Virus record (IMG/VR): IMGVR_UViG_3300024262_005408
Location: 1 to 64,000 of that record
Source: a virus
Strand: one strand, 5' to 3'
Length of the DNA: 64,000 nucleotides
Position numbers and translations under genes: made by a program
The notes under the pieces: generated by a model
What the model saw: the letters and a program-made list of their open reading frames with translations, nothing else
What the model was told of the DNA's origin: nothing
Database searches by the model: none
Shown here: in pieces, positions 1 through 64,000 of the stretch
How the letters are laid out: each line of letters opens with the position of its first letter
Numbering within the stretch: the first letter of the stretch is position 1

Positions 1-75
1 TACAACGTAGTATTTTCCTTTGTCTTCTAATGCTATAGAACCGTTGTGCGAACCATAAATCGCAATATTAGCCAT
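1..75 (-). CDS. Partial N-terminus, probable carbamoyltransferase (NodU/CmcH-like)
   Basis: Only the first 25 codons are present; the gene runs off the left edge. The start is ATG at 73-75 on the minus strand. The peptide begins with MANIAIYGSHNGSIAL. The S-H-N-G-S motif after a short beta strand is typical of the N-terminus of NodU/CmcH-family O-carbamoyltransferases, which transfer carbamoyl groups to sugars or antibiotics. The many glycan genes in this window fit that role. With 25 residues this is a tentative call; another ASKHA-fold or amidotransferase-like protein is possible. Confidence 0.45.
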   Translation of the reverse strand, partial: MANIAIYGSHNGSIALEDKGKYYVV

Positions 76-137
76 GTTCTTATTTACCGTAGCTATACAC
101 TAATTTCAACTCGTAGTTGGAAAAAATAAGTGGGTAT

Positions 138-145
138 TATAAATA
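138..145 (+). promoter_or_regulatory. T4-type late promoter TATAAATA
   Basis: An exact match to the T4 late -10 octamer. Five bases separate it from ATG at 151, so the expected start of transcription is the A of the ATG. Confidence 0.65.
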
Positions 146-150
146 CGATT

Positions 151-765
151 ATGAACAATTTTTATATTTACATGTACCTGCACCCTAGTACAAAAACCCC
201 CGTTTATATTGGTAAAGGTTCCGGGGAAAGAGCACATAACATGGCTGCTCATTATTACCATAATAAACATCTTAAAGAAATATATGGTCATCTTAAATCA
301 TGCAGACGTCACATAAAGATTATTCATAAAAATTTAACAGAGAAACAAGCTCTAACAAAAGAGAAAGAATTAATACGTGAATATGGTAGAATGTGTAAAG
401 GTGGTATTCTAGTTAATATATCACCCGGTGGTAAACAACCACCTTATCAAAAAGGAAAGCGTTGGGTATTACCTGAAGAAACAAAAGAAAAAATGCGCAA
501 ATCTTGGACATCAGAAAGACGAAAAAAATGGGGTAAATATCAAAGTACTAAATCAAGAGATTGGGGTCATAAAATATCAGAAGGTAAACGTAAGTATAAA
601 TTTGATAAAGATAAGTTTGAACAACTAGTATTAGAAGGAAAAAAGCTCTTCGAAATAGAGAAGAGCTTTGATATTAGTCGTGATATAATGTACGACAGGC
701 TAAATTTAACTTATGGTACAAATAAGTTTAGAGAAATTACTTCCCGTATTTGTAAGCTGTCTTAA
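151..765 (+). CDS. GIY-YIG homing endonuclease
   Basis: A 204-residue free-standing GIY-YIG nuclease. The two core motifs are Y-I-Y at residues 5-7 and V-Y-I-G-K-G at 18-23, followed by a conserved Arg in G-E-R-A and a candidate catalytic Glu in the helix around E-K-E-L-I-R-E. The C-terminal half is basic and carries a NUMOD3-like segment (P-E-E-T-K-E-K-M) and a helix-turn-helix-like tail, as in T4 Seg and group-I intron nucleases. A GTG at 130 is in frame, but ATG 151 places the protein directly after the late promoter. It converges with uvsX and overlaps its 3' end by 29 bases. Its role is probably selfish mobility beside a recombination gene. Confidence 0.85.
   Translation: MNNFYIYMYLHPSTKTPVYIGKGSGERAHNMAAHYYHNKHLKEIYGHLKSCRRHIKIIHKNLTEKQALTKEKELIREYGRMCKGGILVNISPGGKQPPYQKGKRWVLPEETKEKMRKSWTSERRKKWGKYQSTKSRDWGHKISEGKRKYKFDKDKFEQLVLEGKKLFEIEKSFDISRDIMYDRLNLTYGTNKFREITSRICKLS
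642..669 (+). repeat. Intragenic inverted repeat (10-bp perfect stem)
   Basis: The arms 642-651 and 660-669 are perfect complements around an 8-base loop, near the 3' end of the GIY-YIG gene and before convergent uvsX. There is no U-tract, so this is not a clear terminator. It could attenuate read-through or be a coding coincidence. Confidence 0.4.
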
Positions 766-1849
766 GTTTTTTATCTAGTTCAGGAATAATAAACTTTTCC
801 CAAAGATCTATATCCTTTTTCCAATTACGATGGTATCCGATCTTATCTCCCGGTTTGAATTTGTCGTCCTTACTCTCCATACCTATTTGATAGGTACTAC
901 CTGTCTGCGTTAGTATCCCATGGTTAACAGCCATGTCTCGTAACCCGCTGTACCTATCTAAACCAGTACGGAAGTTAAGATATATTTCAGCTTGTAAAAA
1001 TGGTGGTACAAACCGATTTTTAGTGGTTAAAAATCTTAATGTTGCACCCGAGTAATTACGAGCTTCTGGTAATATTGTATCCTCTTCGTTAGATGCATCT
1101 TGTCTTTCTTTTTTATTAGCCAATTGTACTAGTACACTAGCCATATACTGTGGGCCGCTCCCACCTGAAGCTGTTTTAACTAGGGTAGGGTGTAATGCAC
1201 CTGGGTTTTCATATGTATGATTACTAAACAAAATCGTTGTACCAGATAGACCAGCTTTATATGTAAGTATTCTCATCATAGATTTGAGTTGTTTAGCTCT
1301 TAGACCCATATCCATGGCACTTTTGTCTTTTGCTGCATCTTCTACTTCTTTTTGTGATGCTAAATTACCTAAAGAATCAATACTAACAATAAATTTACCT
1401 TGTAACCCTTTTTCGACAATACTGTCTAGTAAAGCTACAACTTGATTTCGGCATTGCTCAACAGTATATACAGGGACGTATTTTGTTTTAGTTGCGTCTA
1501 ACCCAACTCCTTCTGAACTTTCTTTATCTACAGCAAATTCGGTATCAAATATAACAGGGTGTAAACCCATTTTTTGAGCATTACCTAAAATCTTATTAAT
1601 AATATATGTTTTGCCAGATTGTGAAGGCCCCGAAAACCCAACCAATCTCCCTTTCGGTACACCACCATCAACACAACTACCACCAATAATAGCATTCAAT
1701 GCATAACAACCGGTATCATACCAAGTATCAACATTTGATAGTGCATTTTCGCTCAAATATGTCGCTTCAGGGTTTAATTTATTTAAACTTGCAAATACAC
1801 CTTCTATATCTTTTATATCTTCTTTATGAACACTACTGTCTTTAGCCAT
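737..1849 (-). CDS. uvsX: UvsX RecA-like recombinase
   Basis: The phage RecA/RAD51-type recombinase. It forms filaments on ssDNA, drives strand exchange and primes recombination-dependent replication together with UvsY and gp46/47. At 370 residues it is close to T4 UvsX. The Walker A motif G-P-S-Q-S-G-K-T is at residues 74-81. Walker B lies in F-I-V-S-I-D-S-L with Asp158. The G-G-S-G-P segment further on matches the DNA-binding loop region of the family. The gene is monocistronic on the minus strand behind its own sigma70-like promoter, whose predicted start is at the ATG. Confidence 0.96.
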   Translation of the reverse strand: MAKDSSVHKEDIKDIEGVFASLNKLNPEATYLSENALSNVDTWYDTGCYALNAIIGGSCVDGGVPKGRLVGFSGPSQSGKTYIINKILGNAQKMGLHPVIFDTEFAVDKESSEGVGLDATKTKYVPVYTVEQCRNQVVALLDSIVEKGLQGKFIVSIDSLGNLASQKEVEDAAKDKSAMDMGLRAKQLKSMMRILTYKAGLSGTTILFSNHTYENPGALHPTLVKTASGGSGPQYMASVLVQLANKKERQDASNEEDTILPEARNYSGATLRFLTTKNRFVPPFLQAEIYLNFRTGLDRYSGLRDMAVNHGILTQTGSTYQIGMESKDDKFKPGDKIGYHRNWKKDIDLWEKFIIPELDKKLKTAYKYGK

Positions 1850-1855
1850 TCATGT

Positions 1856-1883
1856 ATTATAACTTAAAAAACATTATATTCAA
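1856..1883 (-). promoter_or_regulatory. Sigma70-type promoter of uvsX
   Basis: Minus strand: -35 TTGAAT at 1883-1878, 16-base spacer, -10 TATAAT at 1861-1856. The uvsX ATG follows six bases after the -10 box, so the message should be essentially leaderless. Confidence 0.7.
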
Positions 1884-1900
1884 GTAAAAAAAAGCGCCCT

Positions 1901-2641
1901 TTAGCTGTGTATCCATTTAAAATCACTTTTGAATAGCCATTGAGTTTGTATAAATGTTGGTCCGTTTGGTTTTCTGCAGCGCGAATATATATTCACATCC
2001 GATGTGGATAGACTTAACGCTTCTAATAGAAAGGTGTAACACGTATCTACCATATGTATTTCACTCGCCTGTTCCATAACCTTACACCAATCAAATGGAC
2101 TATATCCTGATATGTAAGATAATTCCACTACTTGGTCGTACTTACCTGACGTCTTTATATTATCTATATGCATAGAATTTGGGGGCGATGCATATAGACT
2201 ATTTACCAGTACATATTCGGTATCGTCTTGTAACTTCAGAATATCGTAGTATAAACTATCTTCTTTATTTTTATCTCGAATAAAATGTGACGACTTGCTC
2301 CAATTATCTATATCCAACCCCACCATCTTATATTTGCTAACAGCAATTAATTCATCTGGGTATAGTTGGTCGGCGGATTGCAGTGGTATATACATACAGT
2401 TATCGTCATTAATAGTGTAAAGATAGTTTGATTTGTATATGTCTTTGTGTGGAAAATTTTTGGATTCATCAACAAATACAAGATGATCTCTTTTTATATA
2501 ATTAGATATAAAATTATATTGTGATATTACTGGCCATATAATATCGCACTGATACTTTTCAACTATTCTTTCAGCTATATATAAACATTGTAGTATATCT
2601 CCCAACCCGGCTGGTTGTTTTATGATACACTTTTTTCTCAT
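1901..2641 (-). CDS. Predicted GT-B glycosyltransferase (heptosyltransferase-like)
   Basis: A 246-residue protein. The N-terminal segment G-L-G-D-I-L-Q resembles the G-x-G-D loop of GT-B sugar transferases such as ADP-heptose transferases. It is clearly paralogous to the 253-residue protein at 47140-47901: both have the G-D-I...W-P-V...Y-N start and the shared C-terminal block F-D-W-C-K-V then E-I-H-M-V-(D/E)-T-C. The donor and acceptor are unknown. The gene starts 12 bases after the stop of the gene at 2654-3016 and is probably co-transcribed with it. This family call is based on motif pattern and paralogy. Confidence 0.7.
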   Translation of the reverse strand: MRKKCIIKQPAGLGDILQCLYIAERIVEKYQCDIIWPVISQYNFISNYIKRDHLVFVDESKNFPHKDIYKSNYLYTINDDNCMYIPLQSADQLYPDELIAVSKYKMVGLDIDNWSKSSHFIRDKNKEDSLYYDILKLQDDTEYVLVNSLYASPPNSMHIDNIKTSGKYDQVVELSYISGYSPFDWCKVMEQASEIHMVDTCYTFLLEALSLSTSDVNIYSRCRKPNGPTFIQTQWLFKSDFKWIHS

Positions 2642-2653
2642 GTAGTGTTTTTG

Positions 2654-3016
2654 TTAATCGTCAAATAATTTTACCACTTCTGGTCCGTCGTCTGATTCCG
2701 TTTGTACATCAGCTTGTTCAAAAGTAGTAATTATGGCGTTATATTGGTTAATTAACTTTTCATCCAGATGGTCAGCACAGGTACTTTGGACAATATTGTT
2801 TTTATTAAATGTCCAAAATGTACCTTCTTCTCTACCTTCAACAGTAAGAAATTCTCTAAAAAACATGGGTACCGTTTGTACCTGTAATTGTCCTGTTTCA
2901 TTGGGTTGTACAAATATTGTACATGGGTTTTTAACGACAACAGTTACATCTGTCTCTTCAGACAATTCCCCGATAACGGTGCGTCCGACTTGATCAACAA
3001 AAATCTTAAGATTCAT
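2654..3016 (-). CDS. Conserved-looking hypothetical protein
   Basis: 120 residues and not recognised with certainty. The first two thirds alternate hydrophobic and polar residues in a beta-rich pattern (I-F-V-D-Q-V-G-R-T-V-I-G-E-L), suggesting a small beta-barrel. The C-terminus is acidic. Its position between gp43 and a glycosyltransferase, behind an early-type promoter, suggests a DNA-metabolism accessory. No catalytic motif is visible. Confidence 0.7.
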   Translation of the reverse strand: MNLKIFVDQVGRTVIGELSEETDVTVVVKNPCTIFVQPNETGQLQVQTVPMFFREFLTVEGREEGTFWTFNKNNIVQSTCADHLDEKLINQYNAIITTFEQADVQTESDDGPEVVKLFDD

Positions 3017-3022
3017 ACAATT

Positions 3023-3049
3023 ATTTTATCTGTATTCAATCTAAGTCAA
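3023..3049 (-). promoter_or_regulatory. Sigma70-type promoter
   Basis: Minus strand: -35 TTGACT at 3049-3044, 15-base spacer, -10 TAAAAT at 3028-3023. The ATG of the downstream gene starts six bases later. The spacer is one base shorter than in the other early promoters here. Confidence 0.5.
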
Positions 3050-3071
3050 CTGAAAGATTTTTCTGATTTAC

Positions 3072-5660
3072 TCATATTGCTAAAATACTAAATAAGTCAC
3101 ATTGGACTGCTTGATTAGGTAAATAACATTTCCAATTTACCGCATTATAAAATCTTTCTAAAGGTGTAAAAATTAATTTTTCATATATTTTGTCGTAGTT
3201 AGGTTTAAAATATTCATCAAATTCTTTCGGCCATTCATATTTGTATGCTATAGCATCAATATTATACCTATTTGGTTTTTTAATGTAAAAATATCTCACT
3301 TTATCCCCTGATGCAATGCTTTCATACTTTTTATCAAGCTTATGTAATTTTAACATTTTATTATAAAAATATGCTGCTTTACAATGTATAGGCATACCTT
3401 TAACGGTTTTCATTCCATCACATTGCCCCGCGTATTTTTCATATCCTCTAATACCCATAACTGTTGCTATTTCTGTAATAGGTAATGATTTAAATTTTTC
3501 ATATACTTCAGCCATAGCTTCATTTGTTTTTTGATAATCTTGCGTTTTAAGCATTATTTGTATGACATTTTTCATATAAGGTTTTAATGAATTAGGTAAT
3601 GTTGTTCTAACCACTTCTACCCCCGTATATTTTGTTTTGTTTATTTTTGCACCTTCATCATCCAAAATATTCATTACATATCTTTTTTTCTGCAAAAATA
3701 CACCTACTTCCCCAATACATTCCCGTTTAAACAAAAACCTACAATCTTTACTATTAAATGTTTTCTTACCCCACGTTATGATTTCATCATTTAAATATTT
3801 TACTAACTCAATTTCCATTTTATAAATGTCATCATGGACTTCCCCCTTTTCATTTTTAAAGGTTAACCCTAAATGTTTAATCAAAAGTTCAATTGATGCA
3901 TATGATGAATCCGTATCATTGTAGATAATTGGATCATTTGCTTTCAACTCTTTGTCACTCAACCCGGTTTTGTTTTTAATATAGTTTCTAATAATGACAT
4001 TACTTTGTTTGATTACTGCTTGCCCTGTTAGTGTTACTGATGATGCAATATCATCATCACCAATTGGAGCGTTTTTATTTCCAAAGTAACCGTATATTGA
4101 GTTAATTAAAATTTTAACTGTAAGTTGTTTTGTACCTAAACGCTGTACATCGATCCCAGTTTGTCCATAATCTGGGTCTCTTTTTTTCATTACTGCGTGT
4201 TTCTTTTTTAGTTCAATGTATTCATCCTTTATTACTAATCGTTTATTATAATAATAATCTAAAATTTCTGGAATAATACCCTTTTCTTGTTGATGAAATA
4301 CAATATTTGCTTTTGATACTGTTAACTTATAATCTTTTATCATTTTTATGAATTTAGGTATTGTAAATTCCTTTACTTTACCGTTCACCATTTCCATCAC
4401 AACTTGATTGTCTGTTTTTTCTAAAATTTTACCAACTTTAGTTTCTGGTGACATGTTTAATGATATCATTACATTTGGGTATAGACTATTTGCATCAAAA
4501 GATAAAATGTAATTTTGAAATCCTTGTTGAGGTTCACTAACATATGCACCCGGGTTCTTACCAGTATCTTCACCTCTAATAAATGTAGGTATGATTTGTT
4601 GTTTGTGTCTTGCTTGAGTACAAAATGCCCCGTTGATTACAGATAGTGCTCCCATTGCTGCATCAAATGTAACACACCCAACATATGCTAGCATTCGTAT
4701 TAATCCTAAATATTGAAGCTTTTCTTCCAATCTTACAAGTAAGTTTACATCCTGAATATTATAATCAATAAATTTGTTCCAATCTTTATCAGATAATGTT
4801 GCAAGATCCATTCCTTCAAATTCTAGTTTTCGTTCACCTAATTCTTCTTCTCCGATTGCATCTAGTTTATATGATTGCCTCAAAGGCGCAAATTTTTTGT
4901 ATATATCCAAATAATCTAACAAAGCAACACCTTCAATATACCACCTTATCTGTTGTCTACCAAAGGCACCTTGAAGACTTCTAAAATATACATTTTTTAC
5001 AGGAGATAACCTTTTCATCTGTTCTTCACCCATAATTCTTTCGCATCTTTTAACGATATAAGGAATATCAAAAAATTCAGAGTTCCAACCACTTAAAATA
5101 TCTGGATAATCATTTTCTAAATAATCTAAAAATTTACTAAACAATACTCTTTCTGTTTCACAGTAAGTGTATTTTACATTCTTTTTACCCTTACCTGTAT
5201 ATTCTTTAGTACCCCAAGTATAAAATTTATTTTCCAAGTTATCATGAACCGTTATAACGTTTATTGGGTGATTGGCGTTTTCAATATCAGGAAACCCATC
5301 AGGGGAATAAGTTTCAATATCTAGCAACAACATTTTTATGGGATGTTTTGTGAATTCGTCTGTCTCGTTTACTTGCCAAAAATTATCTAACAAAAATTGT
5401 TGTTTGATTGGTAAGTTTTCAAATAATCTTTTAATTTGATTATTTCTAATAAATTGTCTTCTTTCTGATTCTCTTTTAAATGTAACTTTTCTTAGAGGGC
5501 TTTTGAATATAGACGTTGCATTTGAATGTCTTTTGTCTTTTGGTTCAATATACAAATATGGGTTGTAACTTTGAACTACTTCAATTCTTTTCCCATCTTC
5601 ATCCCAAGTAAACAGTCTCATTTGTTCTTGAGAAGGTTCATAAACTACATTCCTATACAT
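3072..5660 (-). CDS. 43: DNA polymerase gp43 (family B)
   Basis: The replicative DNA polymerase with 3'-5' proofreading. At 862 residues it is slightly shorter than T4 gp43. The exonuclease Exo I motif is L-D-I-E-T with Asp114 and Glu116. Motif A is F-D-A-N-S-L-Y-P-N-V at about 388-397. The K-x3-N-S-x-Y-G motif B is at about 516-523, and motif C Y-N-D-T-D-S at about 580-585. All metal-binding carboxylates are present. The gene is intact, with no intron or split. It has its own early-type promoter and is next to gp46/47 and UvsX as in many T4-like phages. Confidence 0.98.
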   Translation of the reverse strand: MYRNVVYEPSQEQMRLFTWDEDGKRIEVVQSYNPYLYIEPKDKRHSNATSIFKSPLRKVTFKRESERRQFIRNNQIKRLFENLPIKQQFLLDNFWQVNETDEFTKHPIKMLLLDIETYSPDGFPDIENANHPINVITVHDNLENKFYTWGTKEYTGKGKKNVKYTYCETERVLFSKFLDYLENDYPDILSGWNSEFFDIPYIVKRCERIMGEEQMKRLSPVKNVYFRSLQGAFGRQQIRWYIEGVALLDYLDIYKKFAPLRQSYKLDAIGEEELGERKLEFEGMDLATLSDKDWNKFIDYNIQDVNLLVRLEEKLQYLGLIRMLAYVGCVTFDAAMGALSVINGAFCTQARHKQQIIPTFIRGEDTGKNPGAYVSEPQQGFQNYILSFDANSLYPNVMISLNMSPETKVGKILEKTDNQVVMEMVNGKVKEFTIPKFIKMIKDYKLTVSKANIVFHQQEKGIIPEILDYYYNKRLVIKDEYIELKKKHAVMKKRDPDYGQTGIDVQRLGTKQLTVKILINSIYGYFGNKNAPIGDDDIASSVTLTGQAVIKQSNVIIRNYIKNKTGLSDKELKANDPIIYNDTDSSYASIELLIKHLGLTFKNEKGEVHDDIYKMEIELVKYLNDEIITWGKKTFNSKDCRFLFKRECIGEVGVFLQKKRYVMNILDDEGAKINKTKYTGVEVVRTTLPNSLKPYMKNVIQIMLKTQDYQKTNEAMAEVYEKFKSLPITEIATVMGIRGYEKYAGQCDGMKTVKGMPIHCKAAYFYNKMLKLHKLDKKYESIASGDKVRYFYIKKPNRYNIDAIAYKYEWPKEFDEYFKPNYDKIYEKLIFTPLERFYNAVNWKCYLPNQAVQCDLFSILAI

Positions 5661-5668
5661 GTGAGTTA

Positions 5669-5696
5669 ATTATAGGTTACTCTTCAAATGGTTCAA
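5669..5696 (-). promoter_or_regulatory. Sigma70-type promoter of gene 43
   Basis: Minus strand: -35 TTGAAC at 5696-5691, 16-base spacer, -10 TATAAT at 5674-5669. The gp43 ATG follows after eight bases. Confidence 0.7.
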
Positions 5697-6928
5697 GTTT
5701 TATTAATATCTAAAGTGTTTAAAAATTTGCGTTGCGGTGAGCCGAAGGGGAAGTTATAAGATTCAAAAAATTTACCTATATTTTCTTCTTTTTCTAAAAA
5801 TCTAGTTTCTGCAAAATTTCGGCCAGCTACCGATTCTTTTATAAATCTTCTTTCATTACCCAAAACTGCTTTTACTTGGTCTATCATTTCATCCCCGGTT
5901 TTGAATTTAATCGGGGCATTTTCATATGTACATATATCTTGGCAAGCAACCGGTAATCCATAACAACTACCTTCAAGATGTTTTAAGTCACTTTTAGATT
6001 TGTTAAAATTATTGTCAATTAAGGGAGCTACCATCATATTACCATTAAGTGTATATATCTTTTCTGGGTAATTATAAAGTTCACACCATGGATGAAATTC
6101 TATTTTACCGTTTTGTACTAAGTCGTGTAGTTCTCGTGGAATGGCTCCTAAAAATACCCATTGAAAATCTTTAATTGTGTCTCTTATAGATTTGTTTACA
6201 TGGTGAAAGTCATCTTTACCCTTAACTCTTCTATCGACATCTATATGAGCTCCGGAACCTGACCAAATAACTCTTGGTTTGTGTTTGTATTTTTCATAAT
6301 CTGTTTCTATCTTGTCCCTATTGTAAAAATTACCCATCCAAAATTTGGGTACATAGTTGGGAATAACAGTAATATTAACGTCGTTTAATTTTTCTGAAAA
6401 ATATTCTTTCATGAACGGACAAGTTACGGTCATTTCATCACACATTTCCATAATCTGTTGAATACCTTCTCTTATATTGTCGTCAGTAAAAGCAAATTTA
6501 TATTTGTTATAATCTGGGATATCTTCCCTGAATGGTATATCATCGATTTCATATATCATTTTAAACCCAATTTGAGAAGCAATACTTTTTAAATGTTGTG
6601 CGAACTTTAAGTGGTCAGGAGATGCTTGTCGTTGTATTTTAAGTGCTTTAGCATTTCTGTAATGTTGAGGGTCTAATGTCATACAAGTACTTGTATGAAC
6701 CATACATTTGTTACTTGCATTTAAAATATATTCTGGCCACATTACTCTCCAGAAACCACAGCCACCATAATCAGCAACATAATTCATAAACCGAGGGAGA
6801 CCGGCTCCGTCCTTGGGTTTATGGGTAGCTTGAGGGTTTTGCTGACTAGCACCTTTCATAGCAAAATTATTTTGAAACGGATTTTGATTTCCGAAAGGTT
6901 GACCATGTTGAAACGGGGCTTGAAACAT
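5693..6928 (-). CDS. Glycosyltransferase, GT-B fold (GT4-like)
   Basis: 411 residues. The first ~45 are Gln/Asn/Pro-rich and probably disordered. The rest looks like a group-1 glycosyltransferase: D-Y-G-G-C-G-F-W near the acceptor side, a mid segment K-P-R-V-I-W-S-G-S-G that starts the C-terminal Rossmann domain, and the donor-binding stretch D-L-K-H-L-E-G-S-C-Y-G-L-P-V. The gene lies between gp43 and gp46, an unusual place for a sugar gene. It has its own late promoter in that early region, so it is probably expressed late for glycan modification. The substrate cannot be told. Confidence 0.85.
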   Translation of the reverse strand: MFQAPFQHGQPFGNQNPFQNNFAMKGASQQNPQATHKPKDGAGLPRFMNYVADYGGCGFWRVMWPEYILNASNKCMVHTSTCMTLDPQHYRNAKALKIQRQASPDHLKFAQHLKSIASQIGFKMIYEIDDIPFREDIPDYNKYKFAFTDDNIREGIQQIMEMCDEMTVTCPFMKEYFSEKLNDVNITVIPNYVPKFWMGNFYNRDKIETDYEKYKHKPRVIWSGSGAHIDVDRRVKGKDDFHHVNKSIRDTIKDFQWVFLGAIPRELHDLVQNGKIEFHPWCELYNYPEKIYTLNGNMMVAPLIDNNFNKSKSDLKHLEGSCYGLPVACQDICTYENAPIKFKTGDEMIDQVKAVLGNERRFIKESVAGRNFAETRFLEKEENIGKFFESYNFPFGSPQRKFLNTLDINKT

Positions 6929-6934
6929 TGCTAG

Positions 6935-6942
6935 TATTTATT
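6935..6942 (-). promoter_or_regulatory. T4-type late promoter AATAAATA
   Basis: Minus strand, six bases before the ATG at 6928. It drives the glycosyltransferase between gp43 and gp46 and marks it as a late gene inside the replication module. Confidence 0.6.
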
Positions 6943-8763
6943 TTAATTTAGTTCTTTATCAATTTCTTGATACTTAACTCTTCGGGTGATACCATTACAT
7001 TTTTCTAAATATATTACTTCGCCTGTAGCTGCTTTTACGCTTTCTTTTCTATGACTAATTACATAAACACATTCTTTATATTTTTCTACTCTTTCTCTTA
7101 ATATATTTGTAACTAGATCTACCCCGCGTTCGTCTAAACTACTATCAAAAAGTTCATCGTATATACTAAAATTAAATGCAACGTCACCTTGAAGTCTTCT
7201 TATATCCATAAAAGCAAATAAACATGCCAAATCTATATTTTTACGCTCCGCTCCTGAAAAATTAAAGTAAGAACATATTTTATTTTTTTCATTTATTATT
7301 TGTTCTTCAAAATATTCATTAAAAATACAAATACAGTTGCTATCCATTTTTTTAAGATAATATGCGAGCTTTTGATTGAATACTGTTAGTATTTTTTTAA
7401 CAATATATGATTTAACCCCTTCTTCTGAAACAACATACTTAACAACGTCAAGCATATTAATTTTTATTTTTACTGTATCTAGTTTAGTTTTAATTTCTTT
7501 AACTTTTTTAAGATAATCGACTATAATATTGTCGAGATCAAAGTCATCGGAGTTTAATTCTTTAATATCTAATTTTAATTGATTTTGCCACTGTAATAAT
7601 TGTTTTGCTTGTTGTTTTAAAACTTTTTGTTCGGTTAATTCATCGGTAGCTTGTTTAATATTTTTTCTTAACTTTAAAATACCTTTTCTTAGTCTATCTT
7701 CATTAGAAACTAGTTTATTAAAATTAGATGTATATTCTTTAATGATATTTTCTAAATTTTGTATTTTATTTTTTTCGTTTTCAATTTCTTTTTGAATATG
7801 TCTTCTATCATCATTAGTTACTTGCTTTAAACAAGTAGGACACGTTTCTTCATCTGTACCTATTATTAATAAGTTGTTTTTATATTGTTTACAGTTTGTT
7901 TTAAATTCACTAATTTTATCTCTTAATTCACTTTTAGATTCTGAGATTTGATTTATTTTTTCTTCAAATTTAAGTATTAACTTTTCATTTTCTTCAACCA
8001 CAGCTGCTTCAATGTCTGTTAGTTTACTTCTTATGTCTAATAAATCTCGTTTATTGTCTTCTTGTCTGTTTTTATATTTTTTTACCTTTTGCTTTCTTTG
8101 AATTAATGCAGTTTCTTTTTGTTGCTTAAAGTTTATTAGTGTAGTATTGTTTTCATCATATCGTGTGGATTCTATATCAAAATCTCTTTTAGTTTCGTTG
8201 TAATCATTACGTAAATTAGAAATCATATTACTAAAAATTTCTAAATTAAATATACCTTCAATAAATTTTCTTTTTTCTACCTTTTTCTTTGCCATAAAGG
8301 GTACCGTATTGTTAACAGTCATTATTACACAATTTTGAAACACTTCTTCTGAGCAGTTTATCAAATCTTTTATATATTCGTTGGTGTTAATGATAGAATC
8401 TCTTGTAATATCTTGTTCGTTTTTATATAGATAGCATTTAGATGGAGAAAGGGTTCTGTTTATTGCATAAGAATTAGATTCTAGAGGGGTAATAACTTTA
8501 AAATTCAATATTACCGAACATGTTTCGTTGGTTAAGTTATTTGGGATTAGTTCTTTTTTTAAATCTCTTAGTGTAGACCCGAAAATAGCAAAATTTATAG
8601 CATCAGCAATAGTACTTTTACCTACACCGTTACGTCTATCCTCTTTGTCCTTGTTAGAACCGGTTATAATGTTAAATCCTGTGTTAAATTGGACCTTTAC
8701 ATCATGATTCCCTACCGATAAAAAGTTTTGTATTGTTACCTCTTCAAAGAAGATTTGCTTCAT
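6943..8763 (-). CDS. 46: Recombination endonuclease subunit gp46 (SbcC/Rad50-like)
   Basis: The ATPase subunit of the gp46/gp47 exonuclease that resects DNA ends for recombination-dependent replication and host DNA breakdown. The 606 residues have Rad50 layout. Walker A ends in G-V-G-K-S-T at about 46-51. Long Lys/Glu-rich coiled coils surround a zinc hook C-P-T-C at 308-311. A C-terminal signature region F-S-G-A-E-R-K-N leads to a Walker B-like Y-D-E-L-F-D-S-S. Its partner gp47 is nearby, separated by an inserted glycosyltransferase. Confidence 0.95.
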   Translation of the reverse strand: MKQIFFEEVTIQNFLSVGNHDVKVQFNTGFNIITGSNKDKEDRRNGVGKSTIADAINFAIFGSTLRDLKKELIPNNLTNETCSVILNFKVITPLESNSYAINRTLSPSKCYLYKNEQDITRDSIINTNEYIKDLINCSEEVFQNCVIMTVNNTVPFMAKKKVEKRKFIEGIFNLEIFSNMISNLRNDYNETKRDFDIESTRYDENNTTLINFKQQKETALIQRKQKVKKYKNRQEDNKRDLLDIRSKLTDIEAAVVEENEKLILKFEEKINQISESKSELRDKISEFKTNCKQYKNNLLIIGTDEETCPTCLKQVTNDDRRHIQKEIENEKNKIQNLENIIKEYTSNFNKLVSNEDRLRKGILKLRKNIKQATDELTEQKVLKQQAKQLLQWQNQLKLDIKELNSDDFDLDNIIVDYLKKVKEIKTKLDTVKIKINMLDVVKYVVSEEGVKSYIVKKILTVFNQKLAYYLKKMDSNCICIFNEYFEEQIINEKNKICSYFNFSGAERKNIDLACLFAFMDIRRLQGDVAFNFSIYDELFDSSLDERGVDLVTNILRERVEKYKECVYVISHRKESVKAATGEVIYLEKCNGITRRVKYQEIDKELN

Positions 8764-8792
8764 AGATTGTCATCTAATATTATAGTATATTT

Positions 8793-9581
8793 CTAAGAAG
8801 GTCTACTTTTATTTTTAAGTTTAGATATAACGTCTTTTTTGGAGTATGTATCTATTAAATCTTGAATTTGACACTTAAATTTCATGTGAAAAAGCTTCAT
8901 TCCTCGTAAAATTCTGTCTTCTATGTTTTCTTCATACATAACGTTGTTATCATTTACGATTAACTTGTCATTTACCGACTTAACATGCGGAAACCATAAA
9001 AATGGTGTGGATAAGTTTTGTTGAGACAATCTATATGAAAAATCTGACCATTCCATACCGGCCCTATATCGTTCATCAAAGAAACCACACTTTCTAAACA
9101 CATCTTTATGTAAATACACCAGTGATCCTGATGTTCCCATGTTTAATGTTAGTTCATTGTCACCCAAATCAACAGTTAACCTAACATTATTGAATTGACC
9201 CCTAGGATCATCTTCATCTCTACAGAGATACAGTGCTTTTAGTTTAGTTTTTTCATAAACGTCAATAAAATCTTGAAATAATGTATCATCTAATATTTCT
9301 ATAGAATCATTTACAATAAAAATGTGTTCTACTGATTCATCTTTTAATAATTCTCTAATACCAATATTATAACAAGCACTTGGGTACTTATCATATACGG
9401 TATTAATAAATTTTTTAATGTTAGAGTCCGCGGACACTCCCAATAATGTTTTATCATCTGGGTTTATATTTTTACCATCATTAACAACAACTGTTTTATC
9501 TAAAACGTCAGTCAATCCGCGTAATGCTTTTTTTAAGTTTTTACCACCTAACGTGAATAATACTATGCCTATTCCTTGCAT
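8793..9581 (-). CDS. Glycosyltransferase family 2-like
   Basis: 262 residues with GT-A layout: an early V-V-V-N-D-G strand, I-F-I-V-N-D-S-I as the DxD-equivalent, G-T-S-G-S-L-V-Y, and the family-2 acceptor motif G-F-F-D-E-R-Y followed by E-W-S-D-F-S-Y-R-L. It sits between genes 46 and 47, which are normally adjacent. Its start overlaps the end of gene 47 by 13 bases, so it is translated from the same message. The strand also carries one copy of a 17-base repeat (9431-9447). The sugar substrate is unknown. Confidence 0.85.
   Translation of the reverse strand: MQGIGIVLFTLGGKNLKKALRGLTDVLDKTVVVNDGKNINPDDKTLLGVSADSNIKKFINTVYDKYPSACYNIGIRELLKDESVEHIFIVNDSIEILDDTLFQDFIDVYEKTKLKALYLCRDEDDPRGQFNNVRLTVDLGDNELTLNMGTSGSLVYLHKDVFRKCGFFDERYRAGMEWSDFSYRLSQQNLSTPFLWFPHVKSVNDKLIVNDNNVMYEENIEDRILRGMKLFHMKFKCQIQDLIDTYSKKDVISKLKNKSRPS
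9431..9447. repeat. 17-base dispersed repeat, copy 1
   Basis: The 17-mer CGGACACTCCCAATAAT occurs here and at 14369-14385 and 14795-14811. This copy lies inside a glycosyltransferase gene and encodes L-L-G-V-S on the minus strand. Confidence 0.8.
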
Positions 9582-10630
9582 GATTTATATAAGTCTACTG
9601 TATATTGAATAACGTCATGTTTATTATTAATGTCCAGCATGTTAACAAAGTCTGTAATTGCTGTTTCATAATCTACACCAGAGTATTCATATTCCAGTTC
9701 GCCTTCTACTGAAAATTTATTGAAGTTAATTTCGTAATCAACATTAATTGAAAAGGGTTTTAAGTTGTTTAAACAAACCATTATGATGTCTAAATCATCT
9801 GCTTGAATATTTTTGTCTATAACTAGCTTAATAATGTTTCCTTTTATTAATTCTTTTAATTTTGTGGTAACACCAGAGAATTTAATAAGTTCACTCAAAA
9901 GAAGTTTTTTATGAACAGGTGATATGTCATTAATGTAAAATACAGGATTGGTTATGTCATTAAAATCTAAAATATAATAACCTTTTTCACTTTCAGCGTC
10001 ACCAAAATCCATTTGAAAGGGATTACCCAGATATAATATTTTGCCTGCGTTAAAATTACGTTCTGTTTTTAAGTGAAAATGGCCTGATATTACCATTTTG
10101 GATTTTTTAAGAAGAAATTCAGGGCTATCACCATGATCGCATATTTTAAAGTTGTTCATTTTGAAGTTGGTCAATTCAAAATGCCCAAATATTAAATCAG
10201 ATTTAGGAATTTTTTTGATATCTTCACCCCACGGTACGAAAGTAACGCGGTTACCATATATTTCTTCTGTTGTAAGGGTGTCGATTACTGTTATGTTTTC
10301 CCACCCACTAAAAAGAGATAAAGAATTAACGCAACTTGTATCTTTATAATAACAATCATGATTCCCGGTGATCATTATGATGTTATAGTCTGTAAGTATA
10401 TCAAAAAATTGTTTTGCTACTTGAAGACTGTTAACAGCAATTTCATCTCGATAATGAAACAAATCACCACATATCATTATGTCTTTTATTCCTTTTTGTT
10501 TTAAATTTTTATCTAGCCATCTTACCCAGTCGAGAAGAATTTTATGCCAGTTACTGTTGTTTTGATGGACCCCTAGATGAACGTCGGAAATACAGCATAT
10601 TTTTGGTTGTTTGAATTCTATAGAAGCCAC
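9569..10630 (-). CDS. 47: Recombination endonuclease subunit gp47 (SbcD/Mre11-like)
   Basis: The nuclease partner of gp46. 353 residues with the calcineurin-like phosphoesterase motifs in order: I-S-D-V-H-L-G at 14-20, C-G-D-L-F-H-Y-R-D near 54, G-N-H-D-C-Y, and S-G-H-F-H-L. These supply the two-metal site. The start is GTG at 10630. The gene is followed by an overlapping glycosyltransferase and then gp46. It is divergent from the gene at 10656 across a 25-base AT-rich gap. Confidence 0.95.
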   Translation of the reverse strand: MASIEFKQPKICCISDVHLGVHQNNSNWHKILLDWVRWLDKNLKQKGIKDIMICGDLFHYRDEIAVNSLQVAKQFFDILTDYNIIMITGNHDCYYKDTSCVNSLSLFSGWENITVIDTLTTEEIYGNRVTFVPWGEDIKKIPKSDLIFGHFELTNFKMNNFKICDHGDSPEFLLKKSKMVISGHFHLKTERNFNAGKILYLGNPFQMDFGDAESEKGYYILDFNDITNPVFYINDISPVHKKLLLSELIKFSGVTTKLKELIKGNIIKLVIDKNIQADDLDIIMVCLNNLKPFSINVDYEINFNKFSVEGELEYEYSGVDYETAITDFVNMLDINNKHDVIQYTVDLYKSCKE

Positions 10631-10655
10631 TTTAAATATAATATAATATTAACAA

Positions 10656-11663
10656 ATGAGTACAACTCTAGTAACAGGGATTTATTATAGCGACAGAGAA
10701 GGGGAGCTCGGCGGTAGGTGTTGGAGAGAACAATACTATTTTTCTTCTTTTCAAAATATATACAATTTTGGTTTACCAACGATCATATATTGTGATAAAC
10801 AAGGCTACCCTAAATTAAAAAGATATGTAGATTATTTAGATTCTATTGGTGTACCTAATAAGCATAAACTAATCCAAAGTGAATTAGGGGATTTCAAATA
10901 CAAGAAGCAAATTATTGCACATAGAAAAAAAGTTATTAGGTGGTCAAAAGCAGAAACGAAAAAGAAGCAAAAAGAAAACCCTGATGAACCCGGATTTTTC
11001 CATGCAAGATGTGAAATTTTATGTCACCGAAAAATGTATTTTTTAAAAGAGGTTGCTGAACTCAATCCATATAACACAGAAAATTTTCTTTGGGTAGATT
11101 CAGGTGTTACTCATTGGGGTCTTAACCCATTTAGTCGCGGCGGGGTAGAAATAAATAACTTTTTTAATAAAAAACATTATTATCCGCACAATAAGAAAAA
11201 TATGTATACCCCTTTAATAGGAAAGGGTTTAGATAATTTGATCGATAAACACAAGTTTGTAGGAATAAAGCACGGTAATTTGTGGTATAATCAACGCCAT
11301 GTGAAAACCCTACAACAATTTTTACAAAAAGAATATAAGTTGTCAGAAAGCGAAAGCAATTTTTCAAAACAACTAGTTGGTGGTGTAATAGGAATACACC
11401 CATCGGAATTTAAATCATTTTTTGAATTTTATGAAAAAGCTTTAATAGAGTTGTGTAATACAAAACCACCTAATACAGATTTTTTCACAGAAGAAATAAT
11501 TTTATCTGCATATTATAAAATTCGAAATTGGTTTACTTTAGATTTTCAAGAGTGGAATCACGACGTTAAAGGTGATCCTAGTTTTGTTGATTTTGGAGAT
11601 GAAGATAGATCACATATAAAATGTTTTTATAAAGTATGGGATGAATTTAAAGAGTATGCTTAA
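10656..11663 (+). CDS. HtrL/YibB-like predicted glycosyltransferase, paralog 1
   Basis: 335 residues. The pattern L-V-T-G-I-Y-Y at the N-terminus, a central C-H-R-K-M-Y-F-L region and F-L-W-V-D-S-G-V-T-H-W matches the HtrL/YibB (WlaTC) family, linked to LPS or capsule biosynthesis. A paralog lies at 30024-31106 with the equivalent V-W-V-D-A-G-V-T-E-W. The V-D-(S/A)-G strand end is probably the metal/nucleotide-sugar site. It lies on the opposite strand to the surrounding replication genes and overlaps gp55 tail-to-tail by 4 bases, which suggests insertion. Confidence 0.75.
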   Translation: MSTTLVTGIYYSDREGELGGRCWREQYYFSSFQNIYNFGLPTIIYCDKQGYPKLKRYVDYLDSIGVPNKHKLIQSELGDFKYKKQIIAHRKKVIRWSKAETKKKQKENPDEPGFFHARCEILCHRKMYFLKEVAELNPYNTENFLWVDSGVTHWGLNPFSRGGVEINNFFNKKHYYPHNKKNMYTPLIGKGLDNLIDKHKFVGIKHGNLWYNQRHVKTLQQFLQKEYKLSESESNFSKQLVGGVIGIHPSEFKSFFEFYEKALIELCNTKPPNTDFFTEEIILSAYYKIRNWFTLDFQEWNHDVKGDPSFVDFGDEDRSHIKCFYKVWDEFKEYA

Positions 11664-12145
11664 TCATACAACGCGTCATCTTCGCTAATAGGTTTCACAT
11701 ATACTTTTTGTTCAGCTTCATCACTTGAGTTTAGTGTTTCTTCATACACCCGTTCTTTGTATTCGTTCAAAGCTTCATGGTGTCTTTTTTCTTTCTTAAT
11801 CCTGTTAATAAATGCGTGAAAAGCAATTGTAGTAAAATATGAAAATGGGTTGTACTTTTTACCATTTGAATCGCATGCATCTAAATTAAACTTTTTATTA
11901 AAAAGAGCAGTAAACATTTTGACTACTGCATCACCAATCATTTCATCTTTATACGAGTAATTTATAAAATTAGGCGCATAACTTAAACCATGTGCAATTT
12001 TTGTGATCATTTCACCTAGATCTTCACCACAAACATCTGAATCATAATATTTGGCAATGGCTTCTTTAAATTCTTTTGAATTGACGTAATGCTCTTTACT
12101 TTTGGGTTTTATTTTTACCCCATTTTTTGGTTTCTTTGCTTGCAT
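11660..12145 (-). CDS. 55: Late-transcription sigma factor gp55
   Basis: 161 residues, in the size range of T4 gp55. Gp55 is a minimal sigma that binds host RNA polymerase and recognises the TATAAATA late promoter together with the sliding clamp and gp33. The region Y-K-D-E-M-I-G-D-A-V-V-K-M resembles sigma region 2.1-2.2. The stretch N-P-F-S-Y-F-T-T-I-A-F-H-A-F-I-N-R-I resembles region 2.3-2.4. The C-terminus is acidic. Its presence supports reading the TAAATA boxes in this window as late promoters. Confidence 0.9.
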   Translation of the reverse strand: MQAKKPKNGVKIKPKSKEHYVNSKEFKEAIAKYYDSDVCGEDLGEMITKIAHGLSYAPNFINYSYKDEMIGDAVVKMFTALFNKKFNLDACDSNGKKYNPFSYFTTIAFHAFINRIKKEKRHHEALNEYKERVYEETLNSSDEAEQKVYVKPISEDDALYD

Positions 12146-12156
12146 GGCTATCTATA

Positions 12157-12184
12157 ATTATATTATTGTTTATATTAAGTTCAA
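12157..12184 (-). promoter_or_regulatory. Sigma70-type promoter of gene 55
   Basis: Minus strand: -35 TTGAAC at 12184-12179, 16-base spacer, -10 TATAAT at 12162-12157. The gp55 ATG at 12145 leaves room for a leader of about five bases. Confidence 0.65.
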
Positions 12185-12188
12185 CTAT

Positions 12189-13628
12189 TTATTTTTCGTA
12201 AAAATTACTTATTTTAACGTTAATATTTTCTTCTGTATATAATTGCATTCTTTTATCGGAATGAGCTTCACCATATCGTAGTTGGTCGGCTATATCAACG
12301 ACAACTAATTTGTTTTTGCTTTCGTGCAAACGAAGTCCACGACCGATCGACTGTAGGATTTTAATTTTAGCTTTACCGCCACTAGCAAAAACAATGTAGT
12401 GTAAATTATTAATGCTGATACCAGTAGAGAAAATCCTGCTAATAGCAATACAAACAATATTATTATCCCGCTCAATAAGTCTTTTAACTTTATCACGTTC
12501 TTCAACATCTACTTCTCCTCTAATGAAATATATTTTTTTTCCATCTTTGTTATTATTTAGTTCTTTGAAAAGTGCTTCCCCATGTTTAATAAAATCTACT
12601 AATATTAGTGAATTATTTTTAACACCCATAGTTAATTTTTTAATTACTGTGTTTCGAAAAGCGTTTTCAAAAAGAAATTCAAATTCTTGTCTATATCGTA
12701 TACCGGGGTCAGTTATGTCTATTGAATACTTTGGTTGTGTTTTGTAATGTAATTTAATTACATGTGCAACTGCACTACTAACAAAATTTTCCAACCGAAG
12801 TTCATAGCTGGTTTTTTGATATATAACAGGGCCTATTTTACCAATTATATTCCATTGATCTGCATTATTATCGGGCAAGGTCCCTGTAAACCCGAATTTG
12901 TTTTCTGTTATTATGCTTTTTACCAACTTATTTACTTTATTAGATCTTCTGACCTTATGACATTCATCAATTACTAATACATCGACATGTTTAACCCAAT
13001 CTAAATCTGTTTTTTCACTTTGCAATATACCCAGGTTGGCAATAATAACATTATTTGTTAGATCTACTGGGGTGCTACCTGTCCATTTACAGAAAGAAAA
13101 TGAAACACCATATTTACTAAAATCATCAAATGTTTGATTTACTAATCCTAAATCAGGAACAACAATTAAAACTTTCCATGTTTCTTGCTGTGTTTTTTGG
13201 TATGTTCTTTCTAACATACTAGCCATGGTAAGTGTTTTGCCTCCTGCGGTTGCTAGCATGACCACCCCCCTACCTTTATCTAAGCATTCATCTACAATTT
13301 CTTTTTGGTAATCTCTTAATTGTAAGGAAAGTTTACCGTTATTACCATGAAGCATTTGAGGCTTAATAGCTTCTATAATATTTTTTTCAAGATGTATTTT
13401 CTTTTCTGGAAATTCTTTTTTAATATATTGAATTATATTTGCTGTTAAACCTACTTCATATTTACCTGCAGGGGTTATAACGTAGGTCCGTGCCGGCATA
13501 TATCTACCATACCGTCTAGCAAAACGTGCGCCTTCGTTTTCAAAAGAAAAATGTTCTCGAATGATACCAAGATCTTCAGTTCTTACTGTGGCCTGACGTT
13601 TTCTTTTGTCGTAATCAAAAACAACCAT
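12189..13628 (-). CDS. uvsW: UvsW-like SF2 helicase
   Basis: A DNA/RNA helicase that removes R-loops and processes branched recombination intermediates, switching T4 from origin-dependent to recombination-dependent replication. 479 residues. There is an N-terminal UvsW-type domain, a Walker A motif A-T-A-G-G-K-T at 126-132, a DECH box near 222, S-R-I-F-S-T-G as motif V, and Q-S-I-G-R-G-L-R as motif VI. It has its own sigma70-like promoter here, whereas T4 uvsW is a late gene. It is next to gp55. Confidence 0.93.
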   Translation of the reverse strand: MVVFDYDKRKRQATVRTEDLGIIREHFSFENEGARFARRYGRYMPARTYVITPAGKYEVGLTANIIQYIKKEFPEKKIHLEKNIIEAIKPQMLHGNNGKLSLQLRDYQKEIVDECLDKGRGVVMLATAGGKTLTMASMLERTYQKTQQETWKVLIVVPDLGLVNQTFDDFSKYGVSFSFCKWTGSTPVDLTNNVIIANLGILQSEKTDLDWVKHVDVLVIDECHKVRRSNKVNKLVKSIITENKFGFTGTLPDNNADQWNIIGKIGPVIYQKTSYELRLENFVSSAVAHVIKLHYKTQPKYSIDITDPGIRYRQEFEFLFENAFRNTVIKKLTMGVKNNSLILVDFIKHGEALFKELNNNKDGKKIYFIRGEVDVEERDKVKRLIERDNNIVCIAISRIFSTGISINNLHYIVFASGGKAKIKILQSIGRGLRLHESKNKLVVVDIADQLRYGEAHSDKRMQLYTEENINVKISNFYEK

Positions 13629-13635
13629 TGTATTA

Positions 13636-13663
13636 ATTATAATGAAGTTACCTTATTTTTCAA
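13636..13663 (-). promoter_or_regulatory. Sigma70-type promoter of uvsW
   Basis: Minus strand: -35 TTGAAA at 13663-13658, 16-base spacer, -10 TATAAT at 13641-13636. The ATG follows after seven bases. Confidence 0.65.
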
Positions 13664-13690
13664 GCTTGAAAAAATAATAAAGAAAAAACA

Positions 13691-13714
13691 ACCCTACCTA
13701 AATTTAGGTAGGGT
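13691..13714 (-). terminator. Rho-independent terminator (24-base perfect palindrome)
   Basis: A perfect palindrome with a strong C/G-rich base. On the minus strand it is followed by a run of T residues (plus-strand A-run at 13682-13688), so it should stop leftward late transcripts from the two small membrane-protein genes before they enter uvsW. Confidence 0.75.
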
Positions 13715-13756
13715 GTTCTGGGATAATTTAATTAAATTATCAGTAGATCTTAAACA

Positions 13757-14047
13757 TTATTTAAATTCTAAATCTAATCCTTTACGCCACCCAAGTACTA
13801 CATTTAATAGCCATGCATATGCAGCTCCACCGAGCCAACCTGCAACACCAAAAGATATAACATCTTTAATATTGGCTGTAACAGAATCTCCGATCGTCCC
13901 AATTGCTGCGTCCAAGTCGCCTAAACCACCACCAGCAATAACAGCTAGTACAGGAAAAACAACAACCTTAATCACACCTGTTAGTGCCCCCAGCAAAGCA
14001 GCAATATTTGCTAAGGACAGTACCCCGACTTTAGTTAATTTTTTCAT
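13757..14047 (-). CDS. Small hydrophobic membrane protein
   Basis: 96 residues with a Lys-rich start and two or three hydrophobic segments (about 8-40 and 63-88) rich in Gly, Ala and Val. No family is recognised. The gene has a late-type promoter box, is followed by a strong terminator, and lies just downstream of the DUF4282 gene on the same strand. A holin-like or envelope role at the end of infection is possible, but only topology and timing support it. Confidence 0.7.
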   Translation of the reverse strand: MKKLTKVGVLSLANIAALLGALTGVIKVVVFPVLAVIAGGGLGDLDAAIGTIGDSVTANIKDVISFGVAGWLGGAAYAWLLNVVLGWRKGLDLEFK

Positions 14048-14054
14048 TACAATT

Positions 14055-14062
14055 TATTTAAG
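14055..14062 (-). promoter_or_regulatory. Probable late promoter CTTAAATA
   Basis: Minus strand, seven bases before the ATG at 14047. The core TAAATA is intact but the first two bases deviate from the T4 octamer. Confidence 0.4.
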
Positions 14063-14075
14063 CAAAAAAACCCTA

Positions 14076-14318
14076 TTATTTGCTCTTTTTGCTTCGTATT
14101 TTCGTTAATTCCTTATGGATTTCAAAAATAACCAACATTAATTCGGCGTAAATGCGACAAACAATAGGACCACCTATAACCATAGCTAACCCAGTAAGTA
14201 AATCAGCAGTAAATGCTGTGAATAACCCAACAATAACTGCAACACCGGCTCCAATATAAGCGAGTATTTTTAAGATCCCGGGAGTGATCATGTATTCATA
14301 ATTTAAGAATGCTTTCAT
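14076..14318 (-). CDS. DUF4282 membrane protein
   Basis: 80 residues from ATG 14318. The pattern F-L-N-Y-E-Y-M-I-T-P-G-I-L-K-I-L, two transmembrane helices, then G-P-I-V-C-R-I-Y-A-E-L-M-L-V-I-F matches DUF4282, a small bacterial inner-membrane family of unknown function. A longer frame starts at 14381, but the internal ATG is five bases downstream of a late promoter box, so the short form is preferred. It is a candidate acquisition from a bacterial host. Confidence 0.75.
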   Translation of the reverse strand: MKAFLNYEYMITPGILKILAYIGAGVAVIVGLFTAFTADLLTGLAMVIGGPIVCRIYAELMLVIFEIHKELTKIRSKKSK

Positions 14319-14323
14319 ACATG

Positions 14324-14331
14324 TATTTATT
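14324..14331 (-). promoter_or_regulatory. T4-type late promoter AATAAATA
   Basis: Minus strand, five bases before ATG 14318. It decides the start of the DUF4282 gene. Confidence 0.6.
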
Positions 14332-14368
14332 ATACCTCTTTCAAAATTTCTACTAATAATAAATATTT

Positions 14369-14385
14369 CGGACACTCCCAATAAT
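14369..14385. repeat. 17-base dispersed repeat, copy 2
   Basis: An identical copy of CGGACACTCCCAATAAT in the gap after the gene at 14385-15209. It overlaps a 16-base perfect palindrome at 14377-14392, which also covers that gene's stop codon. Confidence 0.8.
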
Positions 14386-15209
14386 TATTGGGGTAAGTCT
14401 TCTTTAGCTAAATTACCACCAAAGAGTTCATATTCTGGGGTAGTTATGTCTATATTGTCTTTCGCGAACATTGTCTTAAAATAATCGATGTATAAACTAT
14501 CAAATTTACCCCACCTTACAAGTTCTACGTATTGCAATAACGGTGAATCTGTTTGACCTTCATCTCTAGTTAATAATGTACCGCCTTTACCTTGTCTACA
14601 AGCTACGTAGTTCCATTTTTTTGAATAATTTCTTAATGTAGGGTCTGTTTCCAACACCCAACCTGAAAAATCACCTTCAGTACTTTTTAATAATTCAATA
14701 AATCTGTCTTTATTCCATATTGCTGCTTGAAGCGAATTCCTATATTCATTATTTTCTGAGATCGTTCCAAAATTTATATTATTAATAGGACCTTCGGACA
14801 CTCCCAATAATGGTAAGTCAGGTTCCGGCATTGATATACAACGCAATTTTGTTATATCATTTCTTTCCATGTAGTTTAATGCATGATAAAAGTTATTTGA
14901 TTCAACAGGGTTAACTATTATTTGGTCTTCCACCATGAATAACACGTATTTTGTAGAAACCTTTTTTAATCCTTCTAAGACCATGGGTTTAAAGTGACTA
15001 GCATTTTCATCCCATTTAACTCCAGTTACAACACATTCAATATCTTTACTTTTATATTGTTTTTTGTTACTTATTGTTAAAACCTTAAAAGGGCATTTCC
15101 AGTTTTTCTTGTGATAAAAATCCCATATTTTTAGAATAGGTTGATACGTGTCAGAACTTAACACTAATATTGTACAATCAAAGTTTGGCTTCATATAGTT
15201 GTAATTCAT
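14385..15209 (-). CDS. Predicted glycosyltransferase (GT-A-like)
   Basis: 274 residues. An N-terminal strand C-T-I-L-V-L-S-S-D, then K-Y-V-L-F-M-V-E-D-Q-I in the position of a DxD loop, and a C-terminal W-V-L-E-T-D-P-T-L-R resemble GT-A enzymes acting on surface sugars. A second in-frame ATG is at 15194. The gene overlaps the nucleotidyltransferase upstream, so it is translated from the same message as the nucleotidyltransferase and the KdsC-like phosphatase. Together they could make and attach an activated sugar. It contains repeat copy 3 (14795-14811). The exact family is uncertain. Confidence 0.7.
   Translation of the reverse strand: MNYNYMKPNFDCTILVLSSDTYQPILKIWDFYHKKNWKCPFKVLTISNKKQYKSKDIECVVTGVKWDENASHFKPMVLEGLKKVSTKYVLFMVEDQIIVNPVESNNFYHALNYMERNDITKLRCISMPEPDLPLLGVSEGPINNINFGTISENNEYRNSLQAAIWNKDRFIELLKSTEGDFSGWVLETDPTLRNYSKKWNYVACRQGKGGTLLTRDEGQTDSPLLQYVELVRWGKFDSLYIDYFKTMFAKDNIDITTPEYELFGGNLAKEDLPQ
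14795..14811. repeat. 17-base dispersed repeat, copy 3
   Basis: An identical 17-mer inside the glycosyltransferase gene, again encoding L-L-G-V-S. Copies 2 and 3 share two more identical bases on the left (TT). Confidence 0.8.
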
Positions 15210-15894
15210 GTGGGCTTCCTACGACATGTTGTTTTTCGTGTTGTTTTAATTTAAAGTCTATAATTGTATATTCACGGTCTAGTAAATCATTGTATGTTAA
15301 AGACACATACACTTCGTCGTTTTTAGTATAACCTTTTTTTGTAGCACCTATAAAAGAGGAATAAAAAAGATCTGCGGTTTTCCAGTAATGGGTTCCTATC
15401 AAACCATGATTTGACACAACATCTTTTTCTTTAAAATGTGTAGCTTTATAATTTTCATCACACATCATGAAACTATAGTGTGGATCACATGTATTAATAG
15501 TAACAACTGCCCCGTCAGGATCTTTTTCTTCAAGAAAATCTAAAAATCTTTTATGATCCCAGTCTAATATTTGATCTACGTTTGTTTGAAGTAGTGGTTC
15601 GTTACCAGGAACAAAGCCTTTTGTTTTATATACTGTTTCTGCCGGGCCGCTAGTAACTTCGTCTATAAATTGAATTTTTGCATTAGGGCAAAAATTAAGT
15701 ATATGGCTGTATGCATTGTATTTTTCCTCATGTTCCTTTAAAACAACAAAATAATAATTACCTTCAATGCCTATACTTTCGTAAGCCCTTTGAATCATTG
15801 ACTTTCCTTTTATATCTATAAAAGGTTTAGGTGTATCAATTCCTACTTCTTTAAAAGCTGAGCTTTTACCAGCCATAGGTATAACGATGTTCAT
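15178..15894 (-). CDS. Sugar-phosphate nucleotidyltransferase
   Basis: 238 residues from ATG 15894. The N-terminal signature I-V-I-P-M-A-G-K-S-S-A-F followed by P-K-P-F-I-D-I matches the NTP-transferase family that makes NDP-sugars. A T-N-V-D-Q-I-L strand supplies the metal Asp. A longer frame upstream (to 15954) overlaps the phosphatase gene and lacks homology, so the start at 15894, two bases after that gene's stop, is chosen. With the KdsC-like phosphatase it forms a sugar activation cassette for the adjacent glycosyltransferase. Confidence 0.85.
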   Translation of the reverse strand: MNIVIPMAGKSSAFKEVGIDTPKPFIDIKGKSMIQRAYESIGIEGNYYFVVLKEHEEKYNAYSHILNFCPNAKIQFIDEVTSGPAETVYKTKGFVPGNEPLLQTNVDQILDWDHKRFLDFLEEKDPDGAVVTINTCDPHYSFMMCDENYKATHFKEKDVVSNHGLIGTHYWKTADLFYSSFIGATKKGYTKNDEVYVSLTYNDLLDREYTIIDFKLKQHEKQHVVGSPHELQLYEAKL

Positions 15895-15895
15895 T

Positions 15896-16378
15896 TTATG
15901 ATTTAATAGTGTTTTTAATATATTCAAATAGGTGAGCTGCAACACCCCCACCACCTTTTACAGGTAAAACGCAAGAAATTTTTTGTATTTCAGGTATTGC
16001 ATCTTCAGGGCAAAAAGCATAACCAACTTCTTTCATAATATCTAAGTCTTGTATATCATCTCCCACAAAAGCTACATCTTGTTTGGGTGTATTATAATCA
16101 AAACATATATCATTAAGTTTTGTTACTTTGTTTTCACCTTTTCTGTGCACAACATTGAGTAAATCAAACTTCCTTCTTTTAGAAAACCCAGGATTTATGT
16201 CTAAGCTTCCTGTAAACAAGGCTATTTTAATTCCAAGTTCGTTTGTAAATCGTCTTAATGCTGTAATATCTTTTTGATTATACCTTTTCCATAACACTTC
16301 CCCTTCTTGATTATATGCTGCGGTACCATCTGTTAATACCCCGTCAATATCAAATAAAATTAATCTTAAGTCGTTCAC
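15896..16378 (-). CDS. HAD phosphatase, KdsC-like
   Basis: 160 residues, typical for type C0 HAD enzymes that dephosphorylate KDO-8-P or acylneuraminate-9-P. Motif I is F-D-I-D-G-V-L-T-D-G at about 9-18, motif II is F-T-G-S, and motif III/IV is G-D-D-I-Q-D-L. The C-terminal P-V-K-G-G-G-G-V loop that reaches into a neighbouring subunit is present. It overlaps UvsY by four bases and is followed closely by the nucleotidyltransferase, implying a nine-carbon or KDO-type acidic sugar pathway that is partly phage-encoded. Confidence 0.88.
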   Translation of the reverse strand: MNDLRLILFDIDGVLTDGTAAYNQEGEVLWKRYNQKDITALRRFTNELGIKIALFTGSLDINPGFSKRRKFDLLNVVHRKGENKVTKLNDICFDYNTPKQDVAFVGDDIQDLDIMKEVGYAFCPEDAIPEIQKISCVLPVKGGGGVAAHLFEYIKNTIKS

Positions 16379-16773
16379 TGTGTTTCTAATTTTTGTATCT
16401 CTATAATATTTCTTACATCAAATCCTATAGAGCTCATTATTTTTTCTACTTTTTCAAGATATTCAATTAACACATACTGTTCTTGAATTTTATTGTTTAA
16501 TTCTTTTATGTTATCTGTATTTGCAGCAACTTTTTCAGCTGCTGGTGTAGATAAACGAACATTGCTTTGTTCCTGTATTACTTTTGTTAGTTCAATTAAT
16601 TTTTCGGTCTTTTCTTTCTTTAATTGATTTAATTCATGTTTATGCCTCATTAATCTACCTACCCATAAATGTCTCCTTCCTGGTAACTGTAATTGCACAT
16701 CCTTTAAGGTAAATTCATCTATAACTAATTGTTCATTTAGTTCTTTTTGATAACTAGTTAATATATCATTCAT
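16375..16773 (-). CDS. uvsY: UvsY recombination mediator
   Basis: 132 residues, close to T4 UvsY (137). UvsY loads UvsX on gp32-coated ssDNA. The central and C-terminal parts are helical, with a Lys-rich middle (H-E-L-N-Q-L-K-K-E-K). The end, I-G-F-D-V-R-N-I-I-E-I-Q-K-L, aligns by eye with the T4 end G-F-A-I-K-H-I-Q-D-M. It heads an overlapping early operon with sugar genes. Confidence 0.8.
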   Translation of the reverse strand: MNDILTSYQKELNEQLVIDEFTLKDVQLQLPGRRHLWVGRLMRHKHELNQLKKEKTEKLIELTKVIQEQSNVRLSTPAAEKVAANTDNIKELNNKIQEQYVLIEYLEKVEKIMSSIGFDVRNIIEIQKLETQ

Positions 16774-16775
16774 CT

Positions 16776-16783
16776 AATAAATA
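16776..16783 (+). promoter_or_regulatory. T4-type late promoter AATAAATA
   Basis: Plus strand, 19 bases before the ATG at 16803. It overlaps the -10 region of the divergent uvsY promoter. Confidence 0.55.
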
Positions 16784-16809
16784 TTATTGCTTACATCTAT
16801 TAATGTCAA
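16781..16809 (-). promoter_or_regulatory. Sigma70-type promoter of the uvsY operon
   Basis: Minus strand: -35 TTGACA at 16809-16804, 17-base spacer, -10 TAATAT at 16786-16781. ATG 16773 follows after seven bases. The -35 lies inside the start of the divergent late gene. Confidence 0.55.
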
Positions 16810-17045
16810 TCTATAAAAACTCATTTTTAAGAGCTTTATTATCAGAAGAAGACGGCGGTAACGTCGCTGGCTCTGGTGGTGTGCTAGGTAGTTGGGATCA
16901 ATCTCATTTTTCTGGTCCGGGTTTATATGCACCTGGTGATGCTAGAAGGCCTTTTGCTCTAGGTGCAATGCAAAAACGAGCCGGTGTATCAAAAAAGAAG
17001 AAAAAGAAGAAGAAAAAGAGTAGAACAAAATCCAAAAAGAAATAA
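16803..17045 (+). CDS. Small late protein with targeting-like N-terminus and poly-Lys tail
   Basis: 80 residues. Residues 1-15 are amphipathic and end in L-S-E, like a T4 capsid-targeting peptide. A Gly-rich linker follows, and the last ~18 residues are almost all Lys/Arg/Ser. The gene is read from a late promoter. A packaged DNA-binding or condensing protein is a reasonable inference; no family is recognised. Confidence 0.75.
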   Translation: MSIYKNSFLRALLSEEDGGNVAGSGGVLGSWDQSHFSGPGLYAPGDARRPFALGAMQKRAGVSKKKKKKKKKSRTKSKKK

Positions 17046-17053
17046 ATTATTTG

Positions 17054-17467
17054 GTGGATAACTACGGTCACTGGACTTATAATCTCGAAGAGAAAGAGAT
17101 ACCGAACACGTTCTACGGTTTTATTTACCAGATAACAAATACAACCAACGACAGAAAATATATCGGAAAGAAACAATCAACTACAATTCTTAAGCGACCA
17201 CCTCTTAAGGGTAGAAAAAATAAAAGACATGTGGTTAAAGAAACAGATTGGAAAATATATACAGGTTCATCGGATAAGTTAAATGAAGATATTCAAAAGT
17301 TAGGTAAAGACGAGTTTAAATTCGAAATATTAAGGTTTTGTCAAAGTAAAAGTGAACTTGCATATTATGAAGCTAAAATGCAATTTGATAATGATGTTTT
17401 ATTAAAAGAAGAGTATTACAACGGAATTATTAACTTAAGATTGGGTAAGATTAAAAAAGTTGATTAA
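17054..17467 (+). CDS. GIY-YIG domain protein
   Basis: 137 residues from GTG 17054; a TTG at 17051 is also in frame. The GIY-YIG motifs are Y-G-F-I-Y-Q-I and R-K-Y-I-G-K-K. The P-P-L-K-G-R-K region, the W-K-I-Y-T-G-S-S turn and the Y-N-G-I-I-N-L-R-L-G end match a single-domain GIY-YIG family I recall from marine T4-like phages. It has no NUMOD modules, unlike the other three GIY-YIG genes here, so it may be a fixed phage gene rather than a homing nuclease. Confidence 0.82.
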   Translation: MDNYGHWTYNLEEKEIPNTFYGFIYQITNTTNDRKYIGKKQSTTILKRPPLKGRKNKRHVVKETDWKIYTGSSDKLNEDIQKLGKDEFKFEILRFCQSKSELAYYEAKMQFDNDVLLKEEYYNGIINLRLGKIKKVD

Positions 17468-17488
17468 CAATAGGTAATAAGTTACAAT
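17460..17488 (+). promoter_or_regulatory. Candidate sigma70-type promoter
   Basis: TTGATT at 17460-17465, 17-base spacer, TACAAT at 17483-17488, then GTG 17495 after six bases. Weak on sequence alone, but the spacing fits the other early promoters. Confidence 0.4.
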
Positions 17489-17494
17489 ATAGGG

Positions 17495-18064
17495 GTGAGG
17501 TTTATACTTCCAGAACATAATATCATCTTAATAGATTTTCAAGATATACATAAAAAATTTGAAAAAGATTTGATTGATGATATACATAGTAACGAGCTAC
17601 TTAGTACATTTAAAGAGAAAAATTTTCAGAATAAAGATATAAAAAAGCTATTTTTTCATCACTCTATAAAAGGAATTGTGGAATATATAAACAAAATAAA
17701 ATCACACAACAAGGTAGTATTATATTTTAACAACACTCAATTTTATGAAAGTGAAATTTTGCATTATTTACCAGAAAAAGATTATTTAAGTTTGTTAACT
17801 AAGTTGTTAGTTAAGTTAAGACATGTATTACCCGTTAAAGTAGTAATATCACTTAGAAGCTTAGCTTACTTTAAAGAATTAATTCAGAAAAATGACGGAA
17901 GAGCAAAAGGTACAGTATTAAAAATATATTCTACCATATCAAAATTTAAAATAGAATCGTTCACTTTTGAAAAAGTTAAGAAATTCGCGAACAAATATCA
18001 ATTAACATTTCTCTCTAATGATTATTTTGATAATATAAAAACAAAACAAATGATATTTAAATAA
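17495..18064 (+). CDS. Hypothetical protein
   Basis: 189 residues starting at GTG. It begins with an alternating strand I-I-L-I-D-F-Q-D and is otherwise Lys-rich with mixed helices and strands, including K-V-V-L-Y-F-N-N-T-Q and K-V-V-I-S-L-R-S-L. This looks like an alpha/beta Rossmann-like fold, but I see no P-loop or catalytic signature. It has an early-type promoter and lies before the late gene block. Confidence 0.65.
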   Translation: MRFILPEHNIILIDFQDIHKKFEKDLIDDIHSNELLSTFKEKNFQNKDIKKLFFHHSIKGIVEYINKIKSHNKVVLYFNNTQFYESEILHYLPEKDYLSLLTKLLVKLRHVLPVKVVISLRSLAYFKELIQKNDGRAKGTVLKIYSTISKFKIESFTFEKVKKFANKYQLTFLSNDYFDNIKTKQMIFK

Positions 18065-18067
18065 ATA
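18060..18067 (+). promoter_or_regulatory. T4-type late promoter AATAAATA
   Basis: Six bases before ATG 18074. It overlaps the stop codon of the preceding gene. Confidence 0.6.
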
Positions 18068-18073
18068 TATAAA

Positions 18074-18505
18074 ATGAAGTTTGATCAAGCTATAAATGAA
18101 GGGTATGGTAGATACGTTAGTGATCAAGAATCGAAAATGATACCAGTCAGTGAAGACGTTTTAAAAAGAGCAGCGGAAGTTGCTTATAATGCCTTAGGCA
18201 CAACCACATACGGAGAAAACCCAGATCTAATGAAATTATATCAACACACGTATTTAGATCTAAAACAAGCACTTAAATCTGGTGGGGTAGAATATTCTGA
18301 GGATGAAGATTTTGAAGATCTAGAAGGGGCTACAGATGAAACACAACAAGAAGGGGAAGATTTTGATGGTGTAAATGCATCAGCCTTATCTAAGGCTTTG
18401 TCCTTAGGTAAGCAATTAAAATCTCCTGAGGTTGCTCAAGCCACACAAGAGCTTCATGGTAAGGTAGCACAAAAAATAAAGGATGTAACAAGTAAATTGT
18501 CATGA
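18074..18505 (+). CDS. Putative internal-head protein
   Basis: 143 residues. It begins M-K-F-D-Q-A-I-N-E-G, so cleavage after I-N-E before Gly would fit the T4 gp21 rule. The middle is strongly acidic and the C-terminal third is helical. It is the first gene of a late run through 20402 in which genes overlap by a few bases. No family is recognised. Confidence 0.7.
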   Translation: MKFDQAINEGYGRYVSDQESKMIPVSEDVLKRAAEVAYNALGTTTYGENPDLMKLYQHTYLDLKQALKSGGVEYSEDEDFEDLEGATDETQQEGEDFDGVNASALSKALSLGKQLKSPEVAQATQELHGKVAQKIKDVTSKLS

Positions 18506-18870
18506 AAATAAAAAGTAAATTTTTTAAATTAATAAAGAATAAGCACAATGTATTGCAAGAACAGGTGCCGCCGGCACCACTTGCACCTGGTATTGACCCA
18601 GCTGCTGTTCCACCTGGTGGTGAGATGGTAGCTACTCAAGAAACAGAAACAATAACAGAACCTGAACCTGAGATTAAACAGCTGACATCCGAAGGTGAAG
18701 TGGAACTTATACGTCTTATTTTAAAAGCACTGATTGTTAACCCTACTGAAGGTACTATACCACCGGAATTGCTTGACGATGAAATTAACGAAAATAACGG
18801 CAGAGCGATGTTATCTAAGATAAGAAATTATTTGAACACTTACACTGACGACCCTGATATTAATTACTAA
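18502..18870 (+). CDS. Putative internal-head protein, Pro-rich
   Basis: 122 residues. A basic amphipathic first 20 residues ends in L-Q-E, followed by a Pro/Ala/Gly linker, an acidic stretch and a helical C-terminus with N-Y-L-N-T-Y-T-D-D. It overlaps the upstream gene by four bases and its stop overlaps the next start by one. Function unknown. Confidence 0.7.
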   Translation: MKIKSKFFKLIKNKHNVLQEQVPPAPLAPGIDPAAVPPGGEMVATQETETITEPEPEIKQLTSEGEVELIRLILKALIVNPTEGTIPPELLDDEINENNGRAMLSKIRNYLNTYTDDPDINY

Positions 18871-20402
18871 TGAAAAAGTATAGATCACTTGAAGACGTGT
18901 ATGCCAATATAGATCAAACGGTAACACTATTACCTAGACAGACAATTAATGAATGGGCGATATTGTTTGCCGATGAAGAAGCCGGACCAATAAAAATAGG
19001 CGATGTGGATGATAAATTTTTGAATAGATTAAAAAAAGATATTGGTAACCATCAAGGCGGGGTTAAAGACTTGTTACAAAATTTAGTGAACTCAGGTCAT
19101 TGGTCGTCTGGGATGAAAGACCAAGATTATCATGATAAAATTTTATTACCCGCAATAGAATCATTTATAGACATACCTGATGATATAGATGCAAATCAGT
19201 TAAAACACCTAATAAAAAATAAAAAGAATTTAACCGGGTTTGGGGATCAAATTAAAAATGCTGTTGTTAATAATAGTTCATTTAATTATCTAGATAGTTT
19301 GGAAGAAGTTGCATCCCCGGTATTTAAAGGCAACACAAGACAGCTATTAGATAGATTATATGCATTAGATTTTCAACAAAGCAATGTTAATGTAGGTAAA
19401 GGTGAATTAGTAGCAACACTATTTTCTAATGCCGTAAAAGGTAAAAAAGGAGATTTATATATAGATGGTATTGGTGAAGTAGAAGTAAAAGGGACGCAAG
19501 GCCGCCCCGGTAAATCGGGAGGGACAGTAGTGTCTGCAAGAAAAATCCTTCCAAAAATGTTAAAGGATAAAGGTCATGACATTTATACCGGAAGAGAAAT
19601 ACAGAAATTTTTATTAAATCTAACTAAGAGTATAAATGAGTTAAAGGGGTATATTTCTTCGTTGATAGGTAATCCTAAATTTACTGAACGTACTCAAGAA
19701 ATTTTACATCATATATCTGATTATGTTGAACAATTTACAGACCCACAAAATATAAAAAATATTGATAATAACGACTTTTATACAAGTAAATTAGATCTTG
19801 AAAAAATGATTCATAGCTCTGGGTTACCTTCAACTCAGGTAAAAACAGCGCTTAGCAAATTAAATCAAGGTTCTAACTCAAAACCTGGCCTAGAAAAAAC
19901 ATTTAAAGAATTTCAACATTCTAAAGACAGAAAAACCATTACGCCCGGTAATGAAGAAGATTATCATTGGAGTGATGTAGTTAAACAATACTTCATGGGT
20001 GACTGGGGACTAACAAAAGATGACATAGTTGATGGGTTTGTTGTATTAGCAAACGAAGATATTAATTCACAAGAAGAAAGCCAGTTAAGAGAAGCATTAA
20101 ACGTAATAGTAGATGACGATTTACTGTCAAGATTAGCAAACGAAGATAAAGGAGCTTTAGATACTGTTGTAGCTACAATACATTCTGCTTTATATCACAA
20201 CAGAGAAGAATTTCCTATTATGCTTTTGGTTAACTCTACTAGTAAAGAAGCTTTACCGTTAGCATTCCCGGGTGAAAATTTAAAAGAGAAGGTTTTAAAC
20301 CACTATAATACTATTGATCGCTTAATTAGTAACGGTCTTCTAAAAATAGGGTTATCTGTCGACCCTAGAAGCAAAGGAGTACAGTTTACATTTACGGGGT
20401 AA
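18870..20402 (+). CDS. Large late protein with PD-(D/E)XK nuclease-like motif
   Basis: 510 residues. Residues 176-210 contain G-K-G-E (Glu179), G-D-L (Asp195) and G-E-V-E-V-K-G (Glu205, Lys207). That is the E...D...E-x-K arrangement of PD-(D/E)XK nucleases and Type II restriction enzymes. The Gly/Arg-rich G-T-Q-G-R-P-G follows at once. The N-terminal 28 residues end in T-I-N-E, a possible prohead-protease site. Residues 220-510 are helical with no recognised domain. It is co-transcribed with putative internal proteins, so a packaged nuclease is a testable idea. Confidence 0.72.
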   Translation: MKKYRSLEDVYANIDQTVTLLPRQTINEWAILFADEEAGPIKIGDVDDKFLNRLKKDIGNHQGGVKDLLQNLVNSGHWSSGMKDQDYHDKILLPAIESFIDIPDDIDANQLKHLIKNKKNLTGFGDQIKNAVVNNSSFNYLDSLEEVASPVFKGNTRQLLDRLYALDFQQSNVNVGKGELVATLFSNAVKGKKGDLYIDGIGEVEVKGTQGRPGKSGGTVVSARKILPKMLKDKGHDIYTGREIQKFLLNLTKSINELKGYISSLIGNPKFTERTQEILHHISDYVEQFTDPQNIKNIDNNDFYTSKLDLEKMIHSSGLPSTQVKTALSKLNQGSNSKPGLEKTFKEFQHSKDRKTITPGNEEDYHWSDVVKQYFMGDWGLTKDDIVDGFVVLANEDINSQEESQLREALNVIVDDDLLSRLANEDKGALDTVVATIHSALYHNREEFPIMLLVNSTSKEALPLAFPGENLKEKVLNHYNTIDRLISNGLLKIGLSVDPRSKGVQFTFTG

Positions 20403-20403
20403 A

Positions 20404-20411
20404 AATAAATA
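20404..20411 (+). promoter_or_regulatory. Late-type box AATAAATA (short spacing)
   Basis: Only two bases before ATG 20414, so transcription from it would begin just inside the gene. It may be a decoy, or translation may depend on read-through from upstream. Confidence 0.3.
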
Positions 20412-20413
20412 CA

Positions 20414-21754
20414 ATGACATCTGAACACGAGTTAATATACGAAACATATAAAATATCAAGACTCTTAAATGAAGGTGGTGCGGCCGGTCATATGGCTCAC
20501 CCTTTTGATCTTCCTGACGTAAAAACAGGTAATGATTTAGAAAATAAATTTAAAGACACGGTAAAAATATTAGATAAAGAAGGTGGGTCTGTAAAAATAG
20601 ATGGTACTAATGTTAGTATTAAACTTATTCAAAACGAACACGGTCAAAGACAATTTGCTTTAGACAGAGGTTCTCAATCACAATTAGATGTAAATGGGGT
20701 TACAATAGATAAATTGCAAGATAGATTTGTTACTAAAGACGGTTCTGTGCATGGAATGATAAACGCTGGCAATACAATATTAACCATAATGAATCAATCT
20801 TTACCTGTTATTAAACCTGAACTCGAAGAATTAGGATTATGGGACGATTCCACAAAATTTATAAATGCAGAATTTGTTCAAGGCCATACAAATGTAATTG
20901 ATTATGGAGATCAAGATTTCTTAGCATTACATGGTATAAATCAGTTTTTAGAAAAACATAATAGAGAAGGGCAATTAGTTCGCCCTGGTATACCAAGACA
21001 GGAGTTACAAAACCCCATTACAGGTGCAACTACTTTAGAGAAAGGGTCATCGAAAGCAATACCTTTTGATCATAAAGCATTAGACGAATTAGCAAAAAAA
21101 GTAGAACCTGTAGCAAAAGAATTTAAATTTGATGTCATAACTCAAGCTGAAGTAGAAAAATCAGGAGAGCCTAATTTTAATAAAGTTTTATCAACCCCGT
21201 TTACAGTAAATTTTGCACTGGATGAATCAGAAACAAAACCTTTAGGTACCTGGCTAAGTCATTCAGTAAATCCATATTCTTATATGTTGCAAGGTCTTGA
21301 TGGAAAAAAAATCGGCGCAGTAAGCAAACAAAATTATTTAAATGTTTTAAATGGTGAAGTTCCTTTAAACGAACTATATCAAGAAACAGATATCGAACAA
21401 GCAGTGGATGGTGCCATTATTTACCACGCCACTGTAGTAATGGGTAATGAAATAAAGAGTAACTATACTAGTAAATTGGGTGGAACAGATTCCCATGAAG
21501 GTATTGTAGTGGCGGGATCACCTCCATATAAAATAACGGGTAGTTTTATTATAGATGGAATGAATAGCAGATTTAGATCAGCTGACGAAGACGATCAATC
21601 AGCACCTAGTATAAATTATGGTGGTGGTAAAATGGAATACCCTAATGCTCAAAGTGTTAATTATGCAGCAAGTTCTAAAGACCCCGGTGGTACCCCATAT
21701 TCTAAGTATCCTGGCCCCGGTAAAGCAGTCGGTGGTAATGCCAATAGATCATAA
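20414..21754 (+). CDS. Polynucleotide ligase-like nucleotidyltransferase
   Basis: 446 residues. The motifs of the covalent nucleotidyltransferase superfamily occur in order: motif I K-I-D-G with Lys61 as nucleotidyl acceptor, an Ia-like D-R-G at 84-86, motif III I-N-A-E-F-V with Glu153, motif IV H-E-G-I-V-V at 361-366, and motif V Y-K-I-T-G with Lys373. The N-terminus ends in R-L-L-N-E-G-G, a good match to a prohead-protease site after Glu20. An ATP-dependent RNA or DNA end-joining activity is likely; the substrate is unknown. The C-terminal ~50 residues are Gly/Ser/Pro-rich. Confidence 0.78.
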   Translation: MTSEHELIYETYKISRLLNEGGAAGHMAHPFDLPDVKTGNDLENKFKDTVKILDKEGGSVKIDGTNVSIKLIQNEHGQRQFALDRGSQSQLDVNGVTIDKLQDRFVTKDGSVHGMINAGNTILTIMNQSLPVIKPELEELGLWDDSTKFINAEFVQGHTNVIDYGDQDFLALHGINQFLEKHNREGQLVRPGIPRQELQNPITGATTLEKGSSKAIPFDHKALDELAKKVEPVAKEFKFDVITQAEVEKSGEPNFNKVLSTPFTVNFALDESETKPLGTWLSHSVNPYSYMLQGLDGKKIGAVSKQNYLNVLNGEVPLNELYQETDIEQAVDGAIIYHATVVMGNEIKSNYTSKLGGTDSHEGIVVAGSPPYKITGSFIIDGMNSRFRSADEDDQSAPSINYGGGKMEYPNAQSVNYAASSKDPGGTPYSKYPGPGKAVGGNANRS

Positions 21755-21765
21755 TAACTAATTAT

Positions 21766-23052
21766 GTGGCTCATACGCCTTTTGTAAAATATCATCCTAG
21801 AGTTGGCCAATTCCATGCACCTGATTGTACTATATTTAACTATGATACGATTTATCTGTTAACAGATTCTGGACCTGTTGTGTATGAACACAGTATGGGG
21901 GGTTATATTGCTCCCGAATTAGGGGGTAGAATACATGAAATAGATTGGTATTTTTTTATTAAAGAAATAAAAAAACTAAAACCAAAAATTATTATAATAC
22001 CTGAATGTTATGTCAATGGGCACTACCCGGAAATTAAATCTAAAATAGAAAACGAAATACGTGATGAAGGTTTTGATGAAAACAATATTTGGGTATATTT
22101 ACAAAAGGAAGAAAATTTTTATTTTGGAGAACAAAATGTAGAACCCGATTGGTTTTATACTAGTGAACCGGTATATAAAAATCTTATATGTCATACCATC
22201 GGCCATGCTGTTCCTAAAAAAGACAAAAAATATTATCCTCGCTTTAATGAAATAAGATTTTGTAAGCAAGGGTTTATGTGTGAAAGCTTCTTTAAATTAT
22301 ATTCATTAAGAAATTCTACCCCTGAAATGCAAGTAGAAAAAAGAAAAAATGTAAATTTAAAACCTGGTCATTTTGTATTTTATGGAGGGCAAAGTACTAG
22401 TAATAGACCTATTGTATTCCAAGCAATTAATGCAAGTAAAAAATTAAGTTTTGAAATAATAACATACCAAAATGAAAATTTAACTGATTTAATTTTAGAT
22501 AGGAAAGGTATTGGTTTATCGTTAGATGGTTTGGTCTTTAACACGATTCGTGATACTGAATTTGGTGTAAATGCCGTACCGTCCATAAAAATAACCAGAG
22601 CCCCTAGTGATATAATTGAAAAAAATAACGTAAATCTTTGGAGATCTAGATACTGGAAACAAATACCACCTTCATTAGTACCTTCTGATTATCAAAGAAA
22701 TAAGGTTAAGAAAAAATTAGAAATCGCGTATGAAGAATATATGGATAGTGTATATGATAATGAAAAAAGAGCTTTACTAAATCTACGTTATCAATTTTTT
22801 ATTAATATATTGCAAAAATTTTATAATATAGAACTATTTCTATTTGATATACTTTTTGGAGAAGACCTTGAAGATTTTATTCGAACCTTTCCACTAAATC
22901 CTGACTTTTCTATTTTTAAATATGCGGCTAAGCCTGAATTTGTAAACACTAATAATAGGGATGAAATGTGCGTTGATTATATACAAGAAGTTCTAAAATT
23001 ATTTGATAAACGTTTCGAACACAAATACAAAGAGTTTTTATCTAAATATTAA
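21766..23052 (+). CDS. Probable glycosyltransferase-like protein
   Basis: 428 residues starting at GTG. The N-terminal half has alternating strands. The segment G-I-G-L-S-L-D-G-L-V-F-N-T-I-R-D-T-E-F-G at about 248-267 resembles the donor-site region of some GT-B enzymes (a Gly-rich strand, then R-D-x-E). The C-terminal part is helical and Lys-rich. It starts 12 bases after the ligase-like gene. The call rests on one motif region; an unrelated function is possible. Confidence 0.5.
   Translation: MAHTPFVKYHPRVGQFHAPDCTIFNYDTIYLLTDSGPVVYEHSMGGYIAPELGGRIHEIDWYFFIKEIKKLKPKIIIIPECYVNGHYPEIKSKIENEIRDEGFDENNIWVYLQKEENFYFGEQNVEPDWFYTSEPVYKNLICHTIGHAVPKKDKKYYPRFNEIRFCKQGFMCESFFKLYSLRNSTPEMQVEKRKNVNLKPGHFVFYGGQSTSNRPIVFQAINASKKLSFEIITYQNENLTDLILDRKGIGLSLDGLVFNTIRDTEFGVNAVPSIKITRAPSDIIEKNNVNLWRSRYWKQIPPSLVPSDYQRNKVKKKLEIAYEEYMDSVYDNEKRALLNLRYQFFINILQKFYNIELFLFDILFGEDLEDFIRTFPLNPDFSIFKYAAKPEFVNTNNRDEMCVDYIQEVLKLFDKRFEHKYKEFLSKY
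23041..23048 (+). promoter_or_regulatory. Possible late promoter TCTAAATA
   Basis: The core TAAATA is intact, seven bases before ATG 23056. The first two bases differ from consensus. Confidence 0.35.
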
Positions 23053-23055
23053 TAC

Positions 23056-23676
23056 ATGAAGCTGTTTAGCCAATATTTTTACAACGAACAGGTAATACCA
23101 GATAAAGAAGTTAATTCTCGTACTGTAGCTTTGGTTCCTGGTAGCTTTAAACCCCCACATAAAGGTCACTTTGAAATGTTTAAATACTATGCTAATAAAG
23201 CAGACAGAGTAATTGTTGTTATTAGTGACCCTCAAAATCCAAAAAGTATAAGAACAACACCAGAAGGTAAATATATACCTGCTAAAACAGCAAAAGAGAT
23301 TTTTGAACTTTATGCTAAAAATGAAAATGTTCGAAATATTACTTTTGTAACTGACCCGTCACCCGTAAAATTCGTTTATGATTATTTTGCAGAAAGAACT
23401 CAACCAGGTGATAAAGTTATTTTAGGTGTCGGTGGGAAAGGTGAAGATGCAGCACGTTATAAAAATGCAGCTAAATATGCCCCTGAGGGTGTAGAATTAG
23501 ATATAGATGTTTTTGCTCCAGTTGGGGGAGATTCACCAATTAGCGCATCTGATATACGTAACAAATTAGATGCTTTAACAATAGAAGACTTATTACCTTA
23601 TATTCCTGACAGACTTAGAGACAATGAAGCTGTCGTAAATGCCGTATATAATGCATTGACAACTCTTCCAGAGTAA
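23056..23676 (+). CDS. Nicotinamide-nucleotide adenylyltransferase-like protein
   Basis: 206 residues. After an 11-residue leader, V-A-L-V-P-G-S-F-K-P-P-H-K-G-H (residues 24-38) gives the GxFxPxHxGH motif of HIGH-type nucleotidylyltransferases. The I-S-A-S-D-I-R motif near 162 is the (I/V)SSTxxR equivalent. NadM/NadD enzymes join NMN or NaMN with ATP to make NAD; CoaD and cytidylyltransferases share the fold. The leader M-K-L-F-S-Q-Y-F-Y-N-E resembles the N-terminal tags on neighbouring late proteins, so this enzyme may be packaged. Confidence 0.82.
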   Translation: MKLFSQYFYNEQVIPDKEVNSRTVALVPGSFKPPHKGHFEMFKYYANKADRVIVVISDPQNPKSIRTTPEGKYIPAKTAKEIFELYAKNENVRNITFVTDPSPVKFVYDYFAERTQPGDKVILGVGGKGEDAARYKNAAKYAPEGVELDIDVFAPVGGDSPISASDIRNKLDALTIEDLLPYIPDRLRDNEAVVNAVYNALTTLPE

Positions 23677-23688
23677 TTAAATTAATTT

Positions 23689-24324
23689 GTGCATGTAAAT
23701 CATAAACGAAAAGCACTGTTCTTCCATGTACCAAAAACCGGCGGGACAGCAATTCATACTGCTTTTAGTGCCCATACAATTACAACTAAAGACAAATGGG
23801 AATTTTATTTAGGTATGCACGGAAATTTTACTGATTTAAAATACGGACCCGGTACTAAAAAAGTATTTGATAAGTTAATAAAATATTGGAAATTCTGTTT
23901 TGTGCGAAATCCTTGGTCTCATGCTGTAAGTTTGTATTTTAATTTGATAGACTTAGATAGGTGGGTAAAAGAAGAACATCCAGAACCTATAGAAAATTAT
24001 AAAAATTTTAAATGGTTTTTAAAAACATATAATGGTGAAACCCCACTATATCGTCCTCAGTCTCATTACACATTTTATGATAAAGAATTTAAAATTGACA
24101 AATGGTACAAATATGAGCAGCTTCAAGAAGCATGGGATGATATATGTGAACGATTCAAATATAAAAAATTTAAACTGCCCGTTGTTAATATAACTAAGCA
24201 AAGAAAAAATATATTTGACATTGCTTATCCCGAAGATTATAGAACGTATTATGATGATGAGTCTATAGAATATGTGGCTAATAAATCAGAAAATGAAATA
24301 CGACGATTTAATTATCGGTTTTAG
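23689..24324 (+). CDS. Sulfotransferase family protein, paralog 1
   Basis: 211 residues starting at GTG. The PAPS 5'-phosphosulfate loop is F-F-H-V-P-K-T-G-G-T-A at 11-21. The 3'-phosphate motif is F-V-R-N-P-W-S-H-A-V-S near 70. Both match carbohydrate sulfotransferases, which move sulfate from PAPS to glycan hydroxyls. A second copy is at 29428-30024. The target is probably one of the phage- or host-made glycans. It overlaps the convergent gene at 24308 by 17 bases. Confidence 0.88.
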   Translation: MHVNHKRKALFFHVPKTGGTAIHTAFSAHTITTKDKWEFYLGMHGNFTDLKYGPGTKKVFDKLIKYWKFCFVRNPWSHAVSLYFNLIDLDRWVKEEHPEPIENYKNFKWFLKTYNGETPLYRPQSHYTFYDKEFKIDKWYKYEQLQEAWDDICERFKYKKFKLPVVNITKQRKNIFDIAYPEDYRTYYDDESIEYVANKSENEIRRFNYRF

Positions 24325-24685
24325 GATAGTCTCTAAAATCCATACCCGTATGTTTATACGCTTTTTTAATATAATCTTTAATTAACTCTTCCATACCTTG
24401 TTTTTGTAACAACTCAGCAAAAACTTCATTTGATAATAAAAATCCCTTTATCTGTCCATATAACCTTTCTGGTGTAATATTAATATGTCTTTGCGAGAAT
24501 TTAGCTTTTTTAATATACTCGTCTACAAATTGCATCATTGCATCTGTTTCATCATCTTCTGCCGGTTTTAATTGTACCATATTAGATTGAGGAAAATCTG
24601 CAAAGTCACCAGCTTGCGGGCCCATATTAAATGCTAAACCACCAGATTCCATTATTTTTTGTATTTTTAAGTCGTCTTGGTCCAT
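24308..24685 (-). CDS. Hypothetical late protein
   Basis: 125 residues from the second of two tandem ATGs (24688, 24685). The second start sits six bases after a TATAAATA box. The N-terminus M-D-Q-D-D-L-K-I-Q-K-I-M-E-S offers an I-M-E cleavage-like site. The rest is helical with an acidic middle. No family is recognised. It is the only gene on this strand in the local plus-strand block. Confidence 0.7.
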   Translation of the reverse strand: MDQDDLKIQKIMESGGLAFNMGPQAGDFADFPQSNMVQLKPAEDDETDAMMQFVDEYIKKAKFSQRHINITPERLYGQIKGFLLSNEVFAELLQKQGMEELIKDYIKKAYKHTGMDFRDYPKTDN

Positions 24686-24691
24686 CATTAG

Positions 24692-24699
24692 TATTTATA
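24692..24699 (-). promoter_or_regulatory. T4-type late promoter TATAAATA
   Basis: An exact octamer on the minus strand, six bases before ATG 24685. Confidence 0.65.
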
Positions 24700-24712
24700 T
24701 AATACGTATATT

Positions 24713-24720
24713 AATAAATA
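24713..24720 (+). promoter_or_regulatory. T4-type late promoter AATAAATA
   Basis: 27 bases before the GTG at 24748, giving a leader of about 22 bases. The leader contains TAAGGA, one of the few possible ribosome sites seen. It is divergent from the late promoter at 24692. Confidence 0.55.
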
Positions 24721-24747
24721 TAGTTAAGGACACAAACGGATAGACAA

Positions 24748-25209
24748 GTGAAAATCAATTTTAATAATAGAATAAGCAATCTCTTAAGAGAATACAATCG
24801 CGGTGTGTTAAACATGCAAACACAAAATCAACATGGTGATACAGATGACCCCGGAGAAGATACATATACCGGCTCGGTAGATGATACCGAATCAGCTGAA
24901 CCATCTGAAGAAGGTGAAGAAGGACCTGAAAGCGAAAAACAAAGAGATGTAGAGAGTTTAAAAGCCCTTCGATCTAACCCTGATAGACGTCATGCAATCG
25001 ATAATTACGGTTCAGTTAAAAAATACCAAAAGATGCTTTCCAGAAAAATACATAAACTGGAGCATAAAGATCGTAACGAAGAGGATGCAGAAAGTTGGGT
25101 TGATCCGGCTCATAAGGGTGATTGCACACCTATGTCAAAAGCGTCTTGCACCCCTCGTAGAAAAGCATTCGCAAGAAGAGCAAAAGCTGGGGATTTTAAG
25201 AAAAAGTAA
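24748..25209 (+). CDS. Putative internal protein with acidic middle and basic Cys-containing tail
   Basis: 153 residues starting at GTG. The N-terminus ends in N-L-L-R-E (residues 11-15). Residues 30-68 are very rich in Asp/Glu. The C-terminus H-K-G-D-C-T-P-M-S-K-A-S-C-T-P-R-R-K-A-F is basic with two C-T-P motifs, a pattern I recall from marine phage hypothetical proteins. The charge-segregated design fits a head-interior or DNA-associated role. Function unknown. Confidence 0.72.
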   Translation: MKINFNNRISNLLREYNRGVLNMQTQNQHGDTDDPGEDTYTGSVDDTESAEPSEEGEEGPESEKQRDVESLKALRSNPDRRHAIDNYGSVKKYQKMLSRKIHKLEHKDRNEEDAESWVDPAHKGDCTPMSKASCTPRRKAFARRAKAGDFKKK

Positions 25210-25224
25210 TAGAGAATAAAAAAA

Positions 25225-25244
25225 GGGCTTACTTTCGTAAGCCC
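25225..25244 (-). terminator. Rho-independent terminator of the outer-membrane protein gene
   Basis: A perfect 8-bp stem (25225-25232 with 25237-25244) and a TTTC loop. On the minus strand it is followed by seven T residues. It lies 21 bases after the stop of the beta-barrel gene. There is no U-run on the plus side. Confidence 0.85.
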
Positions 25245-25265
25245 CTGACTTCCTAAGTTGTTTAA

Positions 25266-25946
25266 TTAGAATGCATATCTAAAACCTGTTTGAACAGTCC
25301 AGCCATCTTCAGCAACCAATGGTGTGTTATCACCATCTAAGTGGTAAACGTCCACAAAAGGTGTCCATTGACCCCAATCAAAACATAACTCGACCCCTAA
25401 TTTGATATAATCAAATTCGTCAAAGTTTCCAAAGTCAGCATAAGGCTCTATTTTGAGCTCTTCCATCAATACACCTTCAAAAGGAACAGAAATGTCAACA
25501 ACTAAACCAGTATAATCAAGTTCATGATTATCCCACAAAGTTAAACCAACATTTGCCCAATCCCCAACTACAGGTAACTGATCAAAGACCGCTCCAACAC
25601 CAAGTTCAGTACTATCAACACCAGCATTGTGATGCTGTGCTTGAACAGTACCTGTAAAAGAGAAAGAACCGAGGTCAACTCCCCTACTTAGGCCAAAAAC
25701 AGTGTGATTAACACTATCTGAACCACCAGATCTTGGAATGTTATATATAGCACCAAAACTTTGAGCAAAGCCTAAATCATGAGCTAAATTTAACCCTACA
25801 CCTACCGAATCATTAGCATAATTTAACCCCCGAATATTGTGTTCGGAAGAATAACCTAACTCTGCAGATACGCTTAATTTGTCATCAGCGACGATGTTCT
25901 GCGCCATTAACGCAGCCGAAAAAATGAGAAATAATATCTTCTTCAT
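25266..25946 (-). CDS. Outer-membrane beta-barrel protein with signal peptide
   Basis: 226 residues. The first ~20 (M-K-K-I-L-F-L-I-F-S-A-A-L-M-A-Q) form a Sec signal peptide, with likely cleavage after I-V-A. The mature part alternates polar and hydrophobic residues in repeated strands, and the last residues F-R-Y-A-F end in Phe, the usual signal for the BAM machinery. It is a single-gene unit with an exact late promoter box and a terminator. The closest general type is a small porin or OmpW/TorF-like channel of marine Proteobacteria. Secretion to the host outer membrane during late infection is inferred. Confidence 0.85.
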   Translation of the reverse strand: MKKILFLIFSAALMAQNIVADDKLSVSAELGYSSEHNIRGLNYANDSVGVGLNLAHDLGFAQSFGAIYNIPRSGGSDSVNHTVFGLSRGVDLGSFSFTGTVQAQHHNAGVDSTELGVGAVFDQLPVVGDWANVGLTLWDNHELDYTGLVVDISVPFEGVLMEELKIEPYADFGNFDEFDYIKLGVELCFDWGQWTPFVDVYHLDGDNTPLVAEDGWTVQTGFRYAF

Positions 25947-25956
25947 ATATTGTTAT

Positions 25957-25964
25957 TATTTATA
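25957..25964 (-). promoter_or_regulatory. T4-type late promoter TATAAATA
   Basis: An exact octamer on the minus strand, ten bases before ATG 25946. Confidence 0.55.
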
Positions 25965-26021
25965 TATTTCCTTAGAAGTCAAGAAGGTCTAGAGTGGATT
26001 AAATATATTAAAAGTATTGAA

Positions 26022-26414
26022 GTGAACCCTTCCGCAACAGAACATTTAGAAACAGCAATAAAACAGTTAGGTACTGAATATCTTTGGGTTGCCATTGGTT
26101 TAGCTACCGTTTTCTTTTCTAAAGAATTAATAATGAATTTTATTAAAGGTATATTGGTGTTTTTAGGGTCAAATATAAGTAACGACGATATAATATATAT
26201 TAGCGGCCGGCAAGCAAGAGTTGTAAGAAAGGGGTTTAAGTCAACGACGTTTTATATGACAGATAGAGCAACAAAAATGATAGTTCCTAATGAAAAATTG
26301 AAAGATTTAACTATTGAAAAAAAATTAGCTGTTAATGGCCGGCCTTATATACCTAAAGGAAGTGAGTCTGGTTGGGTAAACCCTTCAGAACTATCAACCG
26401 CGATTGATAAATAA
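26022..26414 (+). CDS. MscS-like membrane protein fragment
   Basis: 130 residues from GTG 26022; an in-frame TTG at 25950 would add 24 residues, and the start is unsure. One transmembrane helix (L-W-V-A-I-G-L-A-T-V-F-F) is followed by N-D-D-I-I-Y-I-S-G-R-Q-A-R-V-V-R-K-G, T-T-F-Y-M and I-V-P-N-E-K-L-K, matching the beta-domain after the pore helix of MscS mechanosensitive channels. The protein is much shorter than MscS and lacks the C-terminal cage. It may modify host channels or be a virion membrane-contact protein. Confidence 0.65.
   Translation: MNPSATEHLETAIKQLGTEYLWVAIGLATVFFSKELIMNFIKGILVFLGSNISNDDIIYISGRQARVVRKGFKSTTFYMTDRATKMIVPNEKLKDLTIEKKLAVNGRPYIPKGSESGWVNPSELSTAIDK
26406..26413 (+). 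promoter_or_regulatory. Late-type box GATAAATA
   Basis: 22 bases before ATG 26436, overlapping the 3' end of the MscS-like gene. Confidence 0.4.
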
Positions 26415-26435
26415 AAGAAGACTATACATACTATT

Positions 26436-26612
26436 ATGGACACCCAAAAGCAATTAATACTAGATACAGTAGCAAATTATATTAAGAATGTAGATTTATA
26501 TATGGAGAAAGATAATAAATCTGCATCTACTAGAGCACGTAAAGCGTTGGCTGATCTCGTTAAGATATGTAGAGAAGAAAGAAAAACTATATTAGAAGCA
26601 AGAAAAAAATAA
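26436..26612 (+). CDS. Small basic helical protein
   Basis: 58 residues from ATG 26436 to the TAA at 26610-26612. Two predicted helices; the second half is basic (S-T-R-A-R-K-A-L-A-D-L-V-K-I-C-R-E-E-R-K), resembling the small histone-H1/Hc1-like proteins that I recall from bacteria and phages. Its stop overlaps the next start by one base. DNA binding is a guess from composition. Confidence 0.65.
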   Translation: MDTQKQLILDTVANYIKNVDLYMEKDNKSASTRARKALADLVKICREERKTILEARKK

Positions 26613-27061
26613 TGATAAGCAATTTTTCAAAAATTTATAGAAGATTTATAGTTAATGAAATACACGTTGATAGTGATGATGTTGTTGGTCTAGTGGAAAA
26701 AATAGATATTAAAGGTATTGGTGAGGTAGACGCAAAAATTGATTCAGGTAACGGGGCGTACAACGTAATAGACGGTGAAGTTATTTCAAAAAGAGGGGAT
26801 AATGTAATTATAAAAACAATCGGAGGTAAAAAACTAAAAAAGAAAGTTGTGGATGAAGTTGTAATTCATATCGGTTCCGGGAATAAAGAACTTCGCCCGG
26901 TGGTTACCTTTGATATTAAATTGGGTGATGAAGAATATAATGATATACCTTTTTCAATAGCTGATCGTAGTGAAAATGAATACGCTGTGTTGATAGGTAA
27001 AATATTTTTATCAAAAATAGACAAATTGATAGATGTTGATAAGCAATATGAACAAGATTAA
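26612..27061 (+). CDS. Retropepsin-like / RimK-associated zinc-protease-fold protein
   Basis: 149 residues. V-D-A-K-I-D-S-G at 39-46 is the D-(T/S)-G active-site loop. The end I-A-D-R-S-E-N-E-Y-A-V-L-I-G-K-I-F-L matches the PF05618 family (the domain next to RimK; retropepsin fold). The N-terminal M-I-S-N-F-S-K-I-Y-R-R-F-I-V-N-E looks like a head-targeting tag, so the enzyme may act in the capsid or after injection. The family's true activity is not settled. Confidence 0.75.
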   Translation: MISNFSKIYRRFIVNEIHVDSDDVVGLVEKIDIKGIGEVDAKIDSGNGAYNVIDGEVISKRGDNVIIKTIGGKKLKKKVVDEVVIHIGSGNKELRPVVTFDIKLGDEEYNDIPFSIADRSENEYAVLIGKIFLSKIDKLIDVDKQYEQD

Positions 27062-27069
27062 ATCTTGTT

Positions 27070-27807
27070 GTGATCGAAAACCACGAACTACATACTTTAT
27101 TTCCCACACCGTTTTACTTTTTTACTTTAAGTGATGACTGTATAAAAAGACTAGGGGATGAAATCACTGCAGAATATAAAAAAAATTGTGATGATCCTTC
27201 AACACACAATAAAGCAGACCATTTAGTTAATGATTTAGATAGGTTAATTGGGTTTTGTAAGAATAAAGGAATAAATGTTTATCAATCTAACCCTAATTTA
27301 CAGACTCGTGAAGAATTTTCTTTTTTAAATGATATTATTTTTGATGCATGTAGATTATGGGAAGAAAATACAAAGTGTAAAATACCGACGTTTGATATAA
27401 GTTTAATGTGGTCTAATATCTATAGACCAAACGGTTTTAACGCTGAGCATTTCCACCCTAACAGTTTTTTAAGTGGTATAATAGTAGTAAAAGATCCTCA
27501 AACGCGCCCAAAAGACGGGGTGATATTTAATCAATACGGCGGTACAGCATTTTATAGCCCCATTAATCAAAATTTTGTTATTCTTCCTGAAACTATAGAA
27601 GAAGGGTCCCCTTACTATACACCCACAATTAAACCAGATTTAAAAGAAGGAACGATGGTTCTCTTTCCTTCATGGTTAAGACATTCCGCGAATCCTTATA
27701 TACCACACCCTGACGATGCAGATGAATATAGGGTAACGGTTTCTTTTAACGTTATGGTTAGAGGTACAATGGGAAAAGTAGATAATTTAACTCTACATGA
27801 GTATTAA
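27070..27807 (+). CDS. 2-oxoglutarate/Fe(II) oxygenase
   Basis: 245 residues starting at GTG. The first block T-L-F-P-T-P-F-Y and the iron motif E-H-F-H-P-N-S (His127, His129) match the 2OG-FeII_5 group seen in many marine phages. The distal His in W-L-R-H-S-A-N-P and the oxoglutarate-binding Arg in Y-R-V-T-V-S-F-N are also present. It would hydroxylate a protein, nucleotide or small molecule; the substrate is unknown. It overlaps the convergent gene at 27804 by four bases. Confidence 0.85.
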   Translation: MIENHELHTLFPTPFYFFTLSDDCIKRLGDEITAEYKKNCDDPSTHNKADHLVNDLDRLIGFCKNKGINVYQSNPNLQTREEFSFLNDIIFDACRLWEENTKCKIPTFDISLMWSNIYRPNGFNAEHFHPNSFLSGIIVVKDPQTRPKDGVIFNQYGGTAFYSPINQNFVILPETIEEGSPYYTPTIKPDLKEGTMVLFPSWLRHSANPYIPHPDDADEYRVTVSFNVMVRGTMGKVDNLTLHEY

Positions 27808-28358
27808 TCTAATACAAACACTTCTACTAATTTATCTATTACAGCTTGATCATTAGTGAGATCTATTCTTGTTTTTTCTTGTTCTTCTAGCTTCTCTATC
27901 TCTATAAGCCTTTCATTGCCTAAAGCTTCATAGTCACCATATACATTTTCTTCATCTATTACATCAAATGTCATATCTAATTCACCTGAACTAGTAGAGA
28001 GCGACGGTGTCCAATCTGCAATATCATGAAAAACTAGATTAAAGAGCTGCTTCGTTTCATAATCAGCTTTATTTTTACTTCTACTAACAAAATCTTCAAT
28101 ATCTTCTATACTAACTTTACCTTTTAGTTGTCTAATTGGGTCGGTTAATGATCCGTAACACATAATAAACAAATATCTTTTTGTAATATTAGCACAGTCT
28201 TGAATTACAAAAAATGCAGGTTTTTGTTTAATTACAATTCCTGTTTCGGGATCTTTTGCCGCTTTATGTGCCGGTCCCCATAAATTTTTCTCTCTTAAAG
28301 TGCATACTTTTAAAACAGCTTTCTCAAATCCATATTGGTCTTCTTTTTTCTTTGCCAC
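27804..28358 (-). CDS. Hypothetical protein
   Basis: 184 residues starting at GTG. Lys-rich start, then P-A-F-F-V-I-Q-D-C-A-N-I-T-K-R-Y-L-F-I-M, and a long acidic helical C-terminus (E-I-E-K-L-E-E-Q-E-K). No motif is recognised. It has an early-type promoter on the minus strand and converges with the oxygenase. Confidence 0.65.
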   Translation of the reverse strand: MAKKKEDQYGFEKAVLKVCTLREKNLWGPAHKAAKDPETGIVIKQKPAFFVIQDCANITKRYLFIMCYGSLTDPIRQLKGKVSIEDIEDFVSRSKNKADYETKQLFNLVFHDIADWTPSLSTSSGELDMTFDVIDEENVYGDYEALGNERLIEIEKLEEQEKTRIDLTNDQAVIDKLVEVFVLD

Positions 28359-28363
28359 TATAT

Positions 28364-28391
28364 TATTTAGTTATATTAGTCAAGGTGTCAA
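28364..28391 (-). promoter_or_regulatory. Sigma70-type promoter
   Basis: Minus strand: -35 TTGACA at 28391-28386, 16-base spacer, -10 TAAATA at 28369-28364, then GTG 28358 after five bases. It abuts the divergent late promoter at 28391-28398. Confidence 0.5.
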
Positions 28392-28398
28392 TTAAATA
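28391..28398 (+). promoter_or_regulatory. Late promoter ATTAAATA
   Basis: Five bases before the GTG at 28404. Confidence 0.5.
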
Positions 28399-28403
28399 TT
28401 TAT

Positions 28404-28757
28404 GTGCACAAACACCCTGTTGGAACTACAGTAGAACTTCTACAAGATGAAAGTAGTAAGGTAAGAGATGCATATACAGCATCCCTTCGTATGCAGCTAG
28501 CTGCAGCACAAGAGAAAGACCCAACTGGGACAATTCAAACTAATCCAGCTGGGTTATTAGAAGCAACATTAATATCGGAACCAAAAATGAACCCAAAAGA
28601 TAATGTTTGGGTGTATTGGGCAAATATTATAGGAACAAATATAGACGTACCTTTAAGACAAGATCGGTTTAATATAATTTCTTTTACTGAAGACGTATAT
28701 GTTGGGTATAATAAATTACCTAATTTTAAGAGTTACATTGAATTTACAAAATGGTAA
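28404..28757 (+). CDS. Hypothetical late protein (possible virion component)
   Basis: 117 residues starting at GTG. An N-terminal helical part (A-S-L-R-M-Q-L-A-A-A-Q-E-K) and a beta-rich C-terminus (I-S-F-T-E-D-V-Y-V-G-Y). Late-promoter control suggests a structural role. Not recognised. It overlaps the end of folE by 25 bases tail-to-tail. Confidence 0.65.
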   Translation: MHKHPVGTTVELLQDESSKVRDAYTASLRMQLAAAQEKDPTGTIQTNPAGLLEATLISEPKMNPKDNVWVYWANIIGTNIDVPLRQDRFNIISFTEDVYVGYNKLPNFKSYIEFTKW

Positions 28758-29377
28758 AATTCAGCTCTTGTTTTTTCATCATCATAAAAAGAACCACTTA
28801 ATTTAGATGTTTTCATCTCACAACCATCGTGCTTAACCCCTCTTAAACATGCACATGTATGCTGAGCAGTAATTACAACCGCTACACCAGCATTTTTTTC
28901 ACATATATCATTTATTGCATTATGTACTTGCACAGTAAACATTTCTTGAATTTGAGGTCTTCTTGCATAATATTCAACAATTCGGTTAAGTTTACTAAGA
29001 CCAATAACTCTACCGTCCAGACTCGGGATGTAAGCAACGTGAGCTTTGCCAGTAAATGGTAAATGGTGATGACTACAAAGACTTTTTACTGGAATACCTC
29101 CTTGAAATACAATACCATCATAACCATCTGATGGAAATGATGTTACCTTTGGTGGTTTTGTATAACAACCAACAGCCATATCATTAACAAAAGCTTTTGC
29201 AACTCTCATCGGGGTATTATCACTATTTGGATCGTTTCTCCAATCAAAACCCAACGCATCTAGATATGCTTCATACGCTTTTGATGCTTTGTTAATTATT
29301 CGCTCTCTTTCTTCTTTTGTTCTTGGAGCTGAACTATTTGCAGTTGGTAATAAAAATTCTTTTACTCTTTCAGACAT
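28733..29377 (-). CDS. folE: GTP cyclohydrolase I
   Basis: Converts GTP to 7,8-dihydroneopterin triphosphate, the first step of folate and of preQ0 (7-deazaguanine) synthesis. 214 residues. The zinc/active-site motif C-S-H-H-H-L-P-F, then G-L-S-K-L-N-R-I-V-E, and the late Cys in T-C-A-C-L-R-G are all present. QueD (32130) and QueE (33926) in the same window point to the deazaguanine branch. Only QueC is not seen here. Confidence 0.95.
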   Translation of the reverse strand: MSERVKEFLLPTANSSAPRTKEERERIINKASKAYEAYLDALGFDWRNDPNSDNTPMRVAKAFVNDMAVGCYTKPPKVTSFPSDGYDGIVFQGGIPVKSLCSHHHLPFTGKAHVAYIPSLDGRVIGLSKLNRIVEYYARRPQIQEMFTVQVHNAINDICEKNAGVAVVITAQHTCACLRGVKHDGCEMKTSKLSGSFYDDEKTRAEFYHFVNSM

Positions 29378-29385
29378 ATAAAAAT

Positions 29386-29413
29386 ATTATATGATCTTTA
29401 CTTTTAGATTCAA
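29386..29413 (-). promoter_or_regulatory. Sigma70-type promoter of folE
   Basis: Minus strand: -35 TTGAAT at 29413-29408, 16-base spacer, -10 TATAAT at 29391-29386, ATG after eight bases. Confidence 0.65.
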
Positions 29414-29427
29414 CATTTAAATATAAT

Positions 29428-30024
29428 ATGCCTTTCATTCATGAGCACGATCTGTTATTTGTTCATATCCCCAAAACTGGTGGTACATCAATTGAAAAAA
29501 AATTTCATTTAGATCACTCTTATTCTAACTGCTATCGGCATGATGAATTGCTCTTTCCAGCAAAAAATACAATGTTTTCCCCACAACATTATACTCCAGA
29601 TATAATAAAAGATTTGTATAAAAATTGGTTTAATAATTATAAAAAATTTACAATTGTTAGAAACCCTTATACTAGATCTATTTCTGAATATTTTTTTAGG
29701 AACAATGTTTCAACATTTAATGACGACGATTTTTACATATGGATTTGTAAATTTTGTATAACAGGCTATTTATCAGATCATGTATTACCACAAAGTGATT
29801 ATTTTATAGGAGCGGAATATGATTATGTTTTAAAGTTTGAATCGTTAAATGATGATTTTAAAAACATGTGTGTAGAATTAGGTATTGACCCTGAATTAGG
29901 TCATCATAATAAGTCAGCGGTTAACTGTGGTAGCTGCGTGGATAAATTATCACAAAAATCCATAGAAACCATAAACAAAAAATATACAGATGATTTTACG
30001 AATTTTGGCTATAAATTTAAATAA
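29428..30024 (+). CDS. Sulfotransferase family protein, paralog 2
   Basis: 198 residues. PAPS loop F-V-H-I-P-K-T-G-G-T-S at 11-21 and 3'-phosphate motif I-V-R-N-P-Y-T-R-S-I-S near 75-85. It is related to the sulfotransferase at 23689 but clearly diverged. Its stop overlaps the start of the HtrL-like glycosyltransferase, so the two are probably co-translated and may act on the same glycan. A TTTAAATA box at 29416-29423 may be its promoter. Confidence 0.87.
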   Translation: MPFIHEHDLLFVHIPKTGGTSIEKKFHLDHSYSNCYRHDELLFPAKNTMFSPQHYTPDIIKDLYKNWFNNYKKFTIVRNPYTRSISEYFFRNNVSTFNDDDFYIWICKFCITGYLSDHVLPQSDYFIGAEYDYVLKFESLNDDFKNMCVELGIDPELGHHNKSAVNCGSCVDKLSQKSIETINKKYTDDFTNFGYKFK

Positions 30025-31106
30025 TGAAACCGATATTAGTTACTTGTGTATATGATGCGAGATCTGATTGGCTTTTAGGGGGAAAAGACAATGATGAAGA
30101 ATTATATGAAACTTCATTAAAAAATCTTGCTAATTTTGGTATGCCTATGCATTTATATTGTTGGCCGTGGCGTGTAAAGTTATTAACCAAAATAGTAGAA
30201 AAATATTTTAAAGAATTTAAAATTATCGGCTTGGATTTGCTTGAATGGCCAAGATCTTATGAAATCTTAGAAACAAAGAACGATTTTGTGTGGCGTGATC
30301 TTCAAGATGGTAAAGACGATGGTAAGAAATACATGTATAGTCCGAGATGTGAACTTTTATGTCATTGGAAGTACATATGGTGCAGAAATGCAAAAGATAA
30401 CGAATGGGGGTGTGATAGGGTTGTTTGGGTTGATGCTGGTGTAACGGAATGGTGTAAAATCCCGGTTTCTCTAGGTGGTGCAGAGTATGTTTACAGTATG
30501 AATGGTGCTATGCAAAAAGAATATCCAGATACCCATTATTACCCTAGTAATAAAAAGAATATTTTTAGCCCTAAGTTTACTAATGGGTTAAAACGTATTT
30601 GGGAAAATAAGAAGTGGTTTCATTTAACACAAAATGTTTGTAATGATCGTTTGAGTGAATTTGATTGGCCAGAACATAAACATTTTGTGTCTAAGGTGCT
30701 TGATGAACAAATGGGTTGGAAAAAAGTAGGTAACCAATATAAAGAAGAAGAAAAAGATAAAACTACATTTAAGTTACGAAAAAATGTAACAAAAAAGATA
30801 AAAGATGAACCTCGTGCTGAATACCCGTTTTGGACCGTGGGTACTATATTCGGTGGTGAATTTGAAGAATTAGAAACCAAAATAATTCCCTTGTATATGA
30901 AGTTATATAATATTTTTACTGATAATCACAAAGTACATCCCTTTACTGAAGAACCGTATTATAGTATTATTGCAGAAAAATACGATTATAACTTATTTTG
31001 GTTTGATACGTGGGGCCATGATAAAGAAGATGAGTCTTGCTGGACCAGCAGTGGTCAAAAACCGTTTTACACAACTATACTAGACATTATTAATTATAGA
31101 AATTGA
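30024..31106 (+). CDS. HtrL/YibB-like predicted glycosyltransferase, paralog 2
   Basis: 360 residues. Shares with the protein at 10656 the start L-V-T-C-V-Y-D, the central R-C-E-L-L-C-H-W-K-Y, V-W-V-D-A-G-V-T-E-W with S-L-G-G, and the H-Y-Y-P-S-N-K-K-N segment. An HtrL/YibB-type surface-sugar role is inferred. It overlaps the sulfotransferase by one base at 30024. Confidence 0.75.
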   Translation: MKPILVTCVYDARSDWLLGGKDNDEELYETSLKNLANFGMPMHLYCWPWRVKLLTKIVEKYFKEFKIIGLDLLEWPRSYEILETKNDFVWRDLQDGKDDGKKYMYSPRCELLCHWKYIWCRNAKDNEWGCDRVVWVDAGVTEWCKIPVSLGGAEYVYSMNGAMQKEYPDTHYYPSNKKNIFSPKFTNGLKRIWENKKWFHLTQNVCNDRLSEFDWPEHKHFVSKVLDEQMGWKKVGNQYKEEEKDKTTFKLRKNVTKKIKDEPRAEYPFWTVGTIFGGEFEELETKIIPLYMKLYNIFTDNHKVHPFTEEPYYSIIAEKYDYNLFWFDTWGHDKEDESCWTSSGQKPFYTTILDIINYRN

Positions 31107-31113
31107 TTAAATA
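31106..31113 (+). promoter_or_regulatory. Late promoter ATTAAATA
   Basis: Five bases before ATG 31119; the predicted start of transcription is the A of that ATG. Confidence 0.5.
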
Positions 31114-31118
31114 CTAAT

Positions 31119-31568
31119 ATGATGAAAAGCTTTGACATTATATTAGCCGAATGTTTAAAGAACAAGGGCTTGAAATATATACGGTTCAAAGTAGATCCTA
31201 CTTTAAATTCTGGGTTTGAAAAATCTGAAGCTTATGAAGGGTTTGTACTTCAAGAGTTAAGTCATGAAAATTGTGGACCAGCTGGTCCCGGGTTACCACC
31301 CCTTTTAAAAGTTTTACTACCCGGTGGCCCGTTACCTGGTATATTTAACGTTAAAAAACCTGTATTAACCCCATCTAGACCTAATTCAATTAAAATGTTC
31401 AAAAAATACATTGCTAAGAAGTTAAAAGATAAGATTAGTAAGAAAGAATTTGAACAGATAAGAAATACTAACGATATTGACGACATTGAGCATTATTTAA
31501 AACAAGGTGGGGTAGATGATTCGGAACTTCTAAAAATTTATAAAACATTGTTAAGACATGCCGCTTAA
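31119..31568 (+). CDS. Putative internal-head protein
   Basis: 149 residues. It begins M-M-K-S-F-D-I-I-L-A-E, an N-terminal tag-like helix ending in L-A-E. The middle is Pro/Gly-rich (G-P-A-G-P-G-L-P-P) and the C-terminal part is Lys-rich and helical. It overlaps the next gene by 11 bases. Function unknown. Confidence 0.7.
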   Translation: MMKSFDIILAECLKNKGLKYIRFKVDPTLNSGFEKSEAYEGFVLQELSHENCGPAGPGLPPLLKVLLPGGPLPGIFNVKKPVLTPSRPNSIKMFKKYIAKKLKDKISKKEFEQIRNTNDIDDIEHYLKQGGVDDSELLKIYKTLLRHAA

Positions 31569-32094
31569 AAAAGGAAAAACTGATAAAATATTACATCAGA
31601 ATATATCTGAGTTAATGGGAGCCTATAAAAAATCTGGAAAAATAGGCACTTCAAAACCAAAAAGTAAAAAAGCAGCTCAAAAACAAGCAGCAGCTATATC
31701 TTACTCAAAAATGGATGAGGTAGCTAGTATGTATGTTGATACTAGTTCTAATGCAATACAACGGTTATCAGAAATGCATCATGAAGATGAAGACCACCCT
31801 ACTGGTGGTGTTCGACTTGGCCACGGTCCGCCATTAGATGATGTTGTGTGTGAATGTAATGATTGTGTTTATTGGGCTAAAGGTAATAGGTGTGTTGCTC
31901 CAAAAATACATTTAAGTTTTGCTAGCAACGATAGAGGTGAACGAATATGTGAATGTAACACGTACACATCCGATCCCTCAGAATCAGAAGAAGCTTCAGA
32001 TAAATTTCAAGAGCTGGATGGTGATGAAGACACATACGGTCCAGATCAAATAGACGACACTCTTTATGGTTTACCGCCTATTTTTAAGAAATAA
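31558..32094 (+). CDS. DUF6496-like plus Cys-rich DUF1540-like protein
   Basis: 178 residues. The N-terminus P-L-K-K-G-K-T-D-K-I-L-H-Q-N-I-S-E-L with the following K-Q-A-A-A-I-S resembles DUF6496. A Cys cluster C-E-C-N-D-C-V-Y-W-A-K-G-N-R-C with a later C-E-C-N-T-Y resembles the metal-binding DUF1540 knuckle. The C-terminus is acidic. Function unknown; a small zinc-binding late protein. Confidence 0.7.
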   Translation: MPLKKGKTDKILHQNISELMGAYKKSGKIGTSKPKSKKAAQKQAAAISYSKMDEVASMYVDTSSNAIQRLSEMHHEDEDHPTGGVRLGHGPPLDDVVCECNDCVYWAKGNRCVAPKIHLSFASNDRGERICECNTYTSDPSESEEASDKFQELDGDEDTYGPDQIDDTLYGLPPIFKK

Positions 32095-32095
32095 G

Positions 32096-32123
32096 TTGAC
32101 TCTATTTGTACCTAATTTATAAT
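32096..32123 (+). promoter_or_regulatory. Sigma70-type promoter of queD
   Basis: -35 TTGACT at 32096-32101, 16-base spacer, -10 TATAAT at 32118-32123, then ATG 32130 after six bases. The intervening AGAGGA is too close to the start of transcription to act as a normal ribosome site. Confidence 0.7.
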
Positions 32124-32129
32124 AGAGGA

Positions 32130-32972
32130 ATGAAATTTCAGAGTACTAAGGTTATTGAATTGGGTAGCTGTGCTTTTAGACAGCCGCAAGCTAATCATTC
32201 TCATTGCAGGTTTTTACACGGTTATAGACTTACAGCTAAATTTTGGTTTGCCGCTGGTGAACTAGACGAAAATAATTGGGTGGTAGATTTTGGTGGGTTA
32301 AAGGGTCTTAAAGAAAAGTTTAAAAATCAATTTGATCATACAACTTGTATTGCAGCTAGTGACCCTGCATTACCTATTTTTAAAGAATTAGAAAAAGCCG
32401 GAGCATGTGATTTGAGGATTATGTCAAATGGTACTGGTGTTGAAAGAATTGCTGAGTGGTGTTATGACACCGCAGACTTTTTTATTAAAGCAGCTACTAA
32501 TGATAGGTGTTGGGTTGAAAAGGTTGAAGTCTTTGAGCATGAAGATAATAGTGCAGTATTTACTAGGATAGTTACTCAAACAATGAGATATAATGAAGAG
32601 GTAGATTGGGATGCATATAGAGAAGCAGAAGCATGCGGTCCACAAGCTAATCCAAGAGATTTTGAAAAATCTACACCTTGTCATGAATTAGGCGAATCTG
32701 ATGACCCTATTGATGAAAATATAAAGCGAGCCCGACAAAAGATGGCTGATGCTCAGATCGAAGCAAAAGAAGCTGCAGCTCCTGTTGAAACCCCGCTAAC
32801 TAAAGCTAAAGCCGATGAAATTCAACGTAATTTACCCGGTGCTAAAAGAACAAAATCTGTTGGTGCAAGAACCGGGCCAGGTCCGAAAACGGGTGATTAT
32901 AATGACCCTTTCCATGGTACCAGTTGGGCATCAGACAAACCGGGTGACTCTTACGCACCTAAAAGAGGGTAA
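32130..32972 (+). CDS. queD: 6-carboxytetrahydropterin synthase (QueD-like) with C-terminal extension
   Basis: 280 residues from ATG 32130; the upstream TTG at 32106 lies inside the promoter. QueD makes 6-carboxy-tetrahydropterin from dihydroneopterin triphosphate. H-S-H-C-R-F-L-H-G-Y at about 19-28 is the zinc/Cys region, W-V-V-D-F-G-G-L follows, and a D-H-T motif with a late Glu is present. The usual H-G-H reads H-G-Y here. About 120 C-terminal residues, rich in Ala, Lys and Gly, are beyond the usual QueD length and look disordered. Confidence 0.88.
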   Translation: MKFQSTKVIELGSCAFRQPQANHSHCRFLHGYRLTAKFWFAAGELDENNWVVDFGGLKGLKEKFKNQFDHTTCIAASDPALPIFKELEKAGACDLRIMSNGTGVERIAEWCYDTADFFIKAATNDRCWVEKVEVFEHEDNSAVFTRIVTQTMRYNEEVDWDAYREAEACGPQANPRDFEKSTPCHELGESDDPIDENIKRARQKMADAQIEAKEAAAPVETPLTKAKADEIQRNLPGAKRTKSVGARTGPGPKTGDYNDPFHGTSWASDKPGDSYAPKRG

Positions 32973-33139
32973 TGATAGAAAGAGAAAAAGACCCTCAAAT
33001 TGAAAAATTAGCAGGAGATGTATTCTCAAAAATGGCTGAAATAGGTAAACCATTTGATAAAGGTACAGATCACCCGGAGGCTCATATAGTTTCTCCAGAA
33101 GACGCTATTAAAGAACTTTTACAAATTCAAAAAGATTAA
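32972..33139 (+). CDS. Small hypothetical protein
   Basis: 55 residues, ATG 32972 to TAA 33137-33139. The start overlaps the queD stop by one base, so it is probably translationally coupled. Acidic and helical; the C-terminus E-D-A-I-K-E-L-L-Q-I-Q-K is amphipathic. It overlaps the end of convergent phoH by four bases. Function unknown. Confidence 0.65.
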   Translation: MIEREKDPQIEKLAGDVFSKMAEIGKPFDKGTDHPEAHIVSPEDAIKELLQIQKD

Positions 33140-33873
33140 ACATCTGATAATACATGAACAATGTGTTTTAATATTTTACTTCTAACTATATCATCACTTC
33201 CAAAATAAAACGCTGATATACCGTGGGTCTTACTTATATCATTGTCAAATGCTTCAATGATAGAAGAAAACCCAGATTTACCATTAATATCTGATTGATT
33301 AGAATCACCAATGACTACATATTTGGACCCTTCACCAAACCTTGTTAAAATGGTTGTTATTTCTTGTTTTGTAAGATTTTGAGCTTCATCTACTATTACC
33401 ATTGATTTATTAAATGTTAACCCCCTAGTAAAATTTACAGGTAAACATTTAATATATTCTTTTTTAAACAAAGAGTTAGCTGTGGTCTTTGTTACTAGTT
33501 CATCCAATTTATCCATTAACGGTAAAGAATAAGGAAGGAATTTTTCATCTAACTGCCCTGGAAGGTGACCGATTTTTTGATTTGCCGATTCTACAACGCT
33601 CCTCAAATATATTATTTGACTCATCTTATTTGTTGCTACAAGAGTTAAAGCACCAAAAACAGACAAGTACGTTTTAGCTGTCCCGGCGAACCCATCAGCA
33701 AAAACTATTTTTGTGTCTTCTTGAAGAAGGGTTTGTATAAACTTTTTTTGATTTTCCGTAAAATCAAATTTATTTTTAACATTAAAGTTTAAATCCCAGT
33801 TACCTTGCAAATCTGTTGTGTGTAACTGTTCCGACTCGAAAACCGCGGCTAGCCGCGAGCGTTTTGTTGCCAT
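33136..33873 (-). CDS. phoH: PhoH-like ATPase
   Basis: 245 residues. Walker A G-F-A-G-T-A-K-T at 61-68, Walker B V-I-V-D-E-A-Q-N, and the G-D-S-N-Q-S-D motif of PhoH. PhoH is a widespread P-loop gene in marine phages, related to helicases and possibly acting on RNA; its function is not proven. A perfect GC palindrome lies in its first codons. An ATTAAATA box at 33882-33889 on the minus strand, eight bases before the ATG, may be its promoter. Confidence 0.92.
   Translation of the reverse strand: MATKRSRLAAVFESEQLHTTDLQGNWDLNFNVKNKFDFTENQKKFIQTLLQEDTKIVFADGFAGTAKTYLSVFGALTLVATNKMSQIIYLRSVVESANQKIGHLPGQLDEKFLPYSLPLMDKLDELVTKTTANSLFKKEYIKCLPVNFTRGLTFNKSMVIVDEAQNLTKQEITTILTRFGEGSKYVVIGDSNQSDINGKSGFSSIIEAFDNDISKTHGISAFYFGSDDIVRSKILKHIVHVLSDV
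33844..33857. repeat. 14-base GC palindrome at the 5' end of phoH
   Basis: CGCGGCTAGCCGCG is a perfect palindrome with 12 of 14 bases G or C in an AT-rich genome. It covers codons 6-10 of phoH. It could fold close to the start of a near-leaderless message. Confidence 0.6.
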
Positions 33874-33890
33874 ACTATTAATATTTAATC

Positions 33891-33918
33891 TTGATAATAC
33901 ATTTGTTCATAATAAAAT
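33891..33918 (+). promoter_or_regulatory. Sigma70-type promoter of queE
   Basis: -35 TTGATA at 33891-33896, 16-base spacer, -10 TAAAAT at 33913-33918, ATG 33926 after seven bases. Confidence 0.6.
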
Positions 33919-33925
33919 CATTTAT

Positions 33926-34669
33926 ATGAATAACAGCGATGAAACTATTTATCTTAGCGATGATAAAATATTTTACACAGTTGAAGGAGAAGGAGAGTTT
34001 GTAGGTTACCCTTCTGTTTTTATGAGACTATCAATGTGTAATCTAACATGTAAAGGATTTGCATCTGCTGCTTCTCCTCACGGTTGTGATAGTTTTATAT
34101 CTTGGCGCGTTAAAAATAAATTTACAATTAAGGAAGTTTTTGATCTTCTTGAAAGTGGTGGTTATAAAGATCATTTATACAATGGTGCTATATTAAAAAT
34201 TACTGGCGGAGAACCTCTAGTACAACAAAAGGCATTATTAAAGTTTTTAGATTATATGGAAGTTGAATGGGGATGGGTACCTCGTATAGATTTTGAAACT
34301 AATGCAACAATCTTGCCTGATCCAGAGTGGTTGAGAGTCGGCGCCACGTTTACTACATCTCCTAAGATGAGTAATAATGGTGATCCTGAAGATCGTCGAT
34401 ATAAACCAAAAGTATTAGATTGGCACTCTACTAATGGATCTGGATTTAAATTTGTAATTGATAAAGAATCAGATCTAGATGAAGTATTTGCAAAGTATAT
34501 TGATCCGTTTGACATACCAATTGGTAGAGTGTGGTTAATGCCTTGTTGTGGTAGCAGAGAAGAGCATATAGAAAAAGCCCCTATGGTTGCTGAACTAGCT
34601 AAGAAGCATAGATTTAACTTTAGTTCACGACTACATTTATTAGTGTGGGATAAAGCCTTGCTCGTTTAA
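33926..34669 (+). CDS. queE: 7-carboxy-7-deazaguanine synthase (QueE)
   Basis: 247 residues from ATG 33926. A radical SAM enzyme that converts carboxy-tetrahydropterin to 7-carboxy-7-deazaguanine. T-V-E-G-E-G-E-F-V-G and F-M-R-L-S-M-C-N-L-T-C precede a third Cys in H-G-C-D-S, so the cluster motif is C-x3-C with the third Cys 12 residues on instead of three. G-G-E-P-L-V-Q-Q follows. The cluster spacing matches some atypical and phage QueE proteins that I recall. Confidence 0.92.
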   Translation: MNNSDETIYLSDDKIFYTVEGEGEFVGYPSVFMRLSMCNLTCKGFASAASPHGCDSFISWRVKNKFTIKEVFDLLESGGYKDHLYNGAILKITGGEPLVQQKALLKFLDYMEVEWGWVPRIDFETNATILPDPEWLRVGATFTTSPKMSNNGDPEDRRYKPKVLDWHSTNGSGFKFVIDKESDLDEVFAKYIDPFDIPIGRVWLMPCCGSREEHIEKAPMVAELAKKHRFNFSSRLHLLVWDKALLV

Positions 34670-34686
34670 TACCATATATGACATAG

Positions 34687-34726
34687 GAGAGTTAGGTTAG
34701 GGGTTCTGAGCTCCAGCCTAACTCTC
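34687..34726 (+). terminator. Inverted repeat between queE and the convergent GIY-YIG gene
   Basis: Ten-base perfect arms at 34687-34696 and 34717-34726 around a 20-base loop that contains GAGCTC. It overlaps the 3' end of the GIY-YIG gene. Only a weak T-run follows on the plus strand (34732-34735), so termination is possible but not certain. Confidence 0.45.
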
Positions 34727-35306
34727 TCCATGTTTTACCTCTCCACCCAAACCTCCAATACCTCTTTGATTCAATCTTCTTATCTACATACTTTATACAT
34801 CTGTTCATTATAGTTACATTTGAACACTCATTTGTCTCTGCTGCTTTAAATGCATTTGTGAACTCTCCTTTTGGTGTGTAATACCTGTACTTTTCATGAC
34901 ACTTACTATTAATAGCTGATCTTTTCTTTTTATATTCATCTGAGCAATTTGCATAAAACCTTTTAAGAGAAATAATCTTCTTTTTATTTTGTTCTTCTGT
35001 AATACTTCTTCCGAGCATTGTGGGTCCACCATCTCCTCTCTCAGGTACCAAATTAGCCCAACCCTCACTCTTTACTATATCCTGCTCCTCACTTAATAAT
35101 ATAGCCTGCTTAATAAACTCTTCCTTATCTGTAAACTCTCCAACAATCTCTGTAGTAATATCTCCCCCATGTACATTAAGATGTCTTTTCCAGTAACTAC
35201 CTGATCCCTTGTATGTAAAAGGGTATTTAGGATTATCTGTAGATGTTTTACAGAGATATTTTAAACCTGTCTTATTATGTGTTTTAATCATTAAGTAATG
35301 TGTCAT
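34692..35306 (-). CDS. GIY-YIG homing endonuclease
   Basis: 204 residues. The start H-Y-L-M-I-K-T-H-N-K-T-G-L-K-Y-L-C-K-T with Y-K-G-S-G-S-Y-W matches the degenerate GIY-YIG family found free-standing in T4-like phages, in which the first motif is Y-L-x-I-K. The C-terminal half has N-A-F-K-A-A-E, a NUMOD1-like helical DNA-binding repeat. Its minus orientation inside a plus-strand region and its own exact late promoter suggest insertion as a mobile gene after queE. Confidence 0.82.
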   Translation of the reverse strand: MTHYLMIKTHNKTGLKYLCKTSTDNPKYPFTYKGSGSYWKRHLNVHGGDITTEIVGEFTDKEEFIKQAILLSEEQDIVKSEGWANLVPERGDGGPTMLGRSITEEQNKKKIISLKRFYANCSDEYKKKRSAINSKCHEKYRYYTPKGEFTNAFKAAETNECSNVTIMNRCIKYVDKKIESKRYWRFGWRGKTWRELGWSSEPLT

Positions 35307-35311
35307 ATAAT

Positions 35312-35319
35312 TATTTATA
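35312..35319 (-). promoter_or_regulatory. T4-type late promoter TATAAATA
   Basis: An exact octamer on the minus strand, five bases before ATG 35306. Confidence 0.65.
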
Positions 35320-35377
35320 CTTTTAATGCCTGGTCCTCATGAAAAATACCCCTATTACCTCTCAAAAAAATACTGAC

Positions 35378-35405
35378 TTGAAGATCTAGGGCCATAACTT
35401 ATGTA
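35378..35405 (+). promoter_or_regulatory. Weak sigma70-type promoter candidate
   Basis: TTGAAG, 16-base spacer, TATGTA; ATG 35411 after five bases. The -10 is poor. Confidence 0.3.
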
Positions 35406-35410
35406 TTAAT

Positions 35411-36244
35411 ATGAACGATTGGGTGGTCCCGAATTTTTATAAAGCACCAGAAAATTCTCTATTTGATAAAGAGTTCGATTATTTTGTAAGCTTGGGTCAT
35501 AGGTGTTGTGTTGGTCAAGCACTAAACTACATGCGTAAATCTTCTTTTCCGTTTGATTGGCAAGTAACAAAAATGTCTGCCCTTGCAAATATTTTTAAAA
35601 ATGAATTTAAAAACTTTTATCCTGATAGCGGTGTAGATTTTGCTCATGTGATCTACTATCAGGATGAAAATAATCAAGAAACTGATAGAATTAATGAAGA
35701 AGCAACATATGAAATATATAATCGCCGTAGTAAGAGATTAGTTAAATTGTTGAAAGAAAATGAACGAAAATTATTGTTTGTTCGTCATAAGTATATTTGG
35801 TACTGGTCTAAATGGCCAGAACATGGTGCACAATATGATGCAAACCCGGTAGATTACGATATTCAACAGTTAGTTGAAGTTTCAAACATTTTAAAAAATC
35901 AATATGGAAATGATAAATTTGAAATATTGTACGTTTATCAAGATATGAGAGATTTTAAAGAATTCGAGTGGGATGAAAACGGAGAAATAGATCAAAGAAG
36001 TTTCACATTACCGGCGGGACAGGAACAGATGGAGTTAGCAAAACAATTTACATATGTTGAGCAGTTAGGGTTTAAAGATAAAAATATTACACCTGTTGTA
36101 GTAAAACCTAATAATGTAAGAGTTGAAGGTAATGCAATGTGTAGCGCTATTAATTCATTTATAAAATTATCTGATATTCACGATTTTAATTTACCCTACG
36201 GTTATGAAAAAATTAAATTATCCAGAAATATAGATGTCGAATAA
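35411..36244 (+). CDS. DUF1796 putative papain-like cysteine peptidase family protein
   Basis: 277 residues. F-V-S-L-G-H-R-C-C-V-G-Q-A-L-N then S-S-F-P-F-D-W-Q-V matches DUF1796, a family often found beside glycosyltransferases, with a candidate catalytic Cys in the R-C-C pair. A later R-H-K-Y-I-W-Y-W could carry the His. It overlaps the next gene (GT34-like) by 11 bases, so the two are read together. Whether it is a peptidase or a sugar-related enzyme is not known. Confidence 0.75.
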   Translation: MNDWVVPNFYKAPENSLFDKEFDYFVSLGHRCCVGQALNYMRKSSFPFDWQVTKMSALANIFKNEFKNFYPDSGVDFAHVIYYQDENNQETDRINEEATYEIYNRRSKRLVKLLKENERKLLFVRHKYIWYWSKWPEHGAQYDANPVDYDIQQLVEVSNILKNQYGNDKFEILYVYQDMRDFKEFEWDENGEIDQRSFTLPAGQEQMELAKQFTYVEQLGFKDKNITPVVVKPNNVRVEGNAMCSAINSFIKLSDIHDFNLPYGYEKIKLSRNIDVE

Positions 36245-36890
36245 AAAAGCAGTACTACAATCTATATGTAACAATTATGAAGACTTAATTAATGTAACTA
36301 GACCACATAACGCAGAATATGCAGATAAAATAGGGTTTGATTACATTCTTCATAAAAATTTGGAAGTTTTAGGCCGTTCGATTTTTAAACATGATCGAGC
36401 CCCGGCTTGGAACAAAATGTATTCTATAAAATATCTTTTTGCAAAAGGATACGAACAAATATTTTTATTAGATGGTGATGCTGTAGTAGTAGACAAAGAA
36501 AAAAATGTTTTAGATTTAAAAAAAGGAAAAGAAGATAAAAGTATCCATATTTGTTGTGACGGCCTCGAAAAAACGTTAATTCATGTTAATACAGGGGCTA
36601 TTTTTATTGAAAAAAATAAGTATACAATACAGTTTATTGAAAACGTAATAAACACCCCGAATTTGCTATGGCACAATACCAGAAATTGGGAACAAAATGC
36701 AATACATGAAGAATTTGATAAAGTTGAATTTTTGTACACAAAAATAGTACAATTATATGATTCAGATTATTTTAACCATAACGGTGATTGGGTTTTCCAT
36801 CCATGCTGGGACTGCACTTCAGCTGAAAAGGTATCGTTAATAAAAAAGAAATTAAATCACCCCAAACAAGATGTATTAAAAATGGGTTGA
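36234..36890 (+). CDS. GT34-like (GMA12/MNN10) glycosyltransferase
   Basis: 218 residues. The A-W-N-K-M-Y-S-I-K segment followed by I-F-L-L-D-G-D-A-V-V-V gives the D-x-D metal/nucleotide-sugar site. V-N-T-G-A-I-F-I-E and N-W-E-Q-N-A-I follow in the order seen in GMA12/MNN10-type galactosyl- and mannosyltransferases. A relative lies at 43594. Acceptor unknown. Confidence 0.8.
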   Translation: MSNKKAVLQSICNNYEDLINVTRPHNAEYADKIGFDYILHKNLEVLGRSIFKHDRAPAWNKMYSIKYLFAKGYEQIFLLDGDAVVVDKEKNVLDLKKGKEDKSIHICCDGLEKTLIHVNTGAIFIEKNKYTIQFIENVINTPNLLWHNTRNWEQNAIHEEFDKVEFLYTKIVQLYDSDYFNHNGDWVFHPCWDCTSAEKVSLIKKKLNHPKQDVLKMG

Positions 36891-36897
36891 ATAAATA
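36890..36897 (+). promoter_or_regulatory. T4-type late promoter AATAAATA
   Basis: Six bases before the second of two tandem ATGs (36901, 36904), favouring 36904 as the start. Confidence 0.55.
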
Positions 36898-36903
36898 TAG
36901 ATG

Positions 36904-37173
36904 ATGACCCGGTTTCAGCTAAGATGTAATGAATTGTTAGAACATACCGATTTAGATCCTAACGAGCTAACTATTGGAGATGTAATAAGAAATGTAAATC
37001 CTGAATGTAAACATTTTAAGAGCAAAGGTAAAGTTATTGCAATAAAACCTATGCACGGTGACACTGGCGAATCGGGTAACTTAGTAAGATACATAGTTTT
37101 AAATAGGGGTAAGACATTTAACCCTGGTGATGAACTTGAAAAAACCGAAATTCAATTAGATAAAATTTTGTGA
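36904..37173 (+). CDS. Small hypothetical late protein
   Basis: 89 residues. The N-terminus M-T-R-F-Q-L-R-C-N-E-L-L-E may be a short targeting tag. The body looks like a small beta-barrel (K-G-K-V-I-A-I-K-P...V-L-N-R-G-K-T-F-N-P-G-D). Function unknown. Confidence 0.65.
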   Translation: MTRFQLRCNELLEHTDLDPNELTIGDVIRNVNPECKHFKSKGKVIAIKPMHGDTGESGNLVRYIVLNRGKTFNPGDELEKTEIQLDKIL

Positions 37174-37219
37174 ATTACGAATACCGAATACATAAGTAAT
37201 AGTCTTTTCATTAGTAATT

Positions 37220-37227
37220 AATAAATA
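37220..37227 (+). promoter_or_regulatory. T4-type late promoter AATAAATA
   Basis: Six bases before ATG 37234. Confidence 0.6.
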
Positions 37228-37233
37228 TATAAA

Positions 37234-38898
37234 ATGAACAGAAGTAAAGACATTTCAGCCATTTTCGAAAATTACCAAGGAACGTTGGATATGTCCCCTC
37301 AAACATCGTTTAAACAGGATAAAGAATTTTTTCAATATGTTATAGAAAGTAATCCTCACTTAGCCCCGCTAAGAAACGTAAAATTAAAATATATTTTTGA
37401 ATTATATAAACTCAAATTAAAAGAAAATCTTGATAGAGATATGCCAGGTTTAATAACAGAAAATACACAATTAAACCTTACATTAAGAGAGAGTTTTGAT
37501 ATTATTCAAGATTTTACAAAAAATGTTTCTGATAAAAGTGCTTATGAGGGTGTAAAAGAAATTTTTGAAAGTATTTGTGCAGATTATCTACTTCAAAAGG
37601 GTGATGGGTTATTACTAGAAGTTGGTTATAGAGACACAGCATCCGGCATGGGTAGCCGGCCAACTAGTGCTACCTCTAATAAAAGGGTACCAAGCATGCG
37701 GCCCGACTTAGTAAAAAGAAGAGCTCGGTACGCGCAAAAGAGAGGTGAAGTAGCACAACCACTAGCACAAGCAACAACTCAGCCCGGTGCGACAGAAACT
37801 ATTACAAAAGACGTAGAGGCAGTAGCAAGACCTGCTGCACCTGCAGGACCAACAGCTCAAGCAATACAGCAACAACAGCAACTGCGTCAGCAAGGTGCGG
37901 AACTTAAAAACCTACAAGCTCAGCAAGGTCAACCAAATGCTGCTCAAATACAGGGCCAACAGAAAATGCGTGAAATGCAGGCACAAAATGATGCGATGCA
38001 AAAGCAAATTCAGGACATGGAAGCTAAAGAAGCTGAAATGTCTGCTGCTCAAAAAGCTCAGTCTGATGCACAGCAAGAAGCAATGCAAAAGCAAATGGCT
38101 GCTATGGCAGCGGTGATGCAGCAAATGGCAGACCAACAGCAGAAGCAAACTCAACCTCCGGTAATAGACATAGAAACAGAAACAGAAACAGAAACAGAAG
38201 GTGAAGCAGGAGCACCCGGTGCAGCAGGAGCACCCGGTGCAGCAGGAGCACCCACACCTGCTAAAAAGCCAGGTATGTTAGCTAGAGCAGGTGGTTGGTT
38301 AAAGGATAAGGCTGCACAAGTCGCACCGACAGTTGGTATGGCGGCAGGTGGTTTACTTGGTAGTGCTTTAGGTCCAGCTGGGACGATCGGTGGCGCTGCT
38401 TTAGGTAAAGCATTAGGTGCCGGGACCCAATCTGCGATAAACGCACCAAAAGGTGGCCGAATTAAAGCGGCGATGCAAACACCAGTAGGTAAACATTTAG
38501 CACAAGGTGCCGCCGTAGGTGGTCTAGGTGCATTAATGGGTGCCGGTGGTGGTGAAGAAGCAGCTGCTACACCAGATGTTACACCAGATGTTGCACCACT
38601 AGGTGGTGGTACAACTCCTGCTAGTATGGTTGGTGATACAGCTGATGTAAACAGCCCAGAATATCAAGCATCTATGACTCAAGTAGCTGATACTCAACCA
38701 GCGTTAATGAATGCCGACGGCAGCATGGGCCCGGGTACGGAATCTGGTATGGAAGTAGATGAAACAGAAACAGCAACAGAAGAAGCACCATATGGTATAA
38801 ACCCAAATACAGGAGAGCCATTACCAGCACCAAGAGGGCAGGTTAAAGGTGGTAAAGGATTAATGAATCTTGCTAAAGGATTCGCAAAATACGGATAA
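37234..38898 (+). CDS. Gln/Ala-rich late protein with glycine-zipper membrane segment
   Basis: 554 residues. Residues 1-12 end in A-I-F-E (tag-like). An N-terminal helical domain of ~130 residues is followed by a long Gln-rich coiled coil (about 200-305). Next come a short E-T repeat, three copies of G-A-P-G-A-A-like collagenous repeats, and a Gly/Ala hydrophobic region (about 365-435) with glycine-zipper spacing that could insert in membranes. No enzymatic motif. It could be an injected channel- or tube-like protein, or a head scaffold; both are inference. Confidence 0.75.
   Translation: MNRSKDISAIFENYQGTLDMSPQTSFKQDKEFFQYVIESNPHLAPLRNVKLKYIFELYKLKLKENLDRDMPGLITENTQLNLTLRESFDIIQDFTKNVSDKSAYEGVKEIFESICADYLLQKGDGLLLEVGYRDTASGMGSRPTSATSNKRVPSMRPDLVKRRARYAQKRGEVAQPLAQATTQPGATETITKDVEAVARPAAPAGPTAQAIQQQQQLRQQGAELKNLQAQQGQPNAAQIQGQQKMREMQAQNDAMQKQIQDMEAKEAEMSAAQKAQSDAQQEAMQKQMAAMAAVMQQMADQQQKQTQPPVIDIETETETETEGEAGAPGAAGAPGAAGAPTPAKKPGMLARAGGWLKDKAAQVAPTVGMAAGGLLGSALGPAGTIGGAALGKALGAGTQSAINAPKGGRIKAAMQTPVGKHLAQGAAVGGLGALMGAGGGEEAAATPDVTPDVAPLGGGTTPASMVGDTADVNSPEYQASMTQVADTQPALMNADGSMGPGTESGMEVDETETATEEAPYGINPNTGEPLPAPRGQVKGGKGLMNLAKGFAKYG
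38164..38252 (+). repeat. Short tandem repeats in the Gln-rich gene
   Basis: A six-base GAAACA-type repeat (about four copies) is followed by an 18-base GCAGGAGCACCCGGTGCA-type repeat of about three units. They encode E-T and A-G-A-P-G-A repeats. Copy number is likely variable between strains. Confidence 0.75.
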
Positions 38899-38899
38899 G

Positions 38900-39469
38900 A
38901 TGATTAATTTTAAAGAATTTTATATAGAAGAAGCTTTAGGAGAGTATTTCCCTACTGTAAAAAAAGCAGGTCGTATGTTAAAATCATTACCAAGAAATAT
39001 TGCAAAAGGTGTGCGCAGTATGTCACCAGAGTATCAAAAACAGTTTACCCCTGGAACTGCCGGTTTTGATAAAGGCGCTGATATTTTGTCGGGTAAGACG
39101 ATGGGTGAAATACAAGCGAAAATTTTAGCATGGCGTACTAAAAATATCACATCTAAAGACGGTACCCCCGCAGCAAGAAGAGCAGAAGAAGAATTAGCAA
39201 GTATAGCAGCTCCACCTGGTGGGACAGGAGCTGCCAAAGCCATTGAGTTTAGGCCTGACGGTAAATTTACTGATTCGGGGTATACACCACCAGGTCACTC
39301 GAGCCCTAAAGCATTTGATCATATAGGCCACTATGCCAATACAGTGCTTGATTCTATGCTTATATATGCGCAAAAAGGTTACCCTTTAAAAGATATAGTA
39401 AGATTTCTGAGATTTGACAAAGTAGCTTTAGACCTTTTAAAAAAGCACGGTTACTTATACACTGGATAA
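38900..39469 (+). CDS. Putative internal-head protein
   Basis: 189 residues from ATG 38900, one base after the previous stop. M-I-N-F-K-E-F-Y-I-E-E-A closely resembles the T4 internal-protein targeting peptide, with cleavage expected after I-E-E before Ala. The rest is basic, with a Pro/Gly-rich middle and a helical C-terminus. Unknown function. Confidence 0.72.
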   Translation: MINFKEFYIEEALGEYFPTVKKAGRMLKSLPRNIAKGVRSMSPEYQKQFTPGTAGFDKGADILSGKTMGEIQAKILAWRTKNITSKDGTPAARRAEEELASIAAPPGGTGAAKAIEFRPDGKFTDSGYTPPGHSSPKAFDHIGHYANTVLDSMLIYAQKGYPLKDIVRFLRFDKVALDLLKKHGYLYTG

Positions 39470-39496
39470 AAAAAGTTAATATTTTATATTAATTAA

Positions 39497-39841
39497 ATGG
39501 ACAAACAAAGCGAAGAAAATACCGTCTTCGATACAGGTGCTCAAAGAGATGATAGAAAGGGTAAATTGCGCTTCTCTCTTGTTCCTCACAAACCTTTAGA
39601 ACGGTTAATGAAAAGATACTTAGAAGGTGCTGAAACATACGGAGAGAACAATTGGAAGAAGGGTATGCACTATTCAATATATTATGACAGTGCAATGAGA
39701 CACCTTACAAGTTTTTGGCAAGGTAAAAAGAGCGAAGATCATTTAGCTGCTGCAGCATGGAATATATTTGCGCTTATGCATCATGAAGATATAAAAATAG
39801 ATGCTTTAGCTCTGGATGATAGAGACAATAACCCTAATTAA
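39497..39841 (+). CDS. dATP/dGTP diphosphohydrolase-like protein (DUF5664)
   Basis: 114 residues. G-A-Q-R-D-D-R-K-G-K-L-R-F-S-L-V-P then Y-G-E-N-N-W-K-K-G and E-D-H-L-A-A-A-A-W-N match the MazG-like all-alpha DUF5664 family. E-D-H supplies the metal residues. Such enzymes hydrolyse purine dNTPs to monophosphates, shaping the pool during replication. It stops just before a nucleotide-kinase-like gene. Confidence 0.85.
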   Translation: MDKQSEENTVFDTGAQRDDRKGKLRFSLVPHKPLERLMKRYLEGAETYGENNWKKGMHYSIYYDSAMRHLTSFWQGKKSEDHLAAAAWNIFALMHHEDIKIDALALDDRDNNPN

Positions 39842-39845
39842 TAAT

Positions 39846-40598
39846 ATGCGTATAGCAGTATCAGGAACAGCCTGTCAAGGGAAGACCACTTTAGTAAAGG
39901 ATTTTATAAAGGAGTGGCCCATGTATTCTACACCAGAAAAAACATACAGAGATTTTATTATTGAAAACGACTTACCTCATAGCGATAATACAAATAAGGA
40001 TGCACAGTGGTCTATTCTAAATCATACCATCGATACAATAATGGAATCAGAAAAAGGAGATAAAGTTATTTATGATAGGTGTCCTTTAGATAATTTAGTA
40101 TACTCGTTATGGGCTCATGAAAAAGGTATAAATGATATAGATACAAAATTTATTAATAAATGTATCCCTGTTGTACGCGAAAGTTTGAAATTTTTAGATG
40201 TAATATTTTTTACCCCTATTACAAAAGTAGGGCCTGTTGAATTAGTAGGTGATGGTACAAGATCAATTAATAAAGAACACATAGAAGAAATAGATAATCT
40301 TTTTAAAGGAATGGAACAACAATATTTTCAAAATCTTAAAGGTTCTCCATTCTTACCTTATGATGAATGCCCGGCAATTGTAGAAATATTTGGTAATCAA
40401 AAAGAACGCATTCATTTAATAAGACAATATTTAGATGCTGAAGGTGACTTATTAGGTGATAATGAATCTGAAATTTTAGACCCTAATGAAATTATGGATA
40501 TGGAATCAATAATCAGAGATCAGCAAATAGAAATTGCACACGAAAAACAAAAGGCTGATGTATTGTATCAACATATTCAGAATACAAAAAATAATTAA
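39846..40598 (+). CDS. P-loop nucleotide kinase-like protein
   Basis: 250 residues from ATG 39846. P-loop G-T-A-C-Q-G-K-T-T at 7-15, I-Y-D-R-C-P-L-D-N at about 69-77 as the DR(S/C) motif of deoxynucleoside and NadR-like kinases, and a C-terminal helical extension. It lies after the dNTP hydrolase gene, so a nucleotide or nucleoside phosphorylation role is likely. It could also be a NadR-type ribosylnicotinamide kinase, which would fit the NMN adenylyltransferase-like gene at 23056. Confidence 0.75.
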   Translation: MRIAVSGTACQGKTTLVKDFIKEWPMYSTPEKTYRDFIIENDLPHSDNTNKDAQWSILNHTIDTIMESEKGDKVIYDRCPLDNLVYSLWAHEKGINDIDTKFINKCIPVVRESLKFLDVIFFTPITKVGPVELVGDGTRSINKEHIEEIDNLFKGMEQQYFQNLKGSPFLPYDECPAIVEIFGNQKERIHLIRQYLDAEGDLLGDNESEILDPNEIMDMESIIRDQQIEIAHEKQKADVLYQHIQNTKNN

Positions 40599-41695
40599 CT
40601 CGGTGAACCATACACGTTGAGCCACGTTTGTGCGCTTTCCCAAAGTACGCCGGTGTTGTCACCGCTCGCTCCCCAAGTTCTGTCGTATTTCCATTGGGAT
40701 GGTACACCACCTGGATCCCCGGCAATTAACGGTACGAAAGAGTCGAATCTTTCATTTAGTACATCTGTAATTATAACAGGATCGACGTCAAAGGATCTAT
40801 CAGTGTCTCCCGCTGCTGAACCTAAAGCAGAAAATTGACCTAACTTTCTGACTTTGGTTAACGCCCCTCCGGGAGTGTTGGACGACCGGTAGGTATTACC
40901 AAAATCTGCTTGTGGTATTATAGTAAAGGTTATTGTTTGTCCTTTCCCTTGTGTTCCATCAATAATTGCATAACTACCACCGGCAATAATTTGACTTGCT
41001 CTCCCGTCACCATATTGAATAAGGAGTCTCGATTGGTTTATCGTTCCGTCACCCTCACCACCGTTGAAATTTACATCCCAGGTAATTCCTATGTAACTGT
41101 AATTCTGTCCCCCTGTACTTACACTCACTAGTGGCACCACGTCAAGGAAGGTTGTACTCCCACTCTGTGTCCCGCCCTGGTATGTAGCGGTTTTGGTATC
41201 GATATTTTTATAAACCCCTGTATTGCCGGTAAATTGAGGAACATTATCTAATATTATTAATGAATCTCCCTCTAGCCCCGGCGAAAGTGCTTGCCAAGAG
41301 TCTGAACCACCCACATAAGAAATTAAACTACCTGCTTGTACGCTTTGTGATCCAACCGGTAGCCAAGTGGTAGCACTTAGTGTTTGTACTTGTGAATTTG
41401 TGCTTGTCCATCCCGCGCTCTGCTCATGTACAAGAGTACCAACCCCACCCAAAGTAGATAGGGTATTCATTTGTGAATTAACAGCACTAAAAGCATTTGT
41501 CAAGCTTACAACCTGAGTTGATAAAGATTCAATTGTTGTATAAAAGTCTACATTGTCGGGAGTTAATATTAAATTTTGAAAATCTAATTTATATATTACA
41601 CCGTTAGAAACAGTGAAAAGATAGTCCCCATTTACAATATCTTGTATCTCTGCTATGCTGTCTAGAGTAATAAAATTGGTATTGCCAATTGACAT
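40595..41695 (-). CDS. Virion structural protein, probable tail-fibre or appendage
   Basis: 366 residues, Thr/Ser/Gly/Val-rich and beta-structured. The N-terminal ~60 residues (I-G-N-T-N-F-I-T-L-D-S-I) are followed by a short helical stalk (T-T-I-E-S-L-S-T-Q-V-V-S-L-T) and a beta-rich C-terminus. Such a plan is usual in phage fibres. It is isolated on the minus strand with a late promoter. Confidence 0.7.
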   Translation of the reverse strand: MSIGNTNFITLDSIAEIQDIVNGDYLFTVSNGVIYKLDFQNLILTPDNVDFYTTIESLSTQVVSLTNAFSAVNSQMNTLSTLGGVGTLVHEQSAGWTSTNSQVQTLSATTWLPVGSQSVQAGSLISYVGGSDSWQALSPGLEGDSLIILDNVPQFTGNTGVYKNIDTKTATYQGGTQSGSTTFLDVVPLVSVSTGGQNYSYIGITWDVNFNGGEGDGTINQSRLLIQYGDGRASQIIAGGSYAIIDGTQGKGQTITFTIIPQADFGNTYRSSNTPGGALTKVRKLGQFSALGSAAGDTDRSFDVDPVIITDVLNERFDSFVPLIAGDPGGVPSQWKYDRTWGASGDNTGVLWESAQTWLNVYGSPS

Positions 41696-41716
41696 TTTAA
41701 TTATTTATGCTAAAAT
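41689..41716 (+). promoter_or_regulatory. Sigma70-type promoter of the glycan cluster
   Basis: -35 TTGACA at 41689-41694, 16-base spacer, -10 TAAAAT at 41711-41716. ATG 41728 leaves a ~5-base leader. It overlaps the late promoter of the divergent fibre gene. Confidence 0.65.
41702..41709 (-). promoter_or_regulatory. Late promoter CATAAATA
   Basis: Minus strand, six bases before ATG 41695. It lies inside the spacer of the plus-strand early promoter, so the two cannot be used together. Confidence 0.55.
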
Positions 41717-41727
41717 ACTTATGTACC

Positions 41728-42756
41728 ATGACAATTTCAAAGTCACCTCAACAAAAATATATAAACGGTCAAGGACAACTAGTTGGTATTAATGCTGAAA
41801 GACCTGCTGCGATCCGGGCTCGCTCTGCATATTGGGACAAGTGGGCAAAATTCCCTAATTGGAAACCACCACCTCTTAAGGATACCATAGGTTTAGGTAT
41901 TGTTACTTGTAATCGAGAAGGGTTTTTAAAAAAGGTATTAGATTCTATACCTAGACATAAAATTGATTATATCGTTATTATTAACGACGGTGATAGTGCA
42001 GATTTTAAAGATAAATCAGATCATGGTCCGAGAAGATTTGTATATAGTAAAGATGGTCTTTGTGGTAATTATTTTTATACTGGTGGTAATAAGGGTGTTG
42101 GTTTTGCTAAGAACTGGGCATTTAAAGAAATGCTTAAAACAGGTCATTCTCAAGAATTGCAGTGTTGGCCCGGTGATCCACAAGGTATAGATCATATGTT
42201 TATAATGGAAGATGACATTATAATCAAAGATGAAAATGTTTTTGAAAAGTATATTGAAGTAAGTAAGAAAACAGGATTAAAACATATGATGTACGGTTAC
42301 CATGGCCCGGCAAATAAAGCGGGTCTGAAATCTAATGGTTTACCAACACCAAGAAAGATAGTGGATTATGGTGATGGTACTTCTATTGCGTTAAACCGTC
42401 ATTGTGTGGGTGCTTTTACTTATTATAATAAAAGTGTAATTGAAGATATAGGTATTAATGATGATCATTACGTTAATGCATGGGAACATGTTGATCATTC
42501 ATATAAAATTGTAAAGAAAGGCTATTTGCCGGCTTATTGGTGGTGGCCTGATATTGCTAATTCATATGATTATATTGATGAATTAGCTTGTAGTGAAGTT
42601 AACTCGGTTATTAGACCTAGAAAAAATTGGAAAGAAAATATTACCCGAGGTGCAAAATATTTTCATAGTAAACACGGTTATTTCCCTAATCAAGTACCTG
42701 ATACAAATGTAAACGAGGTAATGAATAAATTAAAATCAATCAAAAAGAATGCATGA
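41728..42756 (+). CDS. Glycosyltransferase family 2-like
   Basis: 342 residues from ATG 41728. G-L-G-I-V-T-C-N-R-E-G-F-L starts the GT-A domain, D-Y-I-V-I-I-N-D-G follows, and H-M-F-I-M-E-D-D-I-I gives the D-D metal site. The later W-E-H-V-D-H-S-Y motif resembles the acceptor/base region. First gene of the overlapping plus-strand cluster and next to its promoter. Sugar unknown. Confidence 0.85.
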   Translation: MTISKSPQQKYINGQGQLVGINAERPAAIRARSAYWDKWAKFPNWKPPPLKDTIGLGIVTCNREGFLKKVLDSIPRHKIDYIVIINDGDSADFKDKSDHGPRRFVYSKDGLCGNYFYTGGNKGVGFAKNWAFKEMLKTGHSQELQCWPGDPQGIDHMFIMEDDIIIKDENVFEKYIEVSKKTGLKHMMYGYHGPANKAGLKSNGLPTPRKIVDYGDGTSIALNRHCVGAFTYYNKSVIEDIGINDDHYVNAWEHVDHSYKIVKKGYLPAYWWWPDIANSYDYIDELACSEVNSVIRPRKNWKENITRGAKYFHSKHGYFPNQVPDTNVNEVMNKLKSIKKNA

Positions 42757-43606
42757 TTTAAAAGGTATAACATTTTTAACTTTCGTTAGATTAGATAACG
42801 AAGAACGAAAGGTCAATTTAAAAACTATGCATAGTTTTTATAGAAATAGATGTGAAAACTATCAGCATATTTTTATTGAGGACGATAAAGAACCAAAAGT
42901 TACAAATACGCTTAATTTAGGAAAAGAAGATGTAGTTGTTTTTTCAAAAAGCGATACTGAATGGAGAAAAGGTGAAGGGTTCAATAAAGGAATCAAATTA
43001 GCAAAAACTAATATTTTAAACTTTATAGATACAGATATTATCATTGATCCCAATCAATTGTTAGAAACAGCTAAGCTTTTGGAAAAGGATGATCACGCCG
43101 GGTTTGTATATCCTTATAATGGTTTATTTTTATGTGCTGAAAAGCCTTTAAAAGATAAATTTTGCAAAACACTAAATTATGAAGAATTATTAGTAGTGCC
43201 CGATGTTGTAAAAGAGTTCGAGGGTTCTTCTGGTAATAATTTGAGTTATGATGAAACCCTTGTTAATACAGTACATAATGGTGTATTAATTGGTCATACT
43301 GTAAGTAAAGGTGGTTGTGTTATGGGACGAAAAGATAATTTAGTTAAGTGTAACGGTTATAATCCTCATTTCTTAGGGTGGGGGTATGAAGACGATGAAG
43401 CCCCTCTTCGTGTATCAAAATTAGGTTTTAATGTAGGTAGGGTTTTTGGTAAAGGAAAAGTATGTTGGCATTTACATCATTTTGACGGAACCGGATCTGA
43501 AAAAGAAAAACAACCGTTTTATAAAGAAAATGAAAATATAATGTGTTTTGTTTCAGGTTGTAGCTCTTATAAATTAAAAGAATATGTTAAAACATGGGTG
43601 ATGTAA
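42749..43606 (+). CDS. Glycosyltransferase, GT2/GT7C-like
   Basis: 285 residues. N-I-L-N-F-I-D-T-D-I-I-I-D gives the D-x-D. G-G-C-V-M-G-R-K-D-N then F-L-G-W-G-Y-E-D-D-E matches the GT7 C-terminal galactosyltransferase block (GWGxED(D/E)). It overlaps its neighbours by 8 and 13 bases. It is a relative of the protein at 44484. Confidence 0.85.
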   Translation: MHDLKGITFLTFVRLDNEERKVNLKTMHSFYRNRCENYQHIFIEDDKEPKVTNTLNLGKEDVVVFSKSDTEWRKGEGFNKGIKLAKTNILNFIDTDIIIDPNQLLETAKLLEKDDHAGFVYPYNGLFLCAEKPLKDKFCKTLNYEELLVVPDVVKEFEGSSGNNLSYDETLVNTVHNGVLIGHTVSKGGCVMGRKDNLVKCNGYNPHFLGWGYEDDEAPLRVSKLGFNVGRVFGKGKVCWHLHHFDGTGSEKEKQPFYKENENIMCFVSGCSSYKLKEYVKTWVM

Positions 43607-44484
43607 AAATAGCAGTATTAACAGGTGCAGATGAAAAGCAAAAAAATCTTCTAGATATATCTCTACCGATATTAAAACAATATTGTCTTTATCGTGATTA
43701 TGATTTGCATTACTTTACAGAAAATGTGGGTGGGGTAGCCCAAGTAGACGGTAAATCATATTTTGCAAGGTACCCGTTCATAAAGAAACATTTACCCAAT
43801 TATGATTGGGTATTTTGGATTGATGCAGATTGTTTGGTAATGAATTTTTATAAAAAGTTAGAAGATTATATTGACAACAAATATGGAATAATATTAGATC
43901 TACAATTAGGAGAAAAATATCCTATTTGTGCTTCAGGGCATGGTTTTTGGAAAAACGACGAAAATACATTTTACATTATCGATAATGTTATTGCATCTGC
44001 TGATAAAAGCATCCCCGGTATAGCTGATAATGAAATTTTAAATTATTTTTTTAATAAACTCCACAAAGACCAAAAAGTTGAATTTGAAAAAAGTGTAAAG
44101 TTATTAGGACCGGGAAAAGATAGAATAGGTCATTATGATAAAGAAATTGTTGAGTGTCAAATACATCAAATGTTAGGTTTACCGTTAGGAGAATTTCATA
44201 ATCATGAAAATATCGATAATATAGATATTTCGTTTGAAGATATCTATACACCCGGAAGGGATTTCCTTTATCATCGCTCCGGTGTTAATAAATTGGAAAA
44301 ACGAACTGAAAGTGCTCTTAACTTTTTTCAAGCTACATGTACACAACCAAGAATGTTTGCCACAAAAGAAAGTGATTTAAAATATCACGCGGATAGACTT
44401 GTAAGACCAAAAATTGTTCCTAAATCATTAAGAGATAAAATTAATGCTGATGAGTGGGTATATACAGCACTGAACCCAGAATAA
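43594..44484 (+). CDS. GT34-like glycosyltransferase
   Basis: 296 residues. K-I-A-V-L-T-G-A start, Y-D-W-V-F-W-I-D-A-D-C-L-V-M with the D-x-D, and a later D-N-E-I-L-N-Y and H-Y-D-K-E. This is the GMA12/MNN10-like order. It shares its last base with the next gene's start. Related to 36234. Confidence 0.8.
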   Translation: MGDVKIAVLTGADEKQKNLLDISLPILKQYCLYRDYDLHYFTENVGGVAQVDGKSYFARYPFIKKHLPNYDWVFWIDADCLVMNFYKKLEDYIDNKYGIILDLQLGEKYPICASGHGFWKNDENTFYIIDNVIASADKSIPGIADNEILNYFFNKLHKDQKVEFEKSVKLLGPGKDRIGHYDKEIVECQIHQMLGLPLGEFHNHENIDNIDISFEDIYTPGRDFLYHRSGVNKLEKRTESALNFFQATCTQPRMFATKESDLKYHADRLVRPKIVPKSLRDKINADEWVYTALNPE

Positions 44485-45515
44485 TGGAAGATTTAAAAGA
44501 TATAGATATAATCGTTGCTACTAGAATAGATAATCATGAAAGAGCAATGAATGCTTTTCTTATGTATAAATTTTTTAAAGATCATACTATTAATAGTAAG
44601 TTTATTTTTGTTGAAGACTCTACATCACCTATTCTTCAACGTTGTATACCAATACAAGAAAATGACAAAATATATTTTGAACAAAATGGTCGAAGCCATC
44701 ACAAAACCGGTGTCGCGAAGGTAAATTTCCGTTATGAAAAAGCTTTTTCACCAAATAGAGTCTATTTTGATCAATATGGTCATGTCGAAGATCCGAAGTC
44801 ATCGAGCCAAGCCGGGATTATTACCGGGGAAGAGTTTTTTAGAAAAAGCAGATCATACAATATAGGTATAGAAAAAAGTGATAGAAAATATTTGTTATTT
44901 TTAGATTTAGATTGTGTGGTAAACCCTAAACAAATTACAGACATTTTAGATAAAATTAAAAAGAACAGAGGGTTTGGTATATGCTATAATGGTCAACCAG
45001 CTTATTTAAATTATGAAGCAAAGCAAAAATATGCAGCCGCTCCTTTATTATCTACGTTAGAAGCATTTTTCCCCGATTTTAAATTATTAGAAGTCGCTTT
45101 AGATAATAAAAAAAGAGGTTTCCCGGTTGGGTACGATTCTTTAAAGTATAAACACTGTAAAATTTTGGGTGTTAACGCAGCCGGTGGTTGTCTATTAGGT
45201 ATGAAAAAAGACTTTATTACAATAGGAGGGTTTAATGAAAATTTTGAGGGGTGGGGATACGAAGATACGGAAATTATAAGTCGTATTAGAATTTTATACG
45301 GAAAATCGCCTTCTTTTAATTGGGAAAAAAATCATGAACCTTTCTACAGGTGTAAAAATGAAAAAGACTTTTTATTTCATTTTCCTCATACTAAAGAGAC
45401 GGTAACTTCACAACAAGTTGTTTTAAAAGGTAATAAAAGAGAATCTGATAAAGTAGAGGGTATGAGCACAACAGAACTTACAAAATATACTAAATCTTGG
45501 CCATGGTTAAAGTAA
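44484..45515 (+). CDS. Glycosyltransferase, GT2/GT7C-like
   Basis: 343 residues from ATG 44484. K-Y-L-L-F-L-D-L-D-C-V-V gives the D-x-D. A-A-G-G-C-L-L-G-M-K-K then F-E-G-W-G-Y-E-D-T-E is the GT7C block. Similar to the protein at 42749, so the pair may add two residues of one glycan. It overlaps the fucosyltransferase by 13 bases. Confidence 0.85.
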   Translation: MEDLKDIDIIVATRIDNHERAMNAFLMYKFFKDHTINSKFIFVEDSTSPILQRCIPIQENDKIYFEQNGRSHHKTGVAKVNFRYEKAFSPNRVYFDQYGHVEDPKSSSQAGIITGEEFFRKSRSYNIGIEKSDRKYLLFLDLDCVVNPKQITDILDKIKKNRGFGICYNGQPAYLNYEAKQKYAAAPLLSTLEAFFPDFKLLEVALDNKKRGFPVGYDSLKYKHCKILGVNAAGGCLLGMKKDFITIGGFNENFEGWGYEDTEIISRIRILYGKSPSFNWEKNHEPFYRCKNEKDFLFHFPHTKETVTSQQVVLKGNKRESDKVEGMSTTELTKYTKSWPWLK

Positions 45516-46345
45516 ACATAAGAGACAATAATTTTACTCCTTGGGACACATCATCGTGTCATCTAGCTGAAAACAAACACATTGAATGGGTTACAGATAA
45601 TGAACCCGTAAGCACCAGTTGCTTTATTACTGATTTAAAATTAGCTGACGTGCATAAAGCTTCAGGTGTTAAACGGAAGGTTGCTTGGTTACTAGAACCA
45701 AGGAGCATTAACCCTGGCATGTATAGCTGGATCGAACAAAACAATAAACTTTATGATTTCGTTTTGACTTTTGATCAAAAATTAATTGATAAGGGTCAAA
45801 ATTATCTTTATTACCCTCACGGTAGGTGTTGGATACATAACTACGAAGGGATAGAAAACAAACATAAGTTTTGTAGTATTTTTGCATCAGATAAAGCTAT
45901 GACATTAGGTCACCGGTTTAGGCATATGATTGTTGATAGATACAAAACGTCTGGTAAAATGGACTGTTATGGTAAATACGCAGAGAATGTTTTAGAAAAT
46001 AAAGAAGACGGACTTAACCCGTATTATTTTTCAGTTACAATTGAGAATGCAATTGTTAAAGGGTATTGGACAGAAAAATTATTAGATGCTTTTGCAACAA
46101 AAGCAATACCCATTTACTATGGTGACAAATTTTCGGTAAATAAGTTTTTTAATGAAGATGGTATTCTATACTTCAATACTATTGAAGAGCTTGGCGACAT
46201 AATGGAAAAAATCCAGGGTGATGATAATGGGGCTTATTTTTATAATGAAAGATTGTCTGCGATAGAAGAAAATTTTAATAAGGTTGAAGAATTTAGAGTA
46301 CCGGAAGATTGGATATATAATGAGTATCCGTTTTTATTTGAATAA
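45503..46345 (+). CDS. GT10-like alpha-1,3/4-fucosyltransferase
   Basis: 280 residues from ATG 45503. The donor-binding block Y-Y-F-S-V-T-I-E-N-A-I-V-K-G-Y-W-T-E-K-L follows the GT10 pattern (F-x-I-x-x-E-N-x...-Y-(V/I)-T-E-K) and is followed by A-I-P-I-Y-Y-G. It would transfer fucose from GDP-fucose. With GT11 next door it suggests a Lewis-like fucosylated glycan. It shares one base with the GT11 gene. Confidence 0.88.
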   Translation: MVKVNIRDNNFTPWDTSSCHLAENKHIEWVTDNEPVSTSCFITDLKLADVHKASGVKRKVAWLLEPRSINPGMYSWIEQNNKLYDFVLTFDQKLIDKGQNYLYYPHGRCWIHNYEGIENKHKFCSIFASDKAMTLGHRFRHMIVDRYKTSGKMDCYGKYAENVLENKEDGLNPYYFSVTIENAIVKGYWTEKLLDAFATKAIPIYYGDKFSVNKFFNEDGILYFNTIEELGDIMEKIQGDDNGAYFYNERLSAIEENFNKVEEFRVPEDWIYNEYPFLFE

Positions 46346-47136
46346 TGATTACAATACAGATTAAAGGTGGAATAGGAAATCAGTTGTATCAAGTTACAGC
46401 TGTTTATGCACATGCAAAAAAACATGATTTAAAATTTGTGTTAAACTATAATTTAGACTTTGGTGCATTACAAGGTCAACATCCAAAGACATATAGACAC
46501 TCTTTTTATAAAAACTTTGATACAACTGAAGAGTCTTTTAATATTGCTTGTCGTGAGCCTTCTTTTCTTCATAAACCTTTACCATTTTTAGGTATAGAGC
46601 ACGATGTGGTTTATGAAGGGTATTATCAAAGTTGGAAATATTTTAATGATTTAGATCATGATGAATTAAACAAATTATACCATTTTGGGGATAATTTATC
46701 TAAAAAATGTGATAAAGGATTAACTGCTCTGAAAAAAAAGCATAATGTAGATAAGATAGTAGGTGTGCATATAAGAAGAGGGGATTATTATAGAAACCCT
46801 GATATTTTTAACATTGTTAAAAAAGATTATTATGATAAAGCAAAAGAACATTTTGACAAAGATACATTATATGTATATTGTACAGACGATATAAACCAAG
46901 TAAGAAAGGAGTTTAAGTTTGATGAAAAAAATGTATTAGCAAATGGGAGTTCCGAATTAGAAGATTTATATGTTTTATCACAGTGTGATTCTCTTATTAT
47001 GGGTAATAGTTCTTTTTCTGCTTGGGGTGGATATTTAGGTAAGAAAAAAGAAAAGATTATTTGCCCTAAAAAGTGGTTTGAGTATAAAGGCCCACCAACA
47101 GATGATTTAGTGGACCCTAATTGGGTTCAGATCTAG
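46345..47136 (+). CDS. GT11-like alpha-1,2-fucosyltransferase
   Basis: 263 residues. The GT11 motifs are in order: K-G-G-I-G-N-Q-L-Y-Q at about 7-16, V-H-I-R-R-G-D-Y-Y (HxRRGDY), and G-N-S-S-F-S-A-W-G. It transfers fucose from GDP-fucose to a galactose-type acceptor. No GDP-fucose synthesis genes are visible here, so the donor must come from elsewhere in the genome or from the host. Confidence 0.92.
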   Translation: MITIQIKGGIGNQLYQVTAVYAHAKKHDLKFVLNYNLDFGALQGQHPKTYRHSFYKNFDTTEESFNIACREPSFLHKPLPFLGIEHDVVYEGYYQSWKYFNDLDHDELNKLYHFGDNLSKKCDKGLTALKKKHNVDKIVGVHIRRGDYYRNPDIFNIVKKDYYDKAKEHFDKDTLYVYCTDDINQVRKEFKFDEKNVLANGSSELEDLYVLSQCDSLIMGNSSFSAWGGYLGKKKEKIICPKKWFEYKGPPTDDLVDPNWVQI

Positions 47137-47139
47137 ATA

Positions 47140-47901
47140 ATGGAAAAACAATACGGTTTAATTGAACAGACTTGCGGTATAGGTGATATTTTTTATATTC
47201 AAAAGATCGCAAAACTTTTAATTGAAACAGGAACAGTCAAAAAAATAATATGGCCAGTTAAAGACGTATATAATTATGTTAATGACTATATGGGTACAGA
47301 TACTATTCAATATATTCCGTTATCTGAATTTGAAGACCCAACTGGTTTATTTGATAATGGTGTTAGACTAGATGCTGTCAGAGTAGAAAGCTTTAACGCT
47401 CACGGTCCTACGCATTGGCTTTATTTACCTTTTACTCATTCAGATAAAAAATTTACTGGTTCTGTAATGAAAGCAAAATATAGGTTTGCTAATTTGGGTG
47501 GTGAATGGGATGACTGGGACAAATATTTTGAGTTTAAAAGAGACCTAGATAAAGAAGATAAGCTCATGGATCATTTAGGTATAAAAGCAACTGATGATTA
47601 CGTTGTTGTAAGTGGTGTGTATGGTACCCCTCCTGCAACTGCTTCTAGAAGAGTTAAGTATAATGGAGATAAAAAAATAATAAAATTAGAACATTTGGAT
47701 GATTATTCTGTTTTTGATTGGTGTAAAGTTTTTGAAAACGCTGCTGAAATTCATATGGTTGAAACTTGTTTCATTTATCTTTTAGAAAAGTTAAGTTTAA
47801 AAGGAAAGGTTTTTAATTTGTACAGTAAATTTAACCCTGCTTGTTGGGGCCACATAGGGTATATTCCTAAAAGAGTTAAATGGAATTTTTGTAATTGGTA
47901 A
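47140..47901 (+). CDS. Predicted GT-B glycosyltransferase, paralog of 1901-2641
   Basis: 253 residues. T-C-G-I-G-D-I-F-Y and W-P-V-K-D-V-Y-N-Y-V near the N-terminus; F-D-W-C-K-V then E-I-H-M-V-E-T-C near the C-terminus. These blocks are shared with the minus-strand gene at 1901, 45 kb away. Heptosyltransferase-like GT-B fold inferred. It lies inside the glycan cluster. Confidence 0.72.
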   Translation: MEKQYGLIEQTCGIGDIFYIQKIAKLLIETGTVKKIIWPVKDVYNYVNDYMGTDTIQYIPLSEFEDPTGLFDNGVRLDAVRVESFNAHGPTHWLYLPFTHSDKKFTGSVMKAKYRFANLGGEWDDWDKYFEFKRDLDKEDKLMDHLGIKATDDYVVVSGVYGTPPATASRRVKYNGDKKIIKLEHLDDYSVFDWCKVFENAAEIHMVETCFIYLLEKLSLKGKVFNLYSKFNPACWGHIGYIPKRVKWNFCNW

Positions 47902-47913
47902 TTAAGTTTTATT

Positions 47914-48537
47914 ATGGGAGATATTTCTATTTTCGATTTAAAAGAAGCTCAAAAACATAACGAAACACCTTATTTTGTAGAAACCGGTACTCTATATGGG
48001 GATGGGGTAGAATATGCAATAAAACAAGGGTTCGAAGAGATACATTCAATTGAAATTGAACCAACTCTTTATAATCAAGCAAAAGAAAAATTTAAGACTT
48101 TTCCTCAAGTTTTTATTCATGAAGGAAACTCTCATGAAGTGCTAAAAACTTTACTTCCAAAATTAAACGGCAATATTACTTTTTGGCTTGATGCTCACTT
48201 CCCCGGAGCTGACGCACACTTGGTTCCTTACGATCAATGTTTGAATCTAGAACCAACTGTAAATTTACCCTTAGAAAAAGAAATAGAATTAATCGGTGAA
48301 AGAACAAATTTATATAAGGATTTTTTAATAGTTGATGATTTATGGATTTATGAAGATATAAAAATTAATGGTATTGGATTTAACCAACATAACATAAATC
48401 ACGGTCACAACATAACAAGAGAAGAATTAGTAAATGGAAAAAATTTAGATTTTTTGTATAATAGGTTTCGTGATACTCATGATTTTAAGAAAATATTCGT
48501 ACATCAAGGGTATGTTCTTGTAAGACCAAAAATATGA
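47914..48537 (+). CDS. SAM-dependent methyltransferase-like protein
   Basis: 207 residues. Y-F-V-E-T-G-T-L-Y-G-D-G-V is motif I, H-S-I-E-I-E-P is the acidic end of strand 2, and I-T-F-W-L-D-A-H-F-P-G is motif IV. The W-L-D-A-H-F-P-G block is found in small methyltransferase-fold proteins of surface-polysaccharide loci. It probably methylates a sugar or peptide. It overlaps the pyrophosphatase gene by four bases. Confidence 0.78.
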   Translation: MGDISIFDLKEAQKHNETPYFVETGTLYGDGVEYAIKQGFEEIHSIEIEPTLYNQAKEKFKTFPQVFIHEGNSHEVLKTLLPKLNGNITFWLDAHFPGADAHLVPYDQCLNLEPTVNLPLEKEIELIGERTNLYKDFLIVDDLWIYEDIKINGIGFNQHNINHGHNITREELVNGKNLDFLYNRFRDTHDFKKIFVHQGYVLVRPKI

Positions 48538-49079
48538 CAAACTTAGTAAATGATATTCCTATTGGGGTAGATTCACCTTTAATAGTAAATGCAGTTGTGG
48601 AAGTTGAAAAGGATAGCAATTCAAAATATGAATATGATGAGGAGCTTAATATTTTTAAACTTAGCAGATGTCTATATAGCAGTATGAGATACACTTGTTC
48701 TTATGGATTTATCCCCCAAACGTATGCTTTAGATGACGACCCATTGGATGTATTGATATATAATAATGTACCGTTACGCACTAGTACTTTAGTAGACGTA
48801 AAACCAATTGGTGTTTTGGATATGGATGACACGGGGAAAAAAGATTATAAAGTCGTAGGTGTTCCTACTTCACATATTAAAGATTATAAAAGTTTAAAAG
48901 ATTTAGATCCTCATTGGCTAGCAACTACTTTACAATTTTTTACTCATTATAAAGATTTAGAAAAGGGTAAAATTTCTATTGTTAATGGTTGGTTGGGTAA
49001 ATCTCAAACAAAAAAAATAATTATTGAAGCAAATAAAAGATGGAAAAAAAAATTGAGTTCTCGGTTGCCTGATCTATAA
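48534..49079 (+). CDS. ppa: Inorganic pyrophosphatase, family I-like
   Basis: 181 residues. S-Y-G-F-I-P-Q-T-Y followed by D-D-D-P-L-D-V-L-I (DxDPxDxL metal motif), then D-M-D-D-T-G-K-K-D-Y-K-V. This is the family I order, although the usual D-x-G-E-x-D is altered. It would remove pyrophosphate made by sugar-nucleotide or DNA synthesis. Its place at the end of the glycan operon fits the former. Confidence 0.88.
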   Translation: MTNLVNDIPIGVDSPLIVNAVVEVEKDSNSKYEYDEELNIFKLSRCLYSSMRYTCSYGFIPQTYALDDDPLDVLIYNNVPLRTSTLVDVKPIGVLDMDDTGKKDYKVVGVPTSHIKDYKSLKDLDPHWLATTLQFFTHYKDLEKGKISIVNGWLGKSQTKKIIIEANKRWKKKLSSRLPDL

Positions 49080-49080
49080 T
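49053..49080 (+). promoter_or_regulatory. Sigma70-type promoter of the DUF366 gene
   Basis: -35 TTGAGT at 49053-49058, 16-base spacer, -10 TATAAT at 49075-49080, ATG 49088 after seven bases. Confidence 0.65.
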
Positions 49081-49087
49081 ATATCAT

Positions 49088-49681
49088 ATGGATTTTAATA
49101 TCGATAAATACGACGGCAATTTGCTTCATGATAGGTTTGCATACAAATTCTTTAAAGATAAGGTATTACCTATAGGGAATATTTTATGTTTTAGAGCGCC
49201 AATGGAAGTTTTGGCTGATGGTATGATTGATCAAGAAGATATTGATCGACAAGAGTTTATTTGGAGTGATGATGCAATAAACTTTCTATGGGAAATTCCT
49301 ATTTTAGACAATGCATTTGGTGCAGTTGCATATCAAAGACTTTTTAACACTCATATTGCTAATATTCTAAGTAGTGTGAAATATTTAAATTGTCCTGTAA
49401 GGATGGATGGTGATGATATCATGGTGGAAAAAGAATTTACACAAGGTGGTGTTACTCAGCAAGAAGGTAAAGTAAGTGTGAGTATCACTTATGTTAAATC
49501 TGGTATTGCTTTGGGTCATACTGCTCTTAATATAAAAGCTGGTAAGAAGGCACCTGCATTTGCATTTAGTACAGAATTTAATGACGAGTCAGCAGAAGAG
49601 TTTATGAAAGATGTACAGAAACTCTTTTATGAATTAAATGATGACATGTTCATTGCCGGCGCGAAAGTGATAATTAAGTAA
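49088..49681 (+). CDS. DUF366 family protein
   Basis: 197 residues. Y-D-G-N-L-L-H-D-R-F-A-Y, N-I-L-C-F-R-A-P-M-E-V, W-S-D-D-A-I-N-F-L-W-E and S-V-S-I-T-Y-V...L-G-H-T-A-L-N-I match what I recall of DUF366, described mainly from archaea. Function unknown. I recall the family near deazaguanine genes in some phages but cannot confirm it here. It has its own early promoter. Confidence 0.72.
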   Translation: MDFNIDKYDGNLLHDRFAYKFFKDKVLPIGNILCFRAPMEVLADGMIDQEDIDRQEFIWSDDAINFLWEIPILDNAFGAVAYQRLFNTHIANILSSVKYLNCPVRMDGDDIMVEKEFTQGGVTQQEGKVSVSITYVKSGIALGHTALNIKAGKKAPAFAFSTEFNDESAEEFMKDVQKLFYELNDDMFIAGAKVIIK

Positions 49682-49709
49682 CCATCTTTAAAAAAGTCAT
49701 CACTAAAGC

Positions 49710-49717
49710 CATAAATA
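49710..49717 (+). promoter_or_regulatory. Late promoter CATAAATA
   Basis: Five bases before ATG 49723. Confidence 0.55.
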
Positions 49718-49722
49718 ATATT

Positions 49723-50535
49723 ATGAACGATTATTATGGTTTTATATATCTCTGGACCAATACCCATCCCGATGTAAAAAAGCACAGTAAGTATATAGGT
49801 CAACACATCGGTAATGAAAATGATGGGTATATCGGTTCCGGGGTAATTTTTAAAAAAAGATATTATGCTAAAAAATATAAAGGTTTTTGGGTAAGAACTA
49901 TTTTAACATATTGTAGTAATTTAGATGAGATTAATAATGCAGAAGCTTTTTGGATTCATAGATATAATGCAGTATTAAATGAAGATTTTTGTAATTGTAG
50001 GTTCGGAGGAAAAAATTCAAAACATGGTCCGGGTACATTAGAAAAAATATCTTTAAGTTGTAAAGGAAGAACCCCATGGAACAAAGGTAAAGTAGGGGTT
50101 TTAGTTCAAACAAAAGCTTCTATCGAAAAACGAATTAAAACTCTTATAAAGAACAAAAACTACGATAAAAGAGATCAACAAATTTTAGATTATATAACTG
50201 AAAATACTTGGTATAAATTATCCGAACATACTTTTTTATCAAAACTAAAAGACGCTAATTGTATAAAAAGATTGAGAAATAAAAAATTAATTAAACTCGA
50301 ATATTTTGGACTTAACGATGTTAGGTATGTTTTACCAGATTGGAGTATAGAAAATCAGATTTATAATTTTATAAAAAATAATGATAAATGTACAAAAAAA
50401 GAAGTAGTTGATTATGCTACAGATAAAGTTATAATTAAGAAGTGTAAAGTGAATACAGTAATGTGTAAAATGGTAAAAGAAAACAAACTAATTAATAATA
50501 GAGGTTATAGAGTTAATCTCTGGTCAATTAAGTAA
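49723..50535 (+). CDS. GIY-YIG homing endonuclease with NUMOD3
   Basis: 270 residues. Y-G-F-I-Y-L-W and S-K-Y-I-G-Q-H are the two GIY-YIG motifs. A-E-A-F-W-I-H-R-Y carries the catalytic Glu. The NUMOD3 motif K-I-S-L-S-C-K-G-R-T-P-W-N-K-G follows, and a Lys-rich winged-helix-like C-terminus completes a homing nuclease. It has its own late promoter and is one of four GIY-YIG genes in the window. Confidence 0.88.
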   Translation: MNDYYGFIYLWTNTHPDVKKHSKYIGQHIGNENDGYIGSGVIFKKRYYAKKYKGFWVRTILTYCSNLDEINNAEAFWIHRYNAVLNEDFCNCRFGGKNSKHGPGTLEKISLSCKGRTPWNKGKVGVLVQTKASIEKRIKTLIKNKNYDKRDQQILDYITENTWYKLSEHTFLSKLKDANCIKRLRNKKLIKLEYFGLNDVRYVLPDWSIENQIYNFIKNNDKCTKKEVVDYATDKVIIKKCKVNTVMCKMVKENKLINNRGYRVNLWSIK

Positions 50536-50539
50536 TATT

Positions 50540-50680
50540 ATGAAATATAGGTTTATGATGATAATCAATTGGTTTAGATATTTGAGAGAATTGTACGAAT
50601 ATCATACTTGGCAAAAACATTTATACAAATATCAAGAAAAATTAAAAGGTGCAAAGTTGTTAGGTACTGATTTGAAGTGA
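50540..50680 (+). CDS. Small basic hypothetical protein
   Basis: 46 residues, ATG 50540 to TGA 50678-50680. It starts K-Y-R-F-M-M-I-I-N-W-F-R-Y-L and is Tyr/Lys-rich; possibly membrane-associated. It overlaps the next GTG by four bases (GTGA), which implies translational coupling. Confidence 0.6.
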   Translation: MKYRFMMIINWFRYLRELYEYHTWQKHLYKYQEKLKGAKLLGTDLK

Positions 50681-51078
50681 ATACTATTTTTACATTTATA
50701 AATGATATAATATTCGGTAAAAAAGGAGACGTTATAGAAAACGTAGAGGATGAAGATCAGTTTAATGGCTATCTTGTTAATCGTTGGGTTAGTATGTACT
50801 CTCCAGACAATGCATCTATAATTAATGAAACAACTAACAAATATTATAATGTATTTGATTCAAAAAAAGAATGGTATGAATATCTTGTAAAAATTATACC
50901 AAAAGGTTCTCCTGGTCGTATTCATTATATTAAAAAAGAAAAGAGAAAAGATATACAAAATTATGATGAAATAGTAAAATTTTTGGCTAAAAAATTTGAA
51001 ATTTCTAAAAGAGAAGTGCAGCAGTATGTTGATAGCGGCCAAGTAGACATGACTAATATTAAACTGGCATTGAAATAA
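50677..51078 (+). CDS. 62: Probable clamp-loader small subunit (gp62-like)
   Basis: 133 residues starting at GTG. F-N-G-Y-L-V-N-R-W-V-S-M-Y-S-P-D, then Y-E-Y-L-V-K-I-I-P-K-G, and a C-terminal I-V-K-F-L-A-K-K-F-E-I-S-K-R-E-V-Q-Q-Y follow the order of the phage clamp-loader A subunit, but at reduced length (T4 gp62 is 187). Gp62 with gp44 loads the gp45 clamp. Neither gp44 nor gp45 is in this window. Confidence 0.6.
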   Translation: MNTIFTFINDIIFGKKGDVIENVEDEDQFNGYLVNRWVSMYSPDNASIINETTNKYYNVFDSKKEWYEYLVKIIPKGSPGRIHYIKKEKRKDIQNYDEIVKFLAKKFEISKREVQQYVDSGQVDMTNIKLALK

Positions 51079-51102
51079 CGTATTAATATAATAAGTCTTT
51101 AC

Positions 51103-51513
51103 ATGCCACAAAAAAGTATAGACTTATTAACACCTAAAAGAAGCCTTATTGATCTTTCGGAACCCTCAGAAGGTTCATTTGATTCTGCAATCATTGGTTA
51201 TCAAATGTGTACATTAATGGAAGATGTAATTCTTTGCAAATATAAAGATGAAACAGAAGATGGTAAATGTCTTGTAAGAAACGGTATTCATATTCCTTTA
51301 AACACCGATACAAAAGCATGGCGTATCGGGGAAGTATTGCTAGCAGGTACAAAGACAGAATATGTAAAACCCGGGGATCATATTTGTTTTCCAAATAATT
51401 TAGGAATTCCTATTGCCAATATTGAAGTTGATGGTATTGGTAAAGTTAGAAAGGGTATTTTTCTTAACGAAAGTAGAATTTTTGGAATAGTAAAACCTTT
51501 TGAAAACAAGTAG
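51103..51513 (+). CDS. 31: Cochaperonin gp31-like (GroES fold)
   Basis: 136 residues. G-Y-Q-M-C-T-L-M-E-D-V-I-L-C-K-Y, then R-N-G-I-H-I-P in the mobile-loop position, W-R-I-G-E-V-L-L-A-G, V-K-P-G-D-H-I-C-F-P, and E-S-R-I-F-G-I-V are the strands of a GroES-like barrel. T4 gp31 replaces GroES for folding the major capsid protein. A TATAAT box at 51087-51092 lacks a matching -35. Confidence 0.82.
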   Translation: MPQKSIDLLTPKRSLIDLSEPSEGSFDSAIIGYQMCTLMEDVILCKYKDETEDGKCLVRNGIHIPLNTDTKAWRIGEVLLAGTKTEYVKPGDHICFPNNLGIPIANIEVDGIGKVRKGIFLNESRIFGIVKPFENK

Positions 51514-51877
51514 ATCACAACTATTAACTCTTCTTAAAAATAATGTATGTGAAGTAAAATTTGCTAGAAGAGTATTTAAAGCAGGAGCTCCTCCTACTAG
51601 AAGGATGCTTTGTACTAATAGTTTTACACTTTTGAATAGCGAAAACGGGCGATTGACGCTAAATTTTAGACCTACAGCAAATTTTCAAGATTATGATCCA
51701 GCAATAAAAAATTTAATTATCGTATGGGATATTTTTATGCAAAATTATCGACAAATTAATTGTAATAACGTTGATTTAATAAAAACAATTCCCGCCGATG
51801 ATGAATTTTGGACTTATTATGTAGATAATTTAGAAAATCTCTCTCAACAAGAAAAAATTAATTTCCAAAATACATAA
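51500..51877 (+). CDS. WYL_2 / Sm-like SH3-barrel family protein
   Basis: 125 residues, TTG start overlapping gp31 by 14 bases. E-V-K-F-A-R-R-V-F, R-R-M-L-C-T-N-S-F-T-L-L-N-S and N-L-I-I-V-W-D-I-F-M-Q-N-Y-R match the small SH3-like barrel family of T4-like phages (PF10902-like). Its function is unknown; nucleic-acid binding is usually assumed. Confidence 0.75.
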   Translation: MKTSRSQLLTLLKNNVCEVKFARRVFKAGAPPTRRMLCTNSFTLLNSENGRLTLNFRPTANFQDYDPAIKNLIIVWDIFMQNYRQINCNNVDLIKTIPADDEFWTYYVDNLENLSQQEKINFQNT

Positions 51878-52224
51878 TGGTAGTAAAACTCATAGAAGAA
51901 GTCGAGGAAAAGTTTCATAAATTTTTTTTGAATGATATATGTTTTGATATTGAAGGTAAAATTATCAAAAAAGGTAAACTTATTAATGTAAATATAAAGG
52001 ATTTTTTTCTTGAATTTAAGTTAGAAGTACAAAAAGGAGGCATAAAATCGTTTGAGGTCCCTTATCCTTATGAATTATTAGATTATGAGAATTGTATTGT
52101 TTTTGATTATAACCTTAATAAATTTGTTTTTAACGATATAGTTAGATTAGCAAAAGTAAAAAGATTAAAACCTAAGAAAAATTCAAAATTTTATGATGTA
52201 AAAATGGTTTTAAAAAAATTATGA
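51877..52224 (+). CDS. Hypothetical protein
   Basis: 115 residues, Lys-rich with alternating strands (D-F-F-L-E-F-K-L-E-V, C-I-V-F-D-Y-N-L). It may be another small beta-barrel. It shares one base with the previous gene's stop and overlaps the next by four, so it is part of one operon. No motif. Confidence 0.65.
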   Translation: MVVKLIEEVEEKFHKFFLNDICFDIEGKIIKKGKLINVNIKDFFLEFKLEVQKGGIKSFEVPYPYELLDYENCIVFDYNLNKFVFNDIVRLAKVKRLKPKKNSKFYDVKMVLKKL

Positions 52225-52532
52225 CTTTAAAATATTTTAGTGTTTTTAGTGGTGAAGTATACGATTTACAAAAAGAGTATACAAATTTTTTGGATTGTGG
52301 TCAATTAAAAATTACCGACAACCCTAAATCAAACTGCAAACGTTGCCATGGCAGAGGCTTTACTGGAAGAGATTCTTCTACTGGTCACTATAGTATGTGC
52401 CGGTGTGTTTTGAGAAATGCTTCAGATGATCTACTTGCAGAAATGTCAACACATCAAGTTGACGATGTTCAGATGCATACAAAGAAAGATAATTTTGATA
52501 GTATAGTTGATGGTGTTTACAGTGCCAATTAG
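52221..52532 (+). CDS. Small zinc-ribbon protein
   Basis: 103 residues. C-K-R-C-H-G-R-G-F-T-G then C-R-C give a C-x2-C-x-G-x-G knuckle like DnaJ-type zinc fingers. The ends are helical. Function unknown. Last gene before the helicase. Confidence 0.65.
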   Translation: MTLKYFSVFSGEVYDLQKEYTNFLDCGQLKITDNPKSNCKRCHGRGFTGRDSSTGHYSMCRCVLRNASDDLLAEMSTHQVDDVQMHTKKDNFDSIVDGVYSAN

Positions 52533-52560
52533 TTGACTGCTTATTGAGTCCATATATACT
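52533..52560 (+). promoter_or_regulatory. Sigma70-type promoter of the helicase gene
   Basis: -35 TTGACT at 52533-52538, 16-base spacer, -10 TATACT at 52555-52560, ATG 52568 after seven bases. It decides against the in-frame TTG at 52544, which lies in the spacer. Confidence 0.65.
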
Positions 52561-52567
52561 AAGTAAT

Positions 52568-54196
52568 ATGTTCAGCAAGTATGTGGCAAAATTTCCATAC
52601 GGGTATAATCCATCTAATTCGCAAGTAACGCTTTTAAAAGAAATTGAAAAGGCGTATGAAGATGGTTACAAATACGTAATCGTTTCAGCTCCTACTGGAA
52701 CCGGTAAAAGCTTTATACCGAGAACTTTAGGTAACGTTGGTGCTAACCCAACAAAGCATTTTAAGGAGCTAATAAACTCCTATGAAGCATATCGAAAAGA
52801 CCAACATGGAAATTATATTTTTGAAAAAGATTGTTTAAGTGAGCCTGCATTTGGGACGTTTGCATTAACCATTACAAAGCAATTACAGGATCAATATAAA
52901 TTGTTGTTTGATGATATAGAAATATTAAAAGGTAAACAAAATTATATATGTACTGTTGATGAAAGTTTTAATGTTGATACAGCTCCATGTATTCATACAC
53001 CTAAATTAAAAAACGAATGTTGGGCAAAGAATAGTTGTACGTATTTTTCAAATAGAAATAATTCTTTATCAAATCCGTTTGCTGTTTTAAATTACAAAAT
53101 GTTTATGGCATTACCACAGCATGTTAAACGTAGAAATTTTATTGTGTGTGACGAAGCTTCAGAATTAGAAGAAGAATTGGTCAGACGATTTAGTGCTGAA
53201 ATAGATTACAAACGGTTAGATTTATATAACATTGAGTATAGTAAACTACGATCTGAAAAATACGATATCCAATACAGGTGGCTTATAAATTTAATTTTTG
53301 TTATAAGTGAAAAAGCGAATGAGTTAACTAATAAAAATTCAAGTAAAATAAATGTATTATCTCTCTCAGAAGCAAATAAGTTAAAGTATCTTAAAATGCT
53401 TCACGGCGATTTAACAACAGTAGAACAAACTTGGCATAAATGTGAGTACGTTGTTGATACTAAGTCGGATAGAGTGAGCTTTACCCCTCTGAAAATTGAT
53501 AACTTAAGCAAGCATATATTTGATTATGGTGATAATATTTTATTAATGTCTGCCACAATTACAGACCACAAAGCATATGCTAAAGGGTTAGGTATTAAAA
53601 AGTACAAATATATAGAATCACCATCGGTATTTGATCCAAAGAAGTCACCGGTTTATCTTTCTTCTAAACCGGTACTCAACTATCAAAATTTACAAAGATT
53701 TTTACCGGTGTTGGCAAAAAATGTTCAAGATTTGTGCGATCATCACAAGGATGAAAAAGGTATTATACATACCCATTCATTAGAGATATGTAATTATTTA
53801 CAAACCAAATTAGTCGGTGATAGATTTTTGTTTAGAGAACAAACAGCAAATAATGAAAAGATTTTAAAAGAGCATTTTAGAACATCCAAACCTACTGTGT
53901 TAGTATCACCTTCTTTAGGTTTTGGTACTGATTTAAATGCTGAAAAGGGTAGATTTCAAATTATTGTTAAAACACCGTACCCACCGTTATCAAATAAACG
54001 TATCAAAAAGATGTTTGATATGGATAAAGATTGGTATTCAAACAAAACTTTAAGTGCATTGGTTCAGACTACAGGTAGGTGCACACGTTCAAAAGCTGAT
54101 TACGCAGTTACTTATGTTTTAGATGGTAAAGCGAGAACTTTGATATCACAAAATAAAACAAAGCTACCTAAACATTTCATTGAACGTTTGGTCTGA
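52568..54196 (+). CDS. DinG/XPD-like DNA helicase
   Basis: 542 residues from ATG 52568. Walker A S-A-P-T-G-T-G-K-S at about 39-47. Four Cys between motifs I and II (Y-I-C-T, P-C-I-H, N-E-C-W, S-C-T-Y) are placed like the iron-sulfur cluster of XPD/DinG. The box is C-D-E-A-S. C-terminal S-P-S-L-G-F-G-T-D and Q-T-T-G-R-C-T-R are motifs V and VI. It unwinds DNA, probably 5'-3', in replication or repair. A relative of T4-like phage helicases that differs from UvsW here. Confidence 0.85.
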   Translation: MFSKYVAKFPYGYNPSNSQVTLLKEIEKAYEDGYKYVIVSAPTGTGKSFIPRTLGNVGANPTKHFKELINSYEAYRKDQHGNYIFEKDCLSEPAFGTFALTITKQLQDQYKLLFDDIEILKGKQNYICTVDESFNVDTAPCIHTPKLKNECWAKNSCTYFSNRNNSLSNPFAVLNYKMFMALPQHVKRRNFIVCDEASELEEELVRRFSAEIDYKRLDLYNIEYSKLRSEKYDIQYRWLINLIFVISEKANELTNKNSSKINVLSLSEANKLKYLKMLHGDLTTVEQTWHKCEYVVDTKSDRVSFTPLKIDNLSKHIFDYGDNILLMSATITDHKAYAKGLGIKKYKYIESPSVFDPKKSPVYLSSKPVLNYQNLQRFLPVLAKNVQDLCDHHKDEKGIIHTHSLEICNYLQTKLVGDRFLFREQTANNEKILKEHFRTSKPTVLVSPSLGFGTDLNAEKGRFQIIVKTPYPPLSNKRIKKMFDMDKDWYSNKTLSALVQTTGRCTRSKADYAVTYVLDGKARTLISQNKTKLPKHFIERLV

Positions 54197-54203
54197 ATAA
54201 ATA
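54196..54203 (+). promoter_or_regulatory. T4-type late promoter AATAAATA
   Basis: Six bases before ATG 54210; its first base is the last base of the helicase stop codon. Confidence 0.6.
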
Positions 54204-54209
54204 ATAAAA

Positions 54210-55034
54210 ATGCGGTGGAAGTCAAATTATTTCGAAATTCAGGATTTAATTATTCAATTTGCGAATGCTTTTGACTCTATAGTTATTGGAAGATATAACA
54301 AAAATAGGGTACAAAAAGATCGAATATATGTTAGATATCTCTATGCTCCTAAACAACGAGTATTATATGATCTTATAAACGAAGCAAAAACAATAACATT
54401 ACCAGTTGTTGCTATTAGTATCAATAGTATGTCAAGGGATAATGATAGAGTTTTTAATAAATTACCCGCTGTAGGTCAATCTGGTTCAGGTAATGCTTTT
54501 TATTATCAAGATAATTTTACACATGATAAGTATAATGCCCCTACACCCGTTAACATAAATGTAAACTTTAGTATCTTAACCCGATACCAGTTAGATATGG
54601 ACCAAATTCTTAGTAATTTTATTCCTTATACAAACCCATATGTTATTATTAGTTGGCCTGTACCTAAAGCATTAACAAGTTTAGTAGAAGCTCAAGAAAT
54701 TAGAAGTGAAGTATTGTGGGATGGAAATATTAATTTACAGTACCCGTTAGAATTAAGAGCAAGTGATAAGGCCAGAATTATAGCCGACACTACCTTTACA
54801 ATAAAAGGTTGGATATTTCCTGCGTCCGAAACACCTATTGATAATATATACAAAGTTACAACCAATTGGTACCCTGTTAGTGGTACTGAGCGTACTGGTA
54901 CAGTACTTACATCAGATAATTTTCCATCACTTAATACACAATTATCAGGTGACCCCGGAATGGATACATTTACAATTTCAGCTTTCCCTGATGAAATAGA
55001 AGTATTTAGAACAACACAAGATCAAGGCCCATGA
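54210..55034 (+). CDS. 15: Tail sheath terminator/stabiliser gp15
   Basis: 274 residues, matching T4 gp15 (272). The block I-L-T-R-Y-Q-L-D-M-D-Q-I-L-S-N-F-I-P-Y aligns with the T4 segment I-F-T-R-Y-E-D-D-M. F-T-I-K-G-W-I-F-P-A aligns with F-E-V-N-G-W-M-Y-P-P. Gp15 caps the tail tube and sheath at the neck. It starts a late structural block and overlaps the repeat-protein gene by four bases. Confidence 0.85.
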   Translation: MRWKSNYFEIQDLIIQFANAFDSIVIGRYNKNRVQKDRIYVRYLYAPKQRVLYDLINEAKTITLPVVAISINSMSRDNDRVFNKLPAVGQSGSGNAFYYQDNFTHDKYNAPTPVNINVNFSILTRYQLDMDQILSNFIPYTNPYVIISWPVPKALTSLVEAQEIRSEVLWDGNINLQYPLELRASDKARIIADTTFTIKGWIFPASETPIDNIYKVTTNWYPVSGTERTGTVLTSDNFPSLNTQLSGDPGMDTFTISAFPDEIEVFRTTQDQGP

Positions 55035-56680
55035 GAAGAGCAATACCTTTATTAGTAAGACAAGAAAGCCTTTTAGGTAAAAATACTATAGTATTTACTC
55101 AAAACCCTACTACTTTTGTTTTTGATTCTCCTTGGTTAAAACCTGCAGGTGTACAAGGCTTACAAAAATATTATCAGGTTTTTTTGAGTGCTGCAAATCC
55201 AGATACGTTTTTTTCGGGCAACTTATCTTCTACCCCTTTAAGCAGTGTAGACTATTTTTCAGAAAATAGTACTTTGTCTGCACGGTTCCCTGCATTTAGT
55301 GGGTTTAATGTTGAAGATTTTGGTGGACAAGTAGTAATAGATAATTCAACTCAAGAAATAAAAGTTAATATTTCAGCTTTATCTGCTAGAGCAACAGGGC
55401 ATTTTCTGTTTGTAATTACAGCACCTGGTGGGCAAACAATTTGGCCAGTAGCACCTGATTATTATGCACAGAGCTTTTTCGATCCTATTACACCCACACC
55501 TACTAAGACAAGAACAAATACTAGAACGATAACAACTACTCAAACGAGAACTGGTACTCGAAATGTTACTCATACACAGACACTCACACAAACAAAAACA
55601 TATACTCAAACACCAACACAAAGCGTTACTCCAAGTCAAGGCACAACAAAAACGCCTACGAGAACGAAATCGGTAACACAGACAACTACATACACTGCTA
55701 CGCCTACTAATACACCTACACAGTCCCAAACGCAGACTCAGACACCTACAAACACACAAACAAGAACACAAACACCATCAACTACTGCAACGGGTTCTCG
55801 AACACCTACTCAAACAATAACACCAACTGCGTCTCCTACATACACACCAACACAAACTCAAACACCTACTCAAACAGCTACACAAACAAGTACTCAAACT
55901 CAAACAGGTACTCGAGCAGCTTCACCGACAAGAACACCTTCAAGAACCCTTACTCAATCACCCACCCAAACAAAAACAAATACACGTACTTCTACAAATA
56001 CAGTCACCCCATCAAATACATTCACACCAGAACCAACACAAACAAGAACAAGAACAAATACACGTACTCAAACACCAACAAGATCTGTAACACCGACAAA
56101 AAATTCATCCCCTACAAGCACTCAAACTCAAACACCTACATCAACTCAAACATCAACACAAACACCAACCAAATCCCCCGGAGTCACACCAACACAAACT
56201 CAAACACCTACTCAAACTCAAACACCTACTCAAACACGAACAAGAACAAGAACACCGACACAGACACAATCAACAACACAAACACGAACAGCTACGGTAA
56301 CGAAATCAATTACACAAAGCAAAACAAAGACACAAACACAGACACCTACACAAACACAAACACCTACCCAAACAAGAACAAGAACAAGAACAGAAACACA
56401 AAATGCTTCACCAACACTAACAATAACAGTAACACAATCAAAAACATTAACTCAGACAGCAACACAGACACCTACACAAACAAGAACACAAACAACCACA
56501 CGGACACGGACACGGACAGAAACACCTCGATTGACACCAACACCAACACAAACACAGACACAAACAAGGACACCAACACAAACAAGAACAGCTACACAAA
56601 CACGAACACAAACCAGAACACAAACACCGACTAATTTTCATGATTTTGTAAATACTATATGGGTAACCTATGAGGAATAA
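55031..56680 (+). CDS. Virion protein with long Thr/Gln-rich repeat domain, copy 1
   Basis: 549 residues. Residues 1-155 form a non-repetitive, beta-rich domain (F-V-F-D-S-P-W-L-K-P-A-G), perhaps an adaptor or collar domain. Residues ~156-535 are almost only Thr, Gln, Arg, Pro, Ser and Lys in T-x-T-Q-T and T-P-T-Q-T units, with no Asp and very few hydrophobic residues. The end is F-V-N-T-I-W-V-T-Y-E. Mucin-like, extended, and likely highly O-glycosylatable. It lies directly after gp15, suggesting a neck whisker or fibre. Confidence 0.82.
   Translation: MRRAIPLLVRQESLLGKNTIVFTQNPTTFVFDSPWLKPAGVQGLQKYYQVFLSAANPDTFFSGNLSSTPLSSVDYFSENSTLSARFPAFSGFNVEDFGGQVVIDNSTQEIKVNISALSARATGHFLFVITAPGGQTIWPVAPDYYAQSFFDPITPTPTKTRTNTRTITTTQTRTGTRNVTHTQTLTQTKTYTQTPTQSVTPSQGTTKTPTRTKSVTQTTTYTATPTNTPTQSQTQTQTPTNTQTRTQTPSTTATGSRTPTQTITPTASPTYTPTQTQTPTQTATQTSTQTQTGTRAASPTRTPSRTLTQSPTQTKTNTRTSTNTVTPSNTFTPEPTQTRTRTNTRTQTPTRSVTPTKNSSPTSTQTQTPTSTQTSTQTPTKSPGVTPTQTQTPTQTQTPTQTRTRTRTPTQTQSTTQTRTATVTKSITQSKTKTQTQTPTQTQTPTQTRTRTRTETQNASPTLTITVTQSKTLTQTATQTPTQTRTQTTTRTRTRTETPRLTPTPTQTQTQTRTPTQTRTATQTRTQTRTQTPTNFHDFVNTIWVTYEE
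55490..56638 (+). repeat. Low-complexity ACA-rich repeat encoding T-x-T-Q-T units
   Basis: A degenerate tandem array of short ACA/ACN codon units (ACACAAACA and relatives). Long open frames on the other strand here (Cys-rich) are shadows. Recombination between units is likely. Confidence 0.85.
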
Positions 56681-56682
56681 AA

Positions 56683-58305
56683 ATGACAGGAATACATTTA
56701 AAAGACAAAGCAAAGGAACTTTTTGATCAAAACTCTAATTGGATTGGAGTTGGTGTTGGTATTAAAGAGGTGGCCGGAGCTACAACCGGGCAGCATGCTG
56801 TTACACTTTACGTAGAAAATAAAAAACCTCTAGAAGAAGTTGCCGAAGCTGATAGATTTCCTTCTTTTGTAACAGTAGATGGGGTTGACTATCCTACAGA
56901 TGTAGTGGAGGAACCAAATCCGGTACCGCTAACTAAGCATGGCCCACCGGATTTTTGTTATACCGGCGCTGATGCCAGTGACCATTGGGAACGTCAAGTA
57001 CTGCCTTTGAGTGCTAATAATTCTGTTAGACGACCGCTAATTGGAGGCATTGTAATGTCAACAATACCACCTGCAGGTTACGACGGACCGCGGATGTCCT
57101 GGGGTACACTTGGAGGGTTGGTTGTGGATAATACAGATAATACAATTTGCTGTTTAACTAATATGCACGTTATTGTCCCTATGTATTATTCATCGGAAAT
57201 GGATGTCTACGGTGCTTTCACGCCCGGCTCCTTTAAGGGTTCTACTAAATTCTATGACCGTACCGGTTATCAAACAACTTTTAGTTATTTGTGTGCGGGT
57301 AGTATATATAGAAAAGATATTGTAGATGCACCATCCCCTGCAGGTAATAACGGCGGTGTAGAATTAACTGAAGAAATTGGAAACTTACCATTTTATCAAT
57401 CTGATTTTGACCTGCGAAATGATTATGATTCAGCTGAAGCTGCTCTGGCACCATATAAGATTGGTAGTGTAAAAAGAACCAGTTTAATGACGCAGTCTCC
57501 TGTAATAACTGTTAGAATGGATGCAGCTCTACTTACAATAGAGCGTGAAGATGCCAAAAGCGCACAGGACGGAAGTTCAGTAAATTATCAACAAATAGTT
57601 GCTGGTGCATCTCCAGATGGAACTTATGAAGGTACTATTAGAGGTGTAGATTACGGGATGGAATTTGCAACTACTGCAGAAATAGATAGTTTAACCGACA
57701 CACAATTTTATACTGATGAAAACGGATTGGTACCAGAAGCACAGGACGGTACAAGAGGACCTTCAGTTTTCAGATCCGGTGAACGTCAAGGACCCGTTGG
57801 TTCTCCTGGTTCATTAGCTTCTTATCCTACTGATCAACTTGATTGGTGCCCAGCTGGTATGCTATCAGCATATGATGTCAATTACAATCTTAAGATAAAA
57901 TATTCTAGCAACGCTTCGCATGCCTGGTTATATGACTGTATACACTTTAGAGGCACAGTTAAGGCAGCAGCCGGAGGTGATTCCGGATCTTTTGTATGCG
58001 CTAGAATACCTATATCGGTGGCCGGCGGCGATCCGTGGGACGGTACCGTTACATATAGCGAGTGGAAGATTATTGGTCAACTTTTTGCCGGTAACGAAGT
58101 CACCGCCATCGCCGCTAGAATAGATAATATGGCAGAGGACTTTGACATAAGGGCTTATAGAGGCACAGGTACTCTAGAGTTTGCTACGTTAGCAAATAAA
58201 CAAACAAGAATAACAACAGGTTATTCAAGCTCCCTTACAATAACATATGATGGTAAAAAGTATTGGCAAGCCGGCAAAACAAATGCCCCTGCTGAAGACG
58301 TTTAA
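56683..58305 (+). CDS. Trypsin-like serine protease (S1/S1C fold) in the structural block
   Basis: 540 residues. The N-terminal ~70 residues contain G-V-G-V-G-I-K-E-V and V-T-L-Y-V-E-N-K-K-P, a module I associate with bacterial S1-fold proteases. The triad is His162 in C-L-T-N-M-H-V, Asp280 in V-R-M-D-A-A-L, and Ser434 in A-G-G-D-S-G-S. No signal peptide. It starts two bases after the repeat protein and lies before a second repeat protein, so it is probably a virion or assembly protease acting on these, or on host surface proteins. Confidence 0.85.
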   Translation: MTGIHLKDKAKELFDQNSNWIGVGVGIKEVAGATTGQHAVTLYVENKKPLEEVAEADRFPSFVTVDGVDYPTDVVEEPNPVPLTKHGPPDFCYTGADASDHWERQVLPLSANNSVRRPLIGGIVMSTIPPAGYDGPRMSWGTLGGLVVDNTDNTICCLTNMHVIVPMYYSSEMDVYGAFTPGSFKGSTKFYDRTGYQTTFSYLCAGSIYRKDIVDAPSPAGNNGGVELTEEIGNLPFYQSDFDLRNDYDSAEAALAPYKIGSVKRTSLMTQSPVITVRMDAALLTIEREDAKSAQDGSSVNYQQIVAGASPDGTYEGTIRGVDYGMEFATTAEIDSLTDTQFYTDENGLVPEAQDGTRGPSVFRSGERQGPVGSPGSLASYPTDQLDWCPAGMLSAYDVNYNLKIKYSSNASHAWLYDCIHFRGTVKAAAGGDSGSFVCARIPISVAGGDPWDGTVTYSEWKIIGQLFAGNEVTAIAARIDNMAEDFDIRAYRGTGTLEFATLANKQTRITTGYSSSLTITYDGKKYWQAGKTNAPAEDV

Positions 58306-58331
58306 ATATTCATTGACACTTACGTGGAGTG

Positions 58332-58339
58332 AATAAATA
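58332..58339 (+). promoter_or_regulatory. T4-type late promoter AATAAATA
   Basis: Five bases before the GTG at 58345. Confidence 0.6.
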
Positions 58340-58344
58340 ATATT

Positions 58345-59067
58345 GTGGCCGATATACCAACGTTCAGAGATTTAATTAGAGCAACAAATCCTGGCCCTAG
58401 ACTTGGCTCTGAATGGGCAAAAGTTAACATTCATGGGATACCTGAACCAGCTGCACCTACCCCTACCCCTACTTATACCCCTACTACAACAAGAACACCA
58501 ACACAAACACCAACAGTTACTAAATCTAAAACTAATACAGTTACACCAACCATTACATATTCGGTTACTAATACAACTTCAAGAACCGGTACACCTTTAA
58601 TAACAGCAACAAGAACATATACAAGAACTCAAAGCCCAACTCAATCAGCTACACAAACAAAAACACCCACACGAACTAGAACAGAAACACCCACACAAAC
58701 TAGAACCCCCACACAAACTCAAACATTTACCGTATCAATTACCGTAACACCAACTCAATCTCCTACCAATACACAAACAAATACACAGACAGCTACACAA
58801 TCACGAACAGCTTCACAAACACCGACAAGAACGCAATCGCCTACGTATACCGCTGTAGCGTCAGGGTTTTTTACACCTACACCCACACTAACACGGTCTA
58901 ATACACCTACTAATACTCAGACACCAACTCAGACACGTACGGAATCAAAACCGATTATAACACTCACACCAACTTGGACAAAATCAAGAACCTCTACACA
59001 AACGAGAACAAGAACTAAATCTATTACACAGACTGTTACTCAATCTAAAACGGAAATCACAACCTAA
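58345..59067 (+). CDS. Thr/Gln-rich repeat protein, copy 2
   Basis: 240 residues starting at GTG. A short N-terminal head of ~35 residues (F-R-D-L-I-R-A-T-N-P-G-P-R-L-G) is followed by ~200 residues of T-P-T-x-T and T-Q-T units like the protein at 55031. It has no globular C-terminus. The stop overlaps the portal start by one base. Probably a second fibrous decoration. Confidence 0.8.
   Translation: MADIPTFRDLIRATNPGPRLGSEWAKVNIHGIPEPAAPTPTPTYTPTTTRTPTQTPTVTKSKTNTVTPTITYSVTNTTSRTGTPLITATRTYTRTQSPTQSATQTKTPTRTRTETPTQTRTPTQTQTFTVSITVTPTQSPTNTQTNTQTATQSRTASQTPTRTQSPTYTAVASGFFTPTPTLTRSNTPTNTQTPTQTRTESKPIITLTPTWTKSRTSTQTRTRTKSITQTVTQSKTEITT
58447..59058 (+). repeat. Low-complexity ACA-rich repeat, second array
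   Basis: The same degenerate ACN-rich coding repeat as at 55490-56638, shorter. It encodes T-x-T-Q-T units. Confidence 0.8.
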
Positions 59068-60872
59068 TGGCTAAAGAAGATCAAATAATTGAAGAAGGTA
59101 AAGGCAATCAAGGAACGTTTGGACGTTCTTTAATGAAATTTGTACAGAGTAGATTACCTTATCAATCTTATGAAACACTCGACACTCTTGCATCGGTAAA
59201 CCCAAAATACAAACTTTTTCAAAATCAAGGAAGTAAAAGAGAAGATGCTTTACAAAGACAATCTATTTCGTCATCAACCATCATTAACAATAATGCTGTT
59301 GGTGATATTGCAATGGATAAAGGGTTTCAAGATTTCATGTATGCTAATATCCAGCAGGATAAAGCAGCAAGAATAAGAGACTATAGAGTAATGGCAGCAT
59401 TTGCTGAAGTTGGGGATGCTCTTGATGAAATTTGCGATGAAATTATTAATACGGATAATGAAGGTAGAGTAGTTACATTATCTTTTAGAGATAGAGTATT
59501 TAAACCACACGAACAAGAACAAATACAAGGAGAATTTCAAAAGTTTGTTCAATACTTTGATTTAGATCACCAAGGTTGGGAATATTTTAGACAACTTTTA
59601 ACAGAAGGTGAAGTTTATTGGGAACATATCATACACAAAGAACACCCTCATGAAGGTATCTTAGGTGTAGTTCAAGTACCTACAGAATTAATAGATCCAA
59701 TTTTTGGTAACATTCAAAATTCAATAGTTCAGGGGTATCTTTTAAGAAAGCCAGTATTTAATGAATCGAATCCTACAAAGGTAGAAGATATGCAACTGGT
59801 ACCTATGGACAAGAACCAAGTTACTTATGTTAATTCTGGTATATGGAACGATAATAAAACAATAAGATTACCGTTTTTAGAAAATGCAAGAAGAGCTTAT
59901 AGACAGTTATCACTAATAGAAGATGCAATTGTAATTTATAGATTAGTTAGAGCTCCAGAAAAATTAGTTTTTAATGTTGATGTTGGTAACATGTCACCTC
60001 CAAAAGCTGAAGCTTACTTAAGAAATCTTCAACAAAAATATTGGAGCAGACACACATATGATACAGATGGAGACGGTACAGTGCAGAAATTTTCTCCTCA
60101 ATCTATGCTTGATTCATTCTGGTTTGCTAAGAGAGCAGGAAGCGAAGGTACAGATGTAAGAACATTAGCCGGTGGTCAGAATTTAGGTGAGTTAGAAGAT
60201 TTAATGTATTTCTTAAAGAAGTTATACAAATCTCTAAAGGTACCTGTTACAAGATTAGACCCCGAGAGAGCTTTTCAAGACGGTACAGAAATATTAAGAG
60301 AAGAATTAAAATTTGCCCGGTTTATTATTAGAATGCAATCACATTTCGCCGCCGGGTTAAAAAATGGGTTTATTACTCATTTAAAGCTGAAAAAAATATG
60401 GGAAAAATATAATTTAAAAGAACTTCAATTAAATTTAAATTTTAATGTTCCTACTAACTTCTTTGAAATGCGTGAGCAGCAGAAGTTGGATTTAAGAATT
60501 AATAACTACACTCAAGTGGGTGGTAATGAATATATTTCTAACACATGGGCACAAAAGAAATATTTAGATTGGTCAGATATTGAAGTAAAAGCAAATAGAG
60601 AATTTTTAAGAAGAGATAAAGAACTTGCTTGGGAATTAATGCAAATAGAACAAGCTGGTCCTAATTGGAGAGAACAAATGACACAAGCAGCAGAAGGTGA
60701 AGAAGGGGGTGGTGAAGGATTAGAACCCGGGTTGGGTGCTACTGGATCAGCTATTCCTAATCCATCAGCTCCGCCAGATTTTGGACCCCCACCAGAAGGT
60801 GGAGGGCCTGAAGTAACTGGAGGTGCAGGAGATGTTCCAGTAGCTCCTGACGCAGAAGCTGGTGCGACATAA
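59067..60872 (+). CDS. 20: Portal protein gp20
   Basis: 601 residues. Conserved T4-type portal segments: R-D-Y-R-V-M-A-A-F-A-E-V-G-D-A-L-D-E-I, E-G-E-V-Y-W-E-H, F-W-F-A-K-R-A-G-S-E-G-T-D-V and V-P-V-T-R-L-D-P-E-R-A-F. The C-terminal ~60 residues are Gly/Pro/Glu-rich. Gp20 forms the dodecameric DNA-entry ring and nucleates head assembly. It starts inside the stop of the repeat protein and so is translationally coupled. Confidence 0.97.
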   Translation: MAKEDQIIEEGKGNQGTFGRSLMKFVQSRLPYQSYETLDTLASVNPKYKLFQNQGSKREDALQRQSISSSTIINNNAVGDIAMDKGFQDFMYANIQQDKAARIRDYRVMAAFAEVGDALDEICDEIINTDNEGRVVTLSFRDRVFKPHEQEQIQGEFQKFVQYFDLDHQGWEYFRQLLTEGEVYWEHIIHKEHPHEGILGVVQVPTELIDPIFGNIQNSIVQGYLLRKPVFNESNPTKVEDMQLVPMDKNQVTYVNSGIWNDNKTIRLPFLENARRAYRQLSLIEDAIVIYRLVRAPEKLVFNVDVGNMSPPKAEAYLRNLQQKYWSRHTYDTDGDGTVQKFSPQSMLDSFWFAKRAGSEGTDVRTLAGGQNLGELEDLMYFLKKLYKSLKVPVTRLDPERAFQDGTEILREELKFARFIIRMQSHFAAGLKNGFITHLKLKKIWEKYNLKELQLNLNFNVPTNFFEMREQQKLDLRINNYTQVGGNEYISNTWAQKKYLDWSDIEVKANREFLRRDKELAWELMQIEQAGPNWREQMTQAAEGEEGGGEGLEPGLGATGSAIPNPSAPPDFGPPPEGGGPEVTGGAGDVPVAPDAEAGAT

Positions 60873-60875
60873 ATA
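60868..60875 (+). promoter_or_regulatory. Late promoter CATAAATA
   Basis: Six bases before ATG 60882, overlapping the portal stop codon. Confidence 0.55.
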
Positions 60876-60881
60876 ATATAA

Positions 60882-61157
60882 ATGGCATATCAACCTATAG
60901 GTACAATAAAAGGTTACTTTGAGAAAGGCGACGTTCCTTCACAAAGCAATTTTAACGATTTAATTGATTCATCTTATAACGCCACGTCGGGTATTGGTAT
61001 CGAAACCGGTTTCGCTAATCTCAGTACCGTTTCTTTAAGCGCTGGAGAAATTTACATCAATTCTTTAATGGGATCTACTCAATCATTGACATTAAGTACC
61101 CAATCCGGTAATGTAACGTTAACTATAACTAACGGAATTATCACAAATATTGCATAA
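60882..61157 (+). CDS. Small virion structural protein
   Basis: 91 residues, Thr/Ser/Gly-rich and beta-structured (T-V-S-L-S-A-G-E-I-Y-I-N-S). The start M-A-Y-Q-P-I-G-T-I-K-G-Y-F resembles N-terminal attachment domains of fibre or head-decoration proteins. Late gene between portal and tail-fibre. Function unknown. Confidence 0.65.
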   Translation: MAYQPIGTIKGYFEKGDVPSQSNFNDLIDSSYNATSGIGIETGFANLSTVSLSAGEIYINSLMGSTQSLTLSTQSGNVTLTITNGIITNIA

Positions 61158-61183
61158 TTAACTTGATCTTTATGGTTTTCTAT

Positions 61184-61191
61184 TTTAAATA
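61184..61191 (+). promoter_or_regulatory. Ambiguous promoter box TTTAAATA
   Basis: A late-type core eight bases before ATG 61200. A sigma70 reading (TTGATC at 61163, N16, TTAAAT) is equally possible. Confidence 0.35.
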
Positions 61192-61199
61192 GTATTATC

Positions 61200-61901
61200 A
61201 TGAGTTGGTTTAGTTTCTTTCAAAAAAAGCAAAAAAATAAAAAATATATTATTAAAGACGATTCTGAATCTAAGACACACACAGTTACAGAATTAGTTAA
61301 AATAATAAAATCGAATAAAGGGTACACTTCTTCTCCTTATAGCAAAAAATATATAAAACCAGATTCCACACAACACGAATATGTACCTATTAAAACAACA
61401 TTTTCAAATGAATCGGTTCCTTTAGCGAAACCGAAAGAAGAAGAAAACATTCATGCGCGTGTTCCCGAGATGGTGGTAATTGAATCTGTAAAGGGTGATA
61501 AAATAGATTACTATGAAACGCGAAAATTAGTGAAGAAAAAAGAAGTCGATGTTGTAGAACCAAAACAGTATAAAAAGGAAAACAGACAAAAGGTAATTGC
61601 AACTATAGAAGAAGAAATCGAAGTAGTTGAACCAGAAAAAAATGACGTTATTCAAGACTTTATTTTGCCTAAAGACGGAAAAATTTTTGTAATGAACGGC
61701 TATGGATTAAATGTAAAGTGTAACGAACAAGAAGTAGTTGCATATATAGACACTGGGGTGGATGTAAATATAGATAAGGGGCAAGAAGTTTTATTGCATC
61801 ATTGGGGGGGCCCATATGACAAAAAGAGAGGCACCGTACTTAGTGGTACTGATACAGAAAGAACCGGCGCAGTGGAAGAAATACTAATTCAAAATGTCTG
61901 A
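61200..61901 (+). CDS. Hypothetical protein
   Basis: 233 residues. Basic N-terminus, a Lys/Glu-rich low-complexity middle (about 85-160), and a C-terminal domain of strands with I-D-T-G-V-D-V. That D-T-G is not in a convincing aspartic-protease setting. It overlaps the next gene by eight bases. Unknown; a structural or assembly role is suggested only by location. Confidence 0.65.
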   Translation: MSWFSFFQKKQKNKKYIIKDDSESKTHTVTELVKIIKSNKGYTSSPYSKKYIKPDSTQHEYVPIKTTFSNESVPLAKPKEEENIHARVPEMVVIESVKGDKIDYYETRKLVKKKEVDVVEPKQYKKENRQKVIATIEEEIEVVEPEKNDVIQDFILPKDGKIFVMNGYGLNVKCNEQEVVAYIDTGVDVNIDKGQEVLLHHWGGPYDKKRGTVLSGTDTERTGAVEEILIQNV

Positions 61902-62118
61902 AATAAACGGTCACCATATTATCTACTATATTTTAAATAAAAGTGATGCAAAGAAACGCATCATCGCCGTAACTAAAGAAACAAAAACGTATATTCACGG
62001 AATATGTATCTATAGTGAAGACCCAAAAAAGTTAAATAAAAATGTTAAGCTTCAAAAGGATATTGTTAGTGAATTCATTGATGAGTATGATTTTACTAAA
62101 ACTTTATCTTTAGATTGA
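61894..62118 (+). CDS. Small hypothetical protein
   Basis: 74 residues. N-terminal strands (H-H-I-I-Y-Y-I-L-N) and a Lys-rich middle. Overlaps the upstream gene by eight bases. Not recognised. Confidence 0.6.
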   Translation: MSEINGHHIIYYILNKSDAKKRIIAVTKETKTYIHGICIYSEDPKKLNKNVKLQKDIVSEFIDEYDFTKTLSLD

Positions 62119-62127
62119 AGTAATAAG

Positions 62128-62135
62128 AATAAATA
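62128..62135 (+). promoter_or_regulatory. T4-type late promoter AATAAATA
   Basis: Seven bases before ATG 62143, for the tail-fibre gene. Confidence 0.55.
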
Positions 62136-62142
62136 TTGTCAT

Positions 62143-64000
62143 ATGCCGACGGTAGATGTAGCTAAAATCAAAATCAGGAGAGGCAGTAACACTGATAGGA
62201 AATTAATAATTCTCGACTCCGGTGAATTAGGTTACACTATTGATACTAATCGTGTTTATGTCGGTAACGGTACTTTAAAAGGTGGTAGTTCGGTAGGAAC
62301 GTTCAATTTTAACAATTTAACAAGAGCTAACATATCAGTAAAAAATAAAGCTGAAGTTGGTGATTTAGTTTTTGATAATTATATATTATATTCTCTAAGT
62401 GGGTCAGACCCCTCTTTAACGGCGTCTTGGATGCGTTTAACCCCTAACGTCGATGGTACTACAATACAATATAATACAGACCACCAACTAGAGGTTCTTA
62501 CTTCAGGTATAGTTACAGCCGGGAATGGGATAGACGTAACTGGTGATGTAGTTAGTATAGATTTTGATAATGATGCTAACACAGCACAAATGTTCATCCC
62601 AGGAGCCGGTGGCGCTGCTACGGCTCAATTAACTGTTAACCCAGATGGTGCTTTAACTGACGATTCACATGGAGCTATAAATTATAAACCAACTGGTACA
62701 GCAGCCGGTGTTAACCACCATACTGAAGCAGTAGCTCCTTCTCAAGGTACTGCCGCATACGGGTTCTTTACCCCGTTAAGTGCACAAAAGCTATTATTCG
62801 CTCCAGAGTGGGATCATTATACAAGCACAACCGGAACAACTGCTGAACAAATCGGCGGTAACCGTACAATGCAAGTAATAAATGACGGTACAATTCAAAT
62901 TAATTCTGCTAGATTGGATATGGGTGCAGTAGTAACCCAAAATGCTATACAAGCTCAAGCGGTCACTAAAACTACAGGACAAGGTGCTGCTACCACTGGT
63001 AGTATTTCTGCTGTAGATATGATGACCCCTTGGAATTTTTTTAATAGGGAAGATATACCAGGTTCGATTCTTAGAACTGCAATTCCTGCTGCTAATATCG
63101 ACAACAAGGGGGAATATGCTAACTTTACAATAACAAATGTGGGTGCAGGACCCACTCAATGGGAAGATAGAGCATTTTTATTGCCTGGTGGTAATGGTGT
63201 AATCTATGGTATTTTTATTGAAAGCACTTCTTCAATATATGATGATATTATAGAAACATATCCTATGGTTAATTGGTCTAGCGCAACTTATAGTGCTACC
63301 GGTAACACTATAAGAGCAAATATAATTGGTATAATTAATAGTATAACCAATACGAATGGTGAGAGAATATTTGACGCATGGCAGAAATTAGATCTGTCAG
63401 ACCCCACAGTATACATTCAAGGGCTAGTTAAAGGTAAAACACCATCATGGACTGCCGGTTCACCTGCTGATTCTTTTGCCCAATCCGGTTTAGATGCAGC
63501 TTTATATAGAGTAGGTCAAACACCTGCAGTAATTTTTTCGAATACAGCAACATCAATTGACTATAATGGTGGTACCCCTACCTCAACTTCTACCGGGAAC
63601 AACGCCGGTAATGGTACAACAGGAAAAGTTGGTGTTGGTATGTATGGTTGGGTGTGTATGAACACTCAGGGAAGTAACACGTTTCAAGAAACGCTTTGTA
63701 GTACAGGAATGTTTGCTAAGCACACTATAGCTCAATTTCCTGAAACAACCACTCCAGAATTAACAAATGGAGAATACTTTTTAATATATGACGCAAATTA
63801 TAACAGGCATTGTGTATGGTACCGATACCCGGAAACCGCCCCTGAACTTATACCTGATATATCAAATAATGAAATACACAGAGGGAGAAAAACGAATTTT
63901 ATAAAAGTTGAAGTGGACGCCGGAAGAACCTCAGACCAAGTAGCAAGTATGACTTATGATGCATTATTAGCAAATTCGGAATTTGTGGATGTTTATACAC
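62143..64000 (+). CDS. Tail-fibre/adhesin protein, truncated by window end
   Basis: 619 codons are present and no stop is reached. The N-terminus K-I-K-I-R-R-G-S-N followed by I-L-D-S-G-E-L-G-Y-T-I-D-T-N-R-V-Y-V-G-N-G is the Mtd-type N-terminal domain that joins tail adhesins to the baseplate or fibre. The rest is Gly/Thr/Asn-rich beta structure (A-G-N-G-I-D-V-T-G-D). It probably determines host binding. It has its own late promoter. Confidence 0.88.
   Translation, partial: MPTVDVAKIKIRRGSNTDRKLIILDSGELGYTIDTNRVYVGNGTLKGGSSVGTFNFNNLTRANISVKNKAEVGDLVFDNYILYSLSGSDPSLTASWMRLTPNVDGTTIQYNTDHQLEVLTSGIVTAGNGIDVTGDVVSIDFDNDANTAQMFIPGAGGAATAQLTVNPDGALTDDSHGAINYKPTGTAAGVNHHTEAVAPSQGTAAYGFFTPLSAQKLLFAPEWDHYTSTTGTTAEQIGGNRTMQVINDGTIQINSARLDMGAVVTQNAIQAQAVTKTTGQGAATTGSISAVDMMTPWNFFNREDIPGSILRTAIPAANIDNKGEYANFTITNVGAGPTQWEDRAFLLPGGNGVIYGIFIESTSSIYDDIIETYPMVNWSSATYSATGNTIRANIIGIINSITNTNGERIFDAWQKLDLSDPTVYIQGLVKGKTPSWTAGSPADSFAQSGLDAALYRVGQTPAVIFSNTATSIDYNGGTPTSTSTGNNAGNGTTGKVGVGMYGWVCMNTQGSNTFQETLCSTGMFAKHTIAQFPETTTPELTNGEYFLIYDANYNRHCVWYRYPETAPELIPDISNNEIHRGRKTNFIKVEVDAGRTSDQVASMTYDALLANSEFVDVYT

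Follow-up and report, generated by a model that had tools for sequence, protein, structure and literature searches.

The internal proteins IPI, IPII and IPIII of phage T4 carry an N-terminal capsid-targeting sequence (CTS) that is cut by the S77 prohead protease gp21, and at least ten internal proteins have been reported in T-even relatives (PMC12373910). Mutational data for IPIII assign targeting to residues 4 and 7 and processing to residues 8 and 10 (PMC9026906). The T4 reference tags are MKTFKEF for ipI and MKTYQEFIAE/A for ipII and ipIII (a slash marks the cut). Proteomics of marine T4-like phages has repeatedly reported metabolic enzymes, a kinase and even Cas9 in virions, and four non-structural, non-lysis enzymes were detected by mass spectrometry in virions of S-CREM2. 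The S-CREM2 and S-SCSM1 papers leave the packaging of enzymes unexplained, that on S-CREM2 makes no mention of a targeting tag, and the authors allow for carry-over in the preparation, leaving packaging versus carry-over unsettled (PMC10665884, PMC9602691 for S-CREM2/S-SCSM1).

Here, we analyzed a 64,000-nt stretch (the window) of the 66-kb viral record IMGVR_UViG_3300024262_005408, in which an initial annotation had proposed an undescribed system of late proteins sharing an N-terminal segment that ends in L/I-x-E. Since CTS-tagged internal proteins are known from T4 and its relatives, the system as such is not undescribed. A megablast search found no close cultured-phage relatives of the window, and tblastn found no cultured-phage matches to the proteins encoded at 20414 and 26612. 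A T4-type head is expected for this uncultivated phage because the portal protein gp20 is encoded.

Tagged genes and late promoters of the window

All 11 N-terminal motifs originally listed, as well as two weaker ones (23056 and 26612), are present in the window. Three gene starts need a detail added: the gene listed at 24308 is read from the minus strand with its start at 24688, the start at 36904 corresponds to the second Met of ORF 36901, and that at 38900 to an ATG within ORF 38870. The features are as follows.

11660..12145, minus: gp55-type late sigma factor (phrog_234, E=4e-28)
16803..17045, plus: 80-aa gp23-arm mimic with poly-Lys tail; tag MSIYKNSFLRALLSE/ at 16803-16847, P1 E15
18060..18067, plus: late-promoter element AATAAATA, 14 nt upstream of the 18074 gene
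18074..18505, plus: 143-aa protein, no assigned function; tag MKFDQAINE/G at 18074-18100, P1 E9
18502..18870, plus: 122-aa protein, no assigned function; tag ...NVLQE/Q at 18502-18561, P1 E20
18870..20402, plus: 510-aa probable PD-(D/E)XK nuclease; long tag KYRSLEDVY...LLPRQTINE/ at 18870-18953, P1 E28
20414..21754, plus: 446-aa RNA-ligase-like nucleotidyltransferase; tag ...SRLLNE/GG at 20414-20473, P1 E20 (also IYE10)
23056..23676, plus: 206-aa NMNAT/cytidylyltransferase-like enzyme; tag MKLFSQYFYNE/ at 23056-23088, weak form (YNE11)
24308..24688, minus: 126-aa protein, no assigned function; tag MMDQDDLKIQKIME/S at 24647-24688, P1 E14
24748..25209, plus: 153-aa protein, GTG start; tag VKINFNNRISNLLRE/Y at 24748-24792, P1 E15
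26612..27061, plus: 149-aa protein with retropepsin-like/"ATP-dependent zinc protease" domain; tag MISNFSKIYRRFIVNE/ at 26612-26659, weak form (VNE16)
31119..31568, plus: 149-aa protein, no assigned function; T4-register tag MMKSFDIILAE/C at 31119-31151, P1 E11
36901..37173, plus: 90-aa protein; tag (M)MTRFQLRCNELLE/H at 36904-36942, P1 E13
37234..38898, plus: 554-aa Ala/Gln-rich protein; tag MNRSKDISAIFE/N at 37234-37269, P1 E12
38900..39469, plus: 189-aa protein; tag MINFKEFYIEE/A at 38900-38932, P1 E10/E11
16776, 20404, 24713, 36890, 37220 (plus) and 24699 (minus): further late-promoter elements
59067..60872, plus: portal protein gp20 (phrog_213, E=8e-106)

The T4-type late promoter NATAAATA was found within 45 nt upstream of seven of the 13 tagged genes, including those at 36901 (11 nt) and 37234 (14 nt), and TATAAATA lies 11 nt upstream of the minus-strand gene 24308. 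Among related loci, NATAAATA precedes 43-89% of the members of four tagged families versus 0-4% for uvsY, gp41, gp46, gp47 and gp55. The label "late" thus holds, with promoters near-absent ahead of early families, and late expression of the tagged set is supported by these upstream sequences.

For several cargo proteins, an enzyme class can be proposed. The 20414 family has invariant K61-x-D63-G64-x-N66 (KxDGxN), EGxV and KxTG motifs; the top fold matches are T4 RNA ligase 2 and a tRNA ligase, both weak (E>=0.037, low TM), no sequence match was found in PDB, and no bacterial copies of the family were confirmed. PDB profile matches of the 20414 and 18870 proteins were rejected as spurious. The 18870 protein is a probable PD-(D/E)XK nuclease judging from D195, E205 and K207, which are invariant in 18 sequences; a fold search with its model gave no significant match, and profile searches did not confirm a nuclease. 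The 23056 protein matches PF01467 with 29.6 bits (cut-off 21), and its N-terminus is an extension because residue 2 of the PPAT structure 3nd5 pairs with its residue 22. The 26612 protein matches PF05618 with 35 bits (cut-off 27) and PDB 9g58 with E=0.001.

Conservation of the tag and the proposed cut site

The bare motif, defined as L/I-x-E within residues 8-30, occurs in 16/32 genes inside the region and 13/45 outside (Fisher p=0.05), compared with 21-23% at internal positions (binomial p=0.0008). It is also found in 24/62 T4 genes, and in S-CREM2 it is not enriched among virion proteins (17/50 versus 44/162 others). Because these counts show it to be unspecific, the bare motif by which members had initially been identified was dropped as a membership test; members are identified by register and conservation. 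Alone, the motif is weak evidence, and it is family conservation that makes the case convincing.

In a comparison set of about 80 related loci, [LIM]xE is retained by 53-100% of the members of ten tagged families, versus 1-52% at internal positions. The median retention of 0.85 in tagged families contrasts with 0.29 across 27 others (MWU p=3e-5), and the difference is unchanged after removal of the window's own clade. An equal motif frequency in early proteins, named at the outset as an argument against the set, was not observed at the family level (gp46 0.09, gp47 0.04, gp32 0). The uvsY (0.79) and gp41 (0.85) families are false positives in which the motif sits inside a conserved domain.

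A T4-type CTS is an N-terminal propeptide of 10-19 residues in which positions 4 and 7 are aromatic, P3 is L or I and P1 is Glu. Exact T4-register tags occur in orthologues of 20414, 23056 and 26612 and in 31119 itself, and the relatives' MITFKQFLLE/G, MKTFKQYIQE/K (the 26612 orthologue in G025) and MITFKQFITE/A match that register exactly, which supports the initial reading as T4-type capsid targeting. The window copies of several tagged families are divergent, and the tags of 18074, 24688(-) and 37234 lie outside the T4 register. MTSEHELIYETYKISRLLNE is one of the window's tags, like MMKSFDIILAE. A second, longer tag type follows YxSLxxVY...LPRQxxxxE; in the 18870 family this pattern is conserved though the body is only about 20% identical, and in L248 an 18870-type tag is joined to a ligase-like domain. 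A reading of the tags as export signals was rejected on composition.

The motif is at the same place in 9/9 members of the 18074 family, and it is present in 35/42 members of the 18502 family, 13/15 of the 31119 family and 10/19 of the 24748 family, whose orthologues in G001 and G007 begin with MKVTFNDKI[RK]SLLKE/Y. The same two genomes have MKTFKQFFLGE in their 23056 orthologues. In the 16803 family, [LIM]xE falls within residues 8-32 of 34/39 members, a count that also includes gp23 and a small number of rows unrelated to the family. The 24308(-) family, assigned by position and strand, consists of divergent homologues with an N-terminal [LIM]xE in 32/36. For 38900, the orthologues read ISFKEFYLRE/S (G007) and MNSFKEYYNLKE/G (G010). 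The 36901 and 37234 proteins, with G007 orthologues beginning MTRFLKRYNELLE/H and MDKEIRNIFE/S, are thinly supported members of the set.

The 20414 family (78 loci) locates the cut. The residue preceding its conserved GGAAGHM is Glu in 63 loci and the initiator Met in 12 tagless loci; since the tagless homologues start at this same residue, the cut site is placed after Glu, in line with the proposed cleavage after (L/I)-x-E. The LxE/GG junction is retained in the fusions L246, L252, L255 and L257, and L185-L187 have Ser before GG. Tagless homologues also occur in L225, L232, L233 and L237, whose phages have an S77 protease and gp23, so packaging is not required for this type of enzyme.

Searches for gp21 and gp23 found neither in the 66-kb record nor in the nearest contigs, and no gp22 was found in the record. 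More distant relatives sharing the module encode both an S77 prohead protease and gp23, which supports the initial reading of gp21-type processing. The 16803 protein aligns with the relatives' gp23 segment just past the putative cut (NVAGG..GNQFPSQND.AYAPGD.R.P, then a K-rich end). This alignment favours a predicted gp23 cut in this clade at WC[FM]E/A, not ILLE/NQEK.

Tagged enzymes in published virion proteomes

The virion location of tagged enzymes has been shown by others for related cultured cyanophages, in agreement with the proposal that enzymes of this kind are head-packaged; these proteomes come from phages other than that of the window and report virion presence, not a cut N-terminus. 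All four non-structural, non-lysis virion enzymes of S-CREM2 are tagged. The tight pattern [FL]xxF[LM]xE occurs in 7 of 212 scanned S-CREM2 ORFs, and five of the seven are virion proteins, namely gp6 SAM hydrolase, gp12 Cas9, gp13, gp14 kinase and gp154 cytidylyltransferase; this pattern was finalised after part of the S-CREM2 N-termini had been viewed, and it is identical to the one published for T4. In S-SCSM1, the virion NMNAT carries MKSFLQFLKE/A, and a further cyanophage virion-enzyme tag reads MKNFSSFLTE/A. PA5oct was tried as a virion-proteome control and gave no support for the tag: the PA5oct homologue of the G018 nucleotidyltransferase is detected by mass spectrometry but has no recognisable tag.

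Proposed packaging and comparison with known systems

The set very probably represents head-packaged proteins, including enzymes and a gp23-arm mimic, that are processed by a gp21-type protease and may be delivered on infection. The tagged genes form a late, syntenic module from uvsY to queD and beyond, each product being made as a precursor with an amphipathic N-terminal tag of 9-28 residues, often M-x-(x)-F-x-x-[FY]-[LI]-x-E. During prohead assembly, binding of this tag to the scaffolding core would enclose the protein. A prohead protease of the S77 (gp21) type, which relatives encode and which would lie outside this fragment of the phage genome, would then cut after Glu, and the freed mature protein would stay in the head and enter the host along with the DNA. 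Predicted cargo comprises RNA-ligase-like, NMNAT-like, probable PD-(D/E)XK nuclease and retropepsin-like proteins, several small proteins and the basic-tailed mimic. The sequences establish tag conservation, the register of the cut site and the late promoters; for the window's own phage, we infer packaging and cutting, and injection is suggested by analogy with T4 (PMC12373910). From the very start of infection, the enzymes might counteract host defences or modify host metabolism.

An unlikely reading, though still the most credible alternative, is that the tags do bind the core and are cleaved off as propeptides, but that their cargo serves head assembly or DNA condensation inside the virion instead of being delivered. 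The 16803 family does copy the gp23 N-arm and has K-rich tails, and an assembly role has been proposed for T4 IPIII (PMC9026906); however, several of the cargo proteins are enzymes whose motifs are intact, which would be unexpected for scaffolding, the tagged virion proteins of S-CREM2 are mostly enzymes, and the 20414-type enzyme has tagless homologues. Far less probable is that the N-termini share a signal for docking to a different partner (tail, membrane or DNA-replication complex) and are uncut or do not target the head. Cleavage in this clade is predicted from sequence, and some members keep the aromatic part without P1 Glu (G018 MKTFKDFTQNRP; several relatives in the 26612 family), but the register equals that of the T4 CTS with P1 Glu conserved, tagless homologues have their start exactly at P1', cyanophage enzymes with the tag are found in virions, and the tags have no long hydrophobic stretch typical of export signals. 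Chance, by which amphipathic N-termini with many L, I, K and E residues yield L/I-x-E through composition, could account for 36901, 37234 and 24308 and fits the commonness of the bare motif outside the region, in T4 and in the uvsY and gp41 families, but is refuted for the whole set by conservation exceeding each family's own internal null, the Glu-or-Met dichotomy ahead of GGAAGHM and the agreement with virion proteomes.

The proposed gp21-type-processed set offers a conserved, removable T4-type tag as a packaging mechanism for virion enzymes of marine T4-like phages. The tag provides a sequence test that is applicable to any T4-like genome and lists candidate injected proteins, and protein loading into T4-like heads can be studied with the set's natural cargo enzymes and with its portable tags, the longer type among them. 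We tentatively suggest, at somewhat less than even chance, that a large, mostly uncultivated aquatic T4-like group packs and injects a standard tagged kit (RNA ligase, NAD-synthesis enzyme, nuclease, protease-like protein and gp23-arm mimic) for counter-defence or takeover before phage gene expression, and that the same portable tag explains the cyanophage virion enzymes.

The window set resembles T4 IPI-III in where the tag lies and how long it is, in the aromatic residues at positions 4 and 7, in L/I at P3 and a P1 Glu, in late expression and, judging from the portal protein, in a T4-type head. Unlike these three small hypervariable genes, it is a conserved module of about 10-13 genes, with conserved enzymes among the cargo and an additional long tag type, and in the searches made its mature parts did not match IPI-III. 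T4 Alt is likewise a head-packaged, gp21-processed enzyme, but the enzyme classes differ, and no ADP-ribosyltransferase was found among the tagged proteins. In phiKZ and SPN3US, multiple head proteins are likewise cleaved on the C-terminal side of Glu by a protease related to gp21 (gp175/gp245-type), and many of them are packaged and ejected; these are giant phages outside the T4 group, with different propeptides and cargo. S-CREM2 and S-SCSM1 share overlapping tagged classes (NMNAT/cytidylyltransferase, kinase, SAM hydrolase and Cas9) but, unlike the window's phage, have few tagged genes per genome. What is new here is the size, conservation and enzyme content of the tagged set, together with the extension of such a set to T4-like phages of aquatic origin.

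Motif specificity, conservation and register

Every N-terminal L/I-x-E ending listed in the initial annotation was confirmed in the window, but as a shared tag the bare motif is by itself poor evidence. It ends at residues 8-30 in 16 of 32 genes in the tagged region versus 13 of 45 outside (Fisher p=0.05; binomial p=0.0008), with an internal-position rate of 21-23%, is matched by 24 of 62 T4 genes, and fails to distinguish virion proteins of phage S-CREM2 from its other proteins.

ORFs from about 80 related loci and seven longer records were then clustered into families. [LIM]xE in residues 8-32 is kept by 53-100% of members in ten tagged families, versus a median of 29% in 27 other families (MWU p=3e-5; excess over each family's own internal rate, p=5e-6), the p-value being a guide rather than a blind test because the tagged families were picked from the finding itself. 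Leaving out the window together with its closest clade did not alter these figures. In UvsY and gp41 the motif sits inside a conserved domain, which makes both families false positives. Equal motif frequency in early proteins, named by the initial annotation as an argument against packaging, was not seen at family level, since replication and metabolic families score low (gp46, 0.09; gp47, 0.04; gp32, 0; queE, 0.17).

T4 ipII and ipIII start MKTYQEFIAE/A (slash, predicted cut) and ipI starts MKTFKEF; according to published mutational data, residues 4 and 7 serve targeting, while processing depends on residues 8 and 10 (PMC9026906). This register is common to orthologues of window genes in the families of 20414 (MITFKQFLLE/GG, MTTFKEFYQLISE/GG, MKSFKQFIINE/GG), 23056 (MKTFKQFFLGE/Q, MTFKRFLAE/Q) and 26612 (MKTFKQYIQE/K), and an additional gene of the related record G018 has MITFKQFITE/A. 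Closest to it in the window itself are 31119 (MMKSFDIILAE) and 38900 (MINFKEFYIEE). The ATP-grasp protein of pelagiphage Mosig bears a tag of this kind, MQVQPFKNYLEE/A, and its C-terminal part matches 26612. Comparison of these sequences shows the tag and its predicted cut register.

Phage identity, late promoters and head genes

The 65.9-kb IMG/VR fragment that contains the window comes from a T4-like phage and encodes a portal (phrog_213, E=8e-106) alongside a gp55-type late sigma factor, UvsY and a tail-sheath stabilizer. Among cultured or single-cell viruses, its DNA polymerase best matches those of a marine SAG virus and Mosig, at ~31% identity, and megablast against 50,697 phage records returned zero relatives of the window. 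In one scan, a relative of the 20414 protein was encoded in at least 546 of 599 IMG/VR stretches examined.

The late status claimed for the tagged genes is supported by the T4-type late-promoter element NATAAATA, which lies no more than 45 nt upstream in 7 of the 13. In four tagged families it precedes 43-89% of members, versus 0-4% for uvsY, gp41, gp46, gp47 and gp55 (chance level ~1%).

Late promoters in the window (positions, among others)
18060
37220
54196
58332
60868

In the window and eight related records (G001, G007, G008, G011, G012, G018, G025, G027), the element lies 13-14 nt ahead of ATG in 107 of 197 cases; in the stretches of T4 that were checked the distance is 21-85 nt. If the geometry is that of T4, transcripts are predicted to start at or beside the AUG, so late mRNAs in this clade may be leaderless. 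Early genes have TTGA..TATAAT-like promoters.

A uvsY-to-queD module recurs in G018, G025, G027 and G008; in the first three it packs about ten tagged genes into 10 kb, and in the window it is spread out by inserted untagged genes (sulfotransferase-like and others). The sulfotransferase-like genes at 23689 and 29428, within the tagged region, and untagged glycosyltransferase- and sugar-nucleotide-like blocks at 14385-16378 and 41707-49681, look like accessory insertions.

The proposed search for gp21 succeeded in relatives only: neither the S77 protease nor gp23 was found in the 65.9-kb fragment, while of 22 portal-sharing relatives nine have the protease and ten gp23, as do the tagged-module contigs G031 and G033-G036. 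In relatives gp21 starts MALRLLVE/T, alike T4 gp21 (MNEPQLLIE/T). Unlike in T4, the portal gene has no gp21-gp22-gp23 after it in the window (59067-62118), and S77 and gp23 were likewise not matched in G011 (69 kb), so this clade may arrange its head genes differently.

Candidate cargo proteins and predicted cut sites

Several of the tagged proteins resemble enzymes, as the initial annotation proposed.

Window genes with assigned or proposed products
23056: PF01467, NMNAT/cytidylyltransferase-like
26612: PF05618
20414: probably RNA-ligase-like; KxDGxN, EGxV and KxTG invariant; model (mean pLDDT 78) best matches T4 RNA ligase 2, weakly (E=0.037)
18870: D195 and E205-x-K207 invariant, consistent with PD-(D/E)XK; fold search uninformative
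16803: copy of the gp23 N-arm directly behind the putative gp23 cut, Lys at end

The gp23-arm family (window 16803-17045; G018 70071, G025 92636, G027 67680) reads GNQFPSQNDxAYAPGDxRxPK plus a Lys-rich tail, and may take up a gp23-arm position on the inner shell or link the shell to DNA.

Among 78 loci of the 20414 family, not all independent, conserved GG[AV]AGHM is preceded by Glu in 63, by the initiator Met in 12 and by Ser in three near-identical ones; a start codon exactly at the predicted P1' is expected if the enzyme needs GGAAGHM free at its N-terminus. Tagless MGGAAGHM (L209, L214, L215, L223, L225, L226, L228, L231, L232, L233, L236, L237) occurs on other contigs, many of them larger. 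Some of these also encode S77 protease and gp23, which suggests that the ligase-like family acts there without being packaged. In L248 the ligase-like domain bears a tag of the 18870 type (KSLKDLY...IPRQAI...FLTE), a natural tag swap. In four proteins (L246, L252, L255, L257) the ligase-like domain is fused to another domain, which is NMNAT-like in L246 and L255; they keep LYE, LLNE or LLTE/GG at the junction, which suggests packaged polyproteins separated by the prohead protease. Residue 2 of the solved enzyme 3nd5 aligns with residue 22 of 23056, whose first 21 residues are therefore an extension.

Virion enzymes and comparison with known systems

The S-CREM2 virion proteome is listed with coordinates (PMC10665884). 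The pattern [FYWL]xx[FYW][LIM]xE, in T4 register and fixed after part of the N-termini were seen, occurs in the first 30 residues of 7 of 212 ORFs (internal-window rate, 0.3%); five of the seven are virion proteins, versus 50 of 212 ORFs overall (p=0.009), and all four non-structural, non-lysis virion enzymes match (p=4e-7).

Tagged S-CREM2 virion enzymes
gp6: SAM hydrolase
gp12: Cas9
gp14: kinase
gp154: cytidylyltransferase

The Cas9-like gp12 (L285 4705-7314) has RFASFMAE/A at residues 18-25, in register behind an N-terminal extension. In S-SCSM1 the sole match in 75 ORFs is the NMNAT, an annotated virion protein (p=0.19) whose authors were undecided between packaging and carry-over. The tag is also present on cytidyltransferases of P-SSM2, S-SM1, Syn33 and S-SZBM1. 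Agrobacterium phage Atu_ph07 (L178 7588-11765) has tandem paralogues starting MRWHQLxE/A or MRLFQLLE/T whose YRG motifs make them look like ADP-ribosyltransferases, apparently another tagged set, in a jumbo phage. In Pseudomonas phage PA5oct (L177 1511-12405), consecutive genes are annotated as ESI-MS/MS structural proteins; the homologue of the G018 nucleotidyltransferase within this run has no recognisable tag.

In the best account of these data, the tag would bind the core, the bound protein would become enclosed, the S77 protease would cleave after Glu, and the product would be retained in the head and released into the host. Tagged proteins have been located in virions only in phages other than the window's; we infer cleavage, injection and packaging in the window's phage. 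Judging from enzyme class and from T4, in which Ip1, Ip2 and Ip3 each inhibit type IV restriction enzymes (PMC12373910), the cargo would most plausibly act at time zero in tRNA/RNA repair, in NAD supply and as nuclease against host defences.

The initial annotation saw here its best candidate for an undescribed system. In the incomplete literature collection searched, we found no conserved set of comparable size that carries enzymes in a distant aquatic group, nor a second tag type, a gp23-arm mimic or a link to cyanophage virion enzymes. The kind of system is known, since T-even relatives are reported to have ten or more Ips bearing a packaging signal (PMC12373910).
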